Under the pieces are notes generated by a model. It searched no databases, was not told the DNA's origin, and was given only the letters and a program-made list of their open reading frames with translations. Below, in pieces: positions 1 to 64,000 of a stretch of 64,000 nt of DNA. This DNA is from Bacillus sp. UNC438CL73TsuS30 (GTDB taxonomy: Bacteria; Bacillota; Bacilli; Bacillales; Cytobacillaceae): positions 186,001 to 250,000 of the forward strand of contig NZ_AXVA01000010.1 of assembly GCF_000482325.1 (NCBI RefSeq), written 5' to 3'. Position 1 is the first letter of the stretch; every line of letters starts with the position of its first letter. The position numbers and the translations under genes were made by a program.

Positions 1-1245
1 AGGGCATCCACTTTTCATAATGAAAGTAAGTCGAAAGTCAGTAATACTTCATTAAAAAGCAACCTTGCCTATGATTTAATGTTTGGAAATGTAAAGAATT
101 CGAAGGAGATATGGGACCGCAGCAAATGGGCGGGTCTTTCGGTTGTCCCGAACACCGCGATGGTCATTCATATTGATGAATTTCATCGCCTTACGAAAAA
201 TAAAAGCAAGCTTTGGGAGCATACGATTCGGAACGAAATCATCACGGCCATTCAACAGTTTCAGGATCAAGACTGCGGTGAAATCTTGCCGATCGTGACC
301 GCACCGGACAAAATTGCGGTACTGCTTTCGATTCCATTACGAAGCAGTACCGAAGAATATAAGCAATTAGCTACTGCTTATGGCGGAAAAATAAAAACCT
401 ATATCCATGAGAAAACGGGGAATACCGTAACGATTGGAATCGGCCATTATTACGAGGACGCCCGAAATTTACATGTTTCCTATCAAGAGGCATTGCAGGC
501 TCAAACCTATAAATTCTTTGCTGGAACCGATACAATTTTTCATATTGCCGATTTGAAGCCGTTCGAGAGTGAGACAGCGCTGCTTCCGAACAATGAGATT
601 GAAACGTTAGCGAATAAGCTGACGGTCGGGGATTTTGTCGGCATGAGGCAAAGCTTGGAAAAGGTGTTTGACAATGTATTTATGCAGCAAAATGTTGACC
701 CAGAAGTTTTGAAGCTGCAAATTCTTGATCTACTGACGACTTTAGCCCGATCAGCTATAAATGGCGGGGCAAAGCCAAAAGATATTATCTCGATTCATCT
801 CCAATATGCCCGGGATTTACTAATGGTTGAAAATACGATTCAAATGAAGCAATGGTTTTCAGAGGCCATGAAGCAGCTGTTAGACCGAGTATTGGATGAT
901 TATAATGAGGCCGCATTGAAGTCGATTCAAAGAGCCATTACTTTTATTGATCAGCGTTATGTTGAAAATATATCGTTGGAGCAGGTCGCCAGCCATGTTC
1001 AATTAAGCCCGAATTATTTTAGTAATCTTTTTAAAAAAACAACCGGCACTTCATTCATTGAATATATGACCCATTTGCGCATTGAAAAAGCAAAAGAGAT
1101 GCTGACGAATTTAAATCAAACCGTTTACCAGGTGGCCAATGCTGTAGGCTACCATGATGCCCGCTATTTTAGCCGGGTGTTTAAATCGGTTTGCGGGAAG
1201 ACCCCAAGTAAATATCGGAATTCCTTGCTTGGAACGCAGGAATAG
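1..1245 (+). CDS. AraC-family transcriptional regulator, 5'-truncated by window edge
   Basis: The reading frame is open from base 1 through a stop at 1245, so the gene begins outside the window; the ATG at 79 is internal, because residues before it (LAYDLMFG) align with AYDLLFG of the paralogue at 17551-19110. The visible 414 residues hold a middle region resembling the sensor part of that paralogue and a C-terminal AraC double helix-turn-helix (about the last 100 residues, with LEQVASHVQLSPNYFSNLFK and the second-helix VANAVGYHDARYFSRVFK). The missing N-terminus is probably a receiver-like domain, as in the paralogue. It lies 325 bp upstream of an NCS1 permease on the same strand and probably controls it. 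Family call is firm; the target is inferred. Confidence 0.88.
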   Translation, partial: RASTFHNESKSKVSNTSLKSNLAYDLMFGNVKNSKEIWDRSKWAGLSVVPNTAMVIHIDEFHRLTKNKSKLWEHTIRNEIITAIQQFQDQDCGEILPIVTAPDKIAVLLSIPLRSSTEEYKQLATAYGGKIKTYIHEKTGNTVTIGIGHYYEDARNLHVSYQEALQAQTYKFFAGTDTIFHIADLKPFESETALLPNNEIETLANKLTVGDFVGMRQSLEKVFDNVFMQQNVDPEVLKLQILDLLTTLARSAINGGAKPKDIISIHLQYARDLLMVENTIQMKQWFSEAMKQLLDRVLDDYNEAALKSIQRAITFIDQRYVENISLEQVASHVQLSPNYFSNLFKKTTGTSFIEYMTHLRIEKAKEMLTNLNQTVYQVANAVGYHDARYFSRVFKSVCGKTPSKYRNSLLGTQE

Positions 1246-1283
1246 GAAACCCCGACGCGCGCCTGTGTGTGGGGCTTTTTATT
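1245..1283 (+). terminator. Probable intrinsic terminator after the AraC gene
   Basis: AACCCC and GGGG arms enclose a GC-rich loop and are followed by CTTTTT, directly after the stop codon. The stem is short. Confidence 0.5.
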
Positions 1284-1569
1284 GGGCATTGGAAACAGTT
1301 TTGTGGTTTCAGCGTTTGGTGTAATTTCGTACAATTCTATTGCTGGGAATCTGAATTTGGACGGCAATCGTAAAAAGGAATTCAAACGAAAAATAATCGA
1401 CCATTTAGTAAAATTATCTACTTTTTATAGCATGCTGGTATTGATAATATTTAGACAATTAGTAATATTTTAAAATCCTTTATACAGAAAAAGGAGGGAT
1501 TGAAGGTAATTGTAAGCGGTTGCGAATGGCGGGTCATCATCTAAAAATTAAGGGAATGGTGGGGTTTTA
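1284..1569. other. Intergenic region upstream of NCS1 permease
   Basis: AT-rich leader without a convincing gene. It carries a cre-like site (1510-1524) and ends in a GGTGGGG ribosome binding site five bases before the permease ATG. Confidence 0.5.
1510..1524 (+). promoter_or_regulatory. Possible CcpA cre site
   Basis: TTGTAAGCGGTTGCG resembles the cre consensus TGWNANCGNTNWCA with two mismatches at the 3' side. It lies about 45 bp before the permease start, a position suited to repression. Confidence 0.4.
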
Positions 1570-2952
1570 ATGATTGAAAAACGCACAATAGAATATATTC
1601 CTGAAGAGGAGCGACATGGAAGTGTTCGGAATTTATTTTCGATTTGGTTTAGTTCCAATATGCAAATTACCACGCTTGTAACGGGAGCTTTAGCGATTGA
1701 GTTCGGCTTAAATCTGTTTTGGAGTATTGTTGCAATTGTTTTAGGCAACTTAGTCGGCGCCGTCTTCATGGCTTCCCATTCAGCTCAGGGTCCAAAGCTC
1801 GGGGTTCCACAAATGATTCAAAGTCGCGCCCAATTTGGTGTGATTGGCGCAGTCCTGCCTCTTATCATTGTAACACTTATGTATATCGGTTTCTTTGCGG
1901 GAAGCAGTGTTTTGGGTGCTCAGGCGCTCAGCAGTGCATTTTCCCTCCCTATCAATGGAGGCATTATCCTCTTAGGCGTTATTACCTGTTTTATTACAAT
2001 TTTAGGTTACGATTTAATTCATCGACTTGAACGCTATTTTGCTATTTTATTTGCGATTGTTTTTCTATTTGTCACCTTTGAAATTTTCCGTCTCCCCTTA
2101 CCAGCTGGTTCATGGGACCCAACCTATTTTGATTTAGGTCCATTTTTATTAACCATTAGTATTGTCGCTACGTGGCAACTAACATATGCACCATACGTAG
2201 CAGATTATTCTAGATATCTTCCTAGCAATACGCCGGCTTCAAAAACATTTGGTTATTCTTATGCAGGAACCGTTGTTGGGACGGTTTGGATGATGTCATT
2301 AGGTGTATTTTTAACAGCAGCTATCCCGAAATTTCTTGATAATGCCAGCGCCGGGCTTGTGAAGCTGGTTGGTCCACAGTTTGGAATCTTCATGTATTTT
2401 GTTATTATCTTAGGGGTAATTGGAGTAAATGTTTTGAACCTTTACGGGGCGTTTATGTCTGTTACGACGACGTTAGAGGCATTCACCAAATTAAAAGGAA
2501 CCACGATAGCACGTTTTTGGCTAGTATTTTCTACAGCGATTGTTGGTACGGTATTATCCGTTTGGGGACACGGCAATTTCCTTGAAAACTTTGAGAATCT
2601 TATCCTATTATTGTCTTATTTTATGGTTCCTTGGACGGCCATTAACCTGGTAGACTATTATATGCTCCGCCACGGCGAATATAATGTAGAGGCGATTTTT
2701 GATGTAAATGGCGAGTACGGAAAATTCAATTGGATTGCGATTAGTTCTTACTTAGTTGCAGTTGTTCTCGAGATTCCATTTGTGAACACCACCATGTACG
2801 TTGGCCCGATTGCTAAGGCGTTGGACGGCACTGATTTAGCCTGGATGGTGGGGTTAGTGGTACCAACGATTCTTTATTACTATCCAATGAAAAAGAAAAT
2901 TAACTTACCGAGCGAAGGTCTTCAAAATGAGCGGTTGGGAATTGAGAAATAA
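1570..2952 (+). CDS. NCS1-family purine/pyrimidine-type permease
   Basis: This 460-residue protein has about 12 hydrophobic segments and the NCS1 hallmarks: an N-terminal IPEEERHG motif, the loop QGPKLGVPQMIQSRAQFG near residue 80, and WQLTYAPYVADYSRYLP near residue 205. Families of this type (CodB/PurP/HyuP-like) import nucleobases, allantoin, hydantoin or thiamine precursors by cation symport; the substrate cannot be read from the sequence. A close paralogue of 461 residues is encoded at 15177-16562, and both lie next to AraC-type regulators that are themselves paralogous. Start chosen from the GGTGGGG motif before the ATG. Family call is strong. Confidence 0.93.
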   Translation: MIEKRTIEYIPEEERHGSVRNLFSIWFSSNMQITTLVTGALAIEFGLNLFWSIVAIVLGNLVGAVFMASHSAQGPKLGVPQMIQSRAQFGVIGAVLPLIIVTLMYIGFFAGSSVLGAQALSSAFSLPINGGIILLGVITCFITILGYDLIHRLERYFAILFAIVFLFVTFEIFRLPLPAGSWDPTYFDLGPFLLTISIVATWQLTYAPYVADYSRYLPSNTPASKTFGYSYAGTVVGTVWMMSLGVFLTAAIPKFLDNASAGLVKLVGPQFGIFMYFVIILGVIGVNVLNLYGAFMSVTTTLEAFTKLKGTTIARFWLVFSTAIVGTVLSVWGHGNFLENFENLILLLSYFMVPWTAINLVDYYMLRHGEYNVEAIFDVNGEYGKFNWIAISSYLVAVVLEIPFVNTTMYVGPIAKALDGTDLAWMVGLVVPTILYYYPMKKKINLPSEGLQNERLGIEK

Positions 2953-2962
2953 AGTAGATATT

Positions 2963-2992
2963 AGAGCCAGGCGTGGTGCCTGGCTTTTTATG
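2963..2992 (+). terminator. Intrinsic terminator of permease
   Basis: GAGCCAGGC and GCCTGGCTT form a nine-pair stem with a short loop followed by TTTTTA, 11 bp after the stop. A decayed copy of the same hairpin sits at 3173-3200. Confidence 0.9.
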
Positions 2993-3010
2993 TGATCAAG
3001 AATATAGTAT

Positions 3011-3097
3011 GGTCCATATATTAGCTGGAGCGGAACATAAAATTGGTAAAATGGAACATAAATTGATTAATATGGAACATAAATTAGAAATCCGATG
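3011..3097 (+). repeat. 21-bp tandem repeat block, GGAACATAAA family
   Basis: The core GGAACATAAA recurs exactly every 21 bp at 3032, 3053 and 3074, with a weaker unit at 3011. The 11 bases after each core vary. In one frame the block reads as heptapeptides beginning MEHK or AEHK and ends at a TGA, but no ribosome binding site precedes it. Confidence 0.85.
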
Positions 3098-3217
3098 AAA
3101 AAGGTATCTTTGAATTGGTGATATCAGGTAAATGTAGCAAAATACAATGAAAATAAAGGGAAGAAAGTTACTAGAGCCAGGCAGAATGCCTGGATTTTAA
3201 GCGATTTAAGGTGGTTT

Positions 3218-3301
3218 AGAACATATATTCATCAATTAGGAACATAAATAATGTGAAATGGCACATAAACCAACCAATATAGAACATAAACTCAAAACCT
3301 A
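3218..3301 (+). repeat. 21-bp tandem repeat block, second GGAACATAAA array
   Basis: Units begin at 3218, 3239, 3260 and 3281, each exactly 21 bp apart, with the core varying as AGAACATATA, GGAACATAAA, GGCACATAAA and AGAACATAAA. In-frame stops show that this copy is not coding. Confidence 0.85.
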
Positions 3302-3303
3302 TA

Positions 3304-3337
3304 TAAAAAAGAGACGCTGCTCAGTGCAGCGTCTCTT
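3304..3337 (-). terminator. Intrinsic terminator of the SWIM gene
   Basis: GAGACGCTGC and GCAGCGTCTC form a ten-pair stem. The A-run on its left becomes a U-run for leftward transcripts, so it ends the leftward SWIM gene. A related hairpin lies at 36733-36763. Confidence 0.85.
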
Positions 3338-3398
3338 CCTCTGTCCGCGTGGAATGGACAAAATTGACGGAAAGTCCACGGGCGGTGCCTGTCACCGT

Positions 3399-3437
3399 AT
3401 TGAATCACCGCATTGAATCATCGCGTTGAATCACCGC
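3399..3437. repeat. 13-bp triplicated repeat beside stop codon
   Basis: Three head-to-tail copies of ATTGAATCACCGC (with single changes) fill 39 bp just downstream of the SWIM gene stop codon. Confidence 0.75.
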
Positions 3438-3438
3438 A

Positions 3439-5061
3439 TTAACTTTCGACCAGCTTGCTCCGTTTGCATTCTTCATGGAATGCGCGGAGGCGTTTGGTTC
3501 GTTCCATAAGGGTTTCGATGAAGTATTCCCAGTCGTCGACACGTTTGACTTTTTTGTAGATGGTCCGTAGTTTTTTTAGGTGCCGTACGGCCATTTTGTA
3601 GCTGGAGCGGTTTTTGGCGTCGATTTCCCGCTGGGCCGATTGGTGGAGCAGCGCGAGCAGCACCTCGGGCTTTTCTTTTTCAATCAACTTCACCCGGTCC
3701 TTCGGGATATCATAGAAATTCAACCCGACAAACGCCTGGAGCTCGCCCCATTTATCAAACATCCCACGTTCAAACAGCAAATATTCATAATCCGAATAGC
3801 TGTAAGGAAGCGTCTGCATCAATGCTTTTTCAAATAAATCAAAGCGGTCATTCCCGCCGCAATAGGGAGCAATCGCCCGAATCGCCGTTCTCGTAAAACT
3901 TGAACAACTATGATATCCGCTCAGAGAGTCCAAGTACTTTTTAATTTTCCCGATAAACAGTTCAATCACTGGCCCAACACGTTTCCATGCCTTCTGGCCG
4001 CTCAAAAGATCAATCCAGTAAAGGATGTAAGGCACAGTCCAATCATCTCCGGAAGCTTGGATCAGTTTAAGTGCCGAATCATCCTTTTGCAAAAGAAAGT
4101 TCAAGTGAACCTCGGCAATCATCAGCGGCCCTGGGGTTTCCCAATCCTGGAGCTCCTTCATCCGCGAACGGATCTTCAAAATTTCCTCTTCGCGCCATTC
4201 CTTCTTTTTAAACAATCCGGTCCAAAGCAGGCGGTAAAAATAGATCCGTTCAAATTCAAGACGCTGCACACAGGTCAACAAATCAAAGGCGTCGTCCTTT
4301 AGTTTTAGAATAAACTCATCAAAATCAAACGGCATCGACTGCATGCCGATCTTTTCGACAAGCTCTTCGGCATCATCCAGTAATTTTTCAAACAAGCTGC
4401 CATAGGTACGTTTCGATATTTCCTCGGAGTGTTCCGAACGTTCACTGAGCATGGCCAGCTTTTTAAACGAAATGACCGTTCCAACCATTTCATAGAGCAG
4501 ACGCCATTCTTTTTCAACCGGGGCACTGGCTCGAACCCGACGTTCAAAAATTTTGAATAACTCCTCGACCACATAAGGGCTCGTCGATTTCTTCGACTGC
4601 AGGAGCGTATCAAAGCTCACTTCAAAGGAATGGACCCAACGTCCGTAATCCGGCTTCATCACACCGTTGGCCTTGATCAAATCTTTCGCCGCCTGGAGTC
4701 CCCAACTAGTGGCCGCCTTTTTTTCCTTCATCGGTTCGCGCCACGCTTCAACCCACTCAGCGACACTGCCGACCCGTGAATAAGCCGCAAAAAAAACAGC
4801 CATTTGATGGCGGCACCATTCGTCAGAAGGGCAGGAGCATTCACTCATCGTAAAAAAGGTGAGGTCGAGGGTTACCTTCACCGGTGTCACATCCTGAACT
4901 GTCGCTGTGACCGTATCCTTGCCGAACGAAAGCTGCGACACCAACCCTTGCCGGTACAGCATCAATCCCTTTTGGACCATCCTCGCATCCTCAGTGGAAT
5001 TCGGACTAAGCAAATCCGCAATCTCCGCCGCAAATCCCTGTATCTCCTCCGTCAACTCCAA
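3439..5061 (-). CDS. SWIM zinc-finger protein
   Basis: A 540-residue protein with a SWIM motif near residue 95: the pattern CSC, then six residues, then CRH (CxC...CxH zinc ligands). The remainder is helical and charged and carries no catalytic motif I recognise. SWIM domains bind zinc and are linked to DNA or protein binding, and in bacteria they often accompany helicases, though none is encoded here. The frame is open upstream to 5172, but that extension runs through a dispersed palindrome (5143-5191), and a TATAAT box (5107-5102) lies immediately before the ATG at 5100, so that ATG would not be transcribed. The TTG at 5061, preceded by AAAGGGGG at eight bases, is the better start. Confidence 0.8.
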   Translation of the reverse strand: MELTEEIQGFAAEIADLLSPNSTEDARMVQKGLMLYRQGLVSQLSFGKDTVTATVQDVTPVKVTLDLTFFTMSECSCPSDEWCRHQMAVFFAAYSRVGSVAEWVEAWREPMKEKKAATSWGLQAAKDLIKANGVMKPDYGRWVHSFEVSFDTLLQSKKSTSPYVVEELFKIFERRVRASAPVEKEWRLLYEMVGTVISFKKLAMLSERSEHSEEISKRTYGSLFEKLLDDAEELVEKIGMQSMPFDFDEFILKLKDDAFDLLTCVQRLEFERIYFYRLLWTGLFKKKEWREEEILKIRSRMKELQDWETPGPLMIAEVHLNFLLQKDDSALKLIQASGDDWTVPYILYWIDLLSGQKAWKRVGPVIELFIGKIKKYLDSLSGYHSCSSFTRTAIRAIAPYCGGNDRFDLFEKALMQTLPYSYSDYEYLLFERGMFDKWGELQAFVGLNFYDIPKDRVKLIEKEKPEVLLALLHQSAQREIDAKNRSSYKMAVRHLKKLRTIYKKVKRVDDWEYFIETLMERTKRLRAFHEECKRSKLVES

Positions 5062-5142
5062 AACCAAAACCCCCTTTACCCGAAAAAATCCATATTCCAT
5101 TATTATACCCAAAAAATCATGGTAAGAGGAGGGGAGTGCTTG

Positions 5143-5191
5143 AATCGACAAATTTCGGGTGGTGACAGGCACTGCCCGAAATTTGTCGATT
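5143..5191. repeat. Dispersed palindrome, copy 1
   Basis: Perfect 17-bp arms (AATCGACAAATTTCGGG and its complement) surround GTGGTGACAGGCACT. The loop reads ACAGG on the + strand, opposite to the orientation of most copies. Confidence 0.9.
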
Positions 5192-5366
5192 GTATTTTTT
5201 CCGCTATGGTGAATAAATTACTGTTTCTTGGGCATTCTGTTAGTACTGAACTAGCTCCTATCGTATTTTAGCTCTGATTTGGTTACCTTCTAGCCAGGTT
5301 AATCTAGGGTTTACGATATGGGGTTAGTTTTTATTTTGGGTAGCTTTCGCTTTTGGTGATTTGAAT

Positions 5367-5440
5367 TTACTCTCCGGTTTGGGTCATTTACCCACCAGTT
5401 CCGTAGTTTTACCTTCCGCTTTTGCTGTTTAACCGTCCAC
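5367..5440 (-). repeat. 21-bp repeat array, GGTGGGTAAA family
   Basis: On the + strand the complement TTTACCCACC-like cores start at about 5367, 5388, 5409 and 5430, at a 21-bp period. Confidence 0.75.
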
Positions 5441-5551
5441 TACGACCTTTCCTTGATCTTAATTCCGAAAAAGGTGACATTCCCTGAGGGGAAAAGTGAG
5501 ATTTCCAAACAAAACTACGAAAAATCCACCAACCAACTACCTACCAATCCG

Positions 5552-5650
5552 TTTACCCTCCACATTTAAAGGTTCACCCACCGATTTAGTCCATTTACAT
5601 ACCAGCTCGGTAGTTTTACCCTCCACTTTTGCAACTTTACCGTCCACATT
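5552..5650 (-). repeat. 21-bp repeat array, GGTGGGTAAA family
   Basis: Cores such as TTTACCCTCC recur at about 5552, 5573, 5595, 5616 and 5637. The period is 21 bp with one-base slips. Confidence 0.8.
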
Positions 5651-5673
5651 GATTTCAACCCGCCCACTAAGCC

Positions 5674-5722
5674 ATTCGACAAAATTCGGGTGGTGACAGG
5701 CACCGCCCGAATTTTGTCGAAT
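5674..5722. repeat. Dispersed palindrome, copy 2
   Basis: Arms ATTCGACAAAATTCGGG and complement, loop ACAGG on the + strand. Confidence 0.92.
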
Positions 5723-5824
5723 ATTTAGAAATCTATTGCGCGATGGAGAGTTGGGTTATATAATTATGGTCAGGACCGTTATTAACCGAAATTATTTCAA
5801 TCAAAAAGATGGAGGGTGAGTTGA

Positions 5825-7039
5825 ATGGGTAGTGGTAGGCGTCATTTTATTTTTTCGTTGTTGTTCCTGGGGTGGTTGGTGGATTCATTGACGTTGTTTG
5901 GGATGAATGTGGCAATTATTCCGATTAGTAAGGAGTTGCATTTGTCGCAGACACAGAGCGGGATGGTGATTAGCAGCTTCTGGTTGAGCAGTGCGTTAAT
6001 GACCTTGATTGCCGGCTGGGTCTCCGACAAATTTGGGTCCAGAAAAATCATCGTTATTGCCGTATTTATCATTTCATTATTTTCATTGCTAACCGGGATG
6101 ACTGGATCATTCATCGCAATTCTAGCCATTCGTTTTGTTCTTGGATTAGGGGACGGGGGTCTTCCTACAGGCTCTGGTGTCGCGATCACTGAAATTTACA
6201 AAAGAGAAGTTCGCGCACGGGCCAAGTCGATGCTGCTTGCTGCACAATTAATCGGCGGAGTCCTCGCCTTATATCTAGCTGGAATTATCGCTGACACATG
6301 GGGCTGGCGCGTGATGTTTTACATCGTTGGCGGTCTAGGGCTCATTACAACCCTATTACTCTTTAAATATTACAATCCACCAAAGGTTGAAAAATCAACC
6401 AGCAATCAATCTACAACCTTACCAATGAAAGACCTATACAAAAGCAAACTTCTTTGGACGATCGTCATCATGTATTTTTGTTCAAGTGTGGTCCACTGGG
6501 GATTCTCCTCCTGGCTACCGTCATATTTGGAGCAAACCCGCCACCTAAATTTACGAGATGTGGGCTCACTTTCGATGATTCCACAAGCATGTGGATTGCT
6601 AGCGGCCGTTCTTACAGGCTTTTTAATCGACAAATCCTTAGCAGGCAAGGAAAAATTCATCGTTTTAATTGGTGCAATTGTTTCTGGAATTTGCCTCTAT
6701 TTAATGTTTAAAGCACCAAATATTCAAGAGGCACTTACGTATCAAAGTATCTTCTCTGTGGGTGATTCGGCGATTGCGATGGCAATTATCACGATTCCGC
6801 TCAAATATGTTTCACAAAATATCATTGGCTCGTTTATGGGAATGATGTATTTTGCCGGGGGAATGGCCGGGTTTATTGCACCAACCGCAATGGGGGCGCT
6901 AATCGACAGTTTTGGAGGGTCATTCCAAGCAGCATTCATCTTCCTCATTTGCGCACTGGCGGTCGTGTTAATTTGCGGCTTATTCTATAAAATTCCAAAA
7001 AATAACCCTAGTATTATAGAGAATAAACAATCAGCATAA
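5825..7039 (+). CDS. MFS transporter
   Basis: A 404-residue integral membrane protein with 12 predicted transmembrane segments. The cytoplasmic loop between segments 2 and 3 reads GWVSDKFGSRK, the major-facilitator signature, and IADTWGWRVMF follows segment 5. GGAGGGTGAG precedes the ATG at good spacing. The amidohydrolase gene begins 13 bp after the stop, so the two are an operon; the transporter probably brings in the acyl-amino-acid or peptide-like substrate of that enzyme. The substrate itself is inference. Confidence 0.9.
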   Translation: MGSGRRHFIFSLLFLGWLVDSLTLFGMNVAIIPISKELHLSQTQSGMVISSFWLSSALMTLIAGWVSDKFGSRKIIVIAVFIISLFSLLTGMTGSFIAILAIRFVLGLGDGGLPTGSGVAITEIYKREVRARAKSMLLAAQLIGGVLALYLAGIIADTWGWRVMFYIVGGLGLITTLLLFKYYNPPKVEKSTSNQSTTLPMKDLYKSKLLWTIVIMYFCSSVVHWGFSSWLPSYLEQTRHLNLRDVGSLSMIPQACGLLAAVLTGFLIDKSLAGKEKFIVLIGAIVSGICLYLMFKAPNIQEALTYQSIFSVGDSAIAMAIITIPLKYVSQNIIGSFMGMMYFAGGMAGFIAPTAMGALIDSFGGSFQAAFIFLICALAVVLICGLFYKIPKNNPSIIENKQSA

Positions 7040-7052
7040 GAGGTGACTAAAC

Positions 7053-8459
7053 ATGGATTTTCGCACAAGATTATCAGCAATCATCGAAGAAAAGCGGGAA
7101 AAACTAATTCAAGTAAGTGATAAAATTTGGAGCTATGCGGAAACAGGTTTCGAAGAATTTCAATCAGCAGACCTGCTATGCAAGACATTAGAAGAAGAGG
7201 GATTTTCGGTAGAAAAAGGCATCGCCGATATTGAAACCGCTTTTATCGGCAGCTACGGAAGCGGCAAACCAGTCATTGCTTTTTTAGGAGAGTTTGATGC
7301 CCTTACAGGGTTAAGCCAAAACGGCGGCGCCACACAACCGGACCCTGAAAAAACTGGTGGCAATGGCCATGGCTGCGGACATAACCTGCTCGGAACAGGT
7401 TCTCTTGCTGCAGCGATCGCCCTAAGAACTTATATGATAGAAAATAATCTAGAAGGAACGGTCCGTTATTACGGCTGCCCGGGAGAGGAAATTGGCGGCG
7501 GCAAAACATTTATGGCGAGAGCGGGAGTGTTTGATGATGTCGATTTTGCCTTAACCTGGCACCCGGGAACTACGAATAATATCTGGTCGGCGAGAACCCT
7601 TGCTTGTTATGAAGTCTATTTCAAATTCAAGGGAAAAAGTTCACACGCGGCAGCAACTCCGCATTTAGGTAGAAGCGCCCTTGACGGTGTTGAACTGATG
7701 AATATCGGTGTAAATTATTTACGGGAACATATCATTCCTGAAGCACGGGTACATTACGCGATCACCAACACGGGCGGCTTTTCCCCAAATGTTGTTCAGG
7801 CGGAGGCAGAAGTCTTGTATTTTGTGAGGGCACCAAGGGTTTCGCAGACGGAGGAAATCTACCAGCGGGTTTGCGAGATTGCGAGGGGAGCGGCGCTTAT
7901 GAGTGGCACCGAGGTTGAAATTGACCTTGCCTCAGCGCTCTCGAATGTGATTCCGAATACGACGCTTGAAAAAGCGATGTATGAGAACTTCGTGGAATTG
8001 GGTGTGCCGGAGCATACTGGAGAGGAGCTTCAATTTGCACAAAAAATCCGTGCGACACTGGCGGAGGCGGACAAGAAGTTTGAGGTGGAGAAGAATCAAG
8101 CTTTGGCCGGTAAAGATATGGCGGATCTCATTAATCCGTTCTCTCCTGACGAATTCATGGCAGGTTCGACCGATGTGGGGGATGTGAGCTGGATTGTGCC
8201 GACTGCGCAATGTATGACGGCCTGCGAACCGCTCGGTACCCCGCTCCATACGTGGCAAATTGTTGCGACGGGAACGACGTCGCTTGCGCACAAGGGAATG
8301 CTTCATGCTGGAAAAATTATGGCCGCAACCGCAGTCGATGTCTTGCAGAAGCCGGAACTCATCGAAAAAGCAAAGGCGGAACTGGTGGAGCGCCGGGATG
8401 GGGAAGAGTATGTGTGTCCATTACCGCCCGAGGTAAAGGAATATAAGGTTCGGATCTGA
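7053..8459 (+). CDS. M20-family amidohydrolase, AbgB-like
   Basis: A 468-residue protein of the M20D amidohydrolase family. The metal-binding segment GNGHGCGHNLLG (near residue 103) gives the conserved H-x-C-G-H, followed by the acid pair GEEIGGG near residue 148 and a dimerisation domain starting near residue 185 (KGKSSHAAATPH). The length and glycine-rich metal loop are most like AbgB, the p-aminobenzoyl-glutamate hydrolase subunit, but this family also includes aminoacylases and N-acyl hydrolases. There is no AbgA partner next door. It is coupled to the MFS gene before it and has its own AGAGGTGA ribosome binding site. Confidence 0.87.
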   Translation: MDFRTRLSAIIEEKREKLIQVSDKIWSYAETGFEEFQSADLLCKTLEEEGFSVEKGIADIETAFIGSYGSGKPVIAFLGEFDALTGLSQNGGATQPDPEKTGGNGHGCGHNLLGTGSLAAAIALRTYMIENNLEGTVRYYGCPGEEIGGGKTFMARAGVFDDVDFALTWHPGTTNNIWSARTLACYEVYFKFKGKSSHAAATPHLGRSALDGVELMNIGVNYLREHIIPEARVHYAITNTGGFSPNVVQAEAEVLYFVRAPRVSQTEEIYQRVCEIARGAALMSGTEVEIDLASALSNVIPNTTLEKAMYENFVELGVPEHTGEELQFAQKIRATLAEADKKFEVEKNQALAGKDMADLINPFSPDEFMAGSTDVGDVSWIVPTAQCMTACEPLGTPLHTWQIVATGTTSLAHKGMLHAGKIMAATAVDVLQKPELIEKAKAELVERRDGEEYVCPLPPEVKEYKVRI

Positions 8460-8469
8460 TGACAAGGAA

Positions 8470-8501
8470 AAGGCGTGCACCTTGTAAGCACGCCTTTTTA
8501 T
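8470..8501 (+). terminator. Terminator of MFS-amidohydrolase operon
   Basis: AGGCGTGC and GCACGCCT pair across an eight-base loop and are followed by TTTTTA. Confidence 0.9.
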
Positions 8502-8503
8502 AT

Positions 8504-9058
8504 TCAATGAGGATTTAAAACGTTCATGAATTCATCTTTTAATTTCTCTAACTGCTCTTTGACACCGCGATCAATCAGATTTCCTTTCTCATCAAACTTC
8601 TCACGGGCATTCCCCACTTGGATCATAGGTCTATTGATCAACTTTACATTTAAAGCAAGCATAACATCCCGTAAATGACTCTGTGAGACTCCAACCTGAA
8701 TGGAGGCAGCACCCATAACGGCAGTGGGTTTGCCTGCTAATGGTCTTTGTAAAGAACCGCGTGATAACCATTCTAGAGCATTTTTTAGTACAGCCGTATA
8801 GGACAAATTGTATTCGGGTGTACTAACGATGACAGCATCCGCAGACTCCACTAATTCTTTAAGTTTTAATACGGTTTCAGGCAAGTTGTTTTCTCTTTCT
8901 TCGCTAAAAAAGGGGAGTTCTGATAAATCAGCTATTGTAAATTTAATGTGATCGGGCAGCTGCTGCCCAAATGCACGTAATAGACCGCGGTTAAACGAAT
9001 GTTTACGTAAGCTGCCGCATATTCCCACAATATGTAATTCGGATTTTAAGTCTTCCAT
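8504..9058 (-). CDS. NADPH-dependent FMN reductase
   Basis: A 184-residue flavodoxin-fold protein of the NADPH-dependent FMN reductase family. It has the FMN phosphate loop GICGSLRKHSFNRGLL at the N-terminus, VSTPEYNLSYTAVLKNALEW near residue 80 and a GAASIQVGVSQSH loop near residue 118. Such enzymes reduce FMN, quinones, azo dyes or chromate using NADPH and are cytosolic. GGAGG precedes the ATG. It converges on the amidohydrolase operon terminator. The substrate is unknown. Confidence 0.9.
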   Translation of the reverse strand: MEDLKSELHIVGICGSLRKHSFNRGLLRAFGQQLPDHIKFTIADLSELPFFSEERENNLPETVLKLKELVESADAVIVSTPEYNLSYTAVLKNALEWLSRGSLQRPLAGKPTAVMGAASIQVGVSQSHLRDVMLALNVKLINRPMIQVGNAREKFDEKGNLIDRGVKEQLEKLKDEFMNVLNPH

Positions 9059-9157
9059 AGCTAATCCTCCTATTGTATAAAATTGTCACTTTGAAGTCGT
9101 TTTAACCATATAGTACAACGCCTATTGTAACAAGAGCCATTTATCATAGGACTGAAT

Positions 9158-9207
9158 ATAAGAAGGGGAATGTTGTCATAAAAGTGGAACAATCTAACAC
9201 AATCTTT
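9158..9207 (+). pseudogene. Remnant of the 3' end of an MDR dehydrogenase gene
   Basis: Translates as [16 protein letters not shown] and then a stop, nearly identical to [12 protein letters not shown] at the end of the oxidoreductase gene at 11010-11987. The nearby AATCCTGTTCC and GAACAGG pieces also match that gene's terminator. It is a leftover of a duplicated or deleted copy. Confidence 0.75.
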
Positions 9208-9312
9208 TGATCATTAAAAAAATCCTGTTCCAAAGAAAAAAAGCACAAGAACAGGAATGGGTGCATAGCCTATTAAAACGAGTTTACTTAAATAAAAAGG
9301 ATGGCTGTCAAA

Positions 9313-9537
9313 ATGCCTGCGATTATTTTTGGACCAGTAACAATAAATAATATCACTGGGAATGGTGATGTCCAATTTGGTGATAGCTTGTTCAACTCAC
9401 CAAAGGTTGCATCTAAGACTCCTGCTGGTGCTGGTGGATTTAACACAGGAGCGTTCATAGTAACAAATACCGGTGTAAGTTCTACGAATTTTATTGACCC
9501 TGACGGAGTTGACCAGCCAACAATTGGTAATGCCTAA
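9313..9537 (+). CDS. GerPA/GerPF-like spore germination protein
   Basis: A 74-residue protein with the gerP-family pattern: MPAIIFGPVTINNITGNG, then VQFGDSLF, a glycine-rich GAGGFNTG and TNTGVS. GerPA and GerPF proteins are small spore proteins needed for germinants to pass the coat. The start at 9313 is preferred over the ATG at 9301, because the twin gene at 9624 has a TAA in frame just before the equivalent ATG and the same AAAAGGATGGCTG leader. The gene and its flanking sequence are duplicated in tandem. Confidence 0.85.
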   Translation: MPAIIFGPVTINNITGNGDVQFGDSLFNSPKVASKTPAGAGGFNTGAFIVTNTGVSSTNFIDPDGVDQPTIGNA

Positions 9538-9623
9538 AGTAATAAAAACGGTTTTCCCTTCGTGATTTGGAATCTCTTAAAATTCCAAGAAAGTAAAAAA
9601 TAATGAAAAGGATGGCTGCCTAA

Positions 9624-9848
9624 ATGCCTGCAATTATTAATGGACCCATAACAATCGATAATATCACCACAGATGGTAATGTCCAATTTGGTGACACCGC
9701 TTTTATGACACCAAAGCATGAATCCAAAACCTATGCTGGTTCTGGAGGATTTAACACAGGGGGGGCCGTGATATCAAATACCGGTGTAAATGCTACAAAT
9801 TATGTTGACCCTGATCTAGTGGACCAGCCGATTTATGGTAATAGCTAA
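9624..9848 (+). CDS. GerPA/GerPF-like spore germination protein, second copy
   Basis: A 74-residue paralogue of the gene just upstream, with MPAIINGPITIDNITTDG, VQFGDTAF, GSGGFNTGG and SNTGVN. The spacing and leader sequence match, and the CCTTCGTGATTTGGAAT motif follows both copies, so the whole unit was duplicated. Probable role: spore coat component affecting germinant access. The pair differs from classical gerP operons, which hold six different genes. Confidence 0.85.
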   Translation: MPAIINGPITIDNITTDGNVQFGDTAFMTPKHESKTYAGSGGFNTGGAVISNTGVNATNYVDPDLVDQPIYGNS

Positions 9849-9898
9849 AGTGATTTTTCCCCTTCGTGATTTGGAATTTCTTAAATTCAGGGAATATA

Positions 9899-9967
9899 AA
9901 AAATACCAGGGAATGAAAGTGCATAAAAAGTGGCGGAAGCCAGCACAACATTCCTCGGTATTTTTTT
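9899..9967 (+). terminator. Branched hairpin/terminator after the gerP-like pair
   Basis: AAAAATACC pairs with GGTATTTTT and GGAATG with CATTCC. The loop contains a second hairpin, TGGC-GGAA-GCCA. It ends in a run of T, so it can act as a terminator, but it is more elaborate than usual. Confidence 0.65.
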
Positions 9968-10079
9968 CCATTCGGGTAGCCAAGCCCTACCAGGACGCGA
10001 ATGATCATATTATATATGTACAAACAAGTATACCAGCTTGCACATACGATGATGTAAGAGCTCTTTAGGGGGAATACAC

Positions 10080-10247
10080 TTGTTTGTTAAAAAAGACGGT
10101 ATCCATATTGGTACCATTTCAGGCGGGGTTGTCAACTTCGGTGGGTCAGCTTTTAATTCACCGATCACTGTAGCAAAAACACTTCGGGGGGCTGGAGAAG
10201 GCAATACGGGGACAATCATTATAACGAACATAGGACGCAGAATATGA
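10080..10247 (+). CDS. Short GerP-like spore protein (55 aa), TTG start
   Basis: A small gene starting with TTG after AGGGGG at eight bases. The 55-residue product (start MFVKKDGIHIGTISGG) contains VVNFGGSAFNSP, then AGEGNTGTIIITNIG, the same order of motifs as the two GerP-like proteins upstream but shorter. The third member suggests a local family of spore germination or coat proteins. The short length makes it easy to miss. Expression is unproven. Confidence 0.75.
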   Translation: MFVKKDGIHIGTISGGVVNFGGSAFNSPITVAKTLRGAGEGNTGTIIITNIGRRI

Positions 10248-10318
10248 ATTCAGATTGCGATTTTGTTCCGTTATTTTGTACGATCAGCAACAAAGATGAC
10301 GAAAAGAGCCTTAAAAAA

Positions 10319-10350
10319 CAAAAAGGACAAGCTTTTGCTTGCCCTTTTTG
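10319..10350 (+). terminator. Intrinsic terminator
   Basis: AAAAGGACAAGC and GCTTGCCCTTTTT form a stem around TTTT, 72 bp after the short GerP-like gene. Confidence 0.85.
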
Positions 10351-10454
10351 TAATACTAGTTTTTAGGATGTTTGTAATAAACTAGGCATCCATCCAATCA
10401 TATTTGGGTGAACACTCATAATCTACTGTAACTTTAAATGAGAGGATGATTGGA

Positions 10455-10595
10455 ATGGCTTACTACATAATTTTGCATCACTACCATCCATGGCATACAC
10501 CCATTTATGTGCCATTTTTTCCATCACCGGTATCACCAGCTACTCTTACCTATCGAAATTTGTTGAACAATTATGGTGCAAAATACCTTTATTAG
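10455..10595 (+). CDS. Small His/Tyr/Pro-rich protein (46 aa)
   Basis: An ATG frame of 46 residues preceded by AGAGGATG at a workable spacing and followed 18 bp later by a terminator. The product is rich in histidine, tyrosine and proline (HHYHPWHTP, PFFPSPVSP), a composition seen in small spore-coat proteins. I do not recognise a family. Its place beside gerP-like genes fits a sporulation role, but that is inference. Confidence 0.5.
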   Translation: MAYYIILHHYHPWHTPIYVPFFPSPVSPATLTYRNLLNNYGAKYLY

Positions 10596-10612
10596 ATTAT
10601 GATTCATAAAGA

Positions 10613-10645
10613 ATAGCACGCCGCCTTGGCGTGCTCATTTTTTGC
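10613..10645. terminator. Bidirectional terminator
   Basis: AGCACGCC and GGCGTGCT around GCCTT, then a T-run. It separates the rightward small gene from the leftward gene ending at 10669. Confidence 0.85.
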
Positions 10646-10668
10646 GTCCATTCTTCAAGAATAATGCT

Positions 10669-10947
10669 TTAAAGTTTAACCGTTACTTCTGTTCCATCCT
10701 TTAGGACGGTTTCGACCAATAGTAATCCTTTGTTCTCAGAAAGGGCATGCAGCAGTGGTTTCAAATCTTTTCGATCTATTTTTGGAACCTTAAAGGATTT
10801 TCCTTCTTTTTCGATTGCTTTATTTGCATAGTTTAATATCCGTTCTGACGTAAGAATGGCACTAAGCATCGTTAAAAGGGCATATGGAACAGGTATCGTG
10901 AATTTTCGATCCTTTGTTTTAATTTTTACTTTTAACATGGGCATCAC
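10669..10947 (-). CDS. Hypothetical small basic protein (92 aa)
   Basis: A lysine-rich 92-residue protein without a family I can name. It begins with a beta-rich basic segment (LKVKIKTKDRKFTIPVPY), has a hydrophobic helix (LLTMLSAILTSERIL), and ends in LLVETVLKDGTEVTVKL. No signal peptide. It is transcribed leftward, divergent from the oxidoreductase gene at 11010, and its reading frame is bounded by the bidirectional terminator. The second ATG (residue 2) may be the start. Likely a real, conserved cytosolic protein. Confidence 0.65.
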   Translation of the reverse strand: MMPMLKVKIKTKDRKFTIPVPYALLTMLSAILTSERILNYANKAIEKEGKSFKVPKIDRKDLKPLLHALSENKGLLLVETVLKDGTEVTVKL

Positions 10948-11009
10948 TCGATGGTCATGTTCTATTTATTTATTGAAAGCAATAAATATAACGGATGGAG
11001 GAGGATAGA

Positions 11010-11987
11010 ATGAAGGCAATTGTGTACACCAAATACGGTCCCCCTGATGTTCTTAAACTAGAAGAGGTAGAAAAACCGATTCCGAAAGAGAATGAAATCT
11101 TGGTAAAAATAAAAGCCACCACTGTTACCGTTGCAGATGTTCGGGCGCGGAGCTTTACCGTTCCTCCCGCTTTCTGGCTGCCGGCACGAATCACGCTTGG
11201 TTTTAGACAACCCAAAAAAGTGATCCTAGGAATGGAGTTGGCAGGAGAAGTGGAGTCCGTTGGGAAAAAGGTCAAACGCTTCAAGGAAGGGGACCCCGTT
11301 TTTGCGGCATCACTGGCGGGGTTTGGCACTTATGCTGAATATAAGTGTCTGCCGGAGGAGGGGCCAGTAACCTTTAAACCTGCCAATATCACGTATGAGG
11401 AAGCCGCCGCCATCCCAATTGGAGCCCGCACAGCCTTATTCTTCCTAAAAAAGGCTAATATCCAAAGGGGTCAAAGGGTTCTCGTTTATGGTGCTTCTGG
11501 AAGTGTAGGAAGTTATGCGGTTCAGCTTGCCAAGTATTTCGGAGCGCATGTGACAGGGGTGTGCAGTACCACGAATTTGGAATGGGTCAAATCTCTGGGA
11601 GCTGACAAGGTGATTGACTACACGACGGGGGATTTTTCCAAGATAGACGAGACGTATGATGTGATCTTTGAAGCGGTAAACAAGAGTTCGTTTGCTGCTT
11701 GTATGAAAGGGTTAAAGAAGGGCGGTACCTATATCAATATCACCGAACCGCTGCCAAGTGCTCGAATGCTTTGGACACAATTGACGAGCAACAAGAAATT
11801 ATTATTGAGTCGAAATTCACCTGAAACCCCGGAAGCATTGGAATTTCTTAAAGAACTGGTTGAGACGGGGAAGTTAAAAGTGGTCATTGATAGATCCTAT
11901 AGGTTTGACGAAATTGTGGAAGCTCATCGATATGTCGAGAAGGGGCACAAGAAGGGGAATGTTGTCATAAAGGTAGAACAACACTAA
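11010..11987 (+). CDS. Zinc-free MDR-family NAD(P)-dependent oxidoreductase
   Basis: A 325-residue medium-chain reductase/dehydrogenase of the quinone-oxidoreductase type. It has the N-terminal GroES-like fold ([20 protein letters not shown]), the cofactor-binding loop [19 protein letters not shown] near residue 150 and a C-terminal KGNVVIKV strand. Catalytic-zinc cysteines of alcohol dehydrogenases are absent. It probably reduces quinones or enones with NADPH. The start at 11010 is taken because GGAGGAGG lies just before it; the ATG at 10995 overlaps that site. A fragment of a second copy lies at 9158-9207. Confidence 0.88.
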
Positions 11988-11989
11988 TT

Positions 11990-12036
11990 AACAATCCTGT
12001 TCCAAAAGAACATTAATTTTTGGGAACAGGATTGTT
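11990..12036. terminator. Bidirectional terminator
   Basis: AACAATCCTGTTCC and GGAACAGGATTGTT pair perfectly between converging genes. Confidence 0.88.
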
Positions 12037-12504
12037 ATCTGCTTTTCTGACGATTGCGATAAAAGCCCGAGCAATAAGAAAAGTGATACTCAAGGAATAA
12101 AAGCTAGTGAAGGAATTCCACCCTTTTTTAAATTTAATCAAAGACGTGTATTTTTCTAAGAGATGCTCTGTTACAGTCATCGGAATACTGAAATAGAATA
12201 CTTTAAAAAATATCCCAAAAATATTGGACTTCTTTGTAACCTGGTTATAGTAAACACATGTTATCGGGTAAAGTACATAATCAAAAATAAAGCTAAAATC
12301 AAAGGATTTAAATAATTTAACTGGATATTTGATGTATCCTTTTTTGACAATTAAATTATCTAAAATGGAAGCTAAAAATCCTTTAAAAAGAAAAATCAGT
12401 AACCAATCCTTAGCGGGGGGCTTTCGAATCAAATTGATAAATGAGATGATCCCAAAAATGAATAAAGCCCATAATACACTTTTCTCGAAAGTTTTTTTCA
12501 TCAT
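12013..12504 (-). CDS. CBO0543-like membrane protein
   Basis: A 163-residue protein with about four hydrophobic segments. It matches what I remember of the CBO0543 family of Bacillaceae and Clostridia: a KPPAKDWLLIFLFKGFLAS block followed by DNLIVKKGYIKYPVKLFKSF and FDYVLYPITCVYYNQVTK. The function of this family is unknown. Its last codons overlap the right arm of the terminator at 11990-12036. A GAGGTG ribosome binding site lies upstream of the ATG pair. Confidence 0.72.
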   Translation of the reverse strand: MMKKTFEKSVLWALFIFGIISFINLIRKPPAKDWLLIFLFKGFLASILDNLIVKKGYIKYPVKLFKSFDFSFIFDYVLYPITCVYYNQVTKKSNIFGIFFKVFYFSIPMTVTEHLLEKYTSLIKFKKGWNSFTSFYSLSITFLIARAFIAIVRKADNNPVPKN

Positions 12505-12616
12505 TACACCTCATCTTGAAGTATGCCCAAATGGATGGAGGGATTATTTAAGTTTGCATCAACTTCCATAATTATGGAAATGATAAAGAAAAATTATGGG
12601 ATGGGAATGAAAATGA

Positions 12617-13624
12617 ATGGTAGAACACTTACCCAAAATAACATCTGCTGAAATTTCGATGTTGTGGAGTACCTATATTGGTGACACCATGTCTATTTGT
12701 GTTCTAAAACATTTTTTACAAACGTGCGAAGATCAGGACATTAGGCCGATCATCGAACTTGCTCTTAGCTATTCATATGACCATGTCGCTCAAATAGCTG
12801 ATCTATTCACAAAGGAAGGGATTCCTCTTCCGAATGGATTTGGAGAACAGGATGTGAACTTGCAAGCAAAGAAACTTTTTTCAGATGTAACGTACATGCG
12901 TTACTTGCATCATATGGGGAGGACGGGATTGAATTCATACAGCTTGGCTAAGTCCATTTCTGCCCGCAAAGATGTCCGTAACTTGTTCAAACAATTTTTA
13001 AATCAAACAGAAACGTTGTATGACCGTAATGTGGAACTGATGCAGGAAAAAGGGGTCTTTGTCCGAGCTCCCTATATTTCTTACCCTGACAAAGTAGAGT
13101 ATGTTACAGATAAAAAATTCCTTGGTGGACTAGTAGGCCATCGAAGGCCGCTTCTTGGAATGGAAATTGCCCATTTAGGGGTTAACATTGAAGTGGCAAA
13201 TGTAGCGAAAACCATGCTTTTGGGATTTAGCCAAGTCGCTCAGTCTAAAAAACTTAGTGACTACTTTAAAGAGGGATATGATTTAGGGAAGAAAATGGTG
13301 GAAGATTTTATGATGAAACTAAATGAAGATGATGATTCTCATCCCTCCACATGGGATTCAACGATTACCAATAGCACGGACGCCCCTTTTTCGGATAAAT
13401 TAATGTTATTTCATACGAATGCGCAAAGTGCGATTGGGCTTGGAGACTTTGGACTTGCCATTGCCGCATCCCTTCGAAAAGATTTAACGGTCAATTATGA
13501 AGGTTATATCCTTAAGGTCGGAGCATATGCCGGGGAAGGTGCAAAACTCTTAATTGATCATGGCTGGTTTGAAAAACCTCCTCAATCCATTGATCGAGAA
13601 GCACTTAGAAACCAAAATAAATAA
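12617..13624 (+). CDS. DUF3231 family protein, two-domain
   Basis: A 335-residue protein of the DUF3231 family, made of two repeated four-helix modules of about 165 residues: the first from TSAEISMLWSTYIGDT and the second from LLGMEIAHLGVNIEVA. The repeated order is a helix with TSIC or NTS-like polar residues, a PLP turn (EGIPLPNGFG) and a TG/QS helix. The fold resembles ferritin-like bundles, and the function is not known. Two single-domain relatives are encoded at 47436-48547. Not part of an operon. Confidence 0.85.
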   Translation: MVEHLPKITSAEISMLWSTYIGDTMSICVLKHFLQTCEDQDIRPIIELALSYSYDHVAQIADLFTKEGIPLPNGFGEQDVNLQAKKLFSDVTYMRYLHHMGRTGLNSYSLAKSISARKDVRNLFKQFLNQTETLYDRNVELMQEKGVFVRAPYISYPDKVEYVTDKKFLGGLVGHRRPLLGMEIAHLGVNIEVANVAKTMLLGFSQVAQSKKLSDYFKEGYDLGKKMVEDFMMKLNEDDDSHPSTWDSTITNSTDAPFSDKLMLFHTNAQSAIGLGDFGLAIAASLRKDLTVNYEGYILKVGAYAGEGAKLLIDHGWFEKPPQSIDREALRNQNK

Positions 13625-13631
13625 TTTATAG

Positions 13632-13668
13632 GAAAGCCCCCTTCAACGTAAGGGAGTTTTTTTCTATA
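13632..13668 (+). terminator. Terminator of DUF3231 gene
   Basis: CCCTT and AAGGG around CAACGT, followed by a run of seven T. Confidence 0.65.
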
Positions 13669-13698
13669 AGTTTTATGAAGGTTTCGAATCAATAGGGA

Positions 13699-13733
13699 AG
13701 AAAACACGCTGAGTCTAATTCAGCGTGTTTTCT
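13699..13733. terminator. Strong hairpin terminator
   Basis: GAAAACACGCTGA and TCAGCGTGTTTTC pair perfectly. It can serve both the DUF3231 gene and the leftward regulator ending at 13757. Confidence 0.85.
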
Positions 13734-13756
13734 TGTTTAGGTGGAGGTTCCTCATT

Positions 13757-15049
13757 TTAAAAAGGAGCAATCTTATAGATTTTCCGCGGTCTTCCCCGTG
13801 TATGCGGCTTTTCCTCAGCAACGACCTCAGCATACCCTTTTTCTTCAAGCGTCGTTAAGATCCGGCGCGCACTTCTTGCTGGGATCTGCATGTATTTCGC
13901 AAGCTCATTGGCGTTTAGTTCGTCACTTGCTAATTTTTTCAAAGAAGATTTGAGTTTATTTAAGGTCATGACACTCAGTGATGTTTCTTGGCTGAGGGTT
14001 TCTAGTTGTTCGGATGTATAGGAATAGGTCAGCTGCTCGGGCTTTCCTAGCGGACCGGCAATCGTTTTATCATCAAAACAAACCATCCAGGAGCCTTTTC
14101 CGGCCTCTTTCGCGTGCAATAAGGCGTTTCCTGCATTTATTTCCGCATCATAGACGGTTTGTCCGATTCCAATTCCGCAGGTAACAGCCTCTTTGCTGAT
14201 CTGATCAAAATCTTCCATATCCGGAATTTGACTAAAGTTGCTCGTTACATCTTGTAATAAACCTCTTGTGGTAAAAATAACATAACGGCCAAGCCCCGAC
14301 GGTTTCACCGATCCATGAACGGTTTTGGTGTAGGAGAGCAGGGTTTCCATGTATTTGAGCTCGATGCGAAAAAGTTCGTCGGTCGAAAAATTATCTTTTT
14401 TCAAGTCTAAAAAAGAGTCGATTTCGATGATCTGGACAGCAATCTGGGTTGATTTATAATGCAGCATTTCGTAAGTGCGGAGGATTTGAGTCAGCACCGC
14501 TTCAGCCGCCATGGTGGACGGAAGGCTTCGATAGGCCGGAACACCGAGACGCTGCAGTTCATGGTGAATCGGGTGTCCGGTGATGGCTGCTTTCGTTTTG
14601 CCGCTTTTCCAGAGTTCATAATGGTAGTGAATTAATCCTTCGAGCGAAATCACTTCGGATTCTACATATTTTAGCTTGGTGGTAATTCCGGCCTCCTGTA
14701 AGGCATTTTCCCAGGTGGGGGCATCGCACGAGTCAAAACTGATTTCATCGACAGCAATTTTTTGTTCATATAGTACCCGCAGCACGGTTTTGTATAGAGT
14801 CGATCCATTGTAGCCGACGTGAAAGACAGGGGCATCAATCTTGTTCCAATCCTGAACGATTTCATAGGTAATCGGCCCCGTACATAACCACATATCCATT
14901 TCATTGATCAGAGGAGCTACCTTCTCATCCAAATCCTCCTCCGTCAGCACCTCAACCGGCGTACAAATAAACTCCGAATACTCACGCGTCACCGACTGAA
15001 TAATCTTCAACGAATCCGCTACCCCCAACAAACCTAGACGTATTTTCAA
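13757..15049 (-). CDS. Winged-helix transcriptional regulator with ligand-sensing N-terminus
   Basis: A 430-residue protein. The N-terminal two thirds resemble a periplasmic-binding-like or response-regulator-like fold (KIRLGLLGVADSLKIIQSV, WLCTGPITYEIVQDW). A segment near residue 285 (GIGIGQTVYDAEINAGNALLHAKE) looks like the second half of a degenerate GGDEF-type domain as seen in PucR/CdaR regulators. The C-terminus is a winged helix (ANELAKYMQIPARSARRILTTLEEKGY) ending in a basic tail. It lies leftward after the second NCS1 permease and may control it. TTG at 15049 with GGGGTGA five bases before is preferred over the GTG at 15073. Confidence 0.75.
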   Translation of the reverse strand: MKIRLGLLGVADSLKIIQSVTREYSEFICTPVEVLTEEDLDEKVAPLINEMDMWLCTGPITYEIVQDWNKIDAPVFHVGYNGSTLYKTVLRVLYEQKIAVDEISFDSCDAPTWENALQEAGITTKLKYVESEVISLEGLIHYHYELWKSGKTKAAITGHPIHHELQRLGVPAYRSLPSTMAAEAVLTQILRTYEMLHYKSTQIAVQIIEIDSFLDLKKDNFSTDELFRIELKYMETLLSYTKTVHGSVKPSGLGRYVIFTTRGLLQDVTSNFSQIPDMEDFDQISKEAVTCGIGIGQTVYDAEINAGNALLHAKEAGKGSWMVCFDDKTIAGPLGKPEQLTYSYTSEQLETLSQETSLSVMTLNKLKSSLKKLASDELNANELAKYMQIPARSARRILTTLEEKGYAEVVAEEKPHTRGRPRKIYKIAPF

Positions 15050-15122
15050 GTAGTTCACCCCATTCCCGCACACTCACATATTAAACCCATTATAGCAGAA
15101 GTATTGGGTGGTGGTGGAGCTG

Positions 15123-15169
15123 TTCGACAAAATTCGGGTGGTGACAGGCACCACCCGAATTTTGTCGAA
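15123..15169. repeat. Dispersed palindrome, copy 3
   Basis: TTCGACAAAATTCGGGTGGTG and complement arms, loop ACAGG on the + strand. It starts seven bases beyond the stop of the leftward permease and could terminate it. Confidence 0.92.
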
Positions 15170-15176
15170 TACTTTT

Positions 15177-16562
15177 CTACGGTTCTAAAGTGGCATCTTG
15201 AATAACTGTTAAATGTCCTTCAGACTTAGCAACCTTTTTTTTCATGGGGAAGTAGTATAAGGCTGAGGCTGCGATCAGCCCAACAATCCAAGCAATATCG
15301 GCTCCGTTCAAATATTTAGCGATTGGACCTACATAAAGGCTCGTATTCATAAACGGAAATTGCACAAGGACAGCGAAGACATACACAGAGATGGCAGTCC
15401 AGTTGAATCGTCCATATTCACCATTTGGATCGAATACTGCGTTCACATTATACTTCCCTTTCCTCACTAGATAGAAATCAACAATATTAATAGCTGACCA
15501 GGGGATCATGAAATACAATAAAACAAGCAAGAAATTGAAAAAGTTATCCAAGAAATTGCCTTGTCCCCAAATGCTAAGGAAAGTTCCAATGATAGGAAGA
15601 ATCAGAATGAAAAGAATTCGGCTCCTGGAAGTGATTTTTGACTTTGAAAAAGCACTCACTGTGGTCATAACGGACATAAAACCGCCATATAAAGTTAACG
15701 TATTAATGGCCAAAACACCAAGTACTGTAATAATATAAGTAATTGTAGTTAACCCTGAACCAGATACACCTGCAAGATAGGAGACCATTTGTGCAGATTG
15801 TTTTGGCGCGATAACGGTGGCTAATGCCCCAATAATCATCAACCAGCTAGCCCCAAAAACGGATCCAAGATAGGTATAGAGGAAAGTTGATTTTTTGGAA
15901 GTATTGGTCGGCAAATACCTGGAATAATCGGCTGCATATGGGCCATAGGTCAATTGCCAAGATGCCATAATGGACAAAACAAGCATAAATGGACCCCATG
16001 AAAACTCCTGAATATGTGTGCTAACTGGAATGGGATGTTGCAGAAGACGAAAAGTTAAGTAAATAAATAACAAAAAGAAGAGAATGGATATAATTCTTTC
16101 AAAACGATGGATAAAATCATAACCATATATGACCAATATCACGGATAAGACATTGACAATTACTACACATATAGCATAGGGAAGATGGAATACCCCAGAA
16201 AGTGCCTCGGCTCCAAAAACAGTTCCAGTGGAGAAGAATCCGACGTAAATCATGATGACGAGAACGAGAGGAAAAATGGCTCCGATGATTCCAAATTGTG
16301 CTCGACTTTGAATCATCTGCGGAATTCCTAATTTTGGCCCCTGTGCTGATTGTAATGCCATGAAAATTCCACCTATCGCATTACCCAGAATAATGGCAAT
16401 TACCGCCTGCCATAGATTTAAACCTAATTTAATAGCAAGTGCCCCCGTTACCACTGTGGTGATATGCGAATTTGCCGAAAACCAAAGTGGGAACAAGCTT
16501 CGAGGATTCCCGTGACGTTCCGATTCTGGAATAAATTCAATACTTCGCTGTTCAATTTGCAT
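15177..16562 (-). CDS. NCS1-family permease, second copy
   Basis: A 461-residue, 12-segment NCS1 transporter closely related to the one at 1570-2952: shared IPESERHG N-terminus, QGPKLGIPQMIQSRAQFG, WQLTYGPYAADYSRYLP, and DPNGEYGRFNW near residue 380. The two differ mostly inside membrane helices, so they may carry different nucleobase-type substrates. AAAGGAGGTTAATTGG precedes the ATG. It is last in a leftward set: AraC regulator, flavin reductase, permease. A palindrome copy follows the stop. Confidence 0.93.
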   Translation of the reverse strand: MQIEQRSIEFIPESERHGNPRSLFPLWFSANSHITTVVTGALAIKLGLNLWQAVIAIILGNAIGGIFMALQSAQGPKLGIPQMIQSRAQFGIIGAIFPLVLVIMIYVGFFSTGTVFGAEALSGVFHLPYAICVVIVNVLSVILVIYGYDFIHRFERIISILFFLLFIYLTFRLLQHPIPVSTHIQEFSWGPFMLVLSIMASWQLTYGPYAADYSRYLPTNTSKKSTFLYTYLGSVFGASWLMIIGALATVIAPKQSAQMVSYLAGVSGSGLTTITYIITVLGVLAINTLTLYGGFMSVMTTVSAFSKSKITSRSRILFILILPIIGTFLSIWGQGNFLDNFFNFLLVLLYFMIPWSAINIVDFYLVRKGKYNVNAVFDPNGEYGRFNWTAISVYVFAVLVQFPFMNTSLYVGPIAKYLNGADIAWIVGLIAASALYYFPMKKKVAKSEGHLTVIQDATLEP

Positions 16563-16740
16563 CCAATTAACCTCCTTTTAAGGCATCTTAATTTCCATAT
16601 TGTTGAATATATCGAAACCGCTTTCATACTTTTAAAAATTAAAAGACTAAGAGGCATGTTAGAGTTAACACGAGGATCAAACATGGCCTCTTGTAGTCAT
16701 TTAAATGATGAAAATATTAATTTTTAAAAAGGTTTCCTAA

Positions 16741-17400
16741 TTAAACGTTTCGTCCCTCAAGGCCGGCCAACTCTTCTTTTGAAGCAGCTGGTGCCTTCAT
16801 TTCAAATATTTCGTTGACAACAGTATAATCATAATACCCAAGGCGGGCAATTGGTTTAATTTTCAAGATATCTAGTTTCCCACTAGGTAGAATGATGTCA
16901 TCCGCAATATGCACATGTGCTACTCGTCCGATCACAATATCGACTGTGGAAACCTCATTACCAGTTGGGATTCTGATGGTCTGAACATACTCACATTCAA
17001 ATTGAACGGGTGACTCGGCAACACGGAACCCAGGAGCCTCCATGCAACTTTTCTTCGTTACACCAGCAGCCTCAAACTCATCAAAATCTGCCGAAGACGC
17101 CTTTGCAGAAATATTGACTGCTTCGCGTAAATCCCAAGTCGCCATGTTCCAAACAAACCAACCGGTTTCCTCCGCGTTTCGAACCGTATCCTTTCTTCCA
17201 CCATATATTGATTGATTGGCCGCAAACATGACCATAGGTGGATCCCAGGTAAGATTTTGATATTGGCTGTATGGTGCAAGGTTATCTATTCCATCTTTTG
17301 ATTGGGTTGAAAGCCATCCGATAGGGCGGGGTATCGCACTACTTTTAAAGGGATCATAGGGTAAGCCATGGTGCTGACCTTTCTTTGGTGAATAATGCAT
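16741..17400 (-). CDS. Flavin reductase family protein
   Basis: A 219-residue protein of the flavin reductase (DIM6/NTAB, FMN-binding split barrel) family, with AIPRPIGWLSTQSKDG near residue 24, the NLAPYSQYQNLTWDPPMVMFA block and a GRVAHVHIADDIILPSGKLDILKIKPIARLG-type end where the usual family ends IGRL-G-Y-Y. The first residues (YSPKKGQHHGLPYDPFKS) are typical of members linked to flavin-dependent oxygenases. Here it sits between an AraC regulator and an NCS1 permease, which suggests a role in degrading the transported compound; no oxygenase is present. Confidence 0.87.
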   Translation of the reverse strand: MHYSPKKGQHHGLPYDPFKSSAIPRPIGWLSTQSKDGIDNLAPYSQYQNLTWDPPMVMFAANQSIYGGRKDTVRNAEETGWFVWNMATWDLREAVNISAKASSADFDEFEAAGVTKKSCMEAPGFRVAESPVQFECEYVQTIRIPTGNEVSTVDIVIGRVAHVHIADDIILPSGKLDILKIKPIARLGYYDYTVVNEIFEMKAPAASKEELAGLEGRNV

Positions 17401-17453
17401 AAATATTCCTCCTCGTAAATAAATTGAATTCTCTTATTAGTTATAATGGTAAT

Positions 17454-17489
17454 GAAAAAAGAAAGGAATATCCATAGAGGATATTCCGA
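17454..17489 (-). terminator. Terminator of the leftward AraC gene
   Basis: GGAATATCC and GGATATTCC form a perfect nine-pair stem. A purine A-run to its left gives a U-run for leftward transcription. It partly separates the regulator from the flavin reductase and permease genes. Confidence 0.78.
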
Positions 17490-17550
17490 ATTTTAGTACT
17501 GTATATTTTTTTCTTCAATTATTTCTTATTCGTTTATCAGATAAACTAGA

Positions 17551-19110
17551 TTATTTTAATATATCTGCACAATTTTTAGTTTTCCATGCCCTTGGAGAGT
17601 TCCCCGTAACTATTTTAAAAACACGGCTGAAATAATTAGGATCCACATAACCAACGGCTTCAGCCACTTCCGACACACTCATGGAAGTGGTTTTCAAATA
17701 TTCTTTTGCCTTTTCAATCTTTTTTGCCTGAAGATACTCTGTAAAAGTAGACCCCATTTGCTGTTTAAATAATGAACTAAAATACTGACTGCTTCTTCCG
17801 ACCATTCCCGAAACATCCTCCAATGTTATGGGCTGGCAGTAATACTGATCGATATATTGAACTGCTTTTTTAATTAACAAGGAGCCGAATTGTACATTTT
17901 CCTTTTCCACACGATCAAAAAGTAAAGAACAAAACTGGAGTATTTTTTGGATGATATCGTATAATACCTCACCGTATAAAACTTCGTGAAATACTTCCTG
18001 ATATTCTTGATCATGCTGGAACAAAAAGTGTTTTTCTGTCATAAATCGGCGAATATGGGATAGTACATTTGTTAACTTAATTCGGACAAAGTCGGAGTGA
18101 GGATAGCTGCCATCCTCATAGGGAAATCCGCCAAAAACCTGATAAAGCCAGGTTTTTGTCATTTCTCGATTGCCTTCATTTAGATAACGAGTTAATTCGT
18201 CACTCTCAGTTGGAGAAAGAAAATGCTCATACTGATCATGTAATTTTTTAGTCATGGAAGGGAAAACTTGGTTGCCGCCAAAATAAAATCGGCGTAGCAA
18301 TGCTTGCTTTGCTTCAAAATAAGATTTATAAAGAAGTTTCGGTGAAACATATTGATTTCCGATCCCAACAGAAATGGAAAAATTATTTTTTTCCTTCATC
18401 CGTTCGCAAAATACCATCATGACCAGCCATAGTGAATGGATGGGATCGTTACTTTTTGGAAGATATTCCTCACTAACCAGAAGGGCGATATGTTCATCAA
18501 CGGACAAAACAAATGGACGATATTCCTGAAGTTCATCATGAATATACTGAATCAAGGTAATCGGTTCAAATTCTTTTTTATTTTGTTGATCTAAAGCCAA
18601 AACGGCGACAATACTCGGAACTTGGTCATATCCCCAATTTTTAATTTGTTCATTCATAAATGACTCATTGAAGACCCGCCCAAATAACAGATCATAAGCC
18701 CACCCATGATATAACGAACTTTCTCCTTCTTTTTTGGGAATATTTCTTTGGTTGCGGATCATTTGTTTCATTGCTTTCAACCATTCGTCGGCAACATATG
18801 GTTTAACAAACAAAGCTTCTGCCTTTATTTTTACCGCTTGTTCAGCTGCCTGAAAGGTTTTATGGCTTGTATGCATAATGGTTTGAACTTTCATGTTCCT
18901 TACGGTCCGGAATAAATTTTCCCGCTGATTTGGTTGAAACATTTCAAGCTCCATAACAAAAATATCAGGCTTCCATTCTACCAATAATGCCATGCATTCC
19001 TCTTCGCTACTTGTCTCTTTTAATTCATCAATCGGCACCTGATTGGTTAATAAAAGCCATTTCATACCTTTTCTTTCTAACTCATCCCGCTCAGCAAGTA
19101 ATAATTTCAT
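17551..19110 (-). CDS. AraC-type response regulator-like protein with atypical receiver
   Basis: A 519-residue protein. Residues 1-115 have receiver fold order (KLLLAERDELERKG, KPDIFVMELEMF, the conserved lysine in LFVKPYV), but the phospho-acceptor position carries glutamate (MELE instead of LLDI), so it is not expected to be phosphorylated in the usual way. A long middle sensor region follows, with FSISVGIGNQYVSPKLLYKSYFEAKQA near residue 250. The last 100 residues are an AraC double helix-turn-helix. No kinase gene accompanies it. It is paralogous to the left-edge gene and probably controls the adjacent flavin reductase and permease. Confidence 0.9.
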   Translation of the reverse strand: MKLLLAERDELERKGMKWLLLTNQVPIDELKETSSEEECMALLVEWKPDIFVMELEMFQPNQRENLFRTVRNMKVQTIMHTSHKTFQAAEQAVKIKAEALFVKPYVADEWLKAMKQMIRNQRNIPKKEGESSLYHGWAYDLLFGRVFNESFMNEQIKNWGYDQVPSIVAVLALDQQNKKEFEPITLIQYIHDELQEYRPFVLSVDEHIALLVSEEYLPKSNDPIHSLWLVMMVFCERMKEKNNFSISVGIGNQYVSPKLLYKSYFEAKQALLRRFYFGGNQVFPSMTKKLHDQYEHFLSPTESDELTRYLNEGNREMTKTWLYQVFGGFPYEDGSYPHSDFVRIKLTNVLSHIRRFMTEKHFLFQHDQEYQEVFHEVLYGEVLYDIIQKILQFCSLLFDRVEKENVQFGSLLIKKAVQYIDQYYCQPITLEDVSGMVGRSSQYFSSLFKQQMGSTFTEYLQAKKIEKAKEYLKTTSMSVSEVAEAVGYVDPNYFSRVFKIVTGNSPRAWKTKNCADILK

Positions 19111-19193
19111 CTTTTATCTCCTGAAATTCATCATTCATTTAATAGTTTTGAACAGGAAACGAATCCGTATAACCATTATACAGCATCAAAAAC

Positions 19194-19242
19194 ATTCGAC
19201 AAAAATCGGGTGGTGCCTGTCACCGCCCGATTTTTGTCGAAT
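19194..19242. repeat. Dispersed palindrome, copy 4
   Basis: Arms ATTCGACAAAAATCGGG and complement, loop CCTGT on the + strand. It lies between divergent genes, inside the leader of the SH3b gene. Confidence 0.92.
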
Positions 19243-19317
19243 ACTTTCTGGTGTAAATCATACATCAATTCTGTTAAAATTTGGATTGTTGTGAAAAGTG
19301 AAAAGGGGGAAAAAGGA

Positions 19318-20211
19318 ATGAAGGCATTAAAGACAATGAAGCTTTCATTGGTTTTGGCGGTCGTTTTGTCGATGGTTTCCACGTTTGTTTTAAGCAATGT
19401 ACCGGTTAAAGCGGCTACCACGAAAACGGCAACTGTTGCGGTCGATAAATTAAATGTAAGGAGCGGGGCAGGAACCCAGTATAAAAAGGTTGGATCCCTG
19501 AAAAAAGGAACAAAGGTAACGGTTTATGCCCAAAAATCAAGTTGGTCTCAAATCCGCTATAAAGAGAAAAAGGCCTATGTCGCAACCAAATATCTAAAAT
19601 TTGGAGTAACGGTAAAAAAATATTACTATAAAGGGAAAGGCAATCTGCCTTACCCACAGGTGAAGGGTCTGAAAAGCAAAACAGCTGAAAAGAAGATGAA
19701 CCAGGCATTATTAGGCTATGCGAAGGACGCATATCAGAATTATCTCAAGATGCTGGCAGACGAAAAGCAGGTCAAACAAGATGAGCCGGAATGGTGCAGT
19801 GAATATTCTTATGCGTGTGACTATGATTACTCTACCTTCTATAGTGTTAAATACAATGACGGAAAACACTTAAGTATTATTATCTACGATTCTTTGTATC
19901 TAGGCGGCGCACATGGCTCAGAAACTGCAACCTCCTATAATTTCATCATCAGCAGTGGAAAACAAGTAAAGCTTTTGGATAAGCTTACATCGAAAACCAA
20001 AATCAGCAAGGTACAAAAATACGCCTACAACTACATGGTGAAGCATCCAGAGATTTTCACAGTTACAAAACTTAGTGAAGTTGTTATTGATAAAGATACC
20101 CAATTTTATTATACAGATGGCGGCATTAAATTAGTTTTCCAAGAATACGAAGTAGGACCATATGCTGTAGGATTTCCGACTGTAAAAATTCCGAGCTCTG
20201 TGTATAAATAA
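19318..20211 (+). CDS. Secreted SH3b-DUF4163/DUF3298 protein
   Basis: A 297-residue exported protein. It has a signal peptide (residues 1-33, ending VPVKAA), a bacterial SH3 domain at residues 37-100 (VDKLNVRSGAGTQYKKVGSL, WSQIRY, YVATKYL), and a C-terminal DUF4163/DUF3298 (RsiV-like) region from about residue 125, with GGAHGSETATSYNF as its hallmark. SH3b domains bind cell-wall peptides; RsiV-like domains bind lysozyme or other ligands. The start at 19318 has AAGGGGGAAAAAGGA before it; an upstream open frame only extends into the palindrome at 19194-19242. Confidence 0.88.
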   Translation: MKALKTMKLSLVLAVVLSMVSTFVLSNVPVKAATTKTATVAVDKLNVRSGAGTQYKKVGSLKKGTKVTVYAQKSSWSQIRYKEKKAYVATKYLKFGVTVKKYYYKGKGNLPYPQVKGLKSKTAEKKMNQALLGYAKDAYQNYLKMLADEKQVKQDEPEWCSEYSYACDYDYSTFYSVKYNDGKHLSIIIYDSLYLGGAHGSETATSYNFIISSGKQVKLLDKLTSKTKISKVQKYAYNYMVKHPEIFTVTKLSEVVIDKDTQFYYTDGGIKLVFQEYEVGPYAVGFPTVKIPSSVYK

Positions 20212-20332
20212 AATCGGTAAGAACTGACAATAAATTTTATTTTTGTTGTCAGATTATTAAAATACAGTAAATGAAGAATTAGAAAAATCTTAAAATCAAT
20301 TTTAAAAGGATTAGAATTCTACACATAATTGC

Positions 20333-20371
20333 AAAAAAAGCTTCCTAGTATTCACTAGGGAGCTCTTTTTG
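20333..20371. terminator. Bidirectional terminator
   Basis: GCTTCCTAGT and ACTAGGGAGC around ATTC, with an A-run left and T-run right. It ends the rightward SH3b gene and overlaps the end of the leftward small gene. Confidence 0.85.
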
Positions 20372-20555
20372 CATTCATTGCTATCAGAACGATTAATAAA
20401 CCAATGATGATGATTATACCAATCGGTAACCAATCTAATGAAACCAAAGTGATAATTAGTTTACCTAACTTTACGAAGGCATTTGGGAAGAGAGCTACCG
20501 ATAAAGCAACGATAAGACTTATCCACCATGTATGTTTTTGAAGCCAAGACAACAT
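20355..20555 (-). CDS. Small two-helix membrane protein (66 aa)
   Basis: A 66-residue protein with two hydrophobic helices (WISLIVALSVALFPNAFVKL and LPIGIIIIIGLLIVLIAM) and a short basic end. AAAGGGG precedes the ATG. No family recognised. Reading to the terminator at 20333-20371 supports a real gene. Cytoplasmic membrane location is clear; function is not. Confidence 0.6.
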   Translation of the reverse strand: MLSWLQKHTWWISLIVALSVALFPNAFVKLGKLIITLVSLDWLPIGIIIIIGLLIVLIAMNAKRAP

Positions 20556-20805
20556 TAAAAAAACCCCTTTCCTAGATCAAAAAAGTAAAAATTTAATAAT
20601 TACTGTGCTTGTCCATTAGTTTAATCTGCTTATTATATATAGGCCACCGATAAAAAAGTAAAAAAGTGGAGATAGGCCCAATTGTACCAACAGTTTTTGT
20701 GAGGTGTTGTTTTATAAAAAGTTGTAAAATTTACATACTAAAGTTGTAAATAAAGCAATAAATATGATAAAAATTGTAATAAATACAACTATTGGAGGGG
20801 TTGAA
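20556..20805. other. AT-rich region upstream of RepL-like gene
   Basis: Highly AT-rich with three GTTGTAAA-like direct repeats (about 20721, 20743, 20773), which could be operators or iterons of the RepL-like protein. Confidence 0.4.
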
Positions 20806-21261
20806 ATGGCAAGAGGTCGCACTAGGCAATATCAGTTTTACTGGGGGTCGTTTGTTTTAGGATGGTTTCGTGAAATGCGAAATAGTAACTTAGGCGGTCC
20901 AGAATATCGAGTGCTATTTTACTTGTGTGAAAAGATGAAGAATGAAGATAACATCGCATATATAAAACAAAAGGAGTTGGCTAGGCGGTTACGTATGGAT
21001 AAGGGCAATATCTCGAAGTCAGTAAAAAAACTACGTGATAATCAATTTATTGCGAAGTGTGAATATGGCTATATGATAAATCCTCACCTCTTCTATACAG
21101 GAATGAATAGAGCACTTCGAAGCATCTTACGAAATAGATTTGATAACCTACTATTAGCTGATAACCTTGAACCTAAATACTACTTAAATGATGATGAATA
21201 TGTTCTGGAGGTAAACGGTAGCCCCATATCAGATGATGATGAACTATTAGAGGAAGAATAA
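20806..21261 (+). CDS. RepL-like winged-helix protein
   Basis: A 151-residue basic protein with a MarR-like winged helix in the middle (NLGGPEYRVLFYLCEKM, then QKELARRLRMDKGNISKSVK) followed by NPHLFYTG, the pattern of Firmicute plasmid replication initiator RepL (rolling-circle plasmids of the pSN2/pE194 type). The C-terminus is an acidic tail (DDDELLEEE), unusual for RepL. GGAGGGG precedes the ATG at 20806. Neighbours are chromosomal and a decayed HU gene follows, so this is probably a relic of an integrated plasmid or element, or a repurposed regulator. Confidence 0.72.
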   Translation: MARGRTRQYQFYWGSFVLGWFREMRNSNLGGPEYRVLFYLCEKMKNEDNIAYIKQKELARRLRMDKGNISKSVKKLRDNQFIAKCEYGYMINPHLFYTGMNRALRSILRNRFDNLLLADNLEPKYYLNDDEYVLEVNGSPISDDDELLEEE

Positions 21262-21330
21262 AATAAAATCACCTGATAAAAGGCAATGATAATTACTGTT
21301 GTTTTAAAGAACGCCTGTTTAGCTTTCTGT

Positions 21331-21535
21331 ATAAATGTGGTAGATGCGATATTCAGTACCATTAAAAATGCTCTTATAAATAGTGTTAAAGTAAAGTTTA
21401 TTGGATTCGGCAACTTTAGAGGCCACGAAAGAGCTAGAAGAAAAGGAAGAGACCTACAAAAAGGTAGGAAATCGAAATCGCTCATGCCAAGGTACCTGCA
21501 TGATGCCGGAAAATGATCAAAATATGCAGTAAAAG
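21331..21535 (+). pseudogene. Decayed HU-family DNA-binding protein gene
   Basis: One frame reads VDAIFSTIKNAL, then VKFIGFGNFRGHERARRKGRDLQKG, which is the HU beta-arm region (usual form [22 protein letters not shown]). After base 21479 the frame is lost; another frame gives AHAKVPA and a stop where HU has ASKVPAFKPGK. The N-terminal half is not recognisable. It is a frameshifted pseudogene. Confidence 0.8.
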
Positions 21536-21610
21536 GACAAGCATAAGGATAGTAAGAAAAGGTATTTCAGTAGGTACGCCATTCCTTATTCGAAAAAATT
21601 AGGGTTAATC

Positions 21611-21637
21611 ACTGTCACCGCATGATTTCTGTCGAAT
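21611..21637. repeat. Decayed half of the dispersed palindrome
   Basis: Keeps CTGTCACCGC and TCTGTCGAAT of the right arm; the left arm is gone. Confidence 0.6.
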
Positions 21638-21692
21638 TTTAGATGGTGCCCACATCCAATGCGTGGTAAATTATTGTATGGGAGGTGGATTT

Positions 21693-23699
21693 ATGGAAAT
21701 TACAAATAGAATTACTAGAATTATATTTTTTATGTTACTAGCTTTACTAGTTATACCGGTTGTGCCGGGAACTGGGTCATTCCCAATAGCAGCGGCGGCC
21801 ACACCACAAGTGACAACGACGTATTTGGATGAGATGGCTCCTGAGTCAAAGGGTGATAATTTTTACAAGAATCAGTGGTATTACGATTGGAGTTACCAGG
21901 CGTTTGAGGATATTAATGGGAACCTGATCGATCGAGGGATTGGCTTCTATACAAGCTACTACACCCCATATGCCACCTATAACATCGATGGCATGAATTA
22001 CACAACTTTCGACTCGCAAATCACAATCGATAAAAAATGGATCCTAGGGGACCTCGGGAAAACGGCCGTTGCAATCTTTGCAGACGACCATCTGCTCTTT
22101 GAAAAACAGCTGACCCTAAAAAATGCAAACCTAAATGTACATATCGACTTGCCGCAAAATACGAAAAAACTAAAAATCCTCGTGAGACAGGTAAAAGGGG
22201 CTAAAGGGGTTTATGGAATCATCTTTGGCAAAGCCCGCCTATCAACAGGGGGAAAGACCGTCAAACTTGACGAGGAAATGAGCCTAAATACGCTCGGTGC
22301 ATTTAGTTACGCAGGCAGCTATAAAAAGGACTTTTTAAACTATGACCCTTTCCTCGATATCAACGGGAATGTCGTAACCACCGGAATGGAACTTTATAAC
22401 GGATACGGAACGGCGTCAGCTAAATTTAATATCGACCAATTAGGCTATAATCTTTTTGAAACAAAGCTTTCTCTTGACTCCAATTACACGATTGGTGATT
22501 ACGGGAAAACCGCAGTCGGGATTTACGCTGATGATTATAAGCTTTATGAAAAACAGCTGACAAAGGAAACTCCAGTTCAAACCCTTAAACTTAAAATACC
22601 GAAAAACACAAAAAACCTATACCTCATTACGAAACAAATAAAAGGGGCGAGGGGAGAACAACGAGTTGTTTTCATTAACCCAGTTATTAAGAAAACAAGC
22701 AATGCTCCATTGGTGGTTCCGATGAATGCGAATATCACCACTGTTGGAGCGACTGATTTCAAAAGTGAATATGGGATTGGGGAATGGAACTGGTATTGGC
22801 AGCAGGGCAACGCCTTCCAAGATGTGAACGGTAACTTAGTCACTTCCGGAATTGGGCTCAAAGGTGATGGCGCATATGCGAATTACGATATTACCGGAAT
22901 GAACTACAATACCTTCACTGCGAATTTATCACTCGATTCCAAGTGGATTGTGGGCAATTACGGCAAAACAGCGATATTCTTTTACGCAAACAACAAATTG
23001 CTTTATTCACAAAACGTAACAAAGGCAACAGGGGTTAAACCGCTTTTCCTTCGCCTGCCAAACAATACGACCAGCTTTAAAATCTTAATTAAGCAAACAA
23101 AGGGTGCATTAGGAACCCAAGGTGTGGTGCTTGGAAATGCCCAATTCAGGTATTATTCCTACACACCTGCTCTAAAAAACACTCAGATAAAAGCCGTCAA
23201 TTATACTGATAAGAAAGATGTTGTTACAATTTCTAATGTTGCAAAAGGGGATATCATAAAGGTTTACGCCAGCACCGGTAAGCTGCTAGCCACATCGCCA
23301 AAAGCAACAAGATCTACCATTACCTTCTGGATTCCGCAAATCGGCCCAAAAAGCGGAAAACTCTATCTTTCTAGTAAAAGAGGGACAATGTTAGAAAGCA
23401 GTAGAACATCAGTAAGTTTTACCGGTGAAAAAACGTCTACATCCAAACTTAAAAGAGTGACGATTAAAAACAACAAGAAAAAGTCGGATACAATAACCGT
23501 TAAAGGACTGCAGAAATACGATACGGTTTATGTCTATAACAAAAAGGGAAAGTTCCTTGCATCCAAAAAATCAACTTCATCGACCGTAACCATCTACGTT
23601 AAACAGCTTAGCACCCAAAAAAGCTACGTATATTTAACAGTAAGAGCGGACGGAATGACGACTAGTTCAAAAGTAAAGGTAAGTTATAAAGCGGAATAA
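21693..23699 (+). CDS. Secreted protein with three NPCBM-like repeats
   Basis: A 668-residue exported protein: signal peptide to about residue 33 (ending IAAAA), then three tandem modules of roughly 145 residues (about 35-185, 190-335, 335-480). Each carries a Y-x-F-D-x-N-G-N-hydrophobic opening, a lysine-rich strand with LGDLGKTAVAIFADD or a close variant, and a final ITKQIKGARG-type strand. This pattern fits the NPCBM carbohydrate-binding module. Two 80-residue Ig-like beta repeats follow (VVTISNVAKGDIIKVY and DTITVKGLQKYDTVYVY). It has no catalytic domain or wall anchor. GGAGGTGG precedes the ATG. Probably a glycan-binding surface or matrix protein. Confidence 0.75.
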   Translation: MEITNRITRIIFFMLLALLVIPVVPGTGSFPIAAAATPQVTTTYLDEMAPESKGDNFYKNQWYYDWSYQAFEDINGNLIDRGIGFYTSYYTPYATYNIDGMNYTTFDSQITIDKKWILGDLGKTAVAIFADDHLLFEKQLTLKNANLNVHIDLPQNTKKLKILVRQVKGAKGVYGIIFGKARLSTGGKTVKLDEEMSLNTLGAFSYAGSYKKDFLNYDPFLDINGNVVTTGMELYNGYGTASAKFNIDQLGYNLFETKLSLDSNYTIGDYGKTAVGIYADDYKLYEKQLTKETPVQTLKLKIPKNTKNLYLITKQIKGARGEQRVVFINPVIKKTSNAPLVVPMNANITTVGATDFKSEYGIGEWNWYWQQGNAFQDVNGNLVTSGIGLKGDGAYANYDITGMNYNTFTANLSLDSKWIVGNYGKTAIFFYANNKLLYSQNVTKATGVKPLFLRLPNNTTSFKILIKQTKGALGTQGVVLGNAQFRYYSYTPALKNTQIKAVNYTDKKDVVTISNVAKGDIIKVYASTGKLLATSPKATRSTITFWIPQIGPKSGKLYLSSKRGTMLESSRTSVSFTGEKTSTSKLKRVTIKNNKKKSDTITVKGLQKYDTVYVYNKKGKFLASKKSTSSTVTIYVKQLSTQKSYVYLTVRADGMTTSSKVKVSYKAE

Positions 23700-23703
23700 A
23701 AGA

Positions 23704-23744
23704 GAGGACCTTTCTAATGCAATACTTAGGAAGGTCCTTTATTT
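23704..23744 (+). terminator. Terminator of NPCBM-like gene
   Basis: AGGACCTTTCTAA and TTAGGAAGGTCCT form a 13-pair stem, followed by TT-rich sequence. Confidence 0.9.
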
Positions 23745-23758
23745 ATGGAGGAAAATGA

Positions 23759-23805
23759 ATCGACAAAAATCGGGTGGTGCCTGTCACCGCCCGAATTTTG
23801 TCGAA
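23759..23805. repeat. Dispersed palindrome, copy 5, overlapping a gene end
   Basis: Same arms (CGACAAAAATCGGGTGGTG and complement), loop CCTGT. The LysR gene runs into its right arm and ends inside it. Confidence 0.92.
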
Positions 23806-24695
23806 TCCATAGATTCCTTCCCCTCCACCAGAAAATCAAGAAAACTCTCCGAGATGCGGTCAAAGTTTCTGTCTTTTAAGTAAATTAATTCATAATCTCT
23901 TTGAATGTAAGGGAGATTCGTCACTTTTACCTCTAGTAAGGTACCGTTATTCAGTTCTTCTCGAATTGCCGACTTAGGCAAAATGGCGATTCCGATTTTT
24001 TGTTTTACCATTCTATTGACGACTTCGATATTATCTGTTTCCATAATGACATTCTTCTGGAGCTGGAGATGGTCAAAAGCATTATGAATCAGGGTCCAAT
24101 CAATCGAATTTCGATTATACAATATAAATTTTTCGCGGGCCAACTCCTCCATCGTTACCACTTCACTTGCTCCAAAAGGATGTTCAGGATATATGGCCAG
24201 GATCATTTCATCATGGAACAAATGGATACTTTCAATTTTTGGATGATCAACAGCCCGTGCAATCCCAAATGTTACTTGATGATTTAACACCATGTCCAAG
24301 ACCTGAGTGGAATGGCCGGTATACAGGTTGACTTTCACTTGAGGGAATTCATGATGGAATGCTTTCATTAAATCCGGAAGAAAATGAAAGGCAGCTACAA
24401 AAACGGCTGAAATCTCAATTTCCCCTTCCAATTTCAGTTGCTCCCGCTGAATCGCATATTGGCCGTCTTTTAGGCTGTGAAGGATATCTTTTGCATAAGG
24501 GAGGAACGTACTCCCTTCTTTGGTTAAATTCACAGTATTGCCTGATCGATAAAATAATTGACAGTTCAGTGAGTTTTCTAGTGCCTTAATCCGTGCGCTG
24601 ACCGTTGGCTGTGTGGTAAATAACGCTTCGCCCGCCTTGCTAAAACTCCTTGTGACCGCCACAAAAATAAATGCTTCAATTTGTTCGATATTCAT
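23784..24695 (-). CDS. LysR-family transcriptional regulator
   Basis: A 303-residue LysR regulator: N-terminal winged helix (MNIEQIEAFIFVAVTRSFSKAGEALFTTQPTVS) and a C-terminal co-inducer domain. It is divergent from the D-amino-acid transaminase gene and may control it. The last eight residues (STKFGR and neighbours) and the stop codon are encoded by the palindrome at 23759-23805, so the natural C-terminus was probably altered by that element. AAGGGG precedes the ATG. Confidence 0.9.
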   Translation of the reverse strand: MNIEQIEAFIFVAVTRSFSKAGEALFTTQPTVSARIKALENSLNCQLFYRSGNTVNLTKEGSTFLPYAKDILHSLKDGQYAIQREQLKLEGEIEISAVFVAAFHFLPDLMKAFHHEFPQVKVNLYTGHSTQVLDMVLNHQVTFGIARAVDHPKIESIHLFHDEMILAIYPEHPFGASEVVTMEELAREKFILYNRNSIDWTLIHNAFDHLQLQKNVIMETDNIEVVNRMVKQKIGIAILPKSAIREELNNGTLLEVKVTNLPYIQRDYELIYLKDRNFDRISESFLDFLVEGKESMDSTKFGR

Positions 24696-24798
24696 TCAAG
24701 TTGCCCCTTATAAAAATATTCTATAGCCATTATGACAAACTTTGATTGGATTTTTTAGTTCATTTGCCGTTTACTTAAAATATCAAAGGGAGGAAAAA

Positions 24799-25641
24799 AT
24801 GATGAACATTGGCTACGCTAACGGTAAGTATGTCCAATTGGATGAACCGGTCATTCCAATTGATGAACGAGGTCATCAATTTGGTGACGGTGTCTATGAA
24901 GTGATTCGGGTGTATAATGGAAAACCTTTTATGCTGGAGGAGCACTTACAACGGCTGATTCAAAGTGCAAAGGCAATTAAATTACCAATTCAACAATCAG
25001 CGGAAGATTTTAAAGCACTCATTTTAGAAGCGGTTCAAAAATCGAACGAACTGGAAAGTGCTGTTTATTTGCAAATAACTAGAGGGGTTGGTATAAGGCA
25101 GCATCTATTCCCGTCTGCCCCCGTATCCATTACGATGACGGTTCGAAAGGTGCAGGCGATGGATAATGAGGCAAGAGAAAAAGGAATGAAGGCAATCTTT
25201 CATGAAGATGAGCGCTGGGCCAATTGTTATATTAAATCCTTAAACCTTCTTCCTAACATATTAGCAAAACAAATCGCGCATGACGCCGGCTGCTATGAAG
25301 CGATCCTAGTAAGAGATGGATATATTACAGAGGGAACCAGTTCGAATGTGTATATGGTGAAGGATGGTGTGGTCTATACGACACCGCTATCGAAACAAAT
25401 TTTATCCGGGATCACCCGAATGGCTGTTAAAAAGGTTACCGAGTCTCTAGGGGGTTCTTTCATCGAAAAGAAATTTACACCTGAGGAATTGCTTCAAGCT
25501 GATGAAGTATTTATTACGAGTACAACGTCGGAAATACTGCCAATCGTCAATGTGGATGGACAAAGCATCGGTAAAGGAATTGCGGGAGAATGGACGATGA
25601 AGGCTTATAGGAAATTTAAGGAGTTCATTCTGGCTGATTAG
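24799..25641 (+). CDS. dat: D-amino-acid transaminase
   Basis: A 280-residue class IV PLP aminotransferase. It has the start YANGKYVQLDEPVIPIDERG, the HQFGDGVYEVIRVY block, the PLP lysine in CYIKSLNLLPNILAK (near residue 145) and the EGTSSNVYMV phosphate-binding loop. Dat makes D-glutamate and D-alanine interconvert via alpha-ketoglutarate and pyruvate, supplying peptidoglycan precursors. The length (about 280) is normal. GGGAGG precedes the ATG. Branched-chain aminotransferases of the same fold are larger and less likely. Confidence 0.9.
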   Translation: MMNIGYANGKYVQLDEPVIPIDERGHQFGDGVYEVIRVYNGKPFMLEEHLQRLIQSAKAIKLPIQQSAEDFKALILEAVQKSNELESAVYLQITRGVGIRQHLFPSAPVSITMTVRKVQAMDNEAREKGMKAIFHEDERWANCYIKSLNLLPNILAKQIAHDAGCYEAILVRDGYITEGTSSNVYMVKDGVVYTTPLSKQILSGITRMAVKKVTESLGGSFIEKKFTPEELLQADEVFITSTTSEILPIVNVDGQSIGKGIAGEWTMKAYRKFKEFILAD

Positions 25642-25650
25642 GAACTGGAA

Positions 25651-25689
25651 AGAACAAAGGGTGGTGCACTGTCACCGCCCGAATGTTCT
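25651..25689. repeat. Decayed dispersed palindrome
   Basis: AGAACA and TGTTCT flank GGGTGGTGCACTGTCACCGCCC; the arms have drifted from the standard copy. Confidence 0.7.
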
Positions 25690-25699
25690 AAGGTAAAGG

Positions 25700-25820
25700 T
25701 TTACCCACCGGTTTAGCAATTTACCAACCGGTTCAGTAACGTTACCCACCGGTTTAGCAATTTACCAACCGGTTCAGTAACGTTACCCACCGCTTTAGCA
25801 CATTTACCCTCCACTTCAAC
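25700..25820 (-). repeat. 21-bp repeat array, GGTGGGTAAA family
   Basis: TTACCCACCGG and TTACCAACCGG cores start at 25701, 25721, 25742, 25762, 25783 and 25804. A further loose set continues at about 25925-26030. Confidence 0.85.
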
Positions 25821-26042
25821 TTACAACAACCCAAAATGTAATTTTAAAACCAATTATCAGAAGCAAAAATGAAATTTAATCGATAAAAAGACTAAAAACC
25901 CACTAACCAACTACAACCCAATCCATTTACCCACCACTTTCGAAGAGTTACCCACCGGTTTGAAAAGGTTACCAACTGGTTTGAGCACTTTATCTCCCGG
26001 TTCAGCGGTTTTACCCACCACTCCACACCCCCTCAACAAATA

Positions 26043-26058
26043 GGTGAAAATTTTTACC
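26043..26058. promoter_or_regulatory. RpiR-type operator candidate 1
   Basis: GGTGAAAATTTTTACC is a near-perfect palindrome, 95 bp before the YhcH-like start. Together with 26074-26089 and 28320-28335 it defines a GGTGRAAATTWTTWAC motif. Confidence 0.65.
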
Positions 26059-26073
26059 AAAATAGTATTAAAT

Positions 26074-26089
26074 GGTGGAAATTATTTAC
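26074..26089. promoter_or_regulatory. RpiR-type operator candidate 2
   Basis: GGTGGAAATTATTTAC, 31 bp from the first site, matches the site before nanA in 15 of 16 positions. Confidence 0.65.
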
Positions 26090-26152
26090 GAAACCATCCC
26101 CCCATGGTATCCTAATTATGAAAACGAATCCATAAAAAGGGGGCTAATAAGG

Positions 26153-26605
26153 ATGATTGTTGATCACATCCGTAATTTTCATTTCTATAAAGGTATCCAT
26201 GAAAGAATCAATCAAGCAATTGACTATATCCAACAAACCGATTTCACAAACATACAAACCGGTACACATGAAATAGACGGAGAAAACCTATTCTTCAATC
26301 TCATAGAATACGAAACCAAAACACCAGATGAACGTTTTTGGGAATCGCATAAAAAGTATTTAGATGTTCACTATATATTAGAAGGAAAAGAATATATTGG
26401 CTGCGAGTCATTCGAAAGAATGGAAATCAAACAACCGTATGATGAACAAGACGACTACTATCTTTTGGAGGGCGGCTTGAAATCAATGGTGCGAATGCAA
26501 AAAGGAGACTTCATGATTCTCTTCCCGCAGGATGCCCATATGACCGGAATCATGGTCGACACAACGGAAAAAGTCAGAAAAGTCGTGTTCAAAATAAAAC
26601 TTTAG
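26153..26605 (+). CDS. YhcH/YjgK/YiaL family protein
   Basis: A 150-residue cupin-like protein of the YhcH/YjgK/YiaL family, which accompanies sialic acid and related sugar genes. Features are the TGTHEIDGENLFFNLIEYETK block near residue 40, the metal-type motif ESHKKYLDVHYILEG near residue 65 and a histidine in PQDAHMTG near residue 125. Its likely role is handling anomers or a sugar intermediate; the exact reaction is uncertain. The start at 26153 is preferred over the frame's first ATG at 26072. It opens the sialic acid operon, 10 bp before the next gene. Confidence 0.85.
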   Translation: MIVDHIRNFHFYKGIHERINQAIDYIQQTDFTNIQTGTHEIDGENLFFNLIEYETKTPDERFWESHKKYLDVHYILEGKEYIGCESFERMEIKQPYDEQDDYYLLEGGLKSMVRMQKGDFMILFPQDAHMTGIMVDTTEKVRKVVFKIKL

Positions 26606-26615
26606 GGGTGAGCTC

Positions 26616-28277
26616 ATGAACCTCCATGAAATCCTCACAACAGATGTACTCGTCGTAGGAAGCGGCATCGCCGGTCTTAAAGTGAGCATCGAACTGGCCA
26701 AAGCCGGTAAAAACGTCATCATGTCGACCAAAACCCAGATTTGCTCTGGCTCAAGCTTCTATCCGCTGAAAGCCTCACTAGGAACACAGGTGACCAAGGA
26801 TCATCAAGACAAAGAAGTATTTTTACAAGACATAGAGGCCGTCAGCCATCAAATGGAAGATAAGGAGATGGCCAAAATCTATGTGGATGAAATTCGGGAG
26901 CGGGTAACGGAATTCCCTGAAATCGGGATTGAACCCTATAAGCTGCCTGACGATCGCAAGGCGTGCTTTGCGGAACATAGCCGGACAATCTACATGTTGA
27001 GAGATTGGGACCAAATCCGCGAAAATGTGAAAACGATTTTCGGACAATATCCCAATATTTCTATCTACGAACGGTCCGCGGTCATTTCATTAATCAAAAC
27101 AAACGGAAAGGTGACCGGTGCTTTCCTTTTGGACCACTATAATAACCTGATGATGGTTCAGTGTAAGGCAGTCATCTTGGCAACAGGCGGTTTCGGGAAT
27201 CTTTACAAGCATAACTTAAACCCAAATGATGTCGATGGATCGGGGCATATCCTTGCGTTAGAAGCCGGAGCAAGCCTTGTGAATATGGAGTTTATCCAAT
27301 TCATCCCTGGATTCACCTCACCAAAATATAAGACCTTATGGGGCGAACACACCCTGAATTATTGCAAAGATTTTGTGGATGAAGAAGGGAACAGTATTTT
27401 AGAAAAAGAGCTTCCCGAGGGCCTCAGCATGCAAGAATGTTTGGAAATCCGCAGTACCCATGGGCCGTTTACCCATTCTCTCCCATCTAAATACTTTGAT
27501 ATTGCAATGATGAAGGAAATCATCCGCACCAAAAGCGAGGCAGGTTTCGAGCTTATCTTTGATGAGGAGATTTATGAGGATCAGCGGGATTTCTACACGA
27601 TCTATCTCAATTGGCTGAAAGAAAGAGGAATCAATCTTGTGACGGACGCATGCAAAATTGCTCCTTTTGCGCATGCAAGTAATGGCGGGGTCAAAGTGGA
27701 CAGCTTCGGACGGACATCCGTTCCCGGCCTGTATGCAATAGGCGAGCTTGCGGGGGGAATTGAAGGGGCCAATCGACTAGGCGGAAATTCAACCGGTTCC
27801 TGTATGGTTTTTGGAAAAAGAGCCGCCCAGAATTGTCTGGATTATGTGAACAATAGCCAACTCGAACCGTTTGATGTCCAAACCGCAATCAATCAGTTAC
27901 ACGGGTCTATTCCAACAACAACCAACAATTCCAAAACTCCACATGAAGTAATAGAAGAAATCCGAGAACTAATGTGGTATAAGGCAAATGTGATCAGAGA
28001 TGAAAAAAATCTTACCTCCGCATTAAAGAAGGTAACGGAATTAAAGGCCTCATTCGATATGAGTCTTCATGTACAAAACGAAAATGAACGAAAAAGCGCC
28101 TTCAAAGCGAGAAACTTTCTGCTGCTTTCTGAGATTCTGTTAAAGGCCATGTTGGAAAGAAGGGAAAGCAGGGGGGCACATTATCGCGAAGATTTTCCGA
28201 ATGAGGACGAAAATTTTCAAAAACGATTATGGATCTCCTTAAAAAACAAGGAAGTAAATCTGGAGTTTCGAGCATAA
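26616..28277 (+). CDS. FAD-dependent oxidoreductase, L-aspartate oxidase/fumarate reductase type
   Basis: A 553-residue flavoprotein of the succinate dehydrogenase/fumarate reductase flavoprotein family. Features are the FAD-binding motif DVLVVGSGIAGLKVSIELAKAG at residue 9, the CKAVILATGGFGNLYKHN segment near residue 187, the YAIGELAGGIEGANRLGGNS motif near residue 373, and a C-terminal helical region. L-aspartate oxidase and fumarate reductase have this architecture. Its place between yhcH-like and nanA genes is unusual; it may oxidise or reduce a sialic acid derivative. The substrate is unknown. GGGGTGAGC precedes the ATG. Confidence 0.83.
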   Translation: MNLHEILTTDVLVVGSGIAGLKVSIELAKAGKNVIMSTKTQICSGSSFYPLKASLGTQVTKDHQDKEVFLQDIEAVSHQMEDKEMAKIYVDEIRERVTEFPEIGIEPYKLPDDRKACFAEHSRTIYMLRDWDQIRENVKTIFGQYPNISIYERSAVISLIKTNGKVTGAFLLDHYNNLMMVQCKAVILATGGFGNLYKHNLNPNDVDGSGHILALEAGASLVNMEFIQFIPGFTSPKYKTLWGEHTLNYCKDFVDEEGNSILEKELPEGLSMQECLEIRSTHGPFTHSLPSKYFDIAMMKEIIRTKSEAGFELIFDEEIYEDQRDFYTIYLNWLKERGINLVTDACKIAPFAHASNGGVKVDSFGRTSVPGLYAIGELAGGIEGANRLGGNSTGSCMVFGKRAAQNCLDYVNNSQLEPFDVQTAINQLHGSIPTTTNNSKTPHEVIEEIRELMWYKANVIRDEKNLTSALKKVTELKASFDMSLHVQNENERKSAFKARNFLLLSEILLKAMLERRESRGAHYREDFPNEDENFQKRLWISLKNKEVNLEFRA

Positions 28278-28319
28278 TTTCCAAAAGAGGAGAATATTTT
28301 TTCCAGAAAAAATAAAAAT

Positions 28320-28335
28320 GGTGAAAATTATTTAC
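28320..28335. promoter_or_regulatory. RpiR-type operator candidate 3
   Basis: GGTGAAAATTATTTAC, 72 bp before nanA, matches the sites before the YhcH-like gene, suggesting a second regulated promoter inside the locus. Confidence 0.65.
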
Positions 28336-28363
28336 AGAATTACTCGAGCGTGATATATTTACT

Positions 28364-28378
28364 TTGTAAACGGTAACA
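28364..28378 (+). promoter_or_regulatory. CcpA cre site before nanA
   Basis: TTGTAAACGGTAACA fully fits TGWNANCGNTNWCA. It lies 30 bp before the nanA start, after the operator candidate. Confidence 0.75.
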
Positions 28379-28407
28379 ATAAATTCATTTCCAGGTGGCG
28401 AAGATAA

Positions 28408-29322
28408 ATGACAAATCAAAAATTTAAAGGTGTTTTTCCAGCATTCTATGCTTGCTACGACGATGCAGGAGAAATATCAGAGAGCCGGACAAAGGATCTG
28501 TGTAACTATCTTTATGAAAAAGGGGTTCAAGGTCTTTATGTAAGCGGAAGTTCTGGAGAATGCATTTACCATAACCTTGAGGAAAGAAAAGCGACATTAA
28601 GATATGTGGCTGAAACCGTAAAAGGGAAGCTGACGCTCATCGCTCATGTTGGGGCACCTTCCACAAGAGACAGTGTGGAATTAGCGAAATATGCGGAAGA
28701 GTTGGGCTATGATGCCTTATCCGCCATCCCGCCGATTTACTTTAAACTTCCTGAAAGTTCAATCTATAAGTATTGGACGGACATTATGGATGCAGCGGAG
28801 CTACCATTCATTATCTATAACATTCCACAAACAACTGGGTACAATCTATCAATGAATCTATTCAAGCAATTAATTGAGAATAAAAAAGTAATGGGTGTTA
28901 AAAACTCTTCGATGCCAGCGATGGACATTGAACGCTTTAAGGCAGCTGCAGGCGAAGACTTTATCGTCTTTAACGGACCTGACGAACAATATGTGGCTGG
29001 AAGAACCATTGGGGCAGATAGCGGAATCGGCGGAACCTATGCAGCAATGCCGGAGTTGTTTTTAAAAGCCGAACAATTTGTTTCAACTGGAAACTTTGAA
29101 CAAGCTAGAAACATTCAACGAGACATCAATGACATTATTATCGCTTTATGTTCCTTAAATGGTTCGATGTATTCCGTCATAAAAGAAGTTCTTAAATTAA
29201 ATGGCGTCAATGTTGGAAGCGTTCGAGCACCTTTTGAGCCGGTACACGGAGAAGATTTAAACAAAATCCCGGCCATTAAAGAAATGATCGACCAAGCAAT
29301 TCAAAAATACGGAAAAAACTAA
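28408..29322 (+). CDS. nanA: N-acetylneuraminate lyase
   Basis: A 304-residue class I aldolase of the DHDPS/NAL family. Near residue 47 is GSSGECIYHNLEERKATL, then TLIAHVGAPSTRDSVELA; the catalytic tyrosine is in IIYNIPQTTGYN (near residue 138), and the Schiff-base lysine is in VMGVKNSS (near residue 166). It cleaves N-acetylneuraminate to N-acetylmannosamine and pyruvate. The FNGPDEQYVAG and SGIGGTY segments match NanA better than DapA. Operon context (nanE, nanK) confirms the assignment. Confidence 0.93.
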   Translation: MTNQKFKGVFPAFYACYDDAGEISESRTKDLCNYLYEKGVQGLYVSGSSGECIYHNLEERKATLRYVAETVKGKLTLIAHVGAPSTRDSVELAKYAEELGYDALSAIPPIYFKLPESSIYKYWTDIMDAAELPFIIYNIPQTTGYNLSMNLFKQLIENKKVMGVKNSSMPAMDIERFKAAAGEDFIVFNGPDEQYVAGRTIGADSGIGGTYAAMPELFLKAEQFVSTGNFEQARNIQRDINDIIIALCSLNGSMYSVIKEVLKLNGVNVGSVRAPFEPVHGEDLNKIPAIKEMIDQAIQKYGKN

Positions 29323-29323
29323 C

Positions 29324-29962
29324 ATGAAGCGAAGAATTGTCTGCTTTGGAGATTCAAACACATGGGGCTTTGATGCGGCAACGATGGGGAGATTTCCCGA
29401 AGGAGTTAGATGGACCAGCCTGCTAACAGAGGGATTAGGCGATGACTTCCAAGTTATCGAGGAAGGACTTTCCGGCAGAACGAGTGTCGTAGACGATCCG
29501 TTATTCGAAGGATTAAATGCATTAAGCTATATCCATCCTTGCTTAATGAGTCATGCGCCACTTGAGTTGGTGGTAATCATGCTTGGAACCAATGATACAA
29601 AGGAAAGATTTAATCTCACTTCTTTTAATATCGCTCAAGGAATTGCCAGGCTCGCCCTTAAGGCAAAAAATACTCCGGCAGGCTTGAATGGCGCACCACC
29701 TAAAGTGTTCGTAATGGCACCGCCTCCCATTGGGAAAGAGTACGTTGACACAGAAGTAGGGAAATCGATGGGGATAAATTGTGATCGGAAATCAGCTGAA
29801 CTGCCCGGCCATTTAAAGGAGCTGCTGGAGCTGCAAGGAACTGAGTTTCTTGATTTAAGCGGTCATGTTCCGATGAATACCATTGATTACATGCATTTGG
29901 ATCAAGAAGGGCATCAGCTTTTAGCCAAGCTTGTTCTTCAAAAAATAAAAAACATGCTATAA
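29324..29962 (+). CDS. SGNH/GDSL hydrolase, possible sialate O-acetylesterase
   Basis: A 212-residue SGNH hydrolase: block I FGDSNTWGFD with the nucleophile serine at about residue 10, glycine in EEGLSGRTSV, GTND near residue 90, and the terminal D-x-x-H pair in IDYMHLDQEGH near residue 189. In a sialic acid operon it plausibly removes O-acetyl groups from sialic acid, but that is inferred from context. Starts one base after the nanA stop. No signal peptide, so it acts in the cytosol. Confidence 0.85.
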   Translation: MKRRIVCFGDSNTWGFDAATMGRFPEGVRWTSLLTEGLGDDFQVIEEGLSGRTSVVDDPLFEGLNALSYIHPCLMSHAPLELVVIMLGTNDTKERFNLTSFNIAQGIARLALKAKNTPAGLNGAPPKVFVMAPPPIGKEYVDTEVGKSMGINCDRKSAELPGHLKELLELQGTEFLDLSGHVPMNTIDYMHLDQEGHQLLAKLVLQKIKNML

Positions 29963-29976
29963 AGGGGGAAAAAGGA

Positions 29977-31359
29977 ATGTTGAAAAAACGCTTTCTAGCC
30001 ACCGCTTTAACTGGTGTGCTTGCACTTGGAGCTTTAGCCGGTTGTGCAAACAAAGACACAAGTAAATCAGATGAAGGGGCAAATGGTAAAAAGACCGTTG
30101 AATTGTCGCTGATGTTAACACCGCAATGGAAAGGAGTCATGGGTCCTGACGAAAAAGGAGCAGACTATGACAGCTTCTTTAAATATGCGGCAGATAAGTT
30201 CTCAAAACAGTATAAAGATTACAATGTTAAGGTAAAAGTGGAAGTCGTCGCAAGTGAACAAAGGGATGAGCTTTTAAATGTTAAGCTAAACGGCGGTACT
30301 CCTCCAGATATCTTCTTCGAAAATACGTTTGCCATGGGGGATTATGCACATCGCGGCGCATTAGTTCCATTAAATGACATTGTCGATGACGCTGCCAAAA
30401 AAGACATTGACCAAAAGTACTGGGATACTGTGACATTTGGCAAGGATGTTTACTTCTATCCATTCTCTCATATGCCTGGAACCTTAGCGTACAACGCGGA
30501 CATGTTCAAGGCAGCAGGACTTGATAAGTATCTTGGCGGCAAGGACGAAATCAAGACCTGGACGTTAAAAGATTACGAAACAATTCTCAATACGCTGAAG
30601 AAGGATTTACCGAAGGATAAGTATCCAATGGCGCTATATGCGTTAAATAACCAAGGTGATACGTGGAACCTAGCTTATTTAAGAATGTTTGGCAATAAGT
30701 TCTTCGATGACAAAGGCAACATTATCCTTGATGATGCAAACGGAGTGAAGGCAGCAAAATGGTTAAAGAAAATCTATGATGCTGGTCTAACGAATCCAGG
30801 GGCAGAATCGGTTTCATCTAATGATGCCAATGCCATGTTCCAAAACCAGAAGCTCGCAATCAGCTTCACTAATTCTGTACTGTTTAACAATGCAAAAGCC
30901 GATATGGCAGCAGGTAAAGCACCTAAGTTTGATATCCGCCTTGCGAATATTCCATCTGAAAGCGGCGAACCGTTAACCTTCACCTATGTATCAGGTGCTG
31001 CTGTATTCAATACAAAGGACAAAACAAGAATTAAGGTAAGTAAAGATTTTGTTAAATTCTTCTCAACCGATCCTGAACTAGTAAAAGCTTCAAAAAATGG
31101 AGTTCCTGTTAGGACTTCAGTAGTAAATGAGTTTAAATCGCAAAACCCATTATTCGCTGCATATGACAAAAACGCTCAATATATGTTTAATTTTACTGGC
31201 AGCGTTCCAGGATACAGCGAGCTAAGACAGGCTTTATACCCAGAACTTCAAGCTCTACTAACTGGACAAAAATCACCTGAACAAGCGATTAAAGACTATC
31301 AAACAAATGGTAATAAAATTATTGATAATGCAAGAGCCAATTCAGTCATCAAACAATAG
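29977..31359 (+). CDS. ABC transporter substrate-binding lipoprotein
   Basis: A 460-residue extracellular solute-binding protein (family 1) with a lipoprotein signal peptide and lipobox LALGALAGC (cysteine near residue 25). FFENTFAMGDYAHRGALVPL is typical of CUT1 binding proteins. It presumably binds sialic acid or a sialylated oligosaccharide outside the membrane. AAAGGGGGAAAAAGGA precedes the start. It is followed by a hairpin at 31384-31416 that may raise its level above the permeases. Confidence 0.92.
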   Translation: MLKKRFLATALTGVLALGALAGCANKDTSKSDEGANGKKTVELSLMLTPQWKGVMGPDEKGADYDSFFKYAADKFSKQYKDYNVKVKVEVVASEQRDELLNVKLNGGTPPDIFFENTFAMGDYAHRGALVPLNDIVDDAAKKDIDQKYWDTVTFGKDVYFYPFSHMPGTLAYNADMFKAAGLDKYLGGKDEIKTWTLKDYETILNTLKKDLPKDKYPMALYALNNQGDTWNLAYLRMFGNKFFDDKGNIILDDANGVKAAKWLKKIYDAGLTNPGAESVSSNDANAMFQNQKLAISFTNSVLFNNAKADMAAGKAPKFDIRLANIPSESGEPLTFTYVSGAAVFNTKDKTRIKVSKDFVKFFSTDPELVKASKNGVPVRTSVVNEFKSQNPLFAAYDKNAQYMFNFTGSVPGYSELRQALYPELQALLTGQKSPEQAIKDYQTNGNKIIDNARANSVIKQ

Positions 31360-31383
31360 CCTTGTACGATCAAGACTAAAAAC

Positions 31384-31416
31384 ATAAGCCCCTCTTTAAA
31401 GGGGCTTACGTTTTAG
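31384..31416 (+). terminator. Intra-operon hairpin
   Basis: AAGCCCCT and AGGGGCTT around CTTTAA, with a TTTT stretch. It sits between the binding-protein gene and the permeases, a position typical for partial termination. Confidence 0.75.
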
Positions 31417-31432
31417 AAAGGTAAGGGTTACG

Positions 31433-32308
31433 ATGAAATTCAATAAGCATACGTTCAAAGAGAATATGACAGGATATCTATTTGTTGCACCACAACTATT
31501 ACTCTTCCTAGTATTTCTTGTTTATCCCATAATCGAAGGAATCCGCCTGAGCTTATATCGAATTAATTATACCAATGAAGTATTTGTCGGATTTGCAAAC
31601 TACACCCAATTATTCCATGACCCAGTTTTTGTAAAATCAACCATTAACACAGTCGTATTCGTAATCTTCATTGTTGCTTTAACGGTCCTATTTGCTTTAT
31701 TTGTTGCTTCGGCCGTTTTTGATAAAAATGCAAAATATGTTTCCTTTATTCGCGGAAGCTATTATATCCCTGTAATGGTTTCGATGGTTGTAATGAGTAT
31801 GGTATGGGGTTTCTTATTAAACCCAGCCAACGGATTGATTCCATACGTTGCCAAACAACTGGAATTTTCAAATGTGAACTTCTTAGGGAATCCAAAAACG
31901 GTATTAGCGGTGATCATCTTCGTTACGTTTGCAACCAACGTAGGTCAAGCCATTATTCTCTACATTGCATCGATGATCGGGGTGCCAAAGGAACTCTTTG
32001 AAGCAGCAGAAGTGGATGGAGCAAGCAGAACGACCATCATCATGAAAATCCTGATTCCAATGGTGAAGCCTACTACCATGTACATCATTATCATGAACAT
32101 TATTGCCGTATTAAAGATATTCGTTGTCATTCAATTATTGACCGGTGGCGGACCAAACAATGCTTCTACGACTCTTATGTATTTCTTATACAATAATGCC
32201 TTTAAGTATAATCAGCTTGGTGTGGCTTCTGCAGTAGGTGTGATTATGTTCTTAATTACATTAATATTATCGGTTCCACAATTAAGAGCAATGTTTAAGA
32301 AAGATTAG
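31433..32308 (+). CDS. ABC transporter permease (MalF-like)
   Basis: A 291-residue CUT1 permease with six transmembrane segments and the EAA loop ELFEAAEVDGASRTTIIMKILIPMVKP near residue 190. It is the first of the two channel subunits of the importer and partners with the gene 12 bp downstream. No ATPase gene is present in the window; CUT1 systems of Bacillus often share MsmX. Confidence 0.93.
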   Translation: MKFNKHTFKENMTGYLFVAPQLLLFLVFLVYPIIEGIRLSLYRINYTNEVFVGFANYTQLFHDPVFVKSTINTVVFVIFIVALTVLFALFVASAVFDKNAKYVSFIRGSYYIPVMVSMVVMSMVWGFLLNPANGLIPYVAKQLEFSNVNFLGNPKTVLAVIIFVTFATNVGQAIILYIASMIGVPKELFEAAEVDGASRTTIIMKILIPMVKPTTMYIIIMNIIAVLKIFVVIQLLTGGGPNNASTTLMYFLYNNAFKYNQLGVASAVGVIMFLITLILSVPQLRAMFKKD

Positions 32309-32320
32309 AGGTGAATTCGC

Positions 32321-33160
32321 ATGAAAACGAAAAACAAGAAAAAAAGAGAAACCGTTGACGTAATCGCCAATGTGATCATCATTTTCTTTGCTGTCCTAAA
32401 TATATTTCCTCTTTATTGGCTTTTGACTAGTTCCTTAAAAAACAGTTCGGATGTTATCAAAATGCCGCCTGATTGGTTTCCGAAAACAATGTCCTTTAGT
32501 AACTATGCGGATGTATTCCAGAACCAACCGGCATTAAGATGGACATTTAACAGTATTATTGTCTCACTGGTGACAACCGTTGCGGTGATTATTGTCAGCT
32601 CACTTGCCGCTTATGCGTTCTCGAAGTTGAAGTTTAAGGGGAAAAATGTTATTTATATCATTTTTATTTCCAGTTTAATGATTCCAAAAGAGGTCATGAT
32701 CGTTCCTTTATTCAGGATTATTCAGGAGTTTGGAATGGTAAATTCACTAAATGGCATGATTTGGCCGAATGTGGCCACAGCCTTTGGAGTATTTCTGCTT
32801 AAGGGATTTTTTGATACGATACCTGATTCACTACGAGAAGCGGCCCGGATTGACGGAGCAGGGGAGTTTTATACTTTTTATAAAATTATCATGCCGATTG
32901 TGAAACCGGGAATTGGGGCCTTATTCATTTTGAATTTCGTTCAGGTATGGAACGATTATCTCTGGCAGTTAATTGTCGGACAGGAAGAAGGTTCAAAAAC
33001 TTTAATGGTCGGGATTGCTTCGTTGATGCAGGATTTAAGTCCAAACTTTGCTTATAAGATGGCAGGTGCTACGGTGGCTGCGGTGCCAATGCTCGTAATC
33101 TTTATTCTATTCCAAAGATACTTTACAAAAGGATTGGCGATTGGGGCAGAAAAGGGATAA
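32321..33160 (+). CDS. ABC transporter permease (MalG-like)
   Basis: A 279-residue CUT1 permease: N-terminal membrane anchor LNIFPLYWLLTSSLKN, then six membrane segments and the EAA loop DSLREAARIDGAGEFYTFYKIIMPIVKP near residue 170. It forms the translocation channel with the preceding subunit. The nanE gene begins 91 bp downstream. Confidence 0.93.
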   Translation: MKTKNKKKRETVDVIANVIIIFFAVLNIFPLYWLLTSSLKNSSDVIKMPPDWFPKTMSFSNYADVFQNQPALRWTFNSIIVSLVTTVAVIIVSSLAAYAFSKLKFKGKNVIYIIFISSLMIPKEVMIVPLFRIIQEFGMVNSLNGMIWPNVATAFGVFLLKGFFDTIPDSLREAARIDGAGEFYTFYKIIMPIVKPGIGALFILNFVQVWNDYLWQLIVGQEEGSKTLMVGIASLMQDLSPNFAYKMAGATVAAVPMLVIFILFQRYFTKGLAIGAEKG

Positions 33161-33251
33161 GCTTTGGTGTTCATTGGATCGGTTTGTCGATCCCCTGGAA
33201 AGCAAATCAAAACCAACCATTTTTTAAATAATCAACTGGAGATGCTTTGAA

Positions 33252-33941
33252 ATGAAGAACAAGGAAGAACTATTCGAAAAAATTAAAGGGAAACTCATCG
33301 TATCTTGTCAAGCACTTCCAGAAGAGCCGCTTCACAGCTCATATATCATGGGAAGGATGGCATACGCTGCAATGCTTGGCGGAGCATGCGGGATACGGGC
33401 GAATAGCGTAGAAGATATTCGTGAAATTAAAAAAACCGTTTCCTTGCCGATCATTGGAATTATTAAACGTGTATATGAGGGATCGGAAGTCTTTATCACC
33501 CCTACGATGGAAGAAATTGAATTGCTTTATCAAGAGGGAGTCGATATCATTGCAATAGATGCAACGAATCGGATCAGACCGGATGGTAAGACCATTCATG
33601 AAATTTTTCCAATCATCCGTAAAAAGTACCCAGACCAAATCTTTATGGCCGATTGTTCCACCTATGAAGAAGGGCTATTAGCGTACGAATTAGGCTTTGA
33701 TTGTATCGGGACTACTTTAAGCGGGTATACCTCTTACACACAAGATAAGAAACTGCCGGATGTTGAGTTAATCGGGAAATTAAAAAGAGAGTTTGATCTT
33801 CCGATTATCGCAGAAGGCGGGATTTGGTGCCCGGAGGATTTGAAAACTGCTTTTGAACGAGGCGCTCATACAGCGGTTGTGGGCTCAGCAATTACGAGAC
33901 CAATGGAGATTACAAAAAGGTTTATTCAAGCGATTTCTTAG
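33252..33941 (+). CDS. nanE: N-acetylmannosamine-6-phosphate 2-epimerase
   Basis: A 229-residue TIM-barrel protein. It has [23 protein letters not shown] at residue 15, PIIGIIKR near residue 60, [13 protein letters not shown], the catalytic [11 protein letters not shown] and the AEGGIW phosphate-binding loop near the end. Converts ManNAc-6-P to GlcNAc-6-P, feeding amino sugar metabolism. NagA and NagB, needed for the next steps, are not in this window. Confidence 0.95.
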
Positions 33942-33952
33942 ATACAAGGCAT

Positions 33953-33982
33953 AAATCCCACGGGTAATTCTCGTGGGATTTA
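33953..33982 (+). terminator. Hairpin between nanE and nanK
   Basis: AAATCCCACG and CGTGGGATTT form a stem with a T-rich end, which may reduce readthrough into nanK. Confidence 0.78.
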
Positions 33983-34016
33983 TACCGCCTTAGGAAATGG
34001 GTAAAGGGTGAGAAAC

Positions 34017-34916
34017 TTGAAAATATTAGCGGCTGATATTGGTGGAACCTCGATTAAACTGGGAATTTCCGATGAAAAAGGAAATTTGGCTGTTTTTAAA
34101 GAATATGATACGGAAAGCAAAAAAGGCGGAAAATTTGTCGTTGAAAAGCTCATGCAAATTATATCCGAATATGATGGCTTTGATGCCATCGGAATCAGTA
34201 CAGCCGGTCAGGTGGACCGTGCGGAGGGCTGCATTATTTATGCCAATGAAAATATCCCCAACTATACGGGAACGCGGTTAAAGGATCTGTTAGAAGAAAA
34301 ATTTAAGGTTCCCGTTAAAGTAGAGAATGACGTGAATGCGGCTGCTTTGGGAGAACAGTATTTTGGTGCCGGCCGGGATTTTCAGGATTTTCTTTGTTTG
34401 ACCTATGGAACCGGTATCGGCGGTGCCATCATTCAAAATAACGAAATTTACTCAGGATATAATGGGGTAGCGGCTGAAGTTGGGCATATCTTGACCCATC
34501 CTAAAGGATTGCCGTGTAACTGCGGTGGACAAGGCTGTTATGAACAATATGCCTCCACGACCGCATTGGTGCGGATGGCAAAAGAAGTGGATCCGGAGTG
34601 CCTGAATGGGAAAGTCATTTTTGAAAAACTTTACCGTGGTGACAGCAGGATGATCAATGTGCTCAATCAGTGGGTATTCGAAGTGGCCATCGGATTGACT
34701 TCGTTAGTCCACATCTTTAATCCCCGTGCGATCATCATTGGCGGCGGTGTAATGGAACAGGAAATTTTGGTGAAGATGGTAGCGGCTGAAGTACGGGAGT
34801 TAATCATGGAGAGCTTTTCCGATGTAAAAATCTTAAAAGCTTCTCTTGGAAATAAAGCTGGAATTCTTGGGGCGGTTTCGCTTCATCTGAGAAGTGGGAA
34901 CTTGAAGGAGTGCTAG
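34017..34916 (+). CDS. nanK: ROK-family N-acetylmannosamine kinase
   Basis: A 299-residue ROK kinase. Near the start is the ATP/phosphate loop AADIGGTSIKLGIS, then VENDVNAAALGEQYFGAG near residue 100, GTGIGGAII, and a zinc-binding motif CNCGGQGCYEQYAS near residue 162. Phosphorylates ManNAc with ATP before NanE acts. TTG at 34017, preceded by AAAGGGTGAG, is the likely start; the GTG at 34008 overlaps that ribosome binding site. Confidence 0.9.
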   Translation: MKILAADIGGTSIKLGISDEKGNLAVFKEYDTESKKGGKFVVEKLMQIISEYDGFDAIGISTAGQVDRAEGCIIYANENIPNYTGTRLKDLLEEKFKVPVKVENDVNAAALGEQYFGAGRDFQDFLCLTYGTGIGGAIIQNNEIYSGYNGVAAEVGHILTHPKGLPCNCGGQGCYEQYASTTALVRMAKEVDPECLNGKVIFEKLYRGDSRMINVLNQWVFEVAIGLTSLVHIFNPRAIIIGGGVMEQEILVKMVAAEVRELIMESFSDVKILKASLGNKAGILGAVSLHLRSGNLKEC

Positions 34917-34918
34917 GT

Positions 34919-35773
34919 ATGTCAAAAGTAGATATTTTTTCATTGATTCGTTCAAACTACAATGCCTTTACGAAATCTGAAAAAAAGGTAGCCGACTATA
35001 TTCTTGAACATATGCAGGATGTCATCTATATGTCCATTACCGACCTTGCGGATGCATGCAATGTAGGGGAGGCCAGTGTATTTCGATTTTGTAAAACAAT
35101 GAATTTAAAAGGTTACCAGGAGTTTAAAATTGCCTTGGCCCACAGTATTACCCAGGATGAAGAAACGCCGCAAATGTCCGGTGAAATTACCTTGCAGGAT
35201 ACGATCGGAGATTTGGCATCGAAAATTTTAGCGACGAATATTAATGCGCTGACTGAAACCTCGAATCTCATTAATGAGACAGATATTTCGAAAGCGATTG
35301 ATTGTTTCATCGCGGCAGACCGGGTTCACTTTTTCGGGGTAGGGTCTTCGTTGATGACGGCAATGGAAGCGAAGAATAAGTTTATGAGGATTACGAATAA
35401 AACGGAATGTTCGATTGATTCCCATCTGCAAATTATGTCCGCTTCGTTAATGACAGACAGGGATGTGGCAGTTGCGATCTCTTATTCAGGATCGACGAAG
35501 GATACGATCGATGTCGCAAAGGCAGCAAAGGAAAGAGGAGCAAAAGTCATCTCCATTACTCGATTTGCCAAATCACCCTTGACCAATTACGCAGACATTA
35601 CCCTGCTTTGCGGATCAAACGAAGGACCGCTCCAAGGCGGCAGCCTCTCTGCCAAAATCTCACAGCTCTACCTATTGGACATCCTATACGCCGAATTCTT
35701 CAGAAGAAACTACAAAGAATCAACACTCAACAAAGAAGCTACAGCTAACGCTGTTATTGAGAAAATGCTATAG
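34919..35773 (+). CDS. RpiR/MurR-family regulator of the sialic acid locus
   Basis: A 284-residue RpiR-family regulator with an N-terminal helix-turn-helix (TKSEKKVADYILEHMQDVIYM, VGEASVFRFCK) and a C-terminal SIS sugar-phosphate-binding domain (FFGVGSSLMTAMEAKNKF, VAISYSGSTKDTIDVA). The ligand is probably a ManNAc- or GlcNAc-phosphate. It likely binds the GGTGAAAATTATTTAC sites before the operon and nanA. It starts with an AAGGAG site inside the end of nanK, so the genes are translationally coupled. Confidence 0.92.
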   Translation: MSKVDIFSLIRSNYNAFTKSEKKVADYILEHMQDVIYMSITDLADACNVGEASVFRFCKTMNLKGYQEFKIALAHSITQDEETPQMSGEITLQDTIGDLASKILATNINALTETSNLINETDISKAIDCFIAADRVHFFGVGSSLMTAMEAKNKFMRITNKTECSIDSHLQIMSASLMTDRDVAVAISYSGSTKDTIDVAKAAKERGAKVISITRFAKSPLTNYADITLLCGSNEGPLQGGSLSAKISQLYLLDILYAEFFRRNYKESTLNKEATANAVIEKML

Positions 35774-35775
35774 AA

Positions 35776-35822
35776 TTCGACAAAAATCGGGTGGTGCCTG
35801 TCACCACCCGATTTTTGTCGAA
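35776..35822. repeat. Dispersed palindrome, copy 6
   Basis: TTCGACAAAAATCGGGTGGTG-type arms, loop CCTGT. It begins two bases after the rpiR stop, so it can act as a transcription terminator. Confidence 0.92.
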
Positions 35823-35860
35823 CAGTCATAAACCATTGAGAACCGTCCCCGTGGCCTCCC

Positions 35861-35893
35861 TAATGTTAGCGTGTTATAATAGTTATAACATTA
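35861..35893. promoter_or_regulatory. Palindromic operator of the toxin-antitoxin operon
   Basis: GTTATAATAGTTATAAC is a perfect palindrome (35873-35889), flanked by TAATGTTA and TAACATTA. It lies 71 bp before the antitoxin start and likely binds it in autoregulation. Confidence 0.6.
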
Positions 35894-35963
35894 GTACGGA
35901 ATATTTGTCTTAACGGTTATAAACCACCCGAAAAATGTATATAAATAGTGAGGAGGAACGATT

Positions 35964-36230
35964 ATGACTCAAACGGTGGTGAGAGAAGTGGAAAGAAAAG
36001 TAACAAGAATCGGGAATAGTTTAGGAGTTACGTTTCCACATGAAGTGTTAGAACACTTGGGAATTCGTCAAGGTGATGAAGTACGTTTTGAAATTGTGAA
36101 TGGTCAAGTAACCATTAAGAAAAAAACAAATTTAAAGCTGCCAAAGGGAATTGATGAAGAATTCTTAGAGCAAATGAACGATATGATAAATGAATACGAC
36201 CAAACTTTTAAGGGCTTGGTTGATCGGTAG
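35964..36230 (+). CDS. AbrB/MazE-family antitoxin
   Basis: An 88-residue protein with the SpoVT/AbrB-like swapped-hairpin domain (RKVTRIGNSLGVTFPHEVLEHLGIRQGDEVRFEIV) and a C-terminal helix that probably wraps the Doc toxin. Pairs with the next gene as a type II toxin-antitoxin module. GAGGAGG precedes the ATG, and the toxin gene begins seven bases after the stop. Confidence 0.88.
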   Translation: MTQTVVREVERKVTRIGNSLGVTFPHEVLEHLGIRQGDEVRFEIVNGQVTIKKKTNLKLPKGIDEEFLEQMNDMINEYDQTFKGLVDR

Positions 36231-36236
36231 GGAATT

Positions 36237-36644
36237 ATGGACGAAATAAAATATTTAACCGAACAGCAAGTAATATTTCTAAATATGCATCAAATCCGAT
36301 TGTATTCACCAAAGGAACAACTTGGTGTAAAAGAGGAAGGTCTTTTAAGTAGTGCTGTTAATCGTCCAAAACAGAGTGCATTTGGGGAAGATGCTTATCC
36401 TACTATTTATGAAAAGGCTGCAGCTCTATTTGAAAGCTTATTAAAAAATCATTGTTTTCATAATGCAAATAAGCGAACAGCTTTTGCTAGTTTATATATG
36501 TTTCTGAGACAAAATAAATATAAGTTAATCGTCGATCCGAAAAAGGCAGAGGATTTTTGCGTTCAAATTGTGGATCCTGCTCAGCCAGATGTATCCTTTG
36601 AGGAAATTGTTGCTTGGATTCGAGAATGGACGGAATCACAATAG
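36237..36644 (+). CDS. Doc-family toxin (Fic fold)
   Basis: A 135-residue Fic/Doc protein. The active-site loop reads HCFHNANKRTAFAS near residue 79, matching the Doc version H-x-F-x-[ND]-A-N-K-R. Doc toxins phosphorylate elongation factor Tu and stall translation until neutralised. Its antitoxin is of the AbrB type rather than the classical Phd type. The gene is followed by long repeat-rich intergenic sequence. Confidence 0.88.
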   Translation: MDEIKYLTEQQVIFLNMHQIRLYSPKEQLGVKEEGLLSSAVNRPKQSAFGEDAYPTIYEKAAALFESLLKNHCFHNANKRTAFASLYMFLRQNKYKLIVDPKKAEDFCVQIVDPAQPDVSFEEIVAWIREWTESQ

Positions 36645-36732
36645 TAGCCTAATAGAGAGATTTCACGTGTTAAGAAAAGTATTATGAAAGTTTTCAAAGC
36701 CATCGGAACATAAATCCAAATCCCAATCAAAG

Positions 36733-36763
36733 AAGAGACGCCGCCCAAAGCAGCGTCTCTTTC
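36733..36763 (+). terminator. Hairpin terminator
   Basis: AAGAGACGC and GCGTCTCTT stem, a relative of the terminator at 3304-3337. Confidence 0.78.
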
Positions 36764-36821
36764 CCTGTCCGCGGCACCACTCGATTTTTGACGATGGACC
36801 AAGCGGACGGTTCGGCCAAGT

Positions 36822-36900
36822 GGTGGGTAAACGAGCAAAACTGGAATGTAAATCGGAAAGAGCGGGGAAAAAAGCCCCGAAACCTGTGGGTAAAAGCAAG
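36822..36900 (+). repeat. 21-bp repeat block A, GGTGGGTAAA family
   Basis: Units start at 36822, 36843, 36864 and 36885, exactly 21 bp apart. Confidence 0.88.
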
Positions 36901-36996
36901 ATTTGCAGTTTTATAGGAAAAGTGGGGACAGGAATTTATTAAAAAAGGTATTTGGATGCGGTAGAGGCTTTGGAAAGTTGGGGATATTATCGAAGT

Positions 36997-37097
36997 GGAG
37001 GGTATTTCAGCCAAAGTGGAGGGTAAACGAGCAAAACCGGAGTGTAAATCGGAAAAAGCAGGGGGTAAAGCCTCGAAACCGGAGGGTAAAAGCAAGA
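36997..37097 (+). repeat. 21-bp repeat block B, GGTGGGTAAA family
   Basis: Units start at 36997, 37018, 37039, 37060 and 37081, all 21 bp apart. Parts of blocks A and B also share long flanking sequence. Confidence 0.9.
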
Positions 37098-37213
37098 TTT
37101 GCAGTTTTGTAGGAAAAGAGGGGACGGGAATTTACTAAAAAAGGAAATTTCCTTTCAAAAAAAGGTATCTGAGCCAGGTAGAGGCCTCTTAATGAGGAAG
37201 ACTTTATCGAAGC

Positions 37214-37290
37214 GGAGGGTATTTCAGCCAAAGTGGTGGGTAAACGAGCAAATCCGGAGTGTAAATCCGTAAAAGCGGAGGGTAAAGTCC
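37214..37290 (+). repeat. 21-bp repeat block C, GGTGGGTAAA family
   Basis: Units start at 37214, 37235, 37256 and 37277, all 21 bp apart. Confidence 0.88.
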
Positions 37291-37350
37291 CAATAAGGCC
37301 GGCTCTTAAACAGGTGCTCATCTCCCCATGCTGAATATGTTTTATACATA

Positions 37351-37387
37351 AAAAAAACGGGTGGTGCACCACCCGTTTTTTGTCGAA
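37351..37387. repeat. Short form of the dispersed palindrome
   Basis: AAAAACGGGTGGTGCACCACCCGTTTTT-like hairpin: the CCTGT centre is lost and GTGCAC closes the loop. It ends seven bases before the stop of the leftward GntR gene and could terminate it. Confidence 0.85.
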
Positions 37388-37394
37388 AACCAAC

Positions 37395-38096
37395 CTAATT
37401 AATTTGTGAGTGTTGAAGAATTTTCTGACGAACATAATCTAGATGTTTGTACATTTGGCTGAAGGCCTCATGTGGGTTGTGCGCTGCGAGTGCTTCGTAG
37501 ATGCCTTGGTGAAAGGCTACGGTTAGGTCGCGTTCCCTGTACTGGATAAGGCTATCCGTTTTCTCATGGGTAATCAGCAGGGAGTCAATCATCCCCTCGA
37601 CAATTGGATTATTTGCACTCATGGCAATAATCCGATGAAATTCCTTATCGGCCTCACCGTAATTATTATCTTTGCTATTCTTGATAGCCTCAATGGTTTC
37701 TTGCAGTCTTGCCAGATCTTCATCCTTAATTTTTTCAGCGGCAATCGTCACAAGTCCAAGTTCAAGAGACATCCGCGCTTCAATGATGGCGGGCAAGTTA
37801 TCCGTAGCCAGTGCTAACATGATCGAGAAGGGATAGGATCCGACTTTATTATTAAAAAACGTGCCTTCCCGTGTTTTCCGTGTAATCACACCCAACGTTT
37901 CAAGTGAACTAAGCGCCTCGCGCAAAACCGGCCGGCTTACATCGAGTTCCTTCATCAGTTCCATTTCAGGCGGCAGTTTGTCACCTGACTTCATTTGCCC
38001 GCTGACGAGCAGCTGCACAATCTGGTCGACGACTTGTTTGGAAAGGGTATTCCGGTTTACCGATTGAACCTCTAGTTTCTTTGATGATGGTTCCAA
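37395..38096 (-). CDS. FadR-type GntR regulator of aldarate catabolism
   Basis: A 233-residue GntR/FadR-family regulator. The winged helix is at residues 15-80 (LPPEMELMKELDVSRPVLREALSSLETLGVI), and the C-terminal FCD all-helical ligand domain has the metal histidine pattern D-x-x-x-H (ADKEFHRIIA near residue 148). It is leftward beside gudD and matches the B. subtilis GudR/YcbG position in this locus. The start is TTG at 38096 with GAGGTG seven bases before. The operators are probably the TTGTNTTACNA sites. Confidence 0.88.
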   Translation of the reverse strand: MEPSSKKLEVQSVNRNTLSKQVVDQIVQLLVSGQMKSGDKLPPEMELMKELDVSRPVLREALSSLETLGVITRKTREGTFFNNKVGSYPFSIMLALATDNLPAIIEARMSLELGLVTIAAEKIKDEDLARLQETIEAIKNSKDNNYGEADKEFHRIIAMSANNPIVEGMIDSLLITHEKTDSLIQYRERDLTVAFHQGIYEALAAHNPHEAFSQMYKHLDYVRQKILQHSQIN

Positions 38097-38133
38097 AGTA
38101 TAACACCTCTATTTGACTCCATTAATAGTCTTA

Positions 38134-38144
38134 TTGTAATACAA
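38134..38144. promoter_or_regulatory. GntR operator candidate 1
   Basis: TTGTAATACAA, palindromic, about 38 bp upstream of the regulator's start: likely autoregulation. Confidence 0.6.
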
Positions 38145-38226
38145 TTATACTAACATATTCCCATTTTAAAAAGACATATTAAAAAAATAGTGCGCCCCTC
38201 GATCGAGAAACGCACCGTAAAAACAT

Positions 38227-39585
38227 TTATCGAACCAGGCAAGGCTTTTTAGGATCAAACGTCCAGTTCGGAACCAGGTACTGCATGCCAATGGCATCAT
38301 CGCGGGAGCCAAGCCCTTTTTGCAGATAAAGCTGATGCGCTTTCTCAATCCGTTCCATATCAATTTCAACTCCCAGACCCGGTTTCGCAGGGACATCCAC
38401 CATGCCGCCGACAATCTTGAAAGGCTCTTTGGTTAGACGCTGCCCGTCCTGCCAAATCCAGTGGGTATCAATCGCCGTGATTTTTCCCGGCGCCGCTGCT
38501 GCCACATGGGTAAACATCGCCAGTGAAATATCAAAGTGGTTATTTGAGTGCGATCCCCATGTCAGACCCCATTCATGACACATTTGCGCAACGCGGACAG
38601 AGCCCTGCATCGTCCAAAAATGTGGATCCGCTAGAGGGATGTCCACAGACTGAAGCTGAATCGAATGCCCCATTTGCCGCCAATCGGTCGCAATCATATT
38701 CGTTGCGGTCGGGAGCCCGGTTGCCCGTCTAAATTCGGTCATGATCTCGCGGCCGGAGAATCCGCCTTCTGCACCACAAGGATCTTCCGCATAGGCTAAC
38801 ACATGGTGCTGATCCCGGCAAAGCCGAATCGCGTCCTGTAATAACCAGCCGCCATTTGGATCAAGCGTAATGCGTGCATCAGGGAAGCGCTCCGCAAGTG
38901 CCGTTACGGCCTCAATTTCCTCTTCGCCCCGTAAGACTCCGCCTTTTAATTTGAAATCATTAAATCCATAGCGCTCACGGGCCGCTTCCGCCAAACGTAC
39001 AATCGCTTCCGGTGTTAACGCTTCTTCGTGACGAAGGCGGAACCAGTCATCTTCCGCTTCCGGTGCGCTTACATACTCAAGATCTGTTTTCTTTCGATCT
39101 CCTACATAAAATAAGTACCCTAACATTTCTACCTTTTCGCGTTGTTGGCCTTCACCGAGAAGAGCGGCAACAGGAACTTGCAGATATTGTCCGACTAAGT
39201 CAAGGAGGGAAGCCTCTAATGCCGTAACCGCATGAATCGTGGTACGGAGGTCGAAGGTTTGAAGTCCTCTTCCTGCTGTGTCTCGGTCCGCAAACTGGTT
39301 TCGAATCGTAGTTAAGATATTTTTATAAGTACCAATCGATTGTCCAATCACGAATGGTTTCGTATCTTCGAGGGTCTGACGGATTGCTTCGCCGCCTGGA
39401 ACTTCTCCAACCCCGGTGTTTCCTGCATTATCCTTTAGAATGACAATGTTACGTGTGAAGTAGGGGGCATGGGCGCCGCTCAAATTAAGAAGCATGCTGT
39501 CATGTCCTGCAACGGGAACCACCAGCATTTCTGTAATAATTGGTGTACTTGTTTTTTTAGCGTCTTGAACGAATTGTGCTTCCAT
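38227..39585 (-). CDS. gudD: Glucarate dehydratase 1
   Basis: A 452-residue enolase-superfamily enzyme. It has the KxK motif in [13 protein letters not shown] near residue 213, metal-ligand acidic residues in LDPNGGW and YAEDPCG, and the catalytic histidine in GSHSNNHFD near residue 345. Dehydrates D-glucarate or L-idarate to 5-keto-4-deoxyglucarate. ATG at 39585 is preceded by AAAGGAG at eight bases. It is divergent from kdgD and has a paralogue at 44558-45907 (glucarate dehydratase 2). Confidence 0.93.
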
Positions 39586-39673
39586 ATCTATCACTCCTTT
39601 TTATTAGTAGAACATTTCTTACCTTCTTTTAAAAAGAGACCGGTTACAAAATACCACTCTATTGATAAGAAGA

Positions 39674-39780
39674 CGCGGTAAGTATTTATCCCGCTTTAAC
39701 GGGCAGTAAGGACCTTCACTTCAATACTTAGCGTAAGCAGTAAGCATAAGTGGGGGATGGAAAAACCCATCACTGATTGA
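39674..39780 (+). other. Structured element of unknown type
   Basis: TAAGTATT (39679-39686) pairs with AATACTTA (39723-39730), enclosing a CCCG-CTTTAA-CGGG hairpin. A direct repeat GTAAGCA and a final GTGGGGGATGG follow. It resembles ends of IS200/IS605-type elements or an RNA, but no transposase is present. Confidence 0.4.
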
Positions 39781-39802
39781 AGTTTCACTTTATTTTCTCA
39801 AA

Positions 39803-39813
39803 TGGTAAGACAA
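39803..39813. promoter_or_regulatory. GntR operator candidate 2
   Basis: TGGTAAGACAA, the complement of TTGTCTTACCA, shares GTAAGACAAATAAA with the complement of site 3. Confidence 0.65.
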
Positions 39814-39880
39814 ATAAAATTGTTTGTCAATCATTTCATTTTTAAATTTCTGAAAATAAATAATTGACCGATTAATTTAT

Positions 39881-39891
39881 TTGTCTTACAA
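39881..39891. promoter_or_regulatory. GntR operator candidate 3
   Basis: TTGTCTTACAA, 40 bp before the kdgD start. Sites 2 and 3 form an inverted pair. Confidence 0.68.
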
Positions 39892-39930
39892 TAAAACAAA
39901 CGAACAACCAAACAAAAAGGAGGAACAAGG

Positions 39931-40863
39931 ATGACGACAACACGTAAGGCTCCAACAGGAATTTTAGGATTTCCAGTTGCGCCTTTTACCGAAAACAATC
40001 AACTAGATGAGAAGGGGCTTGCTTCCAATATTCAATTTTTAATTGAGGAAGGGCTTGAAGCGATCTTTGTAGCTTGTGGAGCTGGAGAATATCAATCAAT
40101 AAGCAAAGAAGAATATGAAGCAATGGTCGACGTGGCCGTAGCTGTTACAGGCGGAAAGGTACCTGTGTACACAGGAGTTGGCGGCAATATTCAAACGTCC
40201 CTTGAGTTTGCAAAAATTTCAGAAGACAAAGGTGCAGATGGCTATTTGATCCTTCCTCCATACCTAGTGGCTGGGGAACAAGCAGGTATAGCGGGCTATT
40301 TTAAAACAATTGCGGAAAGTACAGATTTAAATGCAATTGTCTATCAGCGCGATCAGGTTTCTTTATCCATTTCTGCTTTGGAAGCGCTGGCAGAAGTCCC
40401 TCAGGTCGTCGGAGTAAAAGATGGTTTAGGAAATATGGAGCTAAATACGATTCTGACTCAAACCTTTGGAAAGCGGTTTAGCTGGCTGAATGGAATGCCA
40501 TTAGCGGAAGTCACCATGCCGGCATACGTGCCACTCGGTTTTGACTCTTACTCATCAGCGATTTCGAATTACATCCCGCACATCTCGAGGAAATTTTACC
40601 AAGCCTTATTGAACGGGGAGCAGGAAGTCGTAAACGACCTATTACAACAAGTGATTTTACCGATTAACAATATTCGCCGCCAGCGCAAGGGCTATGCTGT
40701 TTCACTGATTAAAGCCGGTATGGAAATTATGGGATTGCCAGTAGGGGAAACTGTAAGACTGCCAATTCTTCCGGTAGAAAAAGAACATTATAGAGAACTA
40801 GAATCAATTTTGAAAAAAGCAATCGATCTTTATCCAAAAAATACACCTGTTGAATCCATATAA
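39931..40863 (+). CDS. kdgD: 5-dehydro-4-deoxyglucarate dehydratase
   Basis: A 310-residue member of the DHDPS/NAL aldolase family, with a Schiff-base lysine in [13 protein letters not shown] near residue 160 and a tyrosine in NAIVYQRDQ. The enzyme dehydrates and decarboxylates 5-keto-4-deoxyglucarate to alpha-ketoglutarate semialdehyde. The [16 protein letters not shown] block is characteristic. AAAGGAGG precedes the start. First gene of the rightward operon with a dehydrogenase and garD. Confidence 0.93.
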
Positions 40864-40877
40864 AAGGAGCGTTCGAG

Positions 40878-42341
40878 ATGACAACAACTGTGCAAACAAA
40901 AACCTATCTTAACTATATTAACGGTGAATGGATTGCTTCTGCGTCAAATGAAGTAGAAATAAGTATCAATCCAGCCGACAGCCAAGAAATTGTCGGCTAT
41001 GTACAAAAATCAACCGAGGATGATTTGAACCGCGCGGTCAACGCGGCAAAACAAGCGAAAGAGAACTGGCGCAAACTTTCAGGTGCGGCGCGCGGCGAGT
41101 ATCTCTATAAAGCAGCTGCAATTCTTGAAAAACGGATCGATGAGATTGCTGAATGCGCAACAAGAGAAATGGGAAAAACCTTTGCGGAAACAAAAGGGGA
41201 AACATCCCGCGGGATTGCCATCCTGAAGTATTATGCAGGGGAAGGAATGCGCAAAGTAGGCGATGTGATTCCATCCACCGACAGCAGCGCACTGATGTTT
41301 ACAACACGTGTGCCGCTTGGGGTTGTAGGGGTAATCACACCATGGAACTTCCCGATTGCGATCCCAATTTGGAAAATGGCACCGGCACTAGTTTACGGGA
41401 ATACCATTGTCGTCAAGCCTGCAACGGAAACCGCTGTTACCCTTGCAAAAATCATCGAGTGTTTTGAAGAAGCAGGTTTCCCTGCTGGTGTCGTGAATAT
41501 GGTCACAGGACCAGGAAGTGTGATTGGACAGGGGATTGCCGATCATGAGGATATTAACGGGATTACCTTTACCGGTTCAAATGGTGTTGGAAAAAGAATT
41601 GGGCAGGCTGCTTTACAGCGCGGGGCCAAATACCAGCTGGAAATGGGCGGGAAAAACCCTGTGATTGTGGCAGCGGATGCCGATCTTGATCTTGCAGTAG
41701 AAGCTGTCATTGCCGGTGCGTTCCGTTCCACTGGGCAAAAATGCACGGCAACCAGCCGCGTGGTCGTGGAGCAAGGAATTTATGAAGAATTCAAAGAAAA
41801 GCTTATGCAAAAAACACAAGAGATTACAATTGGAAATGGACTCGACAGCACGGTATGGATGGGACCAAGTGCAAGTGAAAGCCAGCTCAACACCGTTCTA
41901 TCCTACATAGAGAATGGGCTTGAGGAAGGCGCTGAACTGCTTACCGGCGGAAAACGCGTGGTAGAAGGGGATTTGGCGAACGGCTTCTATGTAGAACCAA
42001 CCATTTTCGATCACTGTACTGAGGATATGGCGATTGTCCAGGAAGAAATCTTTGGACCAGTCATCGCCCTCTTGAAGGCTGAATCTATAGAGGATGCCCT
42101 GAAGATTGCGAACAATGTGCAGTATGGATTGAGCGCTTCGATTTTTACCACAAACATTCAGAATCTGCTATCCTTCGTCAGTGATATGGAAGCAGGGTTG
42201 ATTCGGGTCAATGCAGAAAGTGCCGGGGTGGAACTGCAGGCGCCATTCGGTGGCATGAAAAACTCCAGCTCGCATTCCCGTGAACAAGGAGAAGCCGCAA
42301 AAGAGTTCTTTACATCGATTAAAACGGTTTTTGTTAAATAA
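40878..42341 (+). CDS. gucD: Alpha-ketoglutaric semialdehyde dehydrogenase
   Basis: A 487-residue NAD(P) aldehyde dehydrogenase: cofactor region [22 protein letters not shown] near residue 155, [18 protein letters not shown] (general base glutamate) near residue 250, and the nucleophile cysteine in [13 protein letters not shown] near residue 288. Oxidises alpha-ketoglutarate semialdehyde made by KdgD to alpha-ketoglutarate. Fifteen bases follow the kdgD stop, with AAAAGGAGC before the ATG. Confidence 0.92.
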
Positions 42342-42356
42342 AAACACGGGAGGACC

Positions 42357-43892
42357 ATGAACTTGAAAACGAAGGTAAAAGAAACACCTCTTTACATTCA
42401 AGTAGATCAAAAAGACAATGTAGCGATTGTCGTGAATACAGGGGGATTGGATTCCGGGACGGTTTTCTCCTGTGGACTGGAACTGAAAGAAAGAATTCCG
42501 CAGGGGCATAAAGTAGCCTTAACCGATCTCCAGGAAGATGAAGCGATTATCCGCTACGGAGAAGTGATTGGTTATGCAGCTGCCTTCATTCAGAAAGGCA
42601 GCTGGGTGGAAGAGTCGTTAGTAAAACTGCCGGCCTCTCCTAATTTAAACGAGTTGCCGATCGCCAATCAGGTTCCCGAAGCGTTGCCTCCATTAGAAGG
42701 ATATACGTTTCAAGGGTTTCGGAATCAGGATGGCAGTGCCGGAACCAAGAATATCCTAGGGATTACCACAAGTGTTCAATGTGTGGTCGGCGTTCTTGAT
42801 TTTGTTGTTCGAAAAATAAAGGCAGAGATTTTACCGAAGTATCCGAATGTGGATGATGTCGTGGCCTTAAACCATAGTTATGGATGCGGGGTGGCGATCA
42901 ATGCCCCAGAAGCTGAAATTCCGATTCGTACCATTACAAACCTAGCCAAACACCCGAATTTCGGGGGAGAAGCAATGGTCATTGGTCTGGGATGTGAGAA
43001 GCTCTCACCAATTCGAATCACTCCGAACCGGAATGAAACTGATATCCTTTCCCTGCAAGACCAGCAGGGGATGATGGGCATGGTTCACTCGATTATGGAA
43101 ATGGCCGAAGAGAGATTAATCCGATTAAATAGAAGAAAACGGGAAACCTGTCCGGTTTCCGATCTAGTCATCGGCCTTCAATGCGGGGGAAGTGACGCCT
43201 TCTCAGGTGTCACAGCGAACCCAGCCGTTGGTTATGCAGCCGATTTATTGGTTCGCTCTGGGGCAACGGTATTATTTTCAGAGGTTACTGAAGTACGCGA
43301 TGCGATTCATTTATTAACACCGCGGGCGGTCAATGAAGAAGTAGGACATGCGTTAATTCGTGAAATGGAATGGTATGATCAGTATTTGTCCAGAGGGCAA
43401 GTAGACCGATCGGCGAATCCGTCTCCAGGGAATAAAAAAGGCGGATTAGCCAATGTAGTGGAGAAATCATTGGGTTCGATTGCAAAGTCAGGGAAAAGTC
43501 CGATTTCCGGCGTACTTGCACCTGGTGAAAAGGCAACTGAAAAAGGGTTACTTTTTGCAGCTACACCAGCCAGTGATTTTGTCTGTGGCACCTTACAGCT
43601 GGCTTCGGGGATGCATCTTCAAGTTTTTACAACGGGAAGAGGGACGCCTTATGGATTGGCCATGGCACCAGTCGTGAAGGTGGCTACCCGGAACGCTTTG
43701 GCAGAGCATTGGGACGATTTGATTGATATTAATGCTGGCACGATTGCGACGGGTGAAAGAACGATCGAAGAAGTGGGCTGGGAGATTTTCCACTTTATTT
43801 TGGAAGTGGCAAGCGGCCAAAAGAAAACATGGACGGAGCATTGGGGATTGCACAATGACTTAGCCTTGTTTAATCCAGCTCCGATTACGTGA
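42357..43892 (+). CDS. garD: Galactarate dehydratase
   Basis: A 511-residue UxaA-family dehydratase: N-terminal SAF domain (about residues 10-90, [23 protein letters not shown]) and C-terminal altronate/galactarate dehydratase domain with [18 protein letters not shown] near residue 175 and [20 protein letters not shown] near residue 275. Converts galactarate to 5-keto-4-deoxyglucarate, joining the glucarate pathway. Follows the dehydrogenase gene by 15 bp. Confidence 0.92.
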
Positions 43893-43935
43893 AAATTTTC
43901 TGGTATGGCCGAATTTTTGATGAAATCTTTGCTTA

Positions 43936-44299
43936 TAGGCGACAGTTGGACCACGTATCAGCATGATAATGTCGCCAATGAGCGCTCTAGGCGACAGTTG
44001 GACCGCGGAACACGCAGGAAATGTCGCCAATGGGTCCTCTAGGCGACAGTTGGACCGCGGATCACGAAGAAAATGTCGCCAATGAGTCCTGTAGGCGACA
44101 GTTGGACCACGTATCACACTGGAAATGTCGCCAATGAATGATCTAGGCGACAGTTGGACCACGTATCACACTGGAATTGTCGCCAATGAATGATCTAGGC
44201 GACAATTGGACCATGGGTCACGCAGGAATTGTCCCCAATAAGGCATCTAGGCGACAGTTAGGCCATGAATCACGCAGAAATTGTCGCCAATGAGTCTAA
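43936..44299 (+). repeat. Seven 52-bp tandem repeats with hairpins
   Basis: Seven consecutive 52-bp units, each beginning TAGGCGACAGTTGGACC or a near variant, containing a variable middle (about 12 bp) and ending with TGTCGCCAATGA and six variable bases. GGCGACA and TGTCGCC pair within each unit and between neighbouring units. A partial eighth unit follows at 44300. Confidence 0.93.
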
Positions 44300-44395
44300 T
44301 AGGAGACACTTTGGGTGGGGAATCCCCCCGAAAGGGTCGCCAAAAATAGCTATTTTCATAGATTAACTTAGAAAATTACACATTCAAAAAGATCT

Positions 44396-44479
44396 ATCTG
44401 CCGAAAATGAACTTTTATCTGCGTTGCTGGGGCATTTATCTGCGATACTCAGACTTTTATCTGCGAAGCTTTAAAAGCA
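44396..44479 (-). repeat. 21-bp repeat array, CGCAGATAAA family
   Basis: ATCTGC(G/C) cores start at 44396, 44417, 44438 and 44459, 21 bp apart; on the - strand the core reads CGCAGATAAA. Confidence 0.85.
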
Positions 44480-44514
44480 AACTTTTTTTAGTAATGAGCC
44501 AGAACACGCTAAAT

Positions 44515-44528
44515 TGATAGCGCTGTCA
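44515..44528 (+). promoter_or_regulatory. CcpA cre site before gudD2
   Basis: TGATAGCGCTGTCA fits TGWNANCGNTNWCA at every position and lies 30 bp before the gene start. Confidence 0.75.
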
Positions 44529-44557
44529 AATAATTCTTTAAAGGAGGGATAGTAGGA

Positions 44558-45907
44558 ATGAGAAAACAAGGATCCCCCATCATCACAGATATGAAAGTGA
44601 TTCCCGTTGCCGGATATGATAGTGCACTGCTTACCCTAAGCGGCTGTCATGGACCTTTTTTTACCCGTAATATTGTAATCTTAGAAGATGAAACGGGAAA
44701 TAAGGGAATCGGTGAGATTCATGGCGGCGAAGACATTACGAGAATGCTAGAAAGTTATCGCCCGTTTGTCGTAGGCCAAGAAATTGCCAATTATCGAGGC
44801 TGCCTTACGGCTATAAGGAGCGGGGGCTTAAGTGTAAAAGGTGATTCTGGTGAAGGGTTACAAGGATTAAATTTAGCCAATTTGAAATTTGTCGTCCAGG
44901 CAGAAGCCGCCGTTGAATGCGCGATGATGGATTTACTTGGAAAATTTGTGAACCAGCCCATCGCCGCTCTCCTTGGCGATGGAGGTCTACAGCGGACAGA
45001 GGTTCCGTTCTTGGGATATCTATTCTATATCGCTGATCATGAAAAAGTGAATCTGCCTTATCTACGCGAAACCGAATGGAAGGATGACTGGGATCGGGTA
45101 AGACGAATGGAAACCTTAACGCCTGAAGGAATAGTTGCTCAAGCAAAAGCAGCACACAGCCGTTATGGATTTACGAATTTCAAATTAAAGGGCGGGGTCT
45201 TAAGCGGCGACGAAGAAATGGAAGCGATTCAAGCGTTACATGAAGCCTTCCCTGAGGCAAGAATCAACCTCGATCCAAACGGGGCTTGGTCCTTAGAAGA
45301 AGCTATAAGGCTTTGCAAAGGAAAACATGACATTCTAGCCTATATTGAAGACCCATGCGGTCCTGAAGCTGGATTCTCCAGCCGTGAGATTATGGCTGAA
45401 TTCAAAGATGCAACGGGTCTGCCAGTTGCGACCAATATGATTGCAACCAACTGGCGCCAATTCCATCATGCAGCTGCACTTCGAGCAGTGGATATTGTGT
45501 TAGCCGACCCTCATTTCTGGTCATTAAATGGAAGCATTCGGATGGCCTATCTATTGAAGGATTGGGGTTTAACATGGGGATCCCACTCCAATAACCACTT
45601 TGATATTACCTTAGCAGCCTTTGCCCAAGTCGCAGCTGCCGCACCAGGAAATATATCGCCAATCGATACCCACTACATTTGGCAGGATGGTCAAGAATTA
45701 TGTGACAATCCGATGCAAATTAGAGATGGAGTCATTAAACTACCGGAAGGACCAGGTCTGGGTGTGGAAATCAATATGGATAAAGTCATGAAAGCCAATG
45801 AATTATATCGTAAATTACCGTACCACGATCGGGATGATACCATTTCGATGCAATATCTCATTAAAGATTGGCAATATCATTCCAAGAAACCGTGCTTGGT
45901 GAGATAA
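44558..45907 (+). CDS. gudD: Glucarate dehydratase 2
   Basis: A 449-residue paralogue of the gene at 38227-39585, with the same enolase-superfamily motifs: [13 protein letters not shown] near residue 205, LDPNGAWSL, YIEDPCGPEAGFSSREIM and the catalytic GSHSNNHFD near residue 345. Both end in KKPCLVR. It is likely another glucarate or idarate dehydratase, perhaps with a different preference. AAAGGAGGG precedes the ATG. It is followed 98 bp downstream by the MFS permease. Confidence 0.92.
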   Translation: MRKQGSPIITDMKVIPVAGYDSALLTLSGCHGPFFTRNIVILEDETGNKGIGEIHGGEDITRMLESYRPFVVGQEIANYRGCLTAIRSGGLSVKGDSGEGLQGLNLANLKFVVQAEAAVECAMMDLLGKFVNQPIAALLGDGGLQRTEVPFLGYLFYIADHEKVNLPYLRETEWKDDWDRVRRMETLTPEGIVAQAKAAHSRYGFTNFKLKGGVLSGDEEMEAIQALHEAFPEARINLDPNGAWSLEEAIRLCKGKHDILAYIEDPCGPEAGFSSREIMAEFKDATGLPVATNMIATNWRQFHHAAALRAVDIVLADPHFWSLNGSIRMAYLLKDWGLTWGSHSNNHFDITLAAFAQVAAAAPGNISPIDTHYIWQDGQELCDNPMQIRDGVIKLPEGPGLGVEINMDKVMKANELYRKLPYHDRDDTISMQYLIKDWQYHSKKPCLVR

Positions 45908-46005
45908 CCGTCCGCTTCAACCATCTTAGTTTGAAAACAACCATGACCATTCATACAGTCTTAAAAAAGTAGATTCATGTTTTCAAAGAATAGGAGGAAG
46001 TCTTA

Positions 46006-47325
46006 ATGAATAATAGCAGTGCTCAACGGATTAGCCCTGAGGGTCAGAACCTTAAACAAACCAGAGTCCGGTATTTAATCCTTTCCATGTTATTTATCGT
46101 TACGATTATTAACTATATTGACCGTTCTGCTCTTGGTATCGCTGCTCCCGTCATGCGAGAAGATCTCGCTTTTGATGCGGTAAAAATGGGAATTGCCTTT
46201 TCAGCTTTTAACTGGGCATATACGATCTTTAACATCCCAGGCGGATGGCTGCTCGATCGATTTGGCGCACGAAATGTTTATGGAATTGCCTTATTATTAT
46301 GGTCCGCTTGTACGTTTTTTCAAGGATTTATCAGCACATTAGTAGGATTATTCATTTTACGATTCTTAGTGGGAATCATGGAAGCTCCGTCCTTTCCAGG
46401 AAACAGCCGATTAACCACCATGTGGTTTCCGCAGCATGAGCGTGGAAGAGCGGTATCGATTTATAACTCTGCACAATTTTTTGGATTAGCCCTTTTTACA
46501 CCGGTTATGACATGGATCTTAAAAGATTTTGGCTGGAGTCATGTATTTTGGGTATCAGGAGGAGCCGGGATCGTAATGGCACTCCTATGGTTTAAGTTTG
46601 TCCGTGAACCTTATAATCATCCACGTGTCAATCAAGCGGAAATTGATTATATTAATTCAGGCGGGGGACTTGCCAATGAAGAACAAAAGCGAAAATGGAA
46701 ATGGTCTGATGTCCGTCTGTTGTTGACCAATCGCCAAATGGCTGGAATTTATATTGGTCAGTACGCAATGAATACGATTGTATGGTTTTTCTTATCTTGG
46801 TTCCCTACGTATCTTGTTGAAGAGAAAGGCTTGACCCTTATTCAAACCGGTTTTGCCGCATCGATCCCGTATGTGGGAGCATTTTTTGGAGGTCTTTTCG
46901 GAGGATTTCTTTCTGACACCTTATTGAAAAAAGGAAAATCACTCGCTACGGCACGTAAAACACCAATCATTGCGGGATTTCTTTTATCAAGCAGCATCGT
47001 ATTAGCGAACTACACTTCAAATATTTCGATTATTATCATTATTATGACTCTATCCTTTTTCGCTAAAGGGATGGCAGGGATTACGTGGTCCCTTGTCGGG
47101 GATATGGCACCAAAGGAACTGGTTGGTTTAACCGGCGGTATCTTTAATACAATCGGAAATACAGCAGGAATTGTCACACCATTAGTAATCGGACTAATAT
47201 TCGCCAAAACCCATTCCTTCAACGGCGCCCTCATCTTTGTAGCAAGCGTCATGATGATCGGAGCACTAGCCTACATCTTCATCGTAAACAAACCAGAAAG
47301 ACTTGAATTAGCAGATAAAAAATAG
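46006..47325 (+). CDS. gudP: MFS permease, glucarate/galactarate type
   Basis: A 439-residue MFS transporter of the anion:cation symporter family. YLILSMLFIVTIINYIDRSALGIAAPVM near residue 25 is the family start, and GGWLLDRFGARNVYG the loop 2-3 signature. Homologues (GudP, GarP, ExuT-like) import glucarate and galactarate by proton symport. Its place with two gudD, garD and kdgD supports that role. AGGAGGAAG precedes the ATG. Confidence 0.9.
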   Translation: MNNSSAQRISPEGQNLKQTRVRYLILSMLFIVTIINYIDRSALGIAAPVMREDLAFDAVKMGIAFSAFNWAYTIFNIPGGWLLDRFGARNVYGIALLLWSACTFFQGFISTLVGLFILRFLVGIMEAPSFPGNSRLTTMWFPQHERGRAVSIYNSAQFFGLALFTPVMTWILKDFGWSHVFWVSGGAGIVMALLWFKFVREPYNHPRVNQAEIDYINSGGGLANEEQKRKWKWSDVRLLLTNRQMAGIYIGQYAMNTIVWFFLSWFPTYLVEEKGLTLIQTGFAASIPYVGAFFGGLFGGFLSDTLLKKGKSLATARKTPIIAGFLLSSSIVLANYTSNISIIIIIMTLSFFAKGMAGITWSLVGDMAPKELVGLTGGIFNTIGNTAGIVTPLVIGLIFAKTHSFNGALIFVASVMMIGALAYIFIVNKPERLELADKK

Positions 47326-47330
47326 TCATT

Positions 47331-47376
47331 TTCGACAAAATTCGGGTGGTGCCTGGCACCACCCGAATTTTGTCGA
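47331..47376. repeat. Dispersed palindrome, copy 7
   Basis: TTCGACAAAATTCGGGTGGTG arms with loop CCTGG, six bases after the permease stop. Probably serves as its terminator. Confidence 0.9.
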
Positions 47377-47435
47377 CTATTTGTATGAAAAATATACCTT
47401 CAGGAGAAATTAACAGAAAGAAAGGAAGGTAGAGT

Positions 47436-47993
47436 ATGTGCCCAGATGTATTCGAAGCTATTAAGAATGTGGTTGCATCGTTAGTGGACGATGAGCCCAA
47501 ATCGCCATTACATGTTGGTGAAGTGATGTCTTGCTGGTTATTTTTAGCTTTAAGCGCGGAGACGCAGGTACAGACGGAAGCAGGAATAAACAGCACTACC
47601 GACCCTGAATTAAGAAAAGCTCTACATGAAGCAGTAGAGATGTTTAAAGCGCAGAAAGAGCAGCTTGCAGCCTTTTTGCGATTAGAAGGAGTACCCTTAC
47701 CACCCACTAGTGAATCCAAACCCATCTCAGATCCAAATAGTGTCCCGCTTGGTGTGAAATTGACGGATAACGAACTTGCAAACAGTCTTAGGAAAAAAAT
47801 CACGATGGCGATTACCAACTGTTCCGCTGCTTCAGCTCAAACAATCCGTAACGATGTTGGCATCATGTGGGGGAAATTTTTACACGAACATATCATCTTT
47901 TTAACGACACTTAAATCAGTAATGCGAAAACGAGGGTGGCTCAAATCTCCACCGCCGTATCATCCACCAGGTTCTCCGAATACAGGAAGGTGA
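47436..47993 (+). CDS. DUF3231 family protein, single domain
   Basis: A 185-residue DUF3231 protein with HVGEVMSCWLFLALSAETQ near residue 30, NSTTDPELRKALHEAVEMFKAQK near residue 55, and EGVPLPP near residue 90. Function unknown; helical bundle. It is followed by a close paralogue whose start overlaps the same RBS cluster, so the two are a tandem duplication. GGAAGG precedes the ATG. Confidence 0.82.
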   Translation: MCPDVFEAIKNVVASLVDDEPKSPLHVGEVMSCWLFLALSAETQVQTEAGINSTTDPELRKALHEAVEMFKAQKEQLAAFLRLEGVPLPPTSESKPISDPNSVPLGVKLTDNELANSLRKKITMAITNCSAASAQTIRNDVGIMWGKFLHEHIIFLTTLKSVMRKRGWLKSPPPYHPPGSPNTGR

Positions 47994-47998
47994 GAAAT

Positions 47999-48547
47999 GT
48001 GCCAGACCTATTAGAAGCGGTTAAAAATATAGTTCAATCGTTGATGGACGATGAGCCGAAACCACCGTTACATGTTGGGGAGGTTATGACTTTTTGGTCC
48101 TTCCTTTCTGAAATGGGGGATGAACAAGTCCATTCGGAGGCAGGGATGAACAGTACAACGGACCCCGAATTAAGGAAAGCCTATCAAGAAACCATATCCA
48201 TGCTCAAATCACAGAAAGAACGAATGATTGCATTGTTACAGTCAGAAGGAGTACCCTTACCGCCTTTAAGTGAGTCGAAACCCATCTCAGACCCAAATAA
48301 GGTACCGCCCGGTGTCAAGTTGACCGATGATGAACTTGCAAACAGCATTAGTATTAAAATGTATTTAGGTATTTCCTATTGTGCTACCGCGATCAATGAG
48401 TGCGCACGCAATGATGTTGGTTTGATCTGGATAGAATTTTTAGAGGAATACATGATTTTTGGATCAAACATGAAAGCCCTTCTAAAAAAACGAGGGTGGC
48501 TGAAAGTTCCACCTCTTTATTATCCCCCCGGTTTACCGAGTCAATGA
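47999..48547 (+). CDS. DUF3231 family protein, second tandem copy
   Basis: A 182-residue paralogue: LHVGEVMTFWSFLSEMGDEQ, NSTTDPELRKAYQET, EGVPLPPLSESKPISDPNKVPPG. GTG at 47999 is preferred over an ATG at 47936 inside the previous gene, because AAGGTGAG lies just before and the alignment of the two products begins there. The two proteins share about the same length and C-terminal YYPPG-type ending. The 335-residue gene at 12617 is a two-domain relative. Confidence 0.82.
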   Translation: MPDLLEAVKNIVQSLMDDEPKPPLHVGEVMTFWSFLSEMGDEQVHSEAGMNSTTDPELRKAYQETISMLKSQKERMIALLQSEGVPLPPLSESKPISDPNKVPPGVKLTDDELANSISIKMYLGISYCATAINECARNDVGLIWIEFLEEYMIFGSNMKALLKKRGWLKVPPLYYPPGLPSQ

Positions 48548-48610
48548 CAACAGCTGTCCTAAAGGGATGGCTTTTTCTTGTTGAACTACCAGAAACATCA
48601 ACTTCGCTAG

Positions 48611-48659
48611 ATTCGACAAAAATCGGGTGGTGCCTGTCACCACCCGATTTTTGTCGAAT
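48611..48659. repeat. Dispersed palindrome, copy 8
   Basis: ATTCGACAAAAATCGGG-type arms with loop CCTGT, 64 bp after the DUF3231 stop. Confidence 0.92.
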
Positions 48660-48790
48660 TACCTGCTGGGATAAATGAGGTTGCTGAAGTCGCCCCTATT
48701 TGATTGACCTGACATAGAAGCTAAGTAGTAGAAGGTATTTTTTTACACATATGAAATAAGTAATAGTATTCCTTGAAAGTGGGTGGCATG

Positions 48791-49279
48791 ATGAATCAAA
48801 ACGAATATGAATGGGTTCGACAAACCCGCGGCACACTATTAGACTTTTGTGCGCAACTAAATCCCCATGATTTTACTCACCAACATGGCTTCGCTTTGCA
48901 AAGTGTACGGGACACATTGATACATATAGCAGATTGTTACTATGCATGGCTCGGCTCATTTGTTTTAGAAAAGACAAAGAAGCCGATTACTCCAAAGGAG
49001 GAACGGGATCAATTTAATTTGGAAAAAATAAAGGAACGTTTTGAACAAGTAGATTCGATTGTAAATGAGGTATTTGAACTTCCTAGAAATCAATTAAATG
49101 AGATGATGGAAAAAAAGATCCCTTGGAGAGAGGCACCAGAAACACTATCCATCACAGCCGGAAAATTGCTCATGCATACCATTACACACGAATTCCATCA
49201 CAAGGGGCAAATTGTCGCCATGTTACGCCAAATGGGGTATGAACCCCCGAACACCGATGTATTAGGGACAGAAGATTAA
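48791..49279 (+). CDS. DinB-family protein
   Basis: A 162-residue DinB-like four-helix protein. It has three histidine metal ligands: one in LIHIADCYYAW near residue 47 and two in THEFHHKGQI near residue 135. Members include bacillithiol transferases and other thiol-dependent enzymes. The GGGTGG motif precedes the ATG pair at 48788 and 48791. The substrate is unknown. A bidirectional terminator follows. Confidence 0.82.
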   Translation: MNQNEYEWVRQTRGTLLDFCAQLNPHDFTHQHGFALQSVRDTLIHIADCYYAWLGSFVLEKTKKPITPKEERDQFNLEKIKERFEQVDSIVNEVFELPRNQLNEMMEKKIPWREAPETLSITAGKLLMHTITHEFHHKGQIVAMLRQMGYEPPNTDVLGTED

Positions 49280-49283
49280 TCTA

Positions 49284-49320
49284 AAAATGGGACCGATCCT
49301 CTAAAAAATCGGTCCCATTA
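49284..49320. terminator. Bidirectional terminator
   Basis: AATGGGACCGAT and ATCGGTCCCATT form a 12-pair stem between converging genes. Confidence 0.88.
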
Positions 49321-49328
49321 TCGCAATG

Positions 49329-49871
49329 TCAGTTTTTAAGCTTCAATTGAAGCTGTTCGGCAGCATGTAAGGCAGTTTTGTCCTGCTGGATATCCCCGGG
49401 CTTATTGCCCTCACCAATCACATACCCAGCAAACTCCATCCCCATAAAATCAAAAATATGCTTGAATTGCTGGATCATCGGTAACCCCTTCAAGTACGGA
49501 TTATCGCCGCCAACCGCAACTACATAGGCCTTCTTCGCAGCCATCTGCTTCTTAAAATCAGGATACCGCGCATCCCGCATCGAATGCGACCAGCGATCAA
49601 TAAAGTTCTTCATCGTCCCCGACATACTGTACCAGTAAACCGGCGTAGCAAAAATCAACGTGTCATGCTGCAACACCCGGTCAATCACAGCATTATAGTC
49701 ATCTCCGCGATCTTGGAATCCGGCCTCATCATGGCGCGCATCCTCAATCGGCAAAATTGAAAAATCCCTTAAGTTGATTCTCTCTACATCCAACCCGCGA
49801 ATCGCATGCTCAGTCAGTGCTTCCGTATTCCCATTTGGACGAGTTCCCCCGTAAAGAACCGCAATTGACAT
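49329..49871 (-). CDS. NADPH-dependent FMN reductase / flavodoxin-like
   Basis: A 180-residue flavodoxin-fold reductase: GGTRPNGNTEALTEHA near residue 7, TPVYWYSMSGTMKNFIDRWS near residue 75 and AYVVAVGGDNP near residue 115. Likely reduces FMN or quinones with NAD(P)H. ATG at 49871 is preferred, as AAAGGAGATGG ends just before it; the ATG at 49880 overlaps that ribosome binding site. Confidence 0.87.
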   Translation of the reverse strand: MSIAVLYGGTRPNGNTEALTEHAIRGLDVERINLRDFSILPIEDARHDEAGFQDRGDDYNAVIDRVLQHDTLIFATPVYWYSMSGTMKNFIDRWSHSMRDARYPDFKKQMAAKKAYVVAVGGDNPYLKGLPMIQQFKHIFDFMGMEFAGYVIGEGNKPGDIQQDKTALHAAEQLQLKLKN

Positions 49872-50041
49872 CTGTTCCATCTCCTTTATAAATGGATTTC
49901 CCTTCCATCATACCAAAAATCAACCGAAACCCATCATCCCGTGTTCGAGTCGACAAAGATATACATAAAACTACCATTACCGCCATTTTTCCCTTAAGTG
50001 ATATAATTTAGGTAAAAAGAGAATCGTAAGAGGTCAAGGCA

Positions 50042-51271
50042 ATGAGGAAAACAGGACAAATCACGCTCGTAGGTATTTCGTTATTATTTACTGCTTTTCA
50101 AAAAATGTATCACCAACAGGAATTTTTCACCATCGATTTTTTGATTTTCACCGTGATTGCATGGATCGTGGGCTATCAATATGACAAAGCCCGCCACTTC
50201 GAAAAAAAAGTCCGGGAAAGTGAGCGCAGCTACAAAAAACTCATTGATTCCCTGCCAGACCCGGTATACATACTAAAAGATCATAAATTTCTCTATGCCA
50301 ATCACGCCGCTGTCCGCATGGCAAGGGCAAAAAACAAAGAGGAACTGATAGGAAGACCGATTTTTGATTTTCTCGTGCCGGATTATCAAGACCGCGCACG
50401 CGAACGCTTTAAACAGATCCAAAAGGAAAAGTCCCCCGTCAATACCATCGAATACAAGGCAAAACGGCTCGATGGCTCAACCTTTTTCTTCGAAGTCTCT
50501 TCGATGTACATAGTTTTTGGCGGCCAGAAAGCCGTGCTTTCAATGGGAAAGGACATTTCAGCACGCAAAGAACAAACAGACCAGCTCCTGCAAAAATCGG
50601 AGAAGCTCGCACTGCTCGGCCAGATGGCGGCTGGGATTGCCCATGAGATCCGCAATCCGCTCACATCAATCCGCGGCTTTATTCAGCTGTTCAAGTCCGG
50701 ACAAAATCACCCGCAATATTTTGATATCGTACTCTCAGAGCTCGACCGGATTAACAGCATCGTCGGTGAATTCCTCGTACTCGCCAAGCCAACCGCATCG
50801 GTTTTGATTGAAAAAGATGTGAAAAATTTAATCAATGACGTCGTCACCCTGATCAATACCCAGTCGATTTTGAACAATGTCCAGATCTATGTCGAGTTCG
50901 ACAGCGACCTGCCAATGGTGATGTGCGAGGAGAATCAGCTCAAGCAGGTATTTCTGAACCTGCTGAAGAATGCGATTGAGGCGATGCCCACAGGCGGCCA
51001 AATCGACGTGAAGGTCAAGCAAAAGGAAGATGGCAAAATATCGATTCAAATCATCGACCAGGGCGTGGGGATTCCTGAAGACCGTATTCCGACACTTGGC
51101 GAGCCGTTTTACACCACAAAGGAAAAAGGCACCGGCCTCGGCCTGATGACCTGTTACAAAATTATCGAAAACCATAACGGAGAAATTAAGATTACGAGTG
51201 TAGTAGACGAGGGCACCACGGTAGAGGTCACGCTGCCAACGATTACGCAGTCGTTGTTGGTGATGTCGTAG
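50042..51271 (+). CDS. PAS sensor histidine kinase, sporulation-kinase type
   Basis: A 409-residue kinase: two hydrophobic helices near the N-terminus (residues 8-45), one PAS domain (about 65-175, SLPDPVYILKDHKFLYANHAAV), a HisKA dimerisation domain with the phospho-histidine in AGIAHEIRNPLTSIRGF near residue 200, and an HATPase domain (NLLKNAIEAM, DQGVGIP, GTGLGLMTCYKII). The architecture suits KinA-E-type phosphorelay kinases; no response regulator gene is adjacent, which is usual for them. RBS AGAGGTCAAGG. Confidence 0.9.
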   Translation: MRKTGQITLVGISLLFTAFQKMYHQQEFFTIDFLIFTVIAWIVGYQYDKARHFEKKVRESERSYKKLIDSLPDPVYILKDHKFLYANHAAVRMARAKNKEELIGRPIFDFLVPDYQDRARERFKQIQKEKSPVNTIEYKAKRLDGSTFFFEVSSMYIVFGGQKAVLSMGKDISARKEQTDQLLQKSEKLALLGQMAAGIAHEIRNPLTSIRGFIQLFKSGQNHPQYFDIVLSELDRINSIVGEFLVLAKPTASVLIEKDVKNLINDVVTLINTQSILNNVQIYVEFDSDLPMVMCEENQLKQVFLNLLKNAIEAMPTGGQIDVKVKQKEDGKISIQIIDQGVGIPEDRIPTLGEPFYTTKEKGTGLGLMTCYKIIENHNGEIKITSVVDEGTTVEVTLPTITQSLLVMS

Positions 51272-51319
51272 GGCGGGGGTTGCTCGTGAAGTAAGAAGAA
51301 TATTAGATAAATCGTCCCT

Positions 51320-51348
51320 ATACCTGCCAAAGTGGCAGGTATTTTTGT
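51320..51348 (+). terminator. Terminator of the kinase gene
   Basis: ATACCTGCC and GGCAGGTAT around AAAGT, then TTTTTG. Confidence 0.9.
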
Positions 51349-51425
51349 TGAAAATGGTAATTTTGCTTTGAAGAAGGGATTTGATCATGAAGGATACCCT
51401 CATTCCAGCAGATTGAATACGAAGT

Positions 51426-51520
51426 GGTGGGTAAAAGGGCAAAAGTAGTGTATATTGGTTAGAACCGGAATGTAAACTCCCTAAAGTGGTGGGTAAAGAG
51501 CAAAAACCGGTGGGTACACG
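51426..51520 (+). repeat. 21-bp repeat array, GGTGGGTAAA family
   Basis: Units start at 51426, 51447, 51467, 51488 and 51509. Confidence 0.83.
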
Positions 51521-51738
51521 AAATAGATATAAAAGGAGCTCTAATCTGAGAATGCGAACTTACTGAAAAAGGTAATTTTTCTTCGCCAGCAACTCACTAA
51601 CTAAACATACCGCACCCGTCATAATATGCGTCACCAAAAACACAGAAAACAACCCTCATTCCCCAAAAACCAAACCATAACCACGACTAATCATCTTATG
51701 AAAATGAACCCATCCACTTTCCCACTACCTATTGCAAT

Positions 51739-51790
51739 GTTAGGAACCAAGCCTTCAGCCTGAAGCGAGCTAGAAGTGGGGACCTAAGAC
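51739..51790 (+). other. Structured element of unknown type
   Basis: An imperfect outer stem (TTAGGAACC with GGGGACCTAA) encloses a CTTCAGCCTGAAG hairpin at 51753-51765. It may be a remnant of an IS200/IS605-type RNA, but no transposase is near. Confidence 0.35.
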
Positions 51791-51852
51791 TAACCCAATA
51801 ATCTAGGAAAACTATTAAAAAACAAAGACAGCGAAAATCTCACGATTTTCAT

Positions 51853-51882
51853 AAAAAAACCAGCCTCATTCGATGAGGCCGG
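51853..51882 (-). terminator. Terminator of the leftward Rpn-type gene
   Basis: GCCTCAT and ATGAGGC stem around TCG. An A-run on the left acts as the U-run for leftward transcripts. Confidence 0.78.
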
Positions 51883-51903
51883 TCCTAATTTTTGTTTTAA
51901 GTA

Positions 51904-52808
51904 CTAATGCTTTTCAACTTGTCGGTAAATCTCCTCAATTTCATCCTGATTAAAATTGCCTTTTTCAATTAGTCGTTGGATTGTTTTGGGGGAATCACCA
52001 TTTTTATATGCTTCAAATAGAAGTTCTTTTAGAAGCTCTTTCTTTTCTTCCTCTTTTTTATACGCAAGCTCTTTTAAAGCTTGTTCTTTTTCTTGTTGGT
52101 AGATTTTCTCGACTTTTAACATTCGCAACCACTCCCTAATGCTTTTTGAATATTCCTCATCAATGATTTTGTCTGTTGCTGTCAATATACCTACGATTAC
52201 AGCTATTTGTTCAAAATCATTTTGGATATTTTGTGCTAATTCGATACTTTGGCGAATGAGCGTTTGCCGGTTCTGATTGCTGTTCATTAGTGGAACAAGA
52301 ATTAGCTTCATTATATCCTCTTTTAAAAGCGAAAATCCACTTTCTATCTTATCTTTTATCTCAATCAGCGTTTGGTCGCCGTCAAAGGCTCGAAGCGAAC
52401 AGCCTTTGTCTCTATAAACATACTTCCCATATCTAATAATTGAAGATCTGGAATAATATCGCTTGAATAGATAACTGCGATATGGACTTTTTTAATTTGT
52501 TTGCTCTGGTTATAAAATCGATTGACGATGCGAAGAACATATTCACAATACTTGAGATGGTTTTCTACGATTCTTTTATTTGTTTCATATTCCAAAAGCA
52601 GGATAGATTCATCCTCAAGTGAGAATACGTTATCTGCTCTACGTTCATCCACTTGCATCCGAGGAAAGTTATTGGGGAGGACTTCTTTGATTCTAGGGTA
52701 ATCCAGCTGGTAGACACTTAATACTTGATCTTTATAAAGCTCACTGAGGGATTTCATCAAGATATCATTTGAATGGTAGCTTATTTCCTTTTCCATGGTT
52801 GGATCCAT
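51904..52808 (-). pseudogene. Frameshifted Rpn-type PD-(D/E)XK nuclease
   Basis: The two open frames at 52365-52808 (147 aa) and 51904-52311 (135 aa) are the halves of one gene. The first contains the nuclease-like DNVFSLEDESILLLEYETN motif, and the second a C-terminal coiled region with KKELLKELLFEAYKNGDSPKTIQRLIEKG. The missing middle, FDGDQTLIEIKDKIESGFSLLKED, is read in the other frame through 52312-52386; one missing T in the TTT run (AAA at 52384-52386) explains the break. Rpn proteins are transposase-like nucleases promoting recombination. Either a true frameshift, a sequencing error or programmed slippage. Confidence 0.82.
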
Positions 52809-53036
52809 CCTTTTTATTTAGTTATCTTTTTCTAGAAGCAGGGACATATGCGGGACAAGAACATTGGCCATTCTAGACAAGCAAAATAACAGGAATCTCA
52901 GCAATATCAGTTTAATGGAATGGGATTGAGATGAAGAAGCGGTGGGTAAGATTAAAAGGATTTTGAAGGTGGGTATTTATGCAGTTAGCAGCCCCAAACC
53001 AGCCCATATAAGACTGGCTCAGGAATACTGCAAAAA

Positions 53037-54479
53037 TTAATAAAATCGCTTAAAACTAGCAAAATGCTCTTTGAAGTAAGAGTTGCTTAGGCTGGCTACC
53101 GTGATTCCTTTGGTTCCATCGGCATGGATGAATTGGTTATCGCCAATATAGAAACCAACATGGGAGATTCCATTCTTATACGTATTCTCAAAGAATACGA
53201 GATCGCCAGGCTTTGGCTTATCTACATAATAAGAACGGTTATAAAAGCCATCCGCAGAATAGCGAGCGATATCGATGCCGGCCTGGTTGGCCACATGATA
53301 GATAAAGCCGCTGCAGTCAAACCCTGACGGAGTGCTTCCGCCCCAGACATAAGGGACGCCGATTAAGCTTTTGGCGGTGCTTACAATTTTTGCAGAAACA
53401 TCAGTACCGGAAGGCTGCTGTGTCTCAGGCTGCGTCGACTCCGGTACAGAAACAGACGTCCCCTTAATCTTCAGTTTCTGACCCACATAAATCCGATCAG
53501 AACTCAATTGATTCAGTGTCTTCAACTCCGCAACCGTCATCCCGGCTTTACGAGCAATCCCGCCTAACGTGTCGCCGCTTTTCACGATATAATCGGTCGC
53601 ATCAGCTGGCGGAGTCTGCGGTTTAGCAGGCTGAACAGGCGGCTTTGCCGGTGGCGCAGGTGGTTTAGCAGCAACTGCCGGCTTCCCAGTCACTTTCAAC
53701 TTTTGTCCAACACGAATCAAATTGGACTTCAAGCCATTCAATGCTTTCAAATCCTGCAAGCTAAGACCGAATTGCTTAGCAATCTTTCCGAGTGTATCAC
53801 CAGATTTAACGGTATAAGTGGACACGTTTTTTGTCGTCGAAGAAGTAGTAGTAGAAGTAGTTTTCTCCTTACCAGGAACCTTCAACTTCTGGCCAACCCG
53901 AATTCGGTCAGACTTCAATCCGTTCAACTTCTTCAATTCCGACACCGTTGATTTAAATTTTACGGCTATTTTACTAAGGCTATCGCCTGTTTTCACAACA
54001 TACGTAGTCGTTGCCGTATTAGAAGTGGTAGTAGATGTTTTCTTTGCCACCGCTTCCGTCGTAAAAGTTGCCCCTGACGACCCAGCAGCAACCTTTAGCA
54101 CCTGACCAGGATAAATGGTCGTGCTATCCAGCCCATTCCACAGCTTTATGTCCCCAACACTTACATCATACTTATTGGCAATCTTAATTAAGGCGTCACC
54201 ACTTTTGACGGTATACGTCTTCACCGGGGAGGATGTCTTCGTAACAGTAGTCGTTTTTGCTTTTGTGTCTGGGAGCTTAAGTTTTTGATTGACCTGTAGA
54301 AAATCCGATTTTAAACCATTCAATGCCATTAGTGTGTGTACACTGGTGTTATGTTTCGAGGCAATATGTGATAGGTTGTCACCTTTTTTGACCGTATATG
54401 TACTAGCATGCGCTGTCCCTGCGTAAACTGCTGATAAAACCGCTGCTGTCGAAACCGCACGGACTATTGTTTTCTTCAT
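53037..54479 (-). CDS. Secreted LysM-NlpC/P60 peptidoglycan hydrolase
   Basis: A 480-residue exported endopeptidase. It has a signal peptide (residues 1-25, ending AGTAHA), five LysM domains (near residues 27, 86, 158, 223 and 294; each starts TYTVKSGD or similar), Pro/Ala and Ser/Thr linkers, and a C-terminal NlpC/P60 domain with the catalytic cysteine in [10 protein letters not shown] and histidine in ISHVGFYIG. It resembles LytE, LytF and CwlS of B. subtilis, D,L-endopeptidases acting on the cell wall during growth and division. GAGGTGAAGGGA precedes the ATG. Confidence 0.93.
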
Positions 54480-54656
54480 TGAGTCCCTTCACCTCTTTAT
54501 TTTTTCACTTTTTAAATATTTTATCATAGTTTGCTAGTGTTTCGGGGCACAAAATTGAAAAAGATGACAAAAGAGGCAGGATTTTGAGGGGTAAGGGGGA
54601 TTCTGTGTGGAAAAATGGTGGAGAAATCGTAGTTAATTTGTAAAATGCTTATACCA

Positions 54657-54690
54657 TGAAAAGGTCCTACTGTATCCCGGTAGGACCGTT
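54657..54690 (-). terminator. Terminator of the leftward 332-aa gene
   Basis: GGTCCTAC and GTAGGACC stem with a nine-base loop just beyond the stop at 54704. Confidence 0.8.
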
Positions 54691-54703
54691 GATCTTTACA
54701 AGA

Positions 54704-55702
54704 TTAAGGAGTTAAAAGCGGGTCTCCGAACACAAAATAAGTAGAATAAGGATCATCAGTATGGAACTCTATCCTTAGCATCTTAATGTCCGATACATCC
54801 AAGTTTGCTAGTTTTGGATCATCCTGAGTCTCTAACAAACCACTGTCATAAATAACGTTTCCATCAGCGTACACAGTAATACTCCCGGTTGTACCGTTGC
54901 CAATTCCTAAATCATCTAAACCAGCTTTAAATGAAAGGTTTCGATACTTTCCGTTTAATTTATAATCGATGTATTCGGAATTACATGAACAGTCAAAGAG
55001 TACTCCAAATCCAGTAAGCATTTTTTTCCCATTCACAATTAAGCTTTTACCATCGTCCCATTTGTTAATATGAATAGTGTCAATACTTCTATAGTAGTAA
55101 GGTAAATTTGTAAGCTGGATTAACCCACTTACAGGGAAAGTTCCAACATATAAGGCATTGTTACTTGTGATGTACTTATAATTTTCATCTGTTCCTCTTA
55201 ATGCAGGCACAATTCCGTCCATCGCAACATATTGTTTCCCTTGGTAACTAACAAAGTCTGCATTGCCTTCTTTCGCACCATCAATATAAATGGTTCCATT
55301 CTTTTTAGAGATCACAGAAGCCAAATCGTCCGTTAATTTCTTGTTGTTAGCGGTCAAAGTAGCGTTCGCAGCGGTTAAATTTTTATTTGTGGCAGCTAAA
55401 CTGTTGTACTTAGCTGTTAAACTTTTATTGCTGGCAGCTAAACTGTTGTACTTAGCGGTTAAGCTTTTATTACTTGCTACCAAGCTATTGTACTTAGCTG
55501 TTAATTTTTTGTTGCTGGCAACTAAGCTGTTATACTTGGCTGTTGTCTTTTTGTTACTAGACGTTAAGCTTGATACTTTTGCTTTCAATACTTTCACTTC
55601 ATGCTTTAATGAAGCCAGTGAATTCCCACTTGCAAATGACATCGTAGGAATACTGATTAAAAGGAAGGTTGCAAATAATGATAATAATAGTTTTCTTTTC
55701 AT
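54704..55702 (-). CDS. Secreted coiled-coil and NPCBM-like protein
   Basis: A 332-residue exported protein: signal peptide (residues 1-25), then coiled coil built from near-identical 14-residue units TAKYNSLVASNKKL (about residues 55-120), a degenerate end and a C-terminal beta domain resembling NPCBM (DLGIGNGTTGSITVYADGNVIYDSG near residue 270). No anchor is seen. The 14-residue unit is two heptads. The coil is likely a stalk, and the end domain a glycan or ligand binder. Ribosome binding site GAGGAGA-like. Confidence 0.78.
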   Translation of the reverse strand: MKRKLLLSLFATFLLISIPTMSFASGNSLASLKHEVKVLKAKVSSLTSSNKKTTAKYNSLVASNKKLTAKYNSLVASNKSLTAKYNSLAASNKSLTAKYNSLAATNKNLTAANATLTANNKKLTDDLASVISKKNGTIYIDGAKEGNADFVSYQGKQYVAMDGIVPALRGTDENYKYITSNNALYVGTFPVSGLIQLTNLPYYYRSIDTIHINKWDDGKSLIVNGKKMLTGFGVLFDCSCNSEYIDYKLNGKYRNLSFKAGLDDLGIGNGTTGSITVYADGNVIYDSGLLETQDDPKLANLDVSDIKMLRIEFHTDDPYSTYFVFGDPLLTP

Positions 55703-55956
55703 AGGGGTCTCCTCTCGTAATATAAGAAAAATAAGTATAATTTACATAGGGAAAAATATCACACATAGGAAATAATTACTAGTGTTTTCCCTAAGGTAAA
55801 TGATTCCAAGTGGGAAATCCCTTTCAAAATATAATGGAATACTATACTTTGAATCTGTAAATATCCATTTTCTTCCAATGTTAAAAGTGGTAAAATAAGA
55901 CTACTTTATTTTAAGGAGGGAGCTTTGCTGAGTTAATTTGCTCATCAAGGGGTTCA

Positions 55957-56745
55957 ATGCTAAATTCAACAACTAAAAAAGAGGCTTTAAAAAGATTAGA
56001 AAGATTAAGTAAACAATATGCAAGTTTGGGAAAAAAGGTACAAGAAAGTTCGATTCGGCTGCTGGAGGCCAGACAGCATTCATCTGAGTTAATTAAGGAG
56101 ATCGAACAATATATTAATACACTAGTAAATACACCAAAAGAGTTTGAAGCAACCTTTTCTGAGATTAAGATTTATCTTGATAAATTTCAGTCAATTCTTG
56201 ACATAAAGTTGTATGATGAAAAGATTCAAAAGATCGCAGGAGGTTTAGCAGGTGCCGGCGTAGCGATGGGCGCGGGAGTAGCAGCTTTCGGACCAACTGC
56301 TGCGATGGCAATTGCCACTACCTTTGGAACGGCTTCAACCGGAACAGCGATTGCTACACTTTATGGGGCAGCACAAACCTCTGCAGCCTTAGCCTGGCTT
56401 GGAGGAGGTGCCCTTGTAGCAGGCGGCGGAGGAATGCTTGCTGGTGAAGCACTGCTTGCTTTAGCCGGACCGATTGGATGGGCAATCGGAGGCACAGCCT
56501 TAATCGGCGGCGCATTTTTTGCAAATAAGAAAAATAAAGAGGCAGCCGAAAAAGCGCAGAGAGAAACAACAAAAATTCTAAAGGAAATCGCCGTTTTAAA
56601 TGCAGCGGATATTGAAATAAACGAATTAAGCGAGTTAACGATCGTACATAGAGATAATCTTAAAAGTCAGCTTTCACACTTTCAAAAGTTGGCACCACGT
56701 AATTACAATGAATTTTCAAAAGACCAAAAATATGAAATTGGTTAA
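55957..56745 (+). CDS. Unrecognised protein with glycine-rich membrane region
   Basis: A 262-residue protein I do not recognise. Residues 1-90 are a helical, charged coiled-coil-like segment; residues 92-190 are extremely rich in glycine and alanine (GGLAGAGVAMGAGVAAFG, GGGALVAGGGGMLAGEALL, GPIGWAIGGTALIGGAFF), suggesting three or four glycine-zipper membrane helices; the rest is again charged. No signal peptide. AAGGGG lies before the ATG, and an AAGGAGGG site with a tiny TTG-CTG-AGT-TAA frame lies further upstream. It precedes the next gene by 58 bp, and the two probably form a system. Confidence 0.75.
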   Translation: MLNSTTKKEALKRLERLSKQYASLGKKVQESSIRLLEARQHSSELIKEIEQYINTLVNTPKEFEATFSEIKIYLDKFQSILDIKLYDEKIQKIAGGLAGAGVAMGAGVAAFGPTAAMAIATTFGTASTGTAIATLYGAAQTSAALAWLGGGALVAGGGGMLAGEALLALAGPIGWAIGGTALIGGAFFANKKNKEAAEKAQRETTKILKEIAVLNAADIEINELSELTIVHRDNLKSQLSHFQKLAPRNYNEFSKDQKYEIG

Positions 56746-56803
56746 TTTGTAAATAATACTCTGTCATTATCTATGCTTATTAATAAAAATATAGGTAAAT
56801 AAG

Positions 56804-58309
56804 ATGGCGACACCATTCAAAGCAGCTGCTGACCAAATAACAGGTTCATTTATTGATTCAATCAATCAAACAAGATTAAATGAGCTTTCAAGAGAATTAG
56901 ATCGAATTCTATCAGATGAAACCCTGGCTCTTGGACAGCAAAAGGAAGCGTTAATGGAGGCGCTGGCTCAAGTTTCAAAGGTAAAGGATTTTCTAAATAA
57001 CCCTGAACATATTCTTGGAAGCGATTTGACAAAGCATGGTGAAATAGCGGAACAAATCGAAGTGCATATTCGAAATGCTTACGACCTTTTAAAGGGCAAC
57101 ATTCCTGGTGCAACCTTTGACGGTGTGGGCAGACTTGCCCCGGAAGATTACCTTATTGATGGGATAAAAGTACAGTCAAAATTTATTAACGGGATTAATA
57201 ATAATCTGGATCATGTCTTAAAGCATATGGACAAATACCGTGATTTTGGCAGGGATGGATCCTATTATCAAATTCCAAAGGATTCTTATGAGACAATCCA
57301 ACAAATATTGGATGGGAAAATTCCGGACGGATTAAGCCAAAGAACCGTTAATAAGATCCTTGAAAAGGTAAGAGAAATTGAAAATCAAACAGGCAAGGAC
57401 TTTCATGAAACAGTTAAGCCGTCCATTTCTGATTACAGTGATGTCCAACGGGGGGCAGCTCAAAACACAGTTCACCAGCATGAAGAAAAAATAAAAAAGC
57501 AAAATGAGGAAATAAACAATAAAATTAAAGATGAATCTGACAAAGCGAAAGACCAAGCACATCAAAATGCAAAACCCAATTTGCATGAAGGTTTAAAGGC
57601 CGGTCTGATTGGTGCTGGGATAAGCGGTGGAATGTCCCTGCTGATTAGCATCTATAAAAAGCATAAACAAGGAACGAGTATCTTAGAATTTGATCAACAG
57701 GATTGGAAGGATGTTGGAATCGACTTTGGGAAAGGCGCATTAAAAGGGGGAATTACAGGTATCTCCATTTATGGTTTTACGAATTTCACATCCATGACTG
57801 CCCCTATGGCCAGCGCATTCGTTTCTGCTTCTTATGGGGTTTCAAAGCTCTTTATGGATTATAAAAATGGAAAAATTGATTTTGATGAGTTTGTTAGCCA
57901 AGGGCAAATTACATGTTTGGAAACCGGCATCGTGGCACTGGGAGCGGCATTAGGGCAGGCTTTTATTCCGATTCCAATTGTAGGTACAATGATTGGCAGT
58001 TTTGCTGCAAGTACGCTTGTTAGCCTAGCCAAGAATTATTTTGGGGAGGAAAGTAGGAAGCTTGAGGAAAAATTAAATCAACAATTCAACAATGCCTTTA
58101 ATAAAATTAATCAGGAATATAAAAGGGTAGTAGAAAAAATACTCGAGGAATATGACAAACTTGGTACTATAACGAAAATGGCGTTTGATTACGATTGTAA
58201 TGCCGTTTTCCGCTTCCAAAGCAGTAAAAAACTTGCTTTGGCATATAATGTTGAACAAAACAATATTCTTAAGGATATGGATGAAATTGACGATTTCTTT
58301 TTAAGCTAA
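56804..58309 (+). CDS. Unrecognised large partner protein with amphipathic and membrane segments
   Basis: A 501-residue protein without a family I can name. Residues 1-90 are helical; a domain at about 90-180 has RLAPEDYLIDGIKV and DFGRDGSYYQIPKDSYETIQQILDGKIPDGLSQRTVNKI; a charged coiled coil spans 195-260; a glycine-rich hydrophobic segment starts at 265 (GLKAGLIGAGISGGMSLLISIY). Further hydrophobic stretches occur at about 310-345 and 365-415 (LGAALGQAFIPIPIVGTMIGSF), and a terminal coiled coil ends in DDFFLS. It shares the membrane-helix style of the gene before it. Possibly a pore-forming or effector-type pair. Confidence 0.72.
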   Translation: MATPFKAAADQITGSFIDSINQTRLNELSRELDRILSDETLALGQQKEALMEALAQVSKVKDFLNNPEHILGSDLTKHGEIAEQIEVHIRNAYDLLKGNIPGATFDGVGRLAPEDYLIDGIKVQSKFINGINNNLDHVLKHMDKYRDFGRDGSYYQIPKDSYETIQQILDGKIPDGLSQRTVNKILEKVREIENQTGKDFHETVKPSISDYSDVQRGAAQNTVHQHEEKIKKQNEEINNKIKDESDKAKDQAHQNAKPNLHEGLKAGLIGAGISGGMSLLISIYKKHKQGTSILEFDQQDWKDVGIDFGKGALKGGITGISIYGFTNFTSMTAPMASAFVSASYGVSKLFMDYKNGKIDFDEFVSQGQITCLETGIVALGAALGQAFIPIPIVGTMIGSFAASTLVSLAKNYFGEESRKLEEKLNQQFNNAFNKINQEYKRVVEKILEEYDKLGTITKMAFDYDCNAVFRFQSSKKLALAYNVEQNNILKDMDEIDDFFLS

Positions 58310-58370
58310 AAGTCTACCACATAATGCAACTAATGCGGTTAAACAAAGAACACCAATCACGGCCTTAAAT

Positions 58371-58411
58371 AAAAATAATCCGCCCGTTTTTTACGAGGTG
58401 GATTATTTTTA
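58371..58411 (+). terminator. Terminator of the two-gene system
   Basis: AATAATCCGCC and GGTGGATTATT stem, followed by a T-run. Confidence 0.82.
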
Positions 58412-58475
58412 TTAGGACCATCATTGGAAGCTTCTATGATAAAATAGACTTCATTTTGGGTCGTCAAAATAATAG

Positions 58476-59834
58476 CTATTTAACCTTCACCTTAACCACT
58501 CTCGAATTCCCGGCAGCATCCCTCGCCGTAATCGTTAACGTAGTATTTTTCTTCTGTGCTTTAATCTTTAATTTGAAATATCCTTTAGAGTCGGCTTTTC
58601 CACTCGCTAAATTCTTACTGCCAGCCTTCACTTTAACATAGGCTTTCGCTTCTGTCTTCCCGCTGACATATTTGCTCGTTTTCTTCACTTTATTAACCGT
58701 TAAAGTAGCTGGAGCTGTTTTATCGGCTACCGTAACAGATGTAGTGCTACTTACATTTTTAGAACGATCCGTAGCGGTAAAATACAATTTCGATCCAGCT
58801 TTAACTGGCTTTGTCGGAAACTTAAAGTTTCCGTATTTGTCCGTATTCGCTACTCCAAATGGTTTCGATCCATTTTTAATCGTAATTTTCGAATACGCTT
58901 CGGCTTTACCAGTAATGTACTTATCATTGTCATCGAAAGGGTTTACTTTTGGTGCAGCTGGTGGAGTCTTATCCAGTACAGTAACATTAAGGACTGGGCT
59001 AACGTTTCCAGCAGCATCCTCTGCAGTAAAGCTGAGCTTCGTGCCCGCTTTAAATGGGGCTGCAAGGCTTACTTTAAAATTACCATTATTATCTGCGTTA
59101 ACCGTTTTAAAGGTTGCAGCGCCATTCTTAATGGTTACCTTTGAACCCGCTTCCGCCTTACCGGAAATGGTTTTATCATTGTCGTCGACCGGATTTACGA
59201 TGGGTCTATCCGGAGCCGTAGTATCTACCATAGAGGCATAGATAAAGTATTGATCATACGAGACATAATCGTCTAAGTTCGCTGCAGCAATATAATATGT
59301 TCCGGGTTTAACCGGCAAAAACTGAAAATCCATACCGTCTTCCGAATCGGCATATTCAGGCGCAACGATCACGCCATTTGAATCAAATAACCCAAATCCA
59401 AATCTGGTTAAGTAGTCAACGGGATTCAGAGCACCCGCAAGAAGCAAATATCCCGGCTCTGTAACGTTAATCGCGAAAGTATCAAAATCACCATCGCGAG
59501 AGGCATTGAAACTAAAATCCCCTACAACAGCGGTCCCTAGTTCCATCGGATTTGCCATCTCAAACAAATCATTTGGTTCCTGTTCGATTATGTAATCAAT
59601 ATCACTCTTTGTTGCAAGACTGCGAAAACCTGGTTTTTTCGTGTTGTTTAAAATTCTGCTAACATCAATGTTTTTAAGCTTTGAATCTTTGACACTTTGA
59701 TGATGGGTTCTAGTTAGTTCTACTACACTTCTTTGCACATCTGTAGCTGTACCGGCAGCAAATGTGGTGGTTGACGGTAATCCTGTAAACAATAGAGCAG
59801 CCGCAATCCCAGCGTAAGCAACTTTCTTTTTCAA
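58476..59834 (-). CDS. Secreted PPC and Ig-like repeat protein
   Basis: A 452-residue exported protein. It has a signal peptide (residues 1-26, ending TTTFAA), a pre-peptidase C-terminal-like domain (about residues 90-200, GDFDTFAINVTEPGYLLLAGAL, VKPGTYYIAAANLDD) and three bacterial Ig-like modules of about 80 residues that each start with SGKAEAGSKVTIK or ITGKAEAYSKITIK. It has no catalytic domain or anchor and is likely a surface protein. TTG at 59834 with GGGGGA seven bases before is preferred over TTG at 59849. Confidence 0.82.
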   Translation of the reverse strand: MKKKVAYAGIAAALLFTGLPSTTTFAAGTATDVQRSVVELTRTHHQSVKDSKLKNIDVSRILNNTKKPGFRSLATKSDIDYIIEQEPNDLFEMANPMELGTAVVGDFSFNASRDGDFDTFAINVTEPGYLLLAGALNPVDYLTRFGFGLFDSNGVIVAPEYADSEDGMDFQFLPVKPGTYYIAAANLDDYVSYDQYFIYASMVDTTAPDRPIVNPVDDNDKTISGKAEAGSKVTIKNGAATFKTVNADNNGNFKVSLAAPFKAGTKLSFTAEDAAGNVSPVLNVTVLDKTPPAAPKVNPFDDNDKYITGKAEAYSKITIKNGSKPFGVANTDKYGNFKFPTKPVKAGSKLYFTATDRSKNVSSTTSVTVADKTAPATLTVNKVKKTSKYVSGKTEAKAYVKVKAGSKNLASGKADSKGYFKLKIKAQKKNTTLTITARDAAGNSRVVKVKVK

Positions 59835-60060
59835 AACATCTTCCCCCAACTAATTATATTTTCCTAGTAAGTATATCACGGTTGTAAAATTATGTAACTT
59901 TAAATAAAAACTGTTATTTCTACATTTTCCATCTATTTCATTACTATAAATCTCCAAAATTCATAAAAATTCTTTCAATTCCGACTGGAAATCTATTTAC
60001 ATATCAAATATTTAGGAATAAAATAGGTAATTAGGATGATAGTAGGAGGCGTCAAAGAAC

Positions 60061-60219
60061 GTGGAAAGCAAGGAGAAGAATAACCGCTCTATGGAGCAAA
60101 GTGCATTTTCAGAGATTATCAAGAACGCTTACGAAAAAGGTTTAACAGATAGTAATCTCACCGTACATAAGTTATTAAAAGACTTAGAAACCGAACTGAA
60201 AAATATGAGGGTAAGTTAA
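60061..60219 (+). CDS. Small basic/acidic helical protein (52 aa)
   Basis: GTG start with AGGAGG eleven bases before. The 52-residue product is helical and charged (SAFSEIIKNAYEKGLTDSNLTVHKLLKDLE), with no family I recognise. It is followed three bases later by a strong terminator, so it is a real transcription unit. Function unknown. Confidence 0.62.
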   Translation: MESKEKNNRSMEQSAFSEIIKNAYEKGLTDSNLTVHKLLKDLETELKNMRVS

Positions 60220-60221
60220 AT

Positions 60222-60268
60222 AGATAATGGGGTCGCCTTTAAACGACAGCCTGTTATCTTTTTTTTTA
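60222..60268 (+). terminator. Terminator of the small gene
   Basis: GATAA and TTATC close a stem with GGGTCG and CGACAGCC, followed by nine T. Confidence 0.82.
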
Positions 60269-60289
60269 TTTAGGCTGTGTTAAAGAACA

Positions 60290-60520
60290 ATGTTGATTTA
60301 GAAAAACGTTGATTGGAGCGGAAGGTGCGAGACTCCTCGAAAATGCTAACGCATTTTCTTCGTGCGTGGGCGGATTCGAGGAGGTAATTCAGTGTCCTGC
60401 GGGAGCAGCGGGACAGGTGAGACCCCGCAGGCGCTTAAGCGCCGAGGAGGCTCACCGCCCGCCCCGCGGAAAGCGAGCATCCTGGAGCGGAAATCAACAA
60501 CTAAGTTTAACAGGGCTTTT
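60290..60520 (+). repeat. GC-rich dispersed Bacillaceae-type repeat, interrupted
   Basis: GC-rich element bounded by TTGGAGCGGAAG and CTGGAGCGGAAAT. It contains GAGACCCCGCAGGCGC, GGAGGCTCACCGCC and CGCGGAAAGCGAGCAT, as I recall from intergenic repeats of Bacillus genomes. About 60 bp (after GAGACTCCT) are inserted relative to the usual form. A decayed second copy lies at 63840-63960. Confidence 0.75.
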
Positions 60521-60580
60521 ATTTAAAACATCACAGCAGTAAATCTCCATGGTTAAACCATCTTCTAAAAAATTCCTATT

Positions 60581-60630
60581 AAAAAAAGGAGTAGTCTCGG
60601 TTGAGGAAAATCTACCGAAACTGCTCCTTA
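60581..60630 (-). terminator. Terminator of the Spo0E-like gene
   Basis: AAGGAGTAGT and ACTGCTCCTT stem, A-run on the left. The stop codon lies within its loop. Confidence 0.72.
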
Positions 60631-60776
60631 TTTTCTGCAGTGGTTAATAATAAATGGATGAGAGAATCCAGCTCCTGACTGCATTTAATGGCTTCAGAGG
60701 AATCAATCCCATAGGTTTCCACCAATTCAGCCAATTCTTTTTTATGTTTTTCAATCGTTATGATCAAATGTTGCAT
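60612..60776 (-). CDS. Spo0E-family aspartyl-phosphate phosphatase
   Basis: A 54-residue protein with the Spo0E/YnzD pattern: paired helices, IEKHKKELAELVETYG then the signature SSEAIKCSQELDSLIHLL. These enzymes dephosphorylate Spo0A-P and delay sporulation. AAGGAG lies eight bases before the ATG. It is divergent from a hybrid histidine kinase gene 184 bp away. The catalytic SQxLDxLI motif is intact. Confidence 0.85.
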   Translation of the reverse strand: MQHLIITIEKHKKELAELVETYGIDSSEAIKCSQELDSLIHLLLTTAENKEQFR

Positions 60777-60960
60777 GAGTTCCGCTCCTTATGAAGCATC
60801 TAAATAAGCCAAAATTTATATTATCATTAAATTTGAATTTTTAAATATCAAGATTCCCATATGGACCAATTCTGGATTATAATGCGGTTAAAGAAGGTTG
60901 AATTGAGGAATCCTTGACATAAAAGAGTAAAATTTGTAACAAAGATGTTACAAAGAGAGT

Positions 60961-62982
60961 GTGAGATCCGTGCCACCGAATGAAATCGTTTTAATAGCCG
61001 TTACGGCTCTTGCATCGTTTGCTGCCGGAGCCATACTATCTAACAAGCTGAGTTCAAGTGAGCAAAAAAAGAAGTTTCGGAAACGAAATGAGCCAGAAAT
61101 TGAAATCAAAAAAGCCAAACAAGATTTGCTCCATACGATTCAAAAGCAGCAAGGGTTAACCTTAAAATATGTAAAAATCGGCGATCGATACATTCATACT
61201 TTGTGTGAAGGAGAACTGCTAGCCAAATTAGGACTTTCTTCTGAAGCAGTAGTAGGAAAAGATTTACGCGATTTTTTACCACAGAAATATGCAGAAGAAA
61301 AGCTTCAGTCCTATCGAAAAGCCTGGGAAGGGGAGCAGGTAAACTACGAGCAAAGACTAAATGGAGTCGACTACCTAGTGAGTTTACGCCCGGTTTTCGA
61401 GAATGGCCAAGTGGTGGAAGTAATTGGTTCGGGTGTTGATATTACCCCGCAAAAGGAACACGAAAAAAGACTGAAAGAATCATATGCCTTAGGCAGAACG
61501 TTAATTGATAGTCTGCCACTCGGCATCCTTGTAGTGGATCAAGAGAAGAAAATCATCGCGATCAACGAGGCGTGCGGCAAAATGTTTCAATTAGACCAAC
61601 CGATTCAGTCTTACATGGGAAAAAATGTGGCAGATTACCACCATGTTTATTTTGAACATGTCGAAAAAGAGGGGAAAAGGGTAGGGGAAATGATCCGAAA
61701 TCATCAGCCCGTAGTGGATGAAGTCTCCTTTAAAGGCGGAAGAATCCTGAGGAGAAGCTACCGCCCTTTTTATATGGAGGAGGAGCTAAATGGACATCTA
61801 TGGACATTTGAAGACATTACCGAGCGAAAAAGAATGGAATTGGCCAATCGAAAGGCTAAGGAAGAAGCGGAAAAAGCGAATCAAGCCAAATCTGAATTCC
61901 TATCCAATATGAGTCATGAACTGCGGACACCGTTAAATGGAATTCTTGGATTTTATCAGCTGCTGGAATTGGATGAAACACTGAACGATAAGCAGCAGGG
62001 ATTTGTGGCGGAAATTGGTAAGGGCGGACGCCATCTGTTAGAGTTAATCAATGAAATCCTCGACCTTTCCCGAATTGAAGCGGGAAAACTAAAAATTTCG
62101 ACGAAGAGGGTAAACATCAACGAAATGATGAAGGAGTGCATCGATTTCACCAGTCCATCGGCCCATCAGAAAGGAATCCACATCAGGTATCAAGAAAATG
62201 CCGAAACAGACCAATATGTGGTGGCAGATCCCGTTCGTTTGCGGCAGATTATCTTGAATTTAGTAGATAATGCGATAAAATACAACCGAGAGAACGGAGA
62301 TATTTTTATCGAATATACAAGCCAGGAGGGTTTTCTCACCGTTCATATCCGGGATACCGGTATAGGCATAGCAAAGGAAAAACAGGATGTGGTGTTTGAA
62401 CCCTTCTATCGGATTGACCATTCCACTGTTGAAGGGACAGGAATCGGACTTTCGGTTGTCAAGCGTCTTCTGACCTTAATGGGCGGTCGGATGGGGATAG
62501 AAAGCGAGATCGGCAAGGGCAGCGATTTTTGGTTTAGCCTCCCATTGGCAAGTCATCATGAGGGATCAAAAGAAGACACGATCGTACAGGCTGACAAAAA
62601 CCCCCAAAAACCGGTACGGACAAAAGTATTATATATCGAGGATAATCTCGCCAATATACAATTGGTGCTTGAAATAGTTGAGACGCTTGAGGGAGTATCG
62701 CTGATCTCAGCGTTAACCGGAGCGGAAGGAATCATAGCAACCCGAGAGCAAATGCCTGATGTAATCCTATGCGATCTCCATCTCCCGGATATAAGTGGAT
62801 TTGAAGTCATTAAGGCACTAAAGGCAAATCCGAAAACCGCCGACATCCCGATTCTGGCGGTAAGTGCGAATGCGATGGAGGAAAACATCCATCGGGCATT
62901 GGAGGCCGGTTTTTTGGAATATATCACAAAACCGCTGGAAATTGCCTTTTTTATTCAGCAAATTTCCAAGCATTTAGTTTAA
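60961..62982 (+). CDS. Hybrid histidine kinase (PAS-PAS-HisKA-HATPase-REC)
   Basis: A 673-residue kinase: short N-terminal hydrophobic segment (residues 5-25), two PAS-like regions (about 55-165 and 175-290; SLPLGILVVDQEKKIIAINEAC), HisKA with the phospho-histidine in NMSHELRTPLNGIL near residue 320, HATPase (LVDNAIKYNREN, GTGIGLSVVKRLL), and a C-terminal receiver with the phospho-acceptor aspartate in ILCDLHLPDISG near residue 600. GTG at 60961 is the frame start; GTG at 60970 is also possible. The LytTR response regulator follows 64 bp later, so they likely work together. Confidence 0.9.
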   Translation: MRSVPPNEIVLIAVTALASFAAGAILSNKLSSSEQKKKFRKRNEPEIEIKKAKQDLLHTIQKQQGLTLKYVKIGDRYIHTLCEGELLAKLGLSSEAVVGKDLRDFLPQKYAEEKLQSYRKAWEGEQVNYEQRLNGVDYLVSLRPVFENGQVVEVIGSGVDITPQKEHEKRLKESYALGRTLIDSLPLGILVVDQEKKIIAINEACGKMFQLDQPIQSYMGKNVADYHHVYFEHVEKEGKRVGEMIRNHQPVVDEVSFKGGRILRRSYRPFYMEEELNGHLWTFEDITERKRMELANRKAKEEAEKANQAKSEFLSNMSHELRTPLNGILGFYQLLELDETLNDKQQGFVAEIGKGGRHLLELINEILDLSRIEAGKLKISTKRVNINEMMKECIDFTSPSAHQKGIHIRYQENAETDQYVVADPVRLRQIILNLVDNAIKYNRENGDIFIEYTSQEGFLTVHIRDTGIGIAKEKQDVVFEPFYRIDHSTVEGTGIGLSVVKRLLTLMGGRMGIESEIGKGSDFWFSLPLASHHEGSKEDTIVQADKNPQKPVRTKVLYIEDNLANIQLVLEIVETLEGVSLISALTGAEGIIATREQMPDVILCDLHLPDISGFEVIKALKANPKTADIPILAVSANAMEENIHRALEAGFLEYITKPLEIAFFIQQISKHLV

Positions 62983-63046
62983 TGCATAGTTTTCAACAGA
63001 GAAGCCAAAATATGGATGGATAGGCTTAGTTTAATGGGGGATCAAA

Positions 63047-63778
63047 ATGGATGAGATTAAGGTGGTCATTGCCGATGATGATCCTTCTTCGAGAATGCTT
63101 TTAGCACAATTTACACAGCTTTTGCCCGACTATATCGTTGCCGGGGAAGCAGCCAGCGGCAATGAGTTGCTTGAATTAGTCATGAAAGAAAAACCGGAAA
63201 TTGTCTTATTGGATATCCAGATGCCGGACCTAAATGGTGTGGAGGCAGCAAGGACCTGTAAAATGATTGCTCCTTCAGTTCATATCATTTTTACAACGGG
63301 TCATGAAGAGTATGCAGTGGAAGCGTTTAACCTTTCAGCCGTGGATTATCTAGTCAAACCGATTGAGCGGACCCGCTTTTTTATGGCGCTGGAAAAGGCA
63401 AGAAAGTCGATAGAAGTAGTGAAAGCCATCGAAGCAAGAATGGCAAAGAAGGAATGGAAGAGGCTTACGATTAAATCGAATCAGACCTTTGTCTATCTCC
63501 CTGTGGAAGAGATTCTTTTTATCGAAAAAGAGGGGAGGAAATCGGTTATTCATACGGTAGATGAGCGGTTTGTAACGCATGAACCGCTTTTAGAACTTGC
63601 GGATCGGCTTCCTGATTATTTTCATAAAACCCACCGTTCCTATCTGGTAAACTTGAAGAAAATAGTTAAAATCGAGGCATTAGGCGAGACCTATTCGGCG
63701 CACTTCGCCAACTGTGAAAAAACAGCCTATATTTCAAAATTGAAAATCAACGAAATTCATCGATTGATGGGGACGTGA
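63047..63778 (+). CDS. LytTR response regulator
   Basis: A 243-residue regulator: receiver domain with acidic pocket ADDDPSSR and the phospho-acceptor aspartate in VLLDIQMPDLNG near residue 58, then a LytTR DNA-binding domain (about 140-240, LTIKSNQTFVYLPVEEILFIE, THRSYLVNLKKIVKIE). Partner of the hybrid kinase before it. LytTR proteins bind direct repeats; the target is unknown. Stops just before a terminator. Confidence 0.93.
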   Translation: MDEIKVVIADDDPSSRMLLAQFTQLLPDYIVAGEAASGNELLELVMKEKPEIVLLDIQMPDLNGVEAARTCKMIAPSVHIIFTTGHEEYAVEAFNLSAVDYLVKPIERTRFFMALEKARKSIEVVKAIEARMAKKEWKRLTIKSNQTFVYLPVEEILFIEKEGRKSVIHTVDERFVTHEPLLELADRLPDYFHKTHRSYLVNLKKIVKIEALGETYSAHFANCEKTAYISKLKINEIHRLMGT

Positions 63779-63813
63779 GGAGGTCTTTTAACGTGAGTAA
63801 AAGGCCTTTTTAA
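63778..63813 (+). terminator. Terminator of the kinase-regulator operon
   Basis: AGGTCTTTTA and TAAAAGGCCT stem with TTTTT behind. Confidence 0.85.
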
Positions 63814-63839
63814 TTTGGAAAATTCATGGTCTGTTGAAC

Positions 63840-63960
63840 TAGGTTGTTGCTTTCCGCTCCAAGTACAAGAGGTTCGTGAGCGGTCCGGGAAGCCTACTCG
63901 TCGCATCGCTCCAATCAGCATTGTTTCTAAGTCGACATTGACCTTTAACACCTGAATCGA
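63840..63960 (-). repeat. Decayed copy of the GC-rich dispersed repeat
   Basis: On the - strand it keeps the boundary words of the copy at 60290: TGCTGATTGGAGCG at one end and TTGGAGCGGAAAGCAACAAC at the other, with a shorter, diverged middle. The open frame over it is not credible as a gene. Confidence 0.65.
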
Positions 63961-64000
63961 TTTGTCCATTCCATTTTATTCGCCCATGAACCTAATCTAG

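Follow-up and report, generated by a model that had tools for sequence, protein, structure and literature searches.

Non-coding DNA of Bacillus sp. UNC438CL73TsuS30 carries directional arrays of short direct repeats, spaced by two helical turns (21 bp), which lie mostly behind genes and in the orientation of those genes. We hypothesize, with a probability of roughly one half, that they are arrays of helically phased binding sites at gene 3' ends, occupied by a putative DNA-binding reader. An earlier note had located three core families in the window (the whole stretch of DNA analysed, 64,000 nucleotides), and arrays with GGAACATAAA, GGWGGGTAAA and CGCAGATAAA cores were indeed found at or near those sites (Table 1), as borne out by core counts and 21-bp spacing. 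With at most one mismatch, the window holds 24 copies of GGTGGGTAAA against a shuffle mean of 3.8 (0 of 100 shuffles reach 24) and 15 of GGAACATAAA against a mean of 8.5 (1 of 100 reaches 15). For CGCAGATAAA the number of copies does not by itself reach significance (9 against a shuffle mean of 5.1, with 9 of 100 shuffles reaching 9), although three exact copies are spaced 21 bp apart.

Table 1. Repeat arrays in the window, with positions counted from its first nucleotide
Feature	Position	Strand	Context
21-bp array, GGAACATAAA x3	3032..3083	+	follows terminator-like hairpin behind upstream + ORF
second subarray, GGAACATAAA-like x3	3239..3290	+	207 bp beyond first
21-bp array, cores GGAAGGTAAA, GGTGGGTAAA, GGAGAGTAAA	5366..5417	-	
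21-bp array, five unit positions, TAAA in four (GGAGGGTAAA type)	5552..5645	-	between divergent ORFs
array with alternating 20/21-bp steps (41-bp unit), GGTGGGTAAM / GGTTGGTAAA cores	25700..25812	-	
second subarray, same family as 25700..25812	25926..26019	-	
21-bp array, GGTGGGTAAA-type cores	36822..36894	+	first of three subarrays (196 and 217 bp apart)
21-bp array, GGAGGGTAAA-type cores x4	37018..37090	+	subarray after 36822..36894
21-bp array, GGWGNGTAAA x3	37235..37286	+	third subarray of 36822 group
21-bp array, CGCAGATAAA x3	44414..44466	-	by eye antisense to both neighbouring + genes
21-bp array, GGTGGGTAAA-type cores	51426..51518	+	follows terminator-like hairpin
52-bp array (GGCGACA...TGTCGCC), second constant-size class	43936..44295	.	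intergenic region shared with CGCAGATAAA array

The period does not depend on the choice of cores. A core-free scan of 450 kb of this genome returned 23 regions at lag 21 and 20 at lag 42, followed by 5 at lag 52 and 4 at lag 18, and block-shuffled DNA gave one region summed over all lags; 21 bp (with 42) is the single strongly favoured non-coding repeat period in these 450 kb, and ORFs of at least 150 aa cover less than half of 20 of the 23 lag-21 regions. Core-to-core distances of up to 120 bp (n = 225), counted with six slightly overlapping TAAA-family patterns that are not independent samples, fall at 19 to 22 bp in 196 cases, at multiples in 26 and elsewhere in 3; a reversed pattern run as a control in a separate scan is not a clean null and matches other 21-bp arrays too. 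The arrays are scattered across chromosome-sized contigs, and several of those in the window comprise three repeats, others in this genome four or five. A blind 400-kb sample from 10 relatives yielded 3 regions at lag 21 (2 outside ORFs) and 10 at lag 52, so 21 bp is not dominant everywhere. With the exception of this blind sample, loci outside G000 were picked for TAAA arrays, not for orientation. A scan of contigs for GGTRGGTAAA pairs gave 10 loci, of which the analysis took up just those on the Bacillus sp. MUM 116 contig, and pattern scans of viral contigs gave 21 and 2 loci with a single pair at each; the contrast among phyla depends on reading 7 non-own matches as coding. A 21/42-bp repeat at 55298-55589 sits inside an ORF and appears to be coding.

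Once aligned, the units of 69 arrays show a 10-bp core, six bases that vary freely and, half a period from the core, an A/T-rich triplet, with S-R-N-N-N-R-T-A-A-A as the consensus of the TAAA-family cores; in this profile, which kept G043, L106 and L117, TAAA is fixed by construction and the filter was similarity at the first six positions. Spacers have already diverged within arrays whose cores stay nearly identical. Several claims of the earlier note need amendment here. In its 10 + 11 layout the "11 variable bases" resolve into about 6 free and 5 partly constrained positions, and the layout is not universal. TAAA is common only, since the 21-bp period also occurs with the cores TGTACAAAAC, AGTCCAAAAC, SGCGAAATA, CGCAAATGRAA and TGTYGATAT, and the period is not strictly 21 bp, given the 20 + 21 = 41 bp steps at 25700-25812 and the 41-bp arrays of genome G021. 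Both kinds of counterexample that the note had named, another period (52 bp) and cores without TAAA, exist. We also reject coding heptad repeats, which the note had entertained in the form of decayed peptides, because the reading frame is lost at steps of 20, 22 and 41 bp and one array (G000, C2:264058) contains a stop codon in frame.

The arrays are strongly polar with respect to genes. In 40 cases they have the same orientation as the gene that ends next to them, and in 7 they are antisense to it (p = 1e-6), in a set without G043 (a near-duplicate of G011), L106 and L117 (weak A-rich chains) and the window ORF repeat, in which the arrays counted are not independent samples. Further loci gave 22 sense and 4 antisense arrays (22/26, p = 5e-4), and a stop codon lies within 25 bp of 12 of these 22 sense arrays. 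None of 52 array regions mixes strands; among the array regions or arrays scored, 11 of 80 are antisense and 7 of 80 lie between divergent ORFs. Of the intergenic regions between convergent ORFs, 17 of 102 hold an array, compared with 30 of 436 between tandem ORFs and 5 of 135 between divergent ones. A terminator-like hairpin precedes the array in 17 of 40 sense regions and follows it in 9 of 40, by a crude scan that missed a clear hairpin behind upp in this genome. ORFs were called mechanically (at least 100 aa), which misjudged some contexts: a spurious ORF led to the array at 44414 being scored as divergent, and region 37018, scored as antisense, contains an undetected subarray at 36822. 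The genes adjoining the arrays look unrelated, judging from 25 of 152 Pfam families listed in a search that took in 102 of 106 flanking ORFs.

Comparison of orthologous arrays in G011 and G043 revealed changes at 3 of 259 core sites (1.2%), 18 of 220 spacer sites (8.2%) and 303 of 3492 flank sites (8.7%), and cores differ significantly from spacers (Fisher p = 2e-4). This comparison rests on six arrays from one species pair and sets aside units with non-21 steps (82 positions with 7 changes, or 30 with 1, by direction); as the arrays were located by their cores, changes on the detecting lineage are under-counted, and even when doubled the core change is below the spacer change. A single whole-unit (21-bp) gap is present in 4 of the 6 arrays. 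At the site downstream of upp (loci obtained for 30 of 40 genomes, the G020 stretch being only 299 bases), 14 of 24 genus members carry 21-bp arrays with dissimilar cores and 9 of 24 carry none, so that no single site is essential. The CGCAAATAAA core is common to several species of the genus, and other cores differ at one orthologous site. An alternative would be neutral satellites, in which slippage or unequal exchange, working at about two turns, generates drifting arrays that are tolerated behind genes, purged from promoters and served by no reader. The whole-unit indels, the tandemly repeated blocks of about 196 to 217 bp that contain some arrays, and the scarcity of arrays between divergent ORFs would fit this explanation, and the exact 21-bp gains and losses fit slippage, which the earlier note had invoked as a replication process fixed at 21 bp, or unequal exchange. 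Slippage alone is nevertheless insufficient, since spacers differ between units while cores remain alike and orthologous cores barely change as spacers change at the flank rate; these patterns, together with strand polarity, make neutral satellites an unlikely account.

The units also carry a helical signature. In 29 of 41 arrays no harmonic of A/T power exceeds the 10.5-bp one, compared with 18% of 1363 control pieces, and A/T content of the 52-bp arrays is phased at 10.4 bp, more weakly than in 21-bp arrays. The A/T phasing sets drop G043, and the control-piece comparison is also without L106, L117 and the window ORF repeat. Predicted curvature of the TAAA families is only modest, under a wedge model whose column permutations are not independent samples; the curvature set kept G043, and half of the 14 upp arrays (7), positioned manually, are included in both it and the A/T power set. 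Composition was compared in 72 arrays (without G043, G076, L106, L117 and the window ORF repeat). In 70 of 72 the sense strand exceeds the flanks in purine content, an excess owed in part to the many A bases of TAAA, and the antisense excess of C over G is above the flanks in 51 of 72. YC density shows no overall rise (above flanks in 41 of 72, p = 0.11), and it is 0.053 per nt in the eight CGCAAATAAA-led arrays, where the mean of the flanks is 0.124.

These strand properties invite the explanation that the arrays act as RNA, with cores in 3'-untranslated or read-through transcripts binding an RNA-binding protein or small RNA and thereby setting mRNA ends or stability. Sense polarity (40/47 and 22/26), the closeness of stop codons, the hairpins behind arrays and the purine-rich sense strand are all compatible with it; sense orientation and stop-codon proximity are also consistent with a role at mRNA 3' ends. 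Subirana and Messeguer, who in 2021 described tandem repeats of Bacillus that vary in sequence and keep a constant size (20-21 or 52 nt), likewise put forward small RNAs and refer to RNA-seq that detected transcripts of 52-nt repeats (PMC8161180). However, hairpins precede the array in 17 of 40 sense regions in the crude scan, and A/T phasing, in both the 21-bp and the 52-bp class, is a property of DNA. Six arrays folded as RNA gave nothing unusual (z -1.4 to +1.4) and the window has no Rfam match at gathering score; we found no sign of a structured RNA in either. An RNA role is thus possible, though we consider it improbable.

Much less probable are Rho loading sites, where the pyrimidine-rich antisense strand of the array would stop transcription invading from the opposite side. 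The position of arrays at 3' ends and between convergent ORFs, the antisense excess of C over G, and the finding, described in PMC9931155, that Rho of B. subtilis limits antisense read-through favour this idea, but the YC densities indicate that such sites are not general among the 72 arrays, and a fixed 21-bp period is left unexplained. It is equally doubtful that the arrays are transposase-binding ends with repeated sites of about 20 bp (IS21, Tn7 or Mu type) or their remnants: direct repeats are likewise present at IS21 ends, where IstA binds them through its tandem HTH domains (PMC10122671), and some arrays lie within repeated blocks, but inverted array pairs are absent (0 of 52 regions with mixed strands), no transposase is among the 25 of 152 Pfam families listed for 102 flanking proteins, and one array region (window 36811-37300) has no blastn match in phage or plasmid collections. 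This genome has five matches to PF01695, four above cut-off (best 64 bits); array orientation argues against IS21-type ends all the same, and the blastn result for that region led us to reject a plasmid or phage origin.

We therefore favour arrays of helically phased binding sites at gene 3' ends, which agrees with the suggestion of the earlier note that a DNA-binding protein with two-turn phasing may stand behind different sequences of one geometry; the arrays show signs of such a common constraint at the DNA level. Each 21-bp unit, consisting of a lineage-variable core plus an A/T-rich triplet about one turn away, would present an identical face of the DNA helix, along which a DNA-binding protein, or a few related ones with drifting specificity, may bind the cores cooperatively and bend or wrap the DNA. 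The array could then act as a directional boundary behind the gene that, for example, blocks read-through or opposing transcription or absorbs transcription-driven supercoiling. Duplication and deletion of units would lengthen and shorten arrays, and a change of reader would turn over the cores with the two-turn geometry retained. The analysis identified no reader protein, and the antisense arrays, those between divergent ORFs, the apparent lack of relation among neighbouring genes, the genus members without an array at upp, the small number of 21-bp regions in relatives and the modest predicted curvature speak against this interpretation. More tentatively, the arrays may be lineage-wide directional 3'-end elements, read by a candidate DNA-binding system in which the recognition sequence was repeatedly replaced while geometry, position and strand were kept, and the 52-bp arrays may be their five-turn version. 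The discoverers left open why tandem repeats fixed in size and free in sequence persist in some Bacillus genomes; polarity, core-only constraint, turnover at a fixed site and A/T phasing turn this puzzle into testable claims. The arrays would indicate that 3' ends or the nucleoid of Bacillales have a layer of organisation not yet described.

REP/BIME elements are placed behind genes. They resemble the arrays in being short, repeated and extragenic, with supercoiling, termination and mRNA stability discussed as roles (PMC3733652). REP units are palindromic; we reject identity with them because the 21-bp units are direct repeats, not palindromes, and six arrays lacked an unusual fold. The TAACTGA repeats of Beggiatoaceae are likewise abundant intergenic direct repeats with many sets per genome, and they differ in being one fixed heptamer located mostly just upstream of start codons (PMC4679880). 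As regards plasmid iterons, no rep family is among the 25 of 152 Pfam families listed for flanking proteins. Unit size by itself presumably argues against CRISPR. In mammals, Sal-box arrays behind rRNA genes are bound by TTF-I; these too are directional, repeated protein sites that follow a transcription unit, and, being eukaryotic, they offer an analogy only. Papers containing the repeat sequence strings were apparently irrelevant among the matches listed (15 of 145).

The closest counterpart is the class of Subirana and Messeguer (PMC8161180), which already covers these arrays, contrary to the note's impression that no named class matches. The arrays share its 20-21 nt size, several families of equal size within one genome, generally non-coding location, 40-41 nt variants, short conserved signal and patchy occurrence across species, and the TCGCGG signal of B. 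weihaiensis resembles CGCGGATAAA. That study demanded at least four repeats, unlike the three of several window arrays. Its 52-nt class, with one member in the window, has the same combination of constant size and variable sequence, and its units differ in often carrying inverted repeats, in being alike over most of their length and in spanning about five helix turns. The main text of PMC8161180 is silent on the terms orientation, intergenic, terminator, curvature and convergent. We provisionally regard as additions to this class the layout of core, six free bases and A/T triplet, the strand polarity at gene 3' ends, the A/T phasing at the helix repeat, the core constraint with whole-unit gain and loss in one species pair and the dissimilar cores at the orthologous upp site.

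Arrays of the kind reported in the earlier note, intergenic tandem direct repeats with a core-plus-spacer unit of about 21 bp, were found in the window (bases 186001-250000 of contig 5 of the 5.6-Mb source draft genome) as described. Scanning every period from 9 to 60 across 450 kb of the source genome returned 23 regions at a period of 21 and 20 at 42, followed by 52 (5 regions), 18 (4), and 24 and 48 (3 each), whereas block-shuffled DNA gave a single region for all periods together. When regions were kept only if less than half was covered by open reading frames (ORFs) of at least 150 amino acids, 20 remained at 21 and 4 at 52. As a general rule, the 21-bp period held only in part: it leads in the source genome, but in 400 kb chosen blindly from ten relatives the 52-bp period was ahead (10 regions versus 3, 2 of the latter outside ORFs). 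The 52-bp arrays that we list (see table) differ in sequence, and several have a clear inverted repeat inside the unit.

What is constrained in the arrays is the core together with its helical phase, rather than a coding frame. Successive cores of six TAAA families (10-bp cores ending in TAAA) gave 225 distances of up to 120 bp, of which 196 measured 19 to 22 bp, 26 were multiples of this spacing, and 3 were neither. The unit, as derived from 69 arrays, comprises a 10-bp core (within-array identity, 0.81 to 1.0), six free bases (0.31 to 0.43), an A/T-rich triplet (0.58 to 0.74), and two half-constrained bases (0.52 to 0.57). Because helix-period A/T patterns are known in prokaryotic intergenic DNA in general (PMC516772), control pieces matter here. 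For A/T content, the second harmonic (10.5 bp) was the largest in 29 of 41 21-bp arrays versus 18% of 1,363 control pieces, and the fifth harmonic (10.4 bp) was the largest in 7 of 14 arrays of the 52-bp class versus 11.5% of 817. Against permuted unit columns, all 34 tested arrays fell in the upper half for both A/T phasing and AA-wedge curvature, with only 59% and 35%, respectively, past the 5% level; under the full wedge model, the values were 85% in the upper half and 18% past the 5% level.

Constraint on the core is visible in a pair of related species (G011 and G043; eight matched stretches, 86 to 97% identical), in which differences affected 3 of 259 core, 18 of 220 spacer, and 303 of 3,492 flank positions, or 1 of 270, 22 of 221, and 183 of 3,005 when arrays were detected from the other genome, both directions resting on the same arrays. 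The gap was one whole 21-bp unit in 4 of 6 array alignments; one had no gap and one was ragged. Neutral satellites would agree with such gains and losses of units, but they are at odds with the core constraint and with the strand polarity described below, and we consider them unlikely. Downstream of upp, an orthologous site compared across 24 members of the genus, 14 had a 21-bp array, 1 a 52-bp array, and 9 none; no array was present there in the 6 members of other genera for which the locus was returned. Cores at this site include GGCCAATAAA and the similar GACCAATAAA, a group formed by AGTCCAAAAC, TGTACAAAAC, and TGGACAAAAC, and also GGAGGGTAAA, GGAAAGTAAA, and GRCGAGTAAA, and by reading, the A-rich strand is the upp sense strand in 13 of the 14 21-bp arrays.

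Thirty regions with periods of 20, 21, and 42 were read unit by unit: 17 were noncoding with at least three TAAA units, and the rest were judged to be 4 coding repeats, 5 regions with other 21-bp cores (e.g., TGTYGATATM and AACTGGCGGA), 2 weaker TAAA arrays, 1 low-complexity stretch, and 1 region without assignment. Genome-wide, CGCNNATAAA-N11-CGCNNATAAA had 85 matches in the source genome, and three relatives had 37, 40, and 38; the reversed pattern gave 0 matches. Five TAAA spaced 21 bp apart occurred in 44 of 80 genomes (source genome counted) and 12 of 33 genera, part of the matches being coding, and the core sequence differs between species among these genomes. In a phylum-wide draw, 8 of 149 genomes matched, including the source genome; the other 7 were read as coding repeats. 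A TAAA end in every 21-bp family, a point that the earlier note raised for checking, does not hold, with non-TAAA cores of this period present both in the source genome and elsewhere in the genus (SGCGAAATA, CGCAAATGRAA, and AAAATGATCCAATG).

Several further repeats were observed. GGWGGGTAAA subarrays recur as blocks of ~196 to 217 bp with a partly conserved segment in between (7 matches in the source genome and 6 in G002, a relative from the same genus). One ORF in the window contains 21/42-bp repeats; by our reading, these encode coiled-coil-like heptads and have no relation to the intergenic arrays. In G027, a relative from another family, an open frame giving VGKRATL repeats runs through a long GGTAGGTAAA array (3 + 11 TAAA units); the adjoining gene is presumably hisZ.

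Coordinates of repeat features in the window and in loci outside it
Feature	Stretch	Coordinates
52-bp array, intergenic	window	43936-44295
52-bp array, intergenic	L109	4731-5345
52-bp array, intergenic	L113	8106-9072
52-bp array, intergenic	L115	7302-7605
52-bp array, intergenic	L118	12902-13288
52-bp array, intergenic	L119	5672-6849
52-bp array, intergenic	L058	4027-4432
GGWGGGTAAA subarray blocks	window	36811-37290
GGWGGGTAAA subarray blocks	L062	10261-10787
GGWGGGTAAA subarray blocks	G002:C194	
GGTAGGTAAA array	L086 (G027)	10182-10504
21/42-bp repeats within ORF	window	54704-55702 (-)
Coding repeat (by reading)	L049	
Coding repeat (by reading)	L051	8212
Coding repeat (by reading)	L052	5235
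Coding repeat (by reading)	window	55298
Unassigned region (by reading)	L047	19757
Terminator-like hairpin	window	3310-3345
Terminator-like hairpin	window	36731-36775
GGGCGGTGCCTGTCACC / GGTGGTGCACCACCC-type sites	window	3378-3440
GGGCGGTGCCTGTCACC / GGTGGTGCACCACCC-type sites	window	5150-5190
GGGCGGTGCCTGTCACC / GGTGGTGCACCACCC-type sites	window	5670-5710
GGGCGGTGCCTGTCACC / GGTGGTGCACCACCC-type sites	window	25650-25690
GGGCGGTGCCTGTCACC / GGTGGTGCACCACCC-type sites	window	37355-37385

With intergenic regions limited to those 80 bp or longer, arrays were present in 17 of the 102 between convergent genes, 30 of the 436 between tandem genes, and 5 of the 135 between divergent genes, a sample enriched for array loci in which only the contrast between orientations has meaning. 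Of the 47 convergent and tandem regions with arrays, 40 had them on the strand of the gene with the nearest 3' end or, in the tandem case, of both neighbors; the 5 divergent regions are additional to these, and none of the 52 had arrays on both strands. A second set of 28 arrays, from 27 windows around CGCNNATAAA-pair loci of the source genome outside contig 5 that were picked blind to gene orientation, comprised 22 sense, 4 antisense, and 2 divergent cases. Terminator-like hairpins lay before the array in 17 of the 40 sense regions and behind it in 9, 1 of them having both. A role of the arrays in RNA would agree with the strand polarity, but such a role is doubtful, being at odds with the helical phasing and with the arrays located behind terminators; explanations as Rho sites or as transposon ends are less probable.

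One terminator-like hairpin (AGAGACGC...GCGTCTCT, then TGTCCGCG) occurs twice in the window, each time after GGAACATAAA sites, and GGGCGGTGCCTGTCACC / GGTGGTGCACCACCC-type sequences recur near array-bearing intergenic regions of the window. Genes adjoining arrays resemble a random selection (152 Pfam families in 102 proteins), with no family among the 25 shown present in more than 4 proteins, and no protein recognizing the cores was found. The most economical reading, to which we assign a probability of about 0.5, is that the arrays offer DNA sites along a single helix face to a putative protein that would bind them and bend or wrap the DNA, the sites lying downstream of genes and sharing their orientation.

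In Bacillus, Subirana and Messeguer (PMC8161180) described tandem repeats with a constant length of either 20 to 21 or 52 nt and with variable, largely species-specific sequences; they equated 21 with two helix turns and put forward polymerizing proteins, nucleoid stabilization, or small RNAs as roles. The suggestion that no named class matches the arrays is thereby superseded. The main text of that paper makes no mention of orientation, intergenic, terminator, curvature, or convergent, and the points added here beyond it are provisionally regarded as new. The arrays in the window are new members of this constant-size class.
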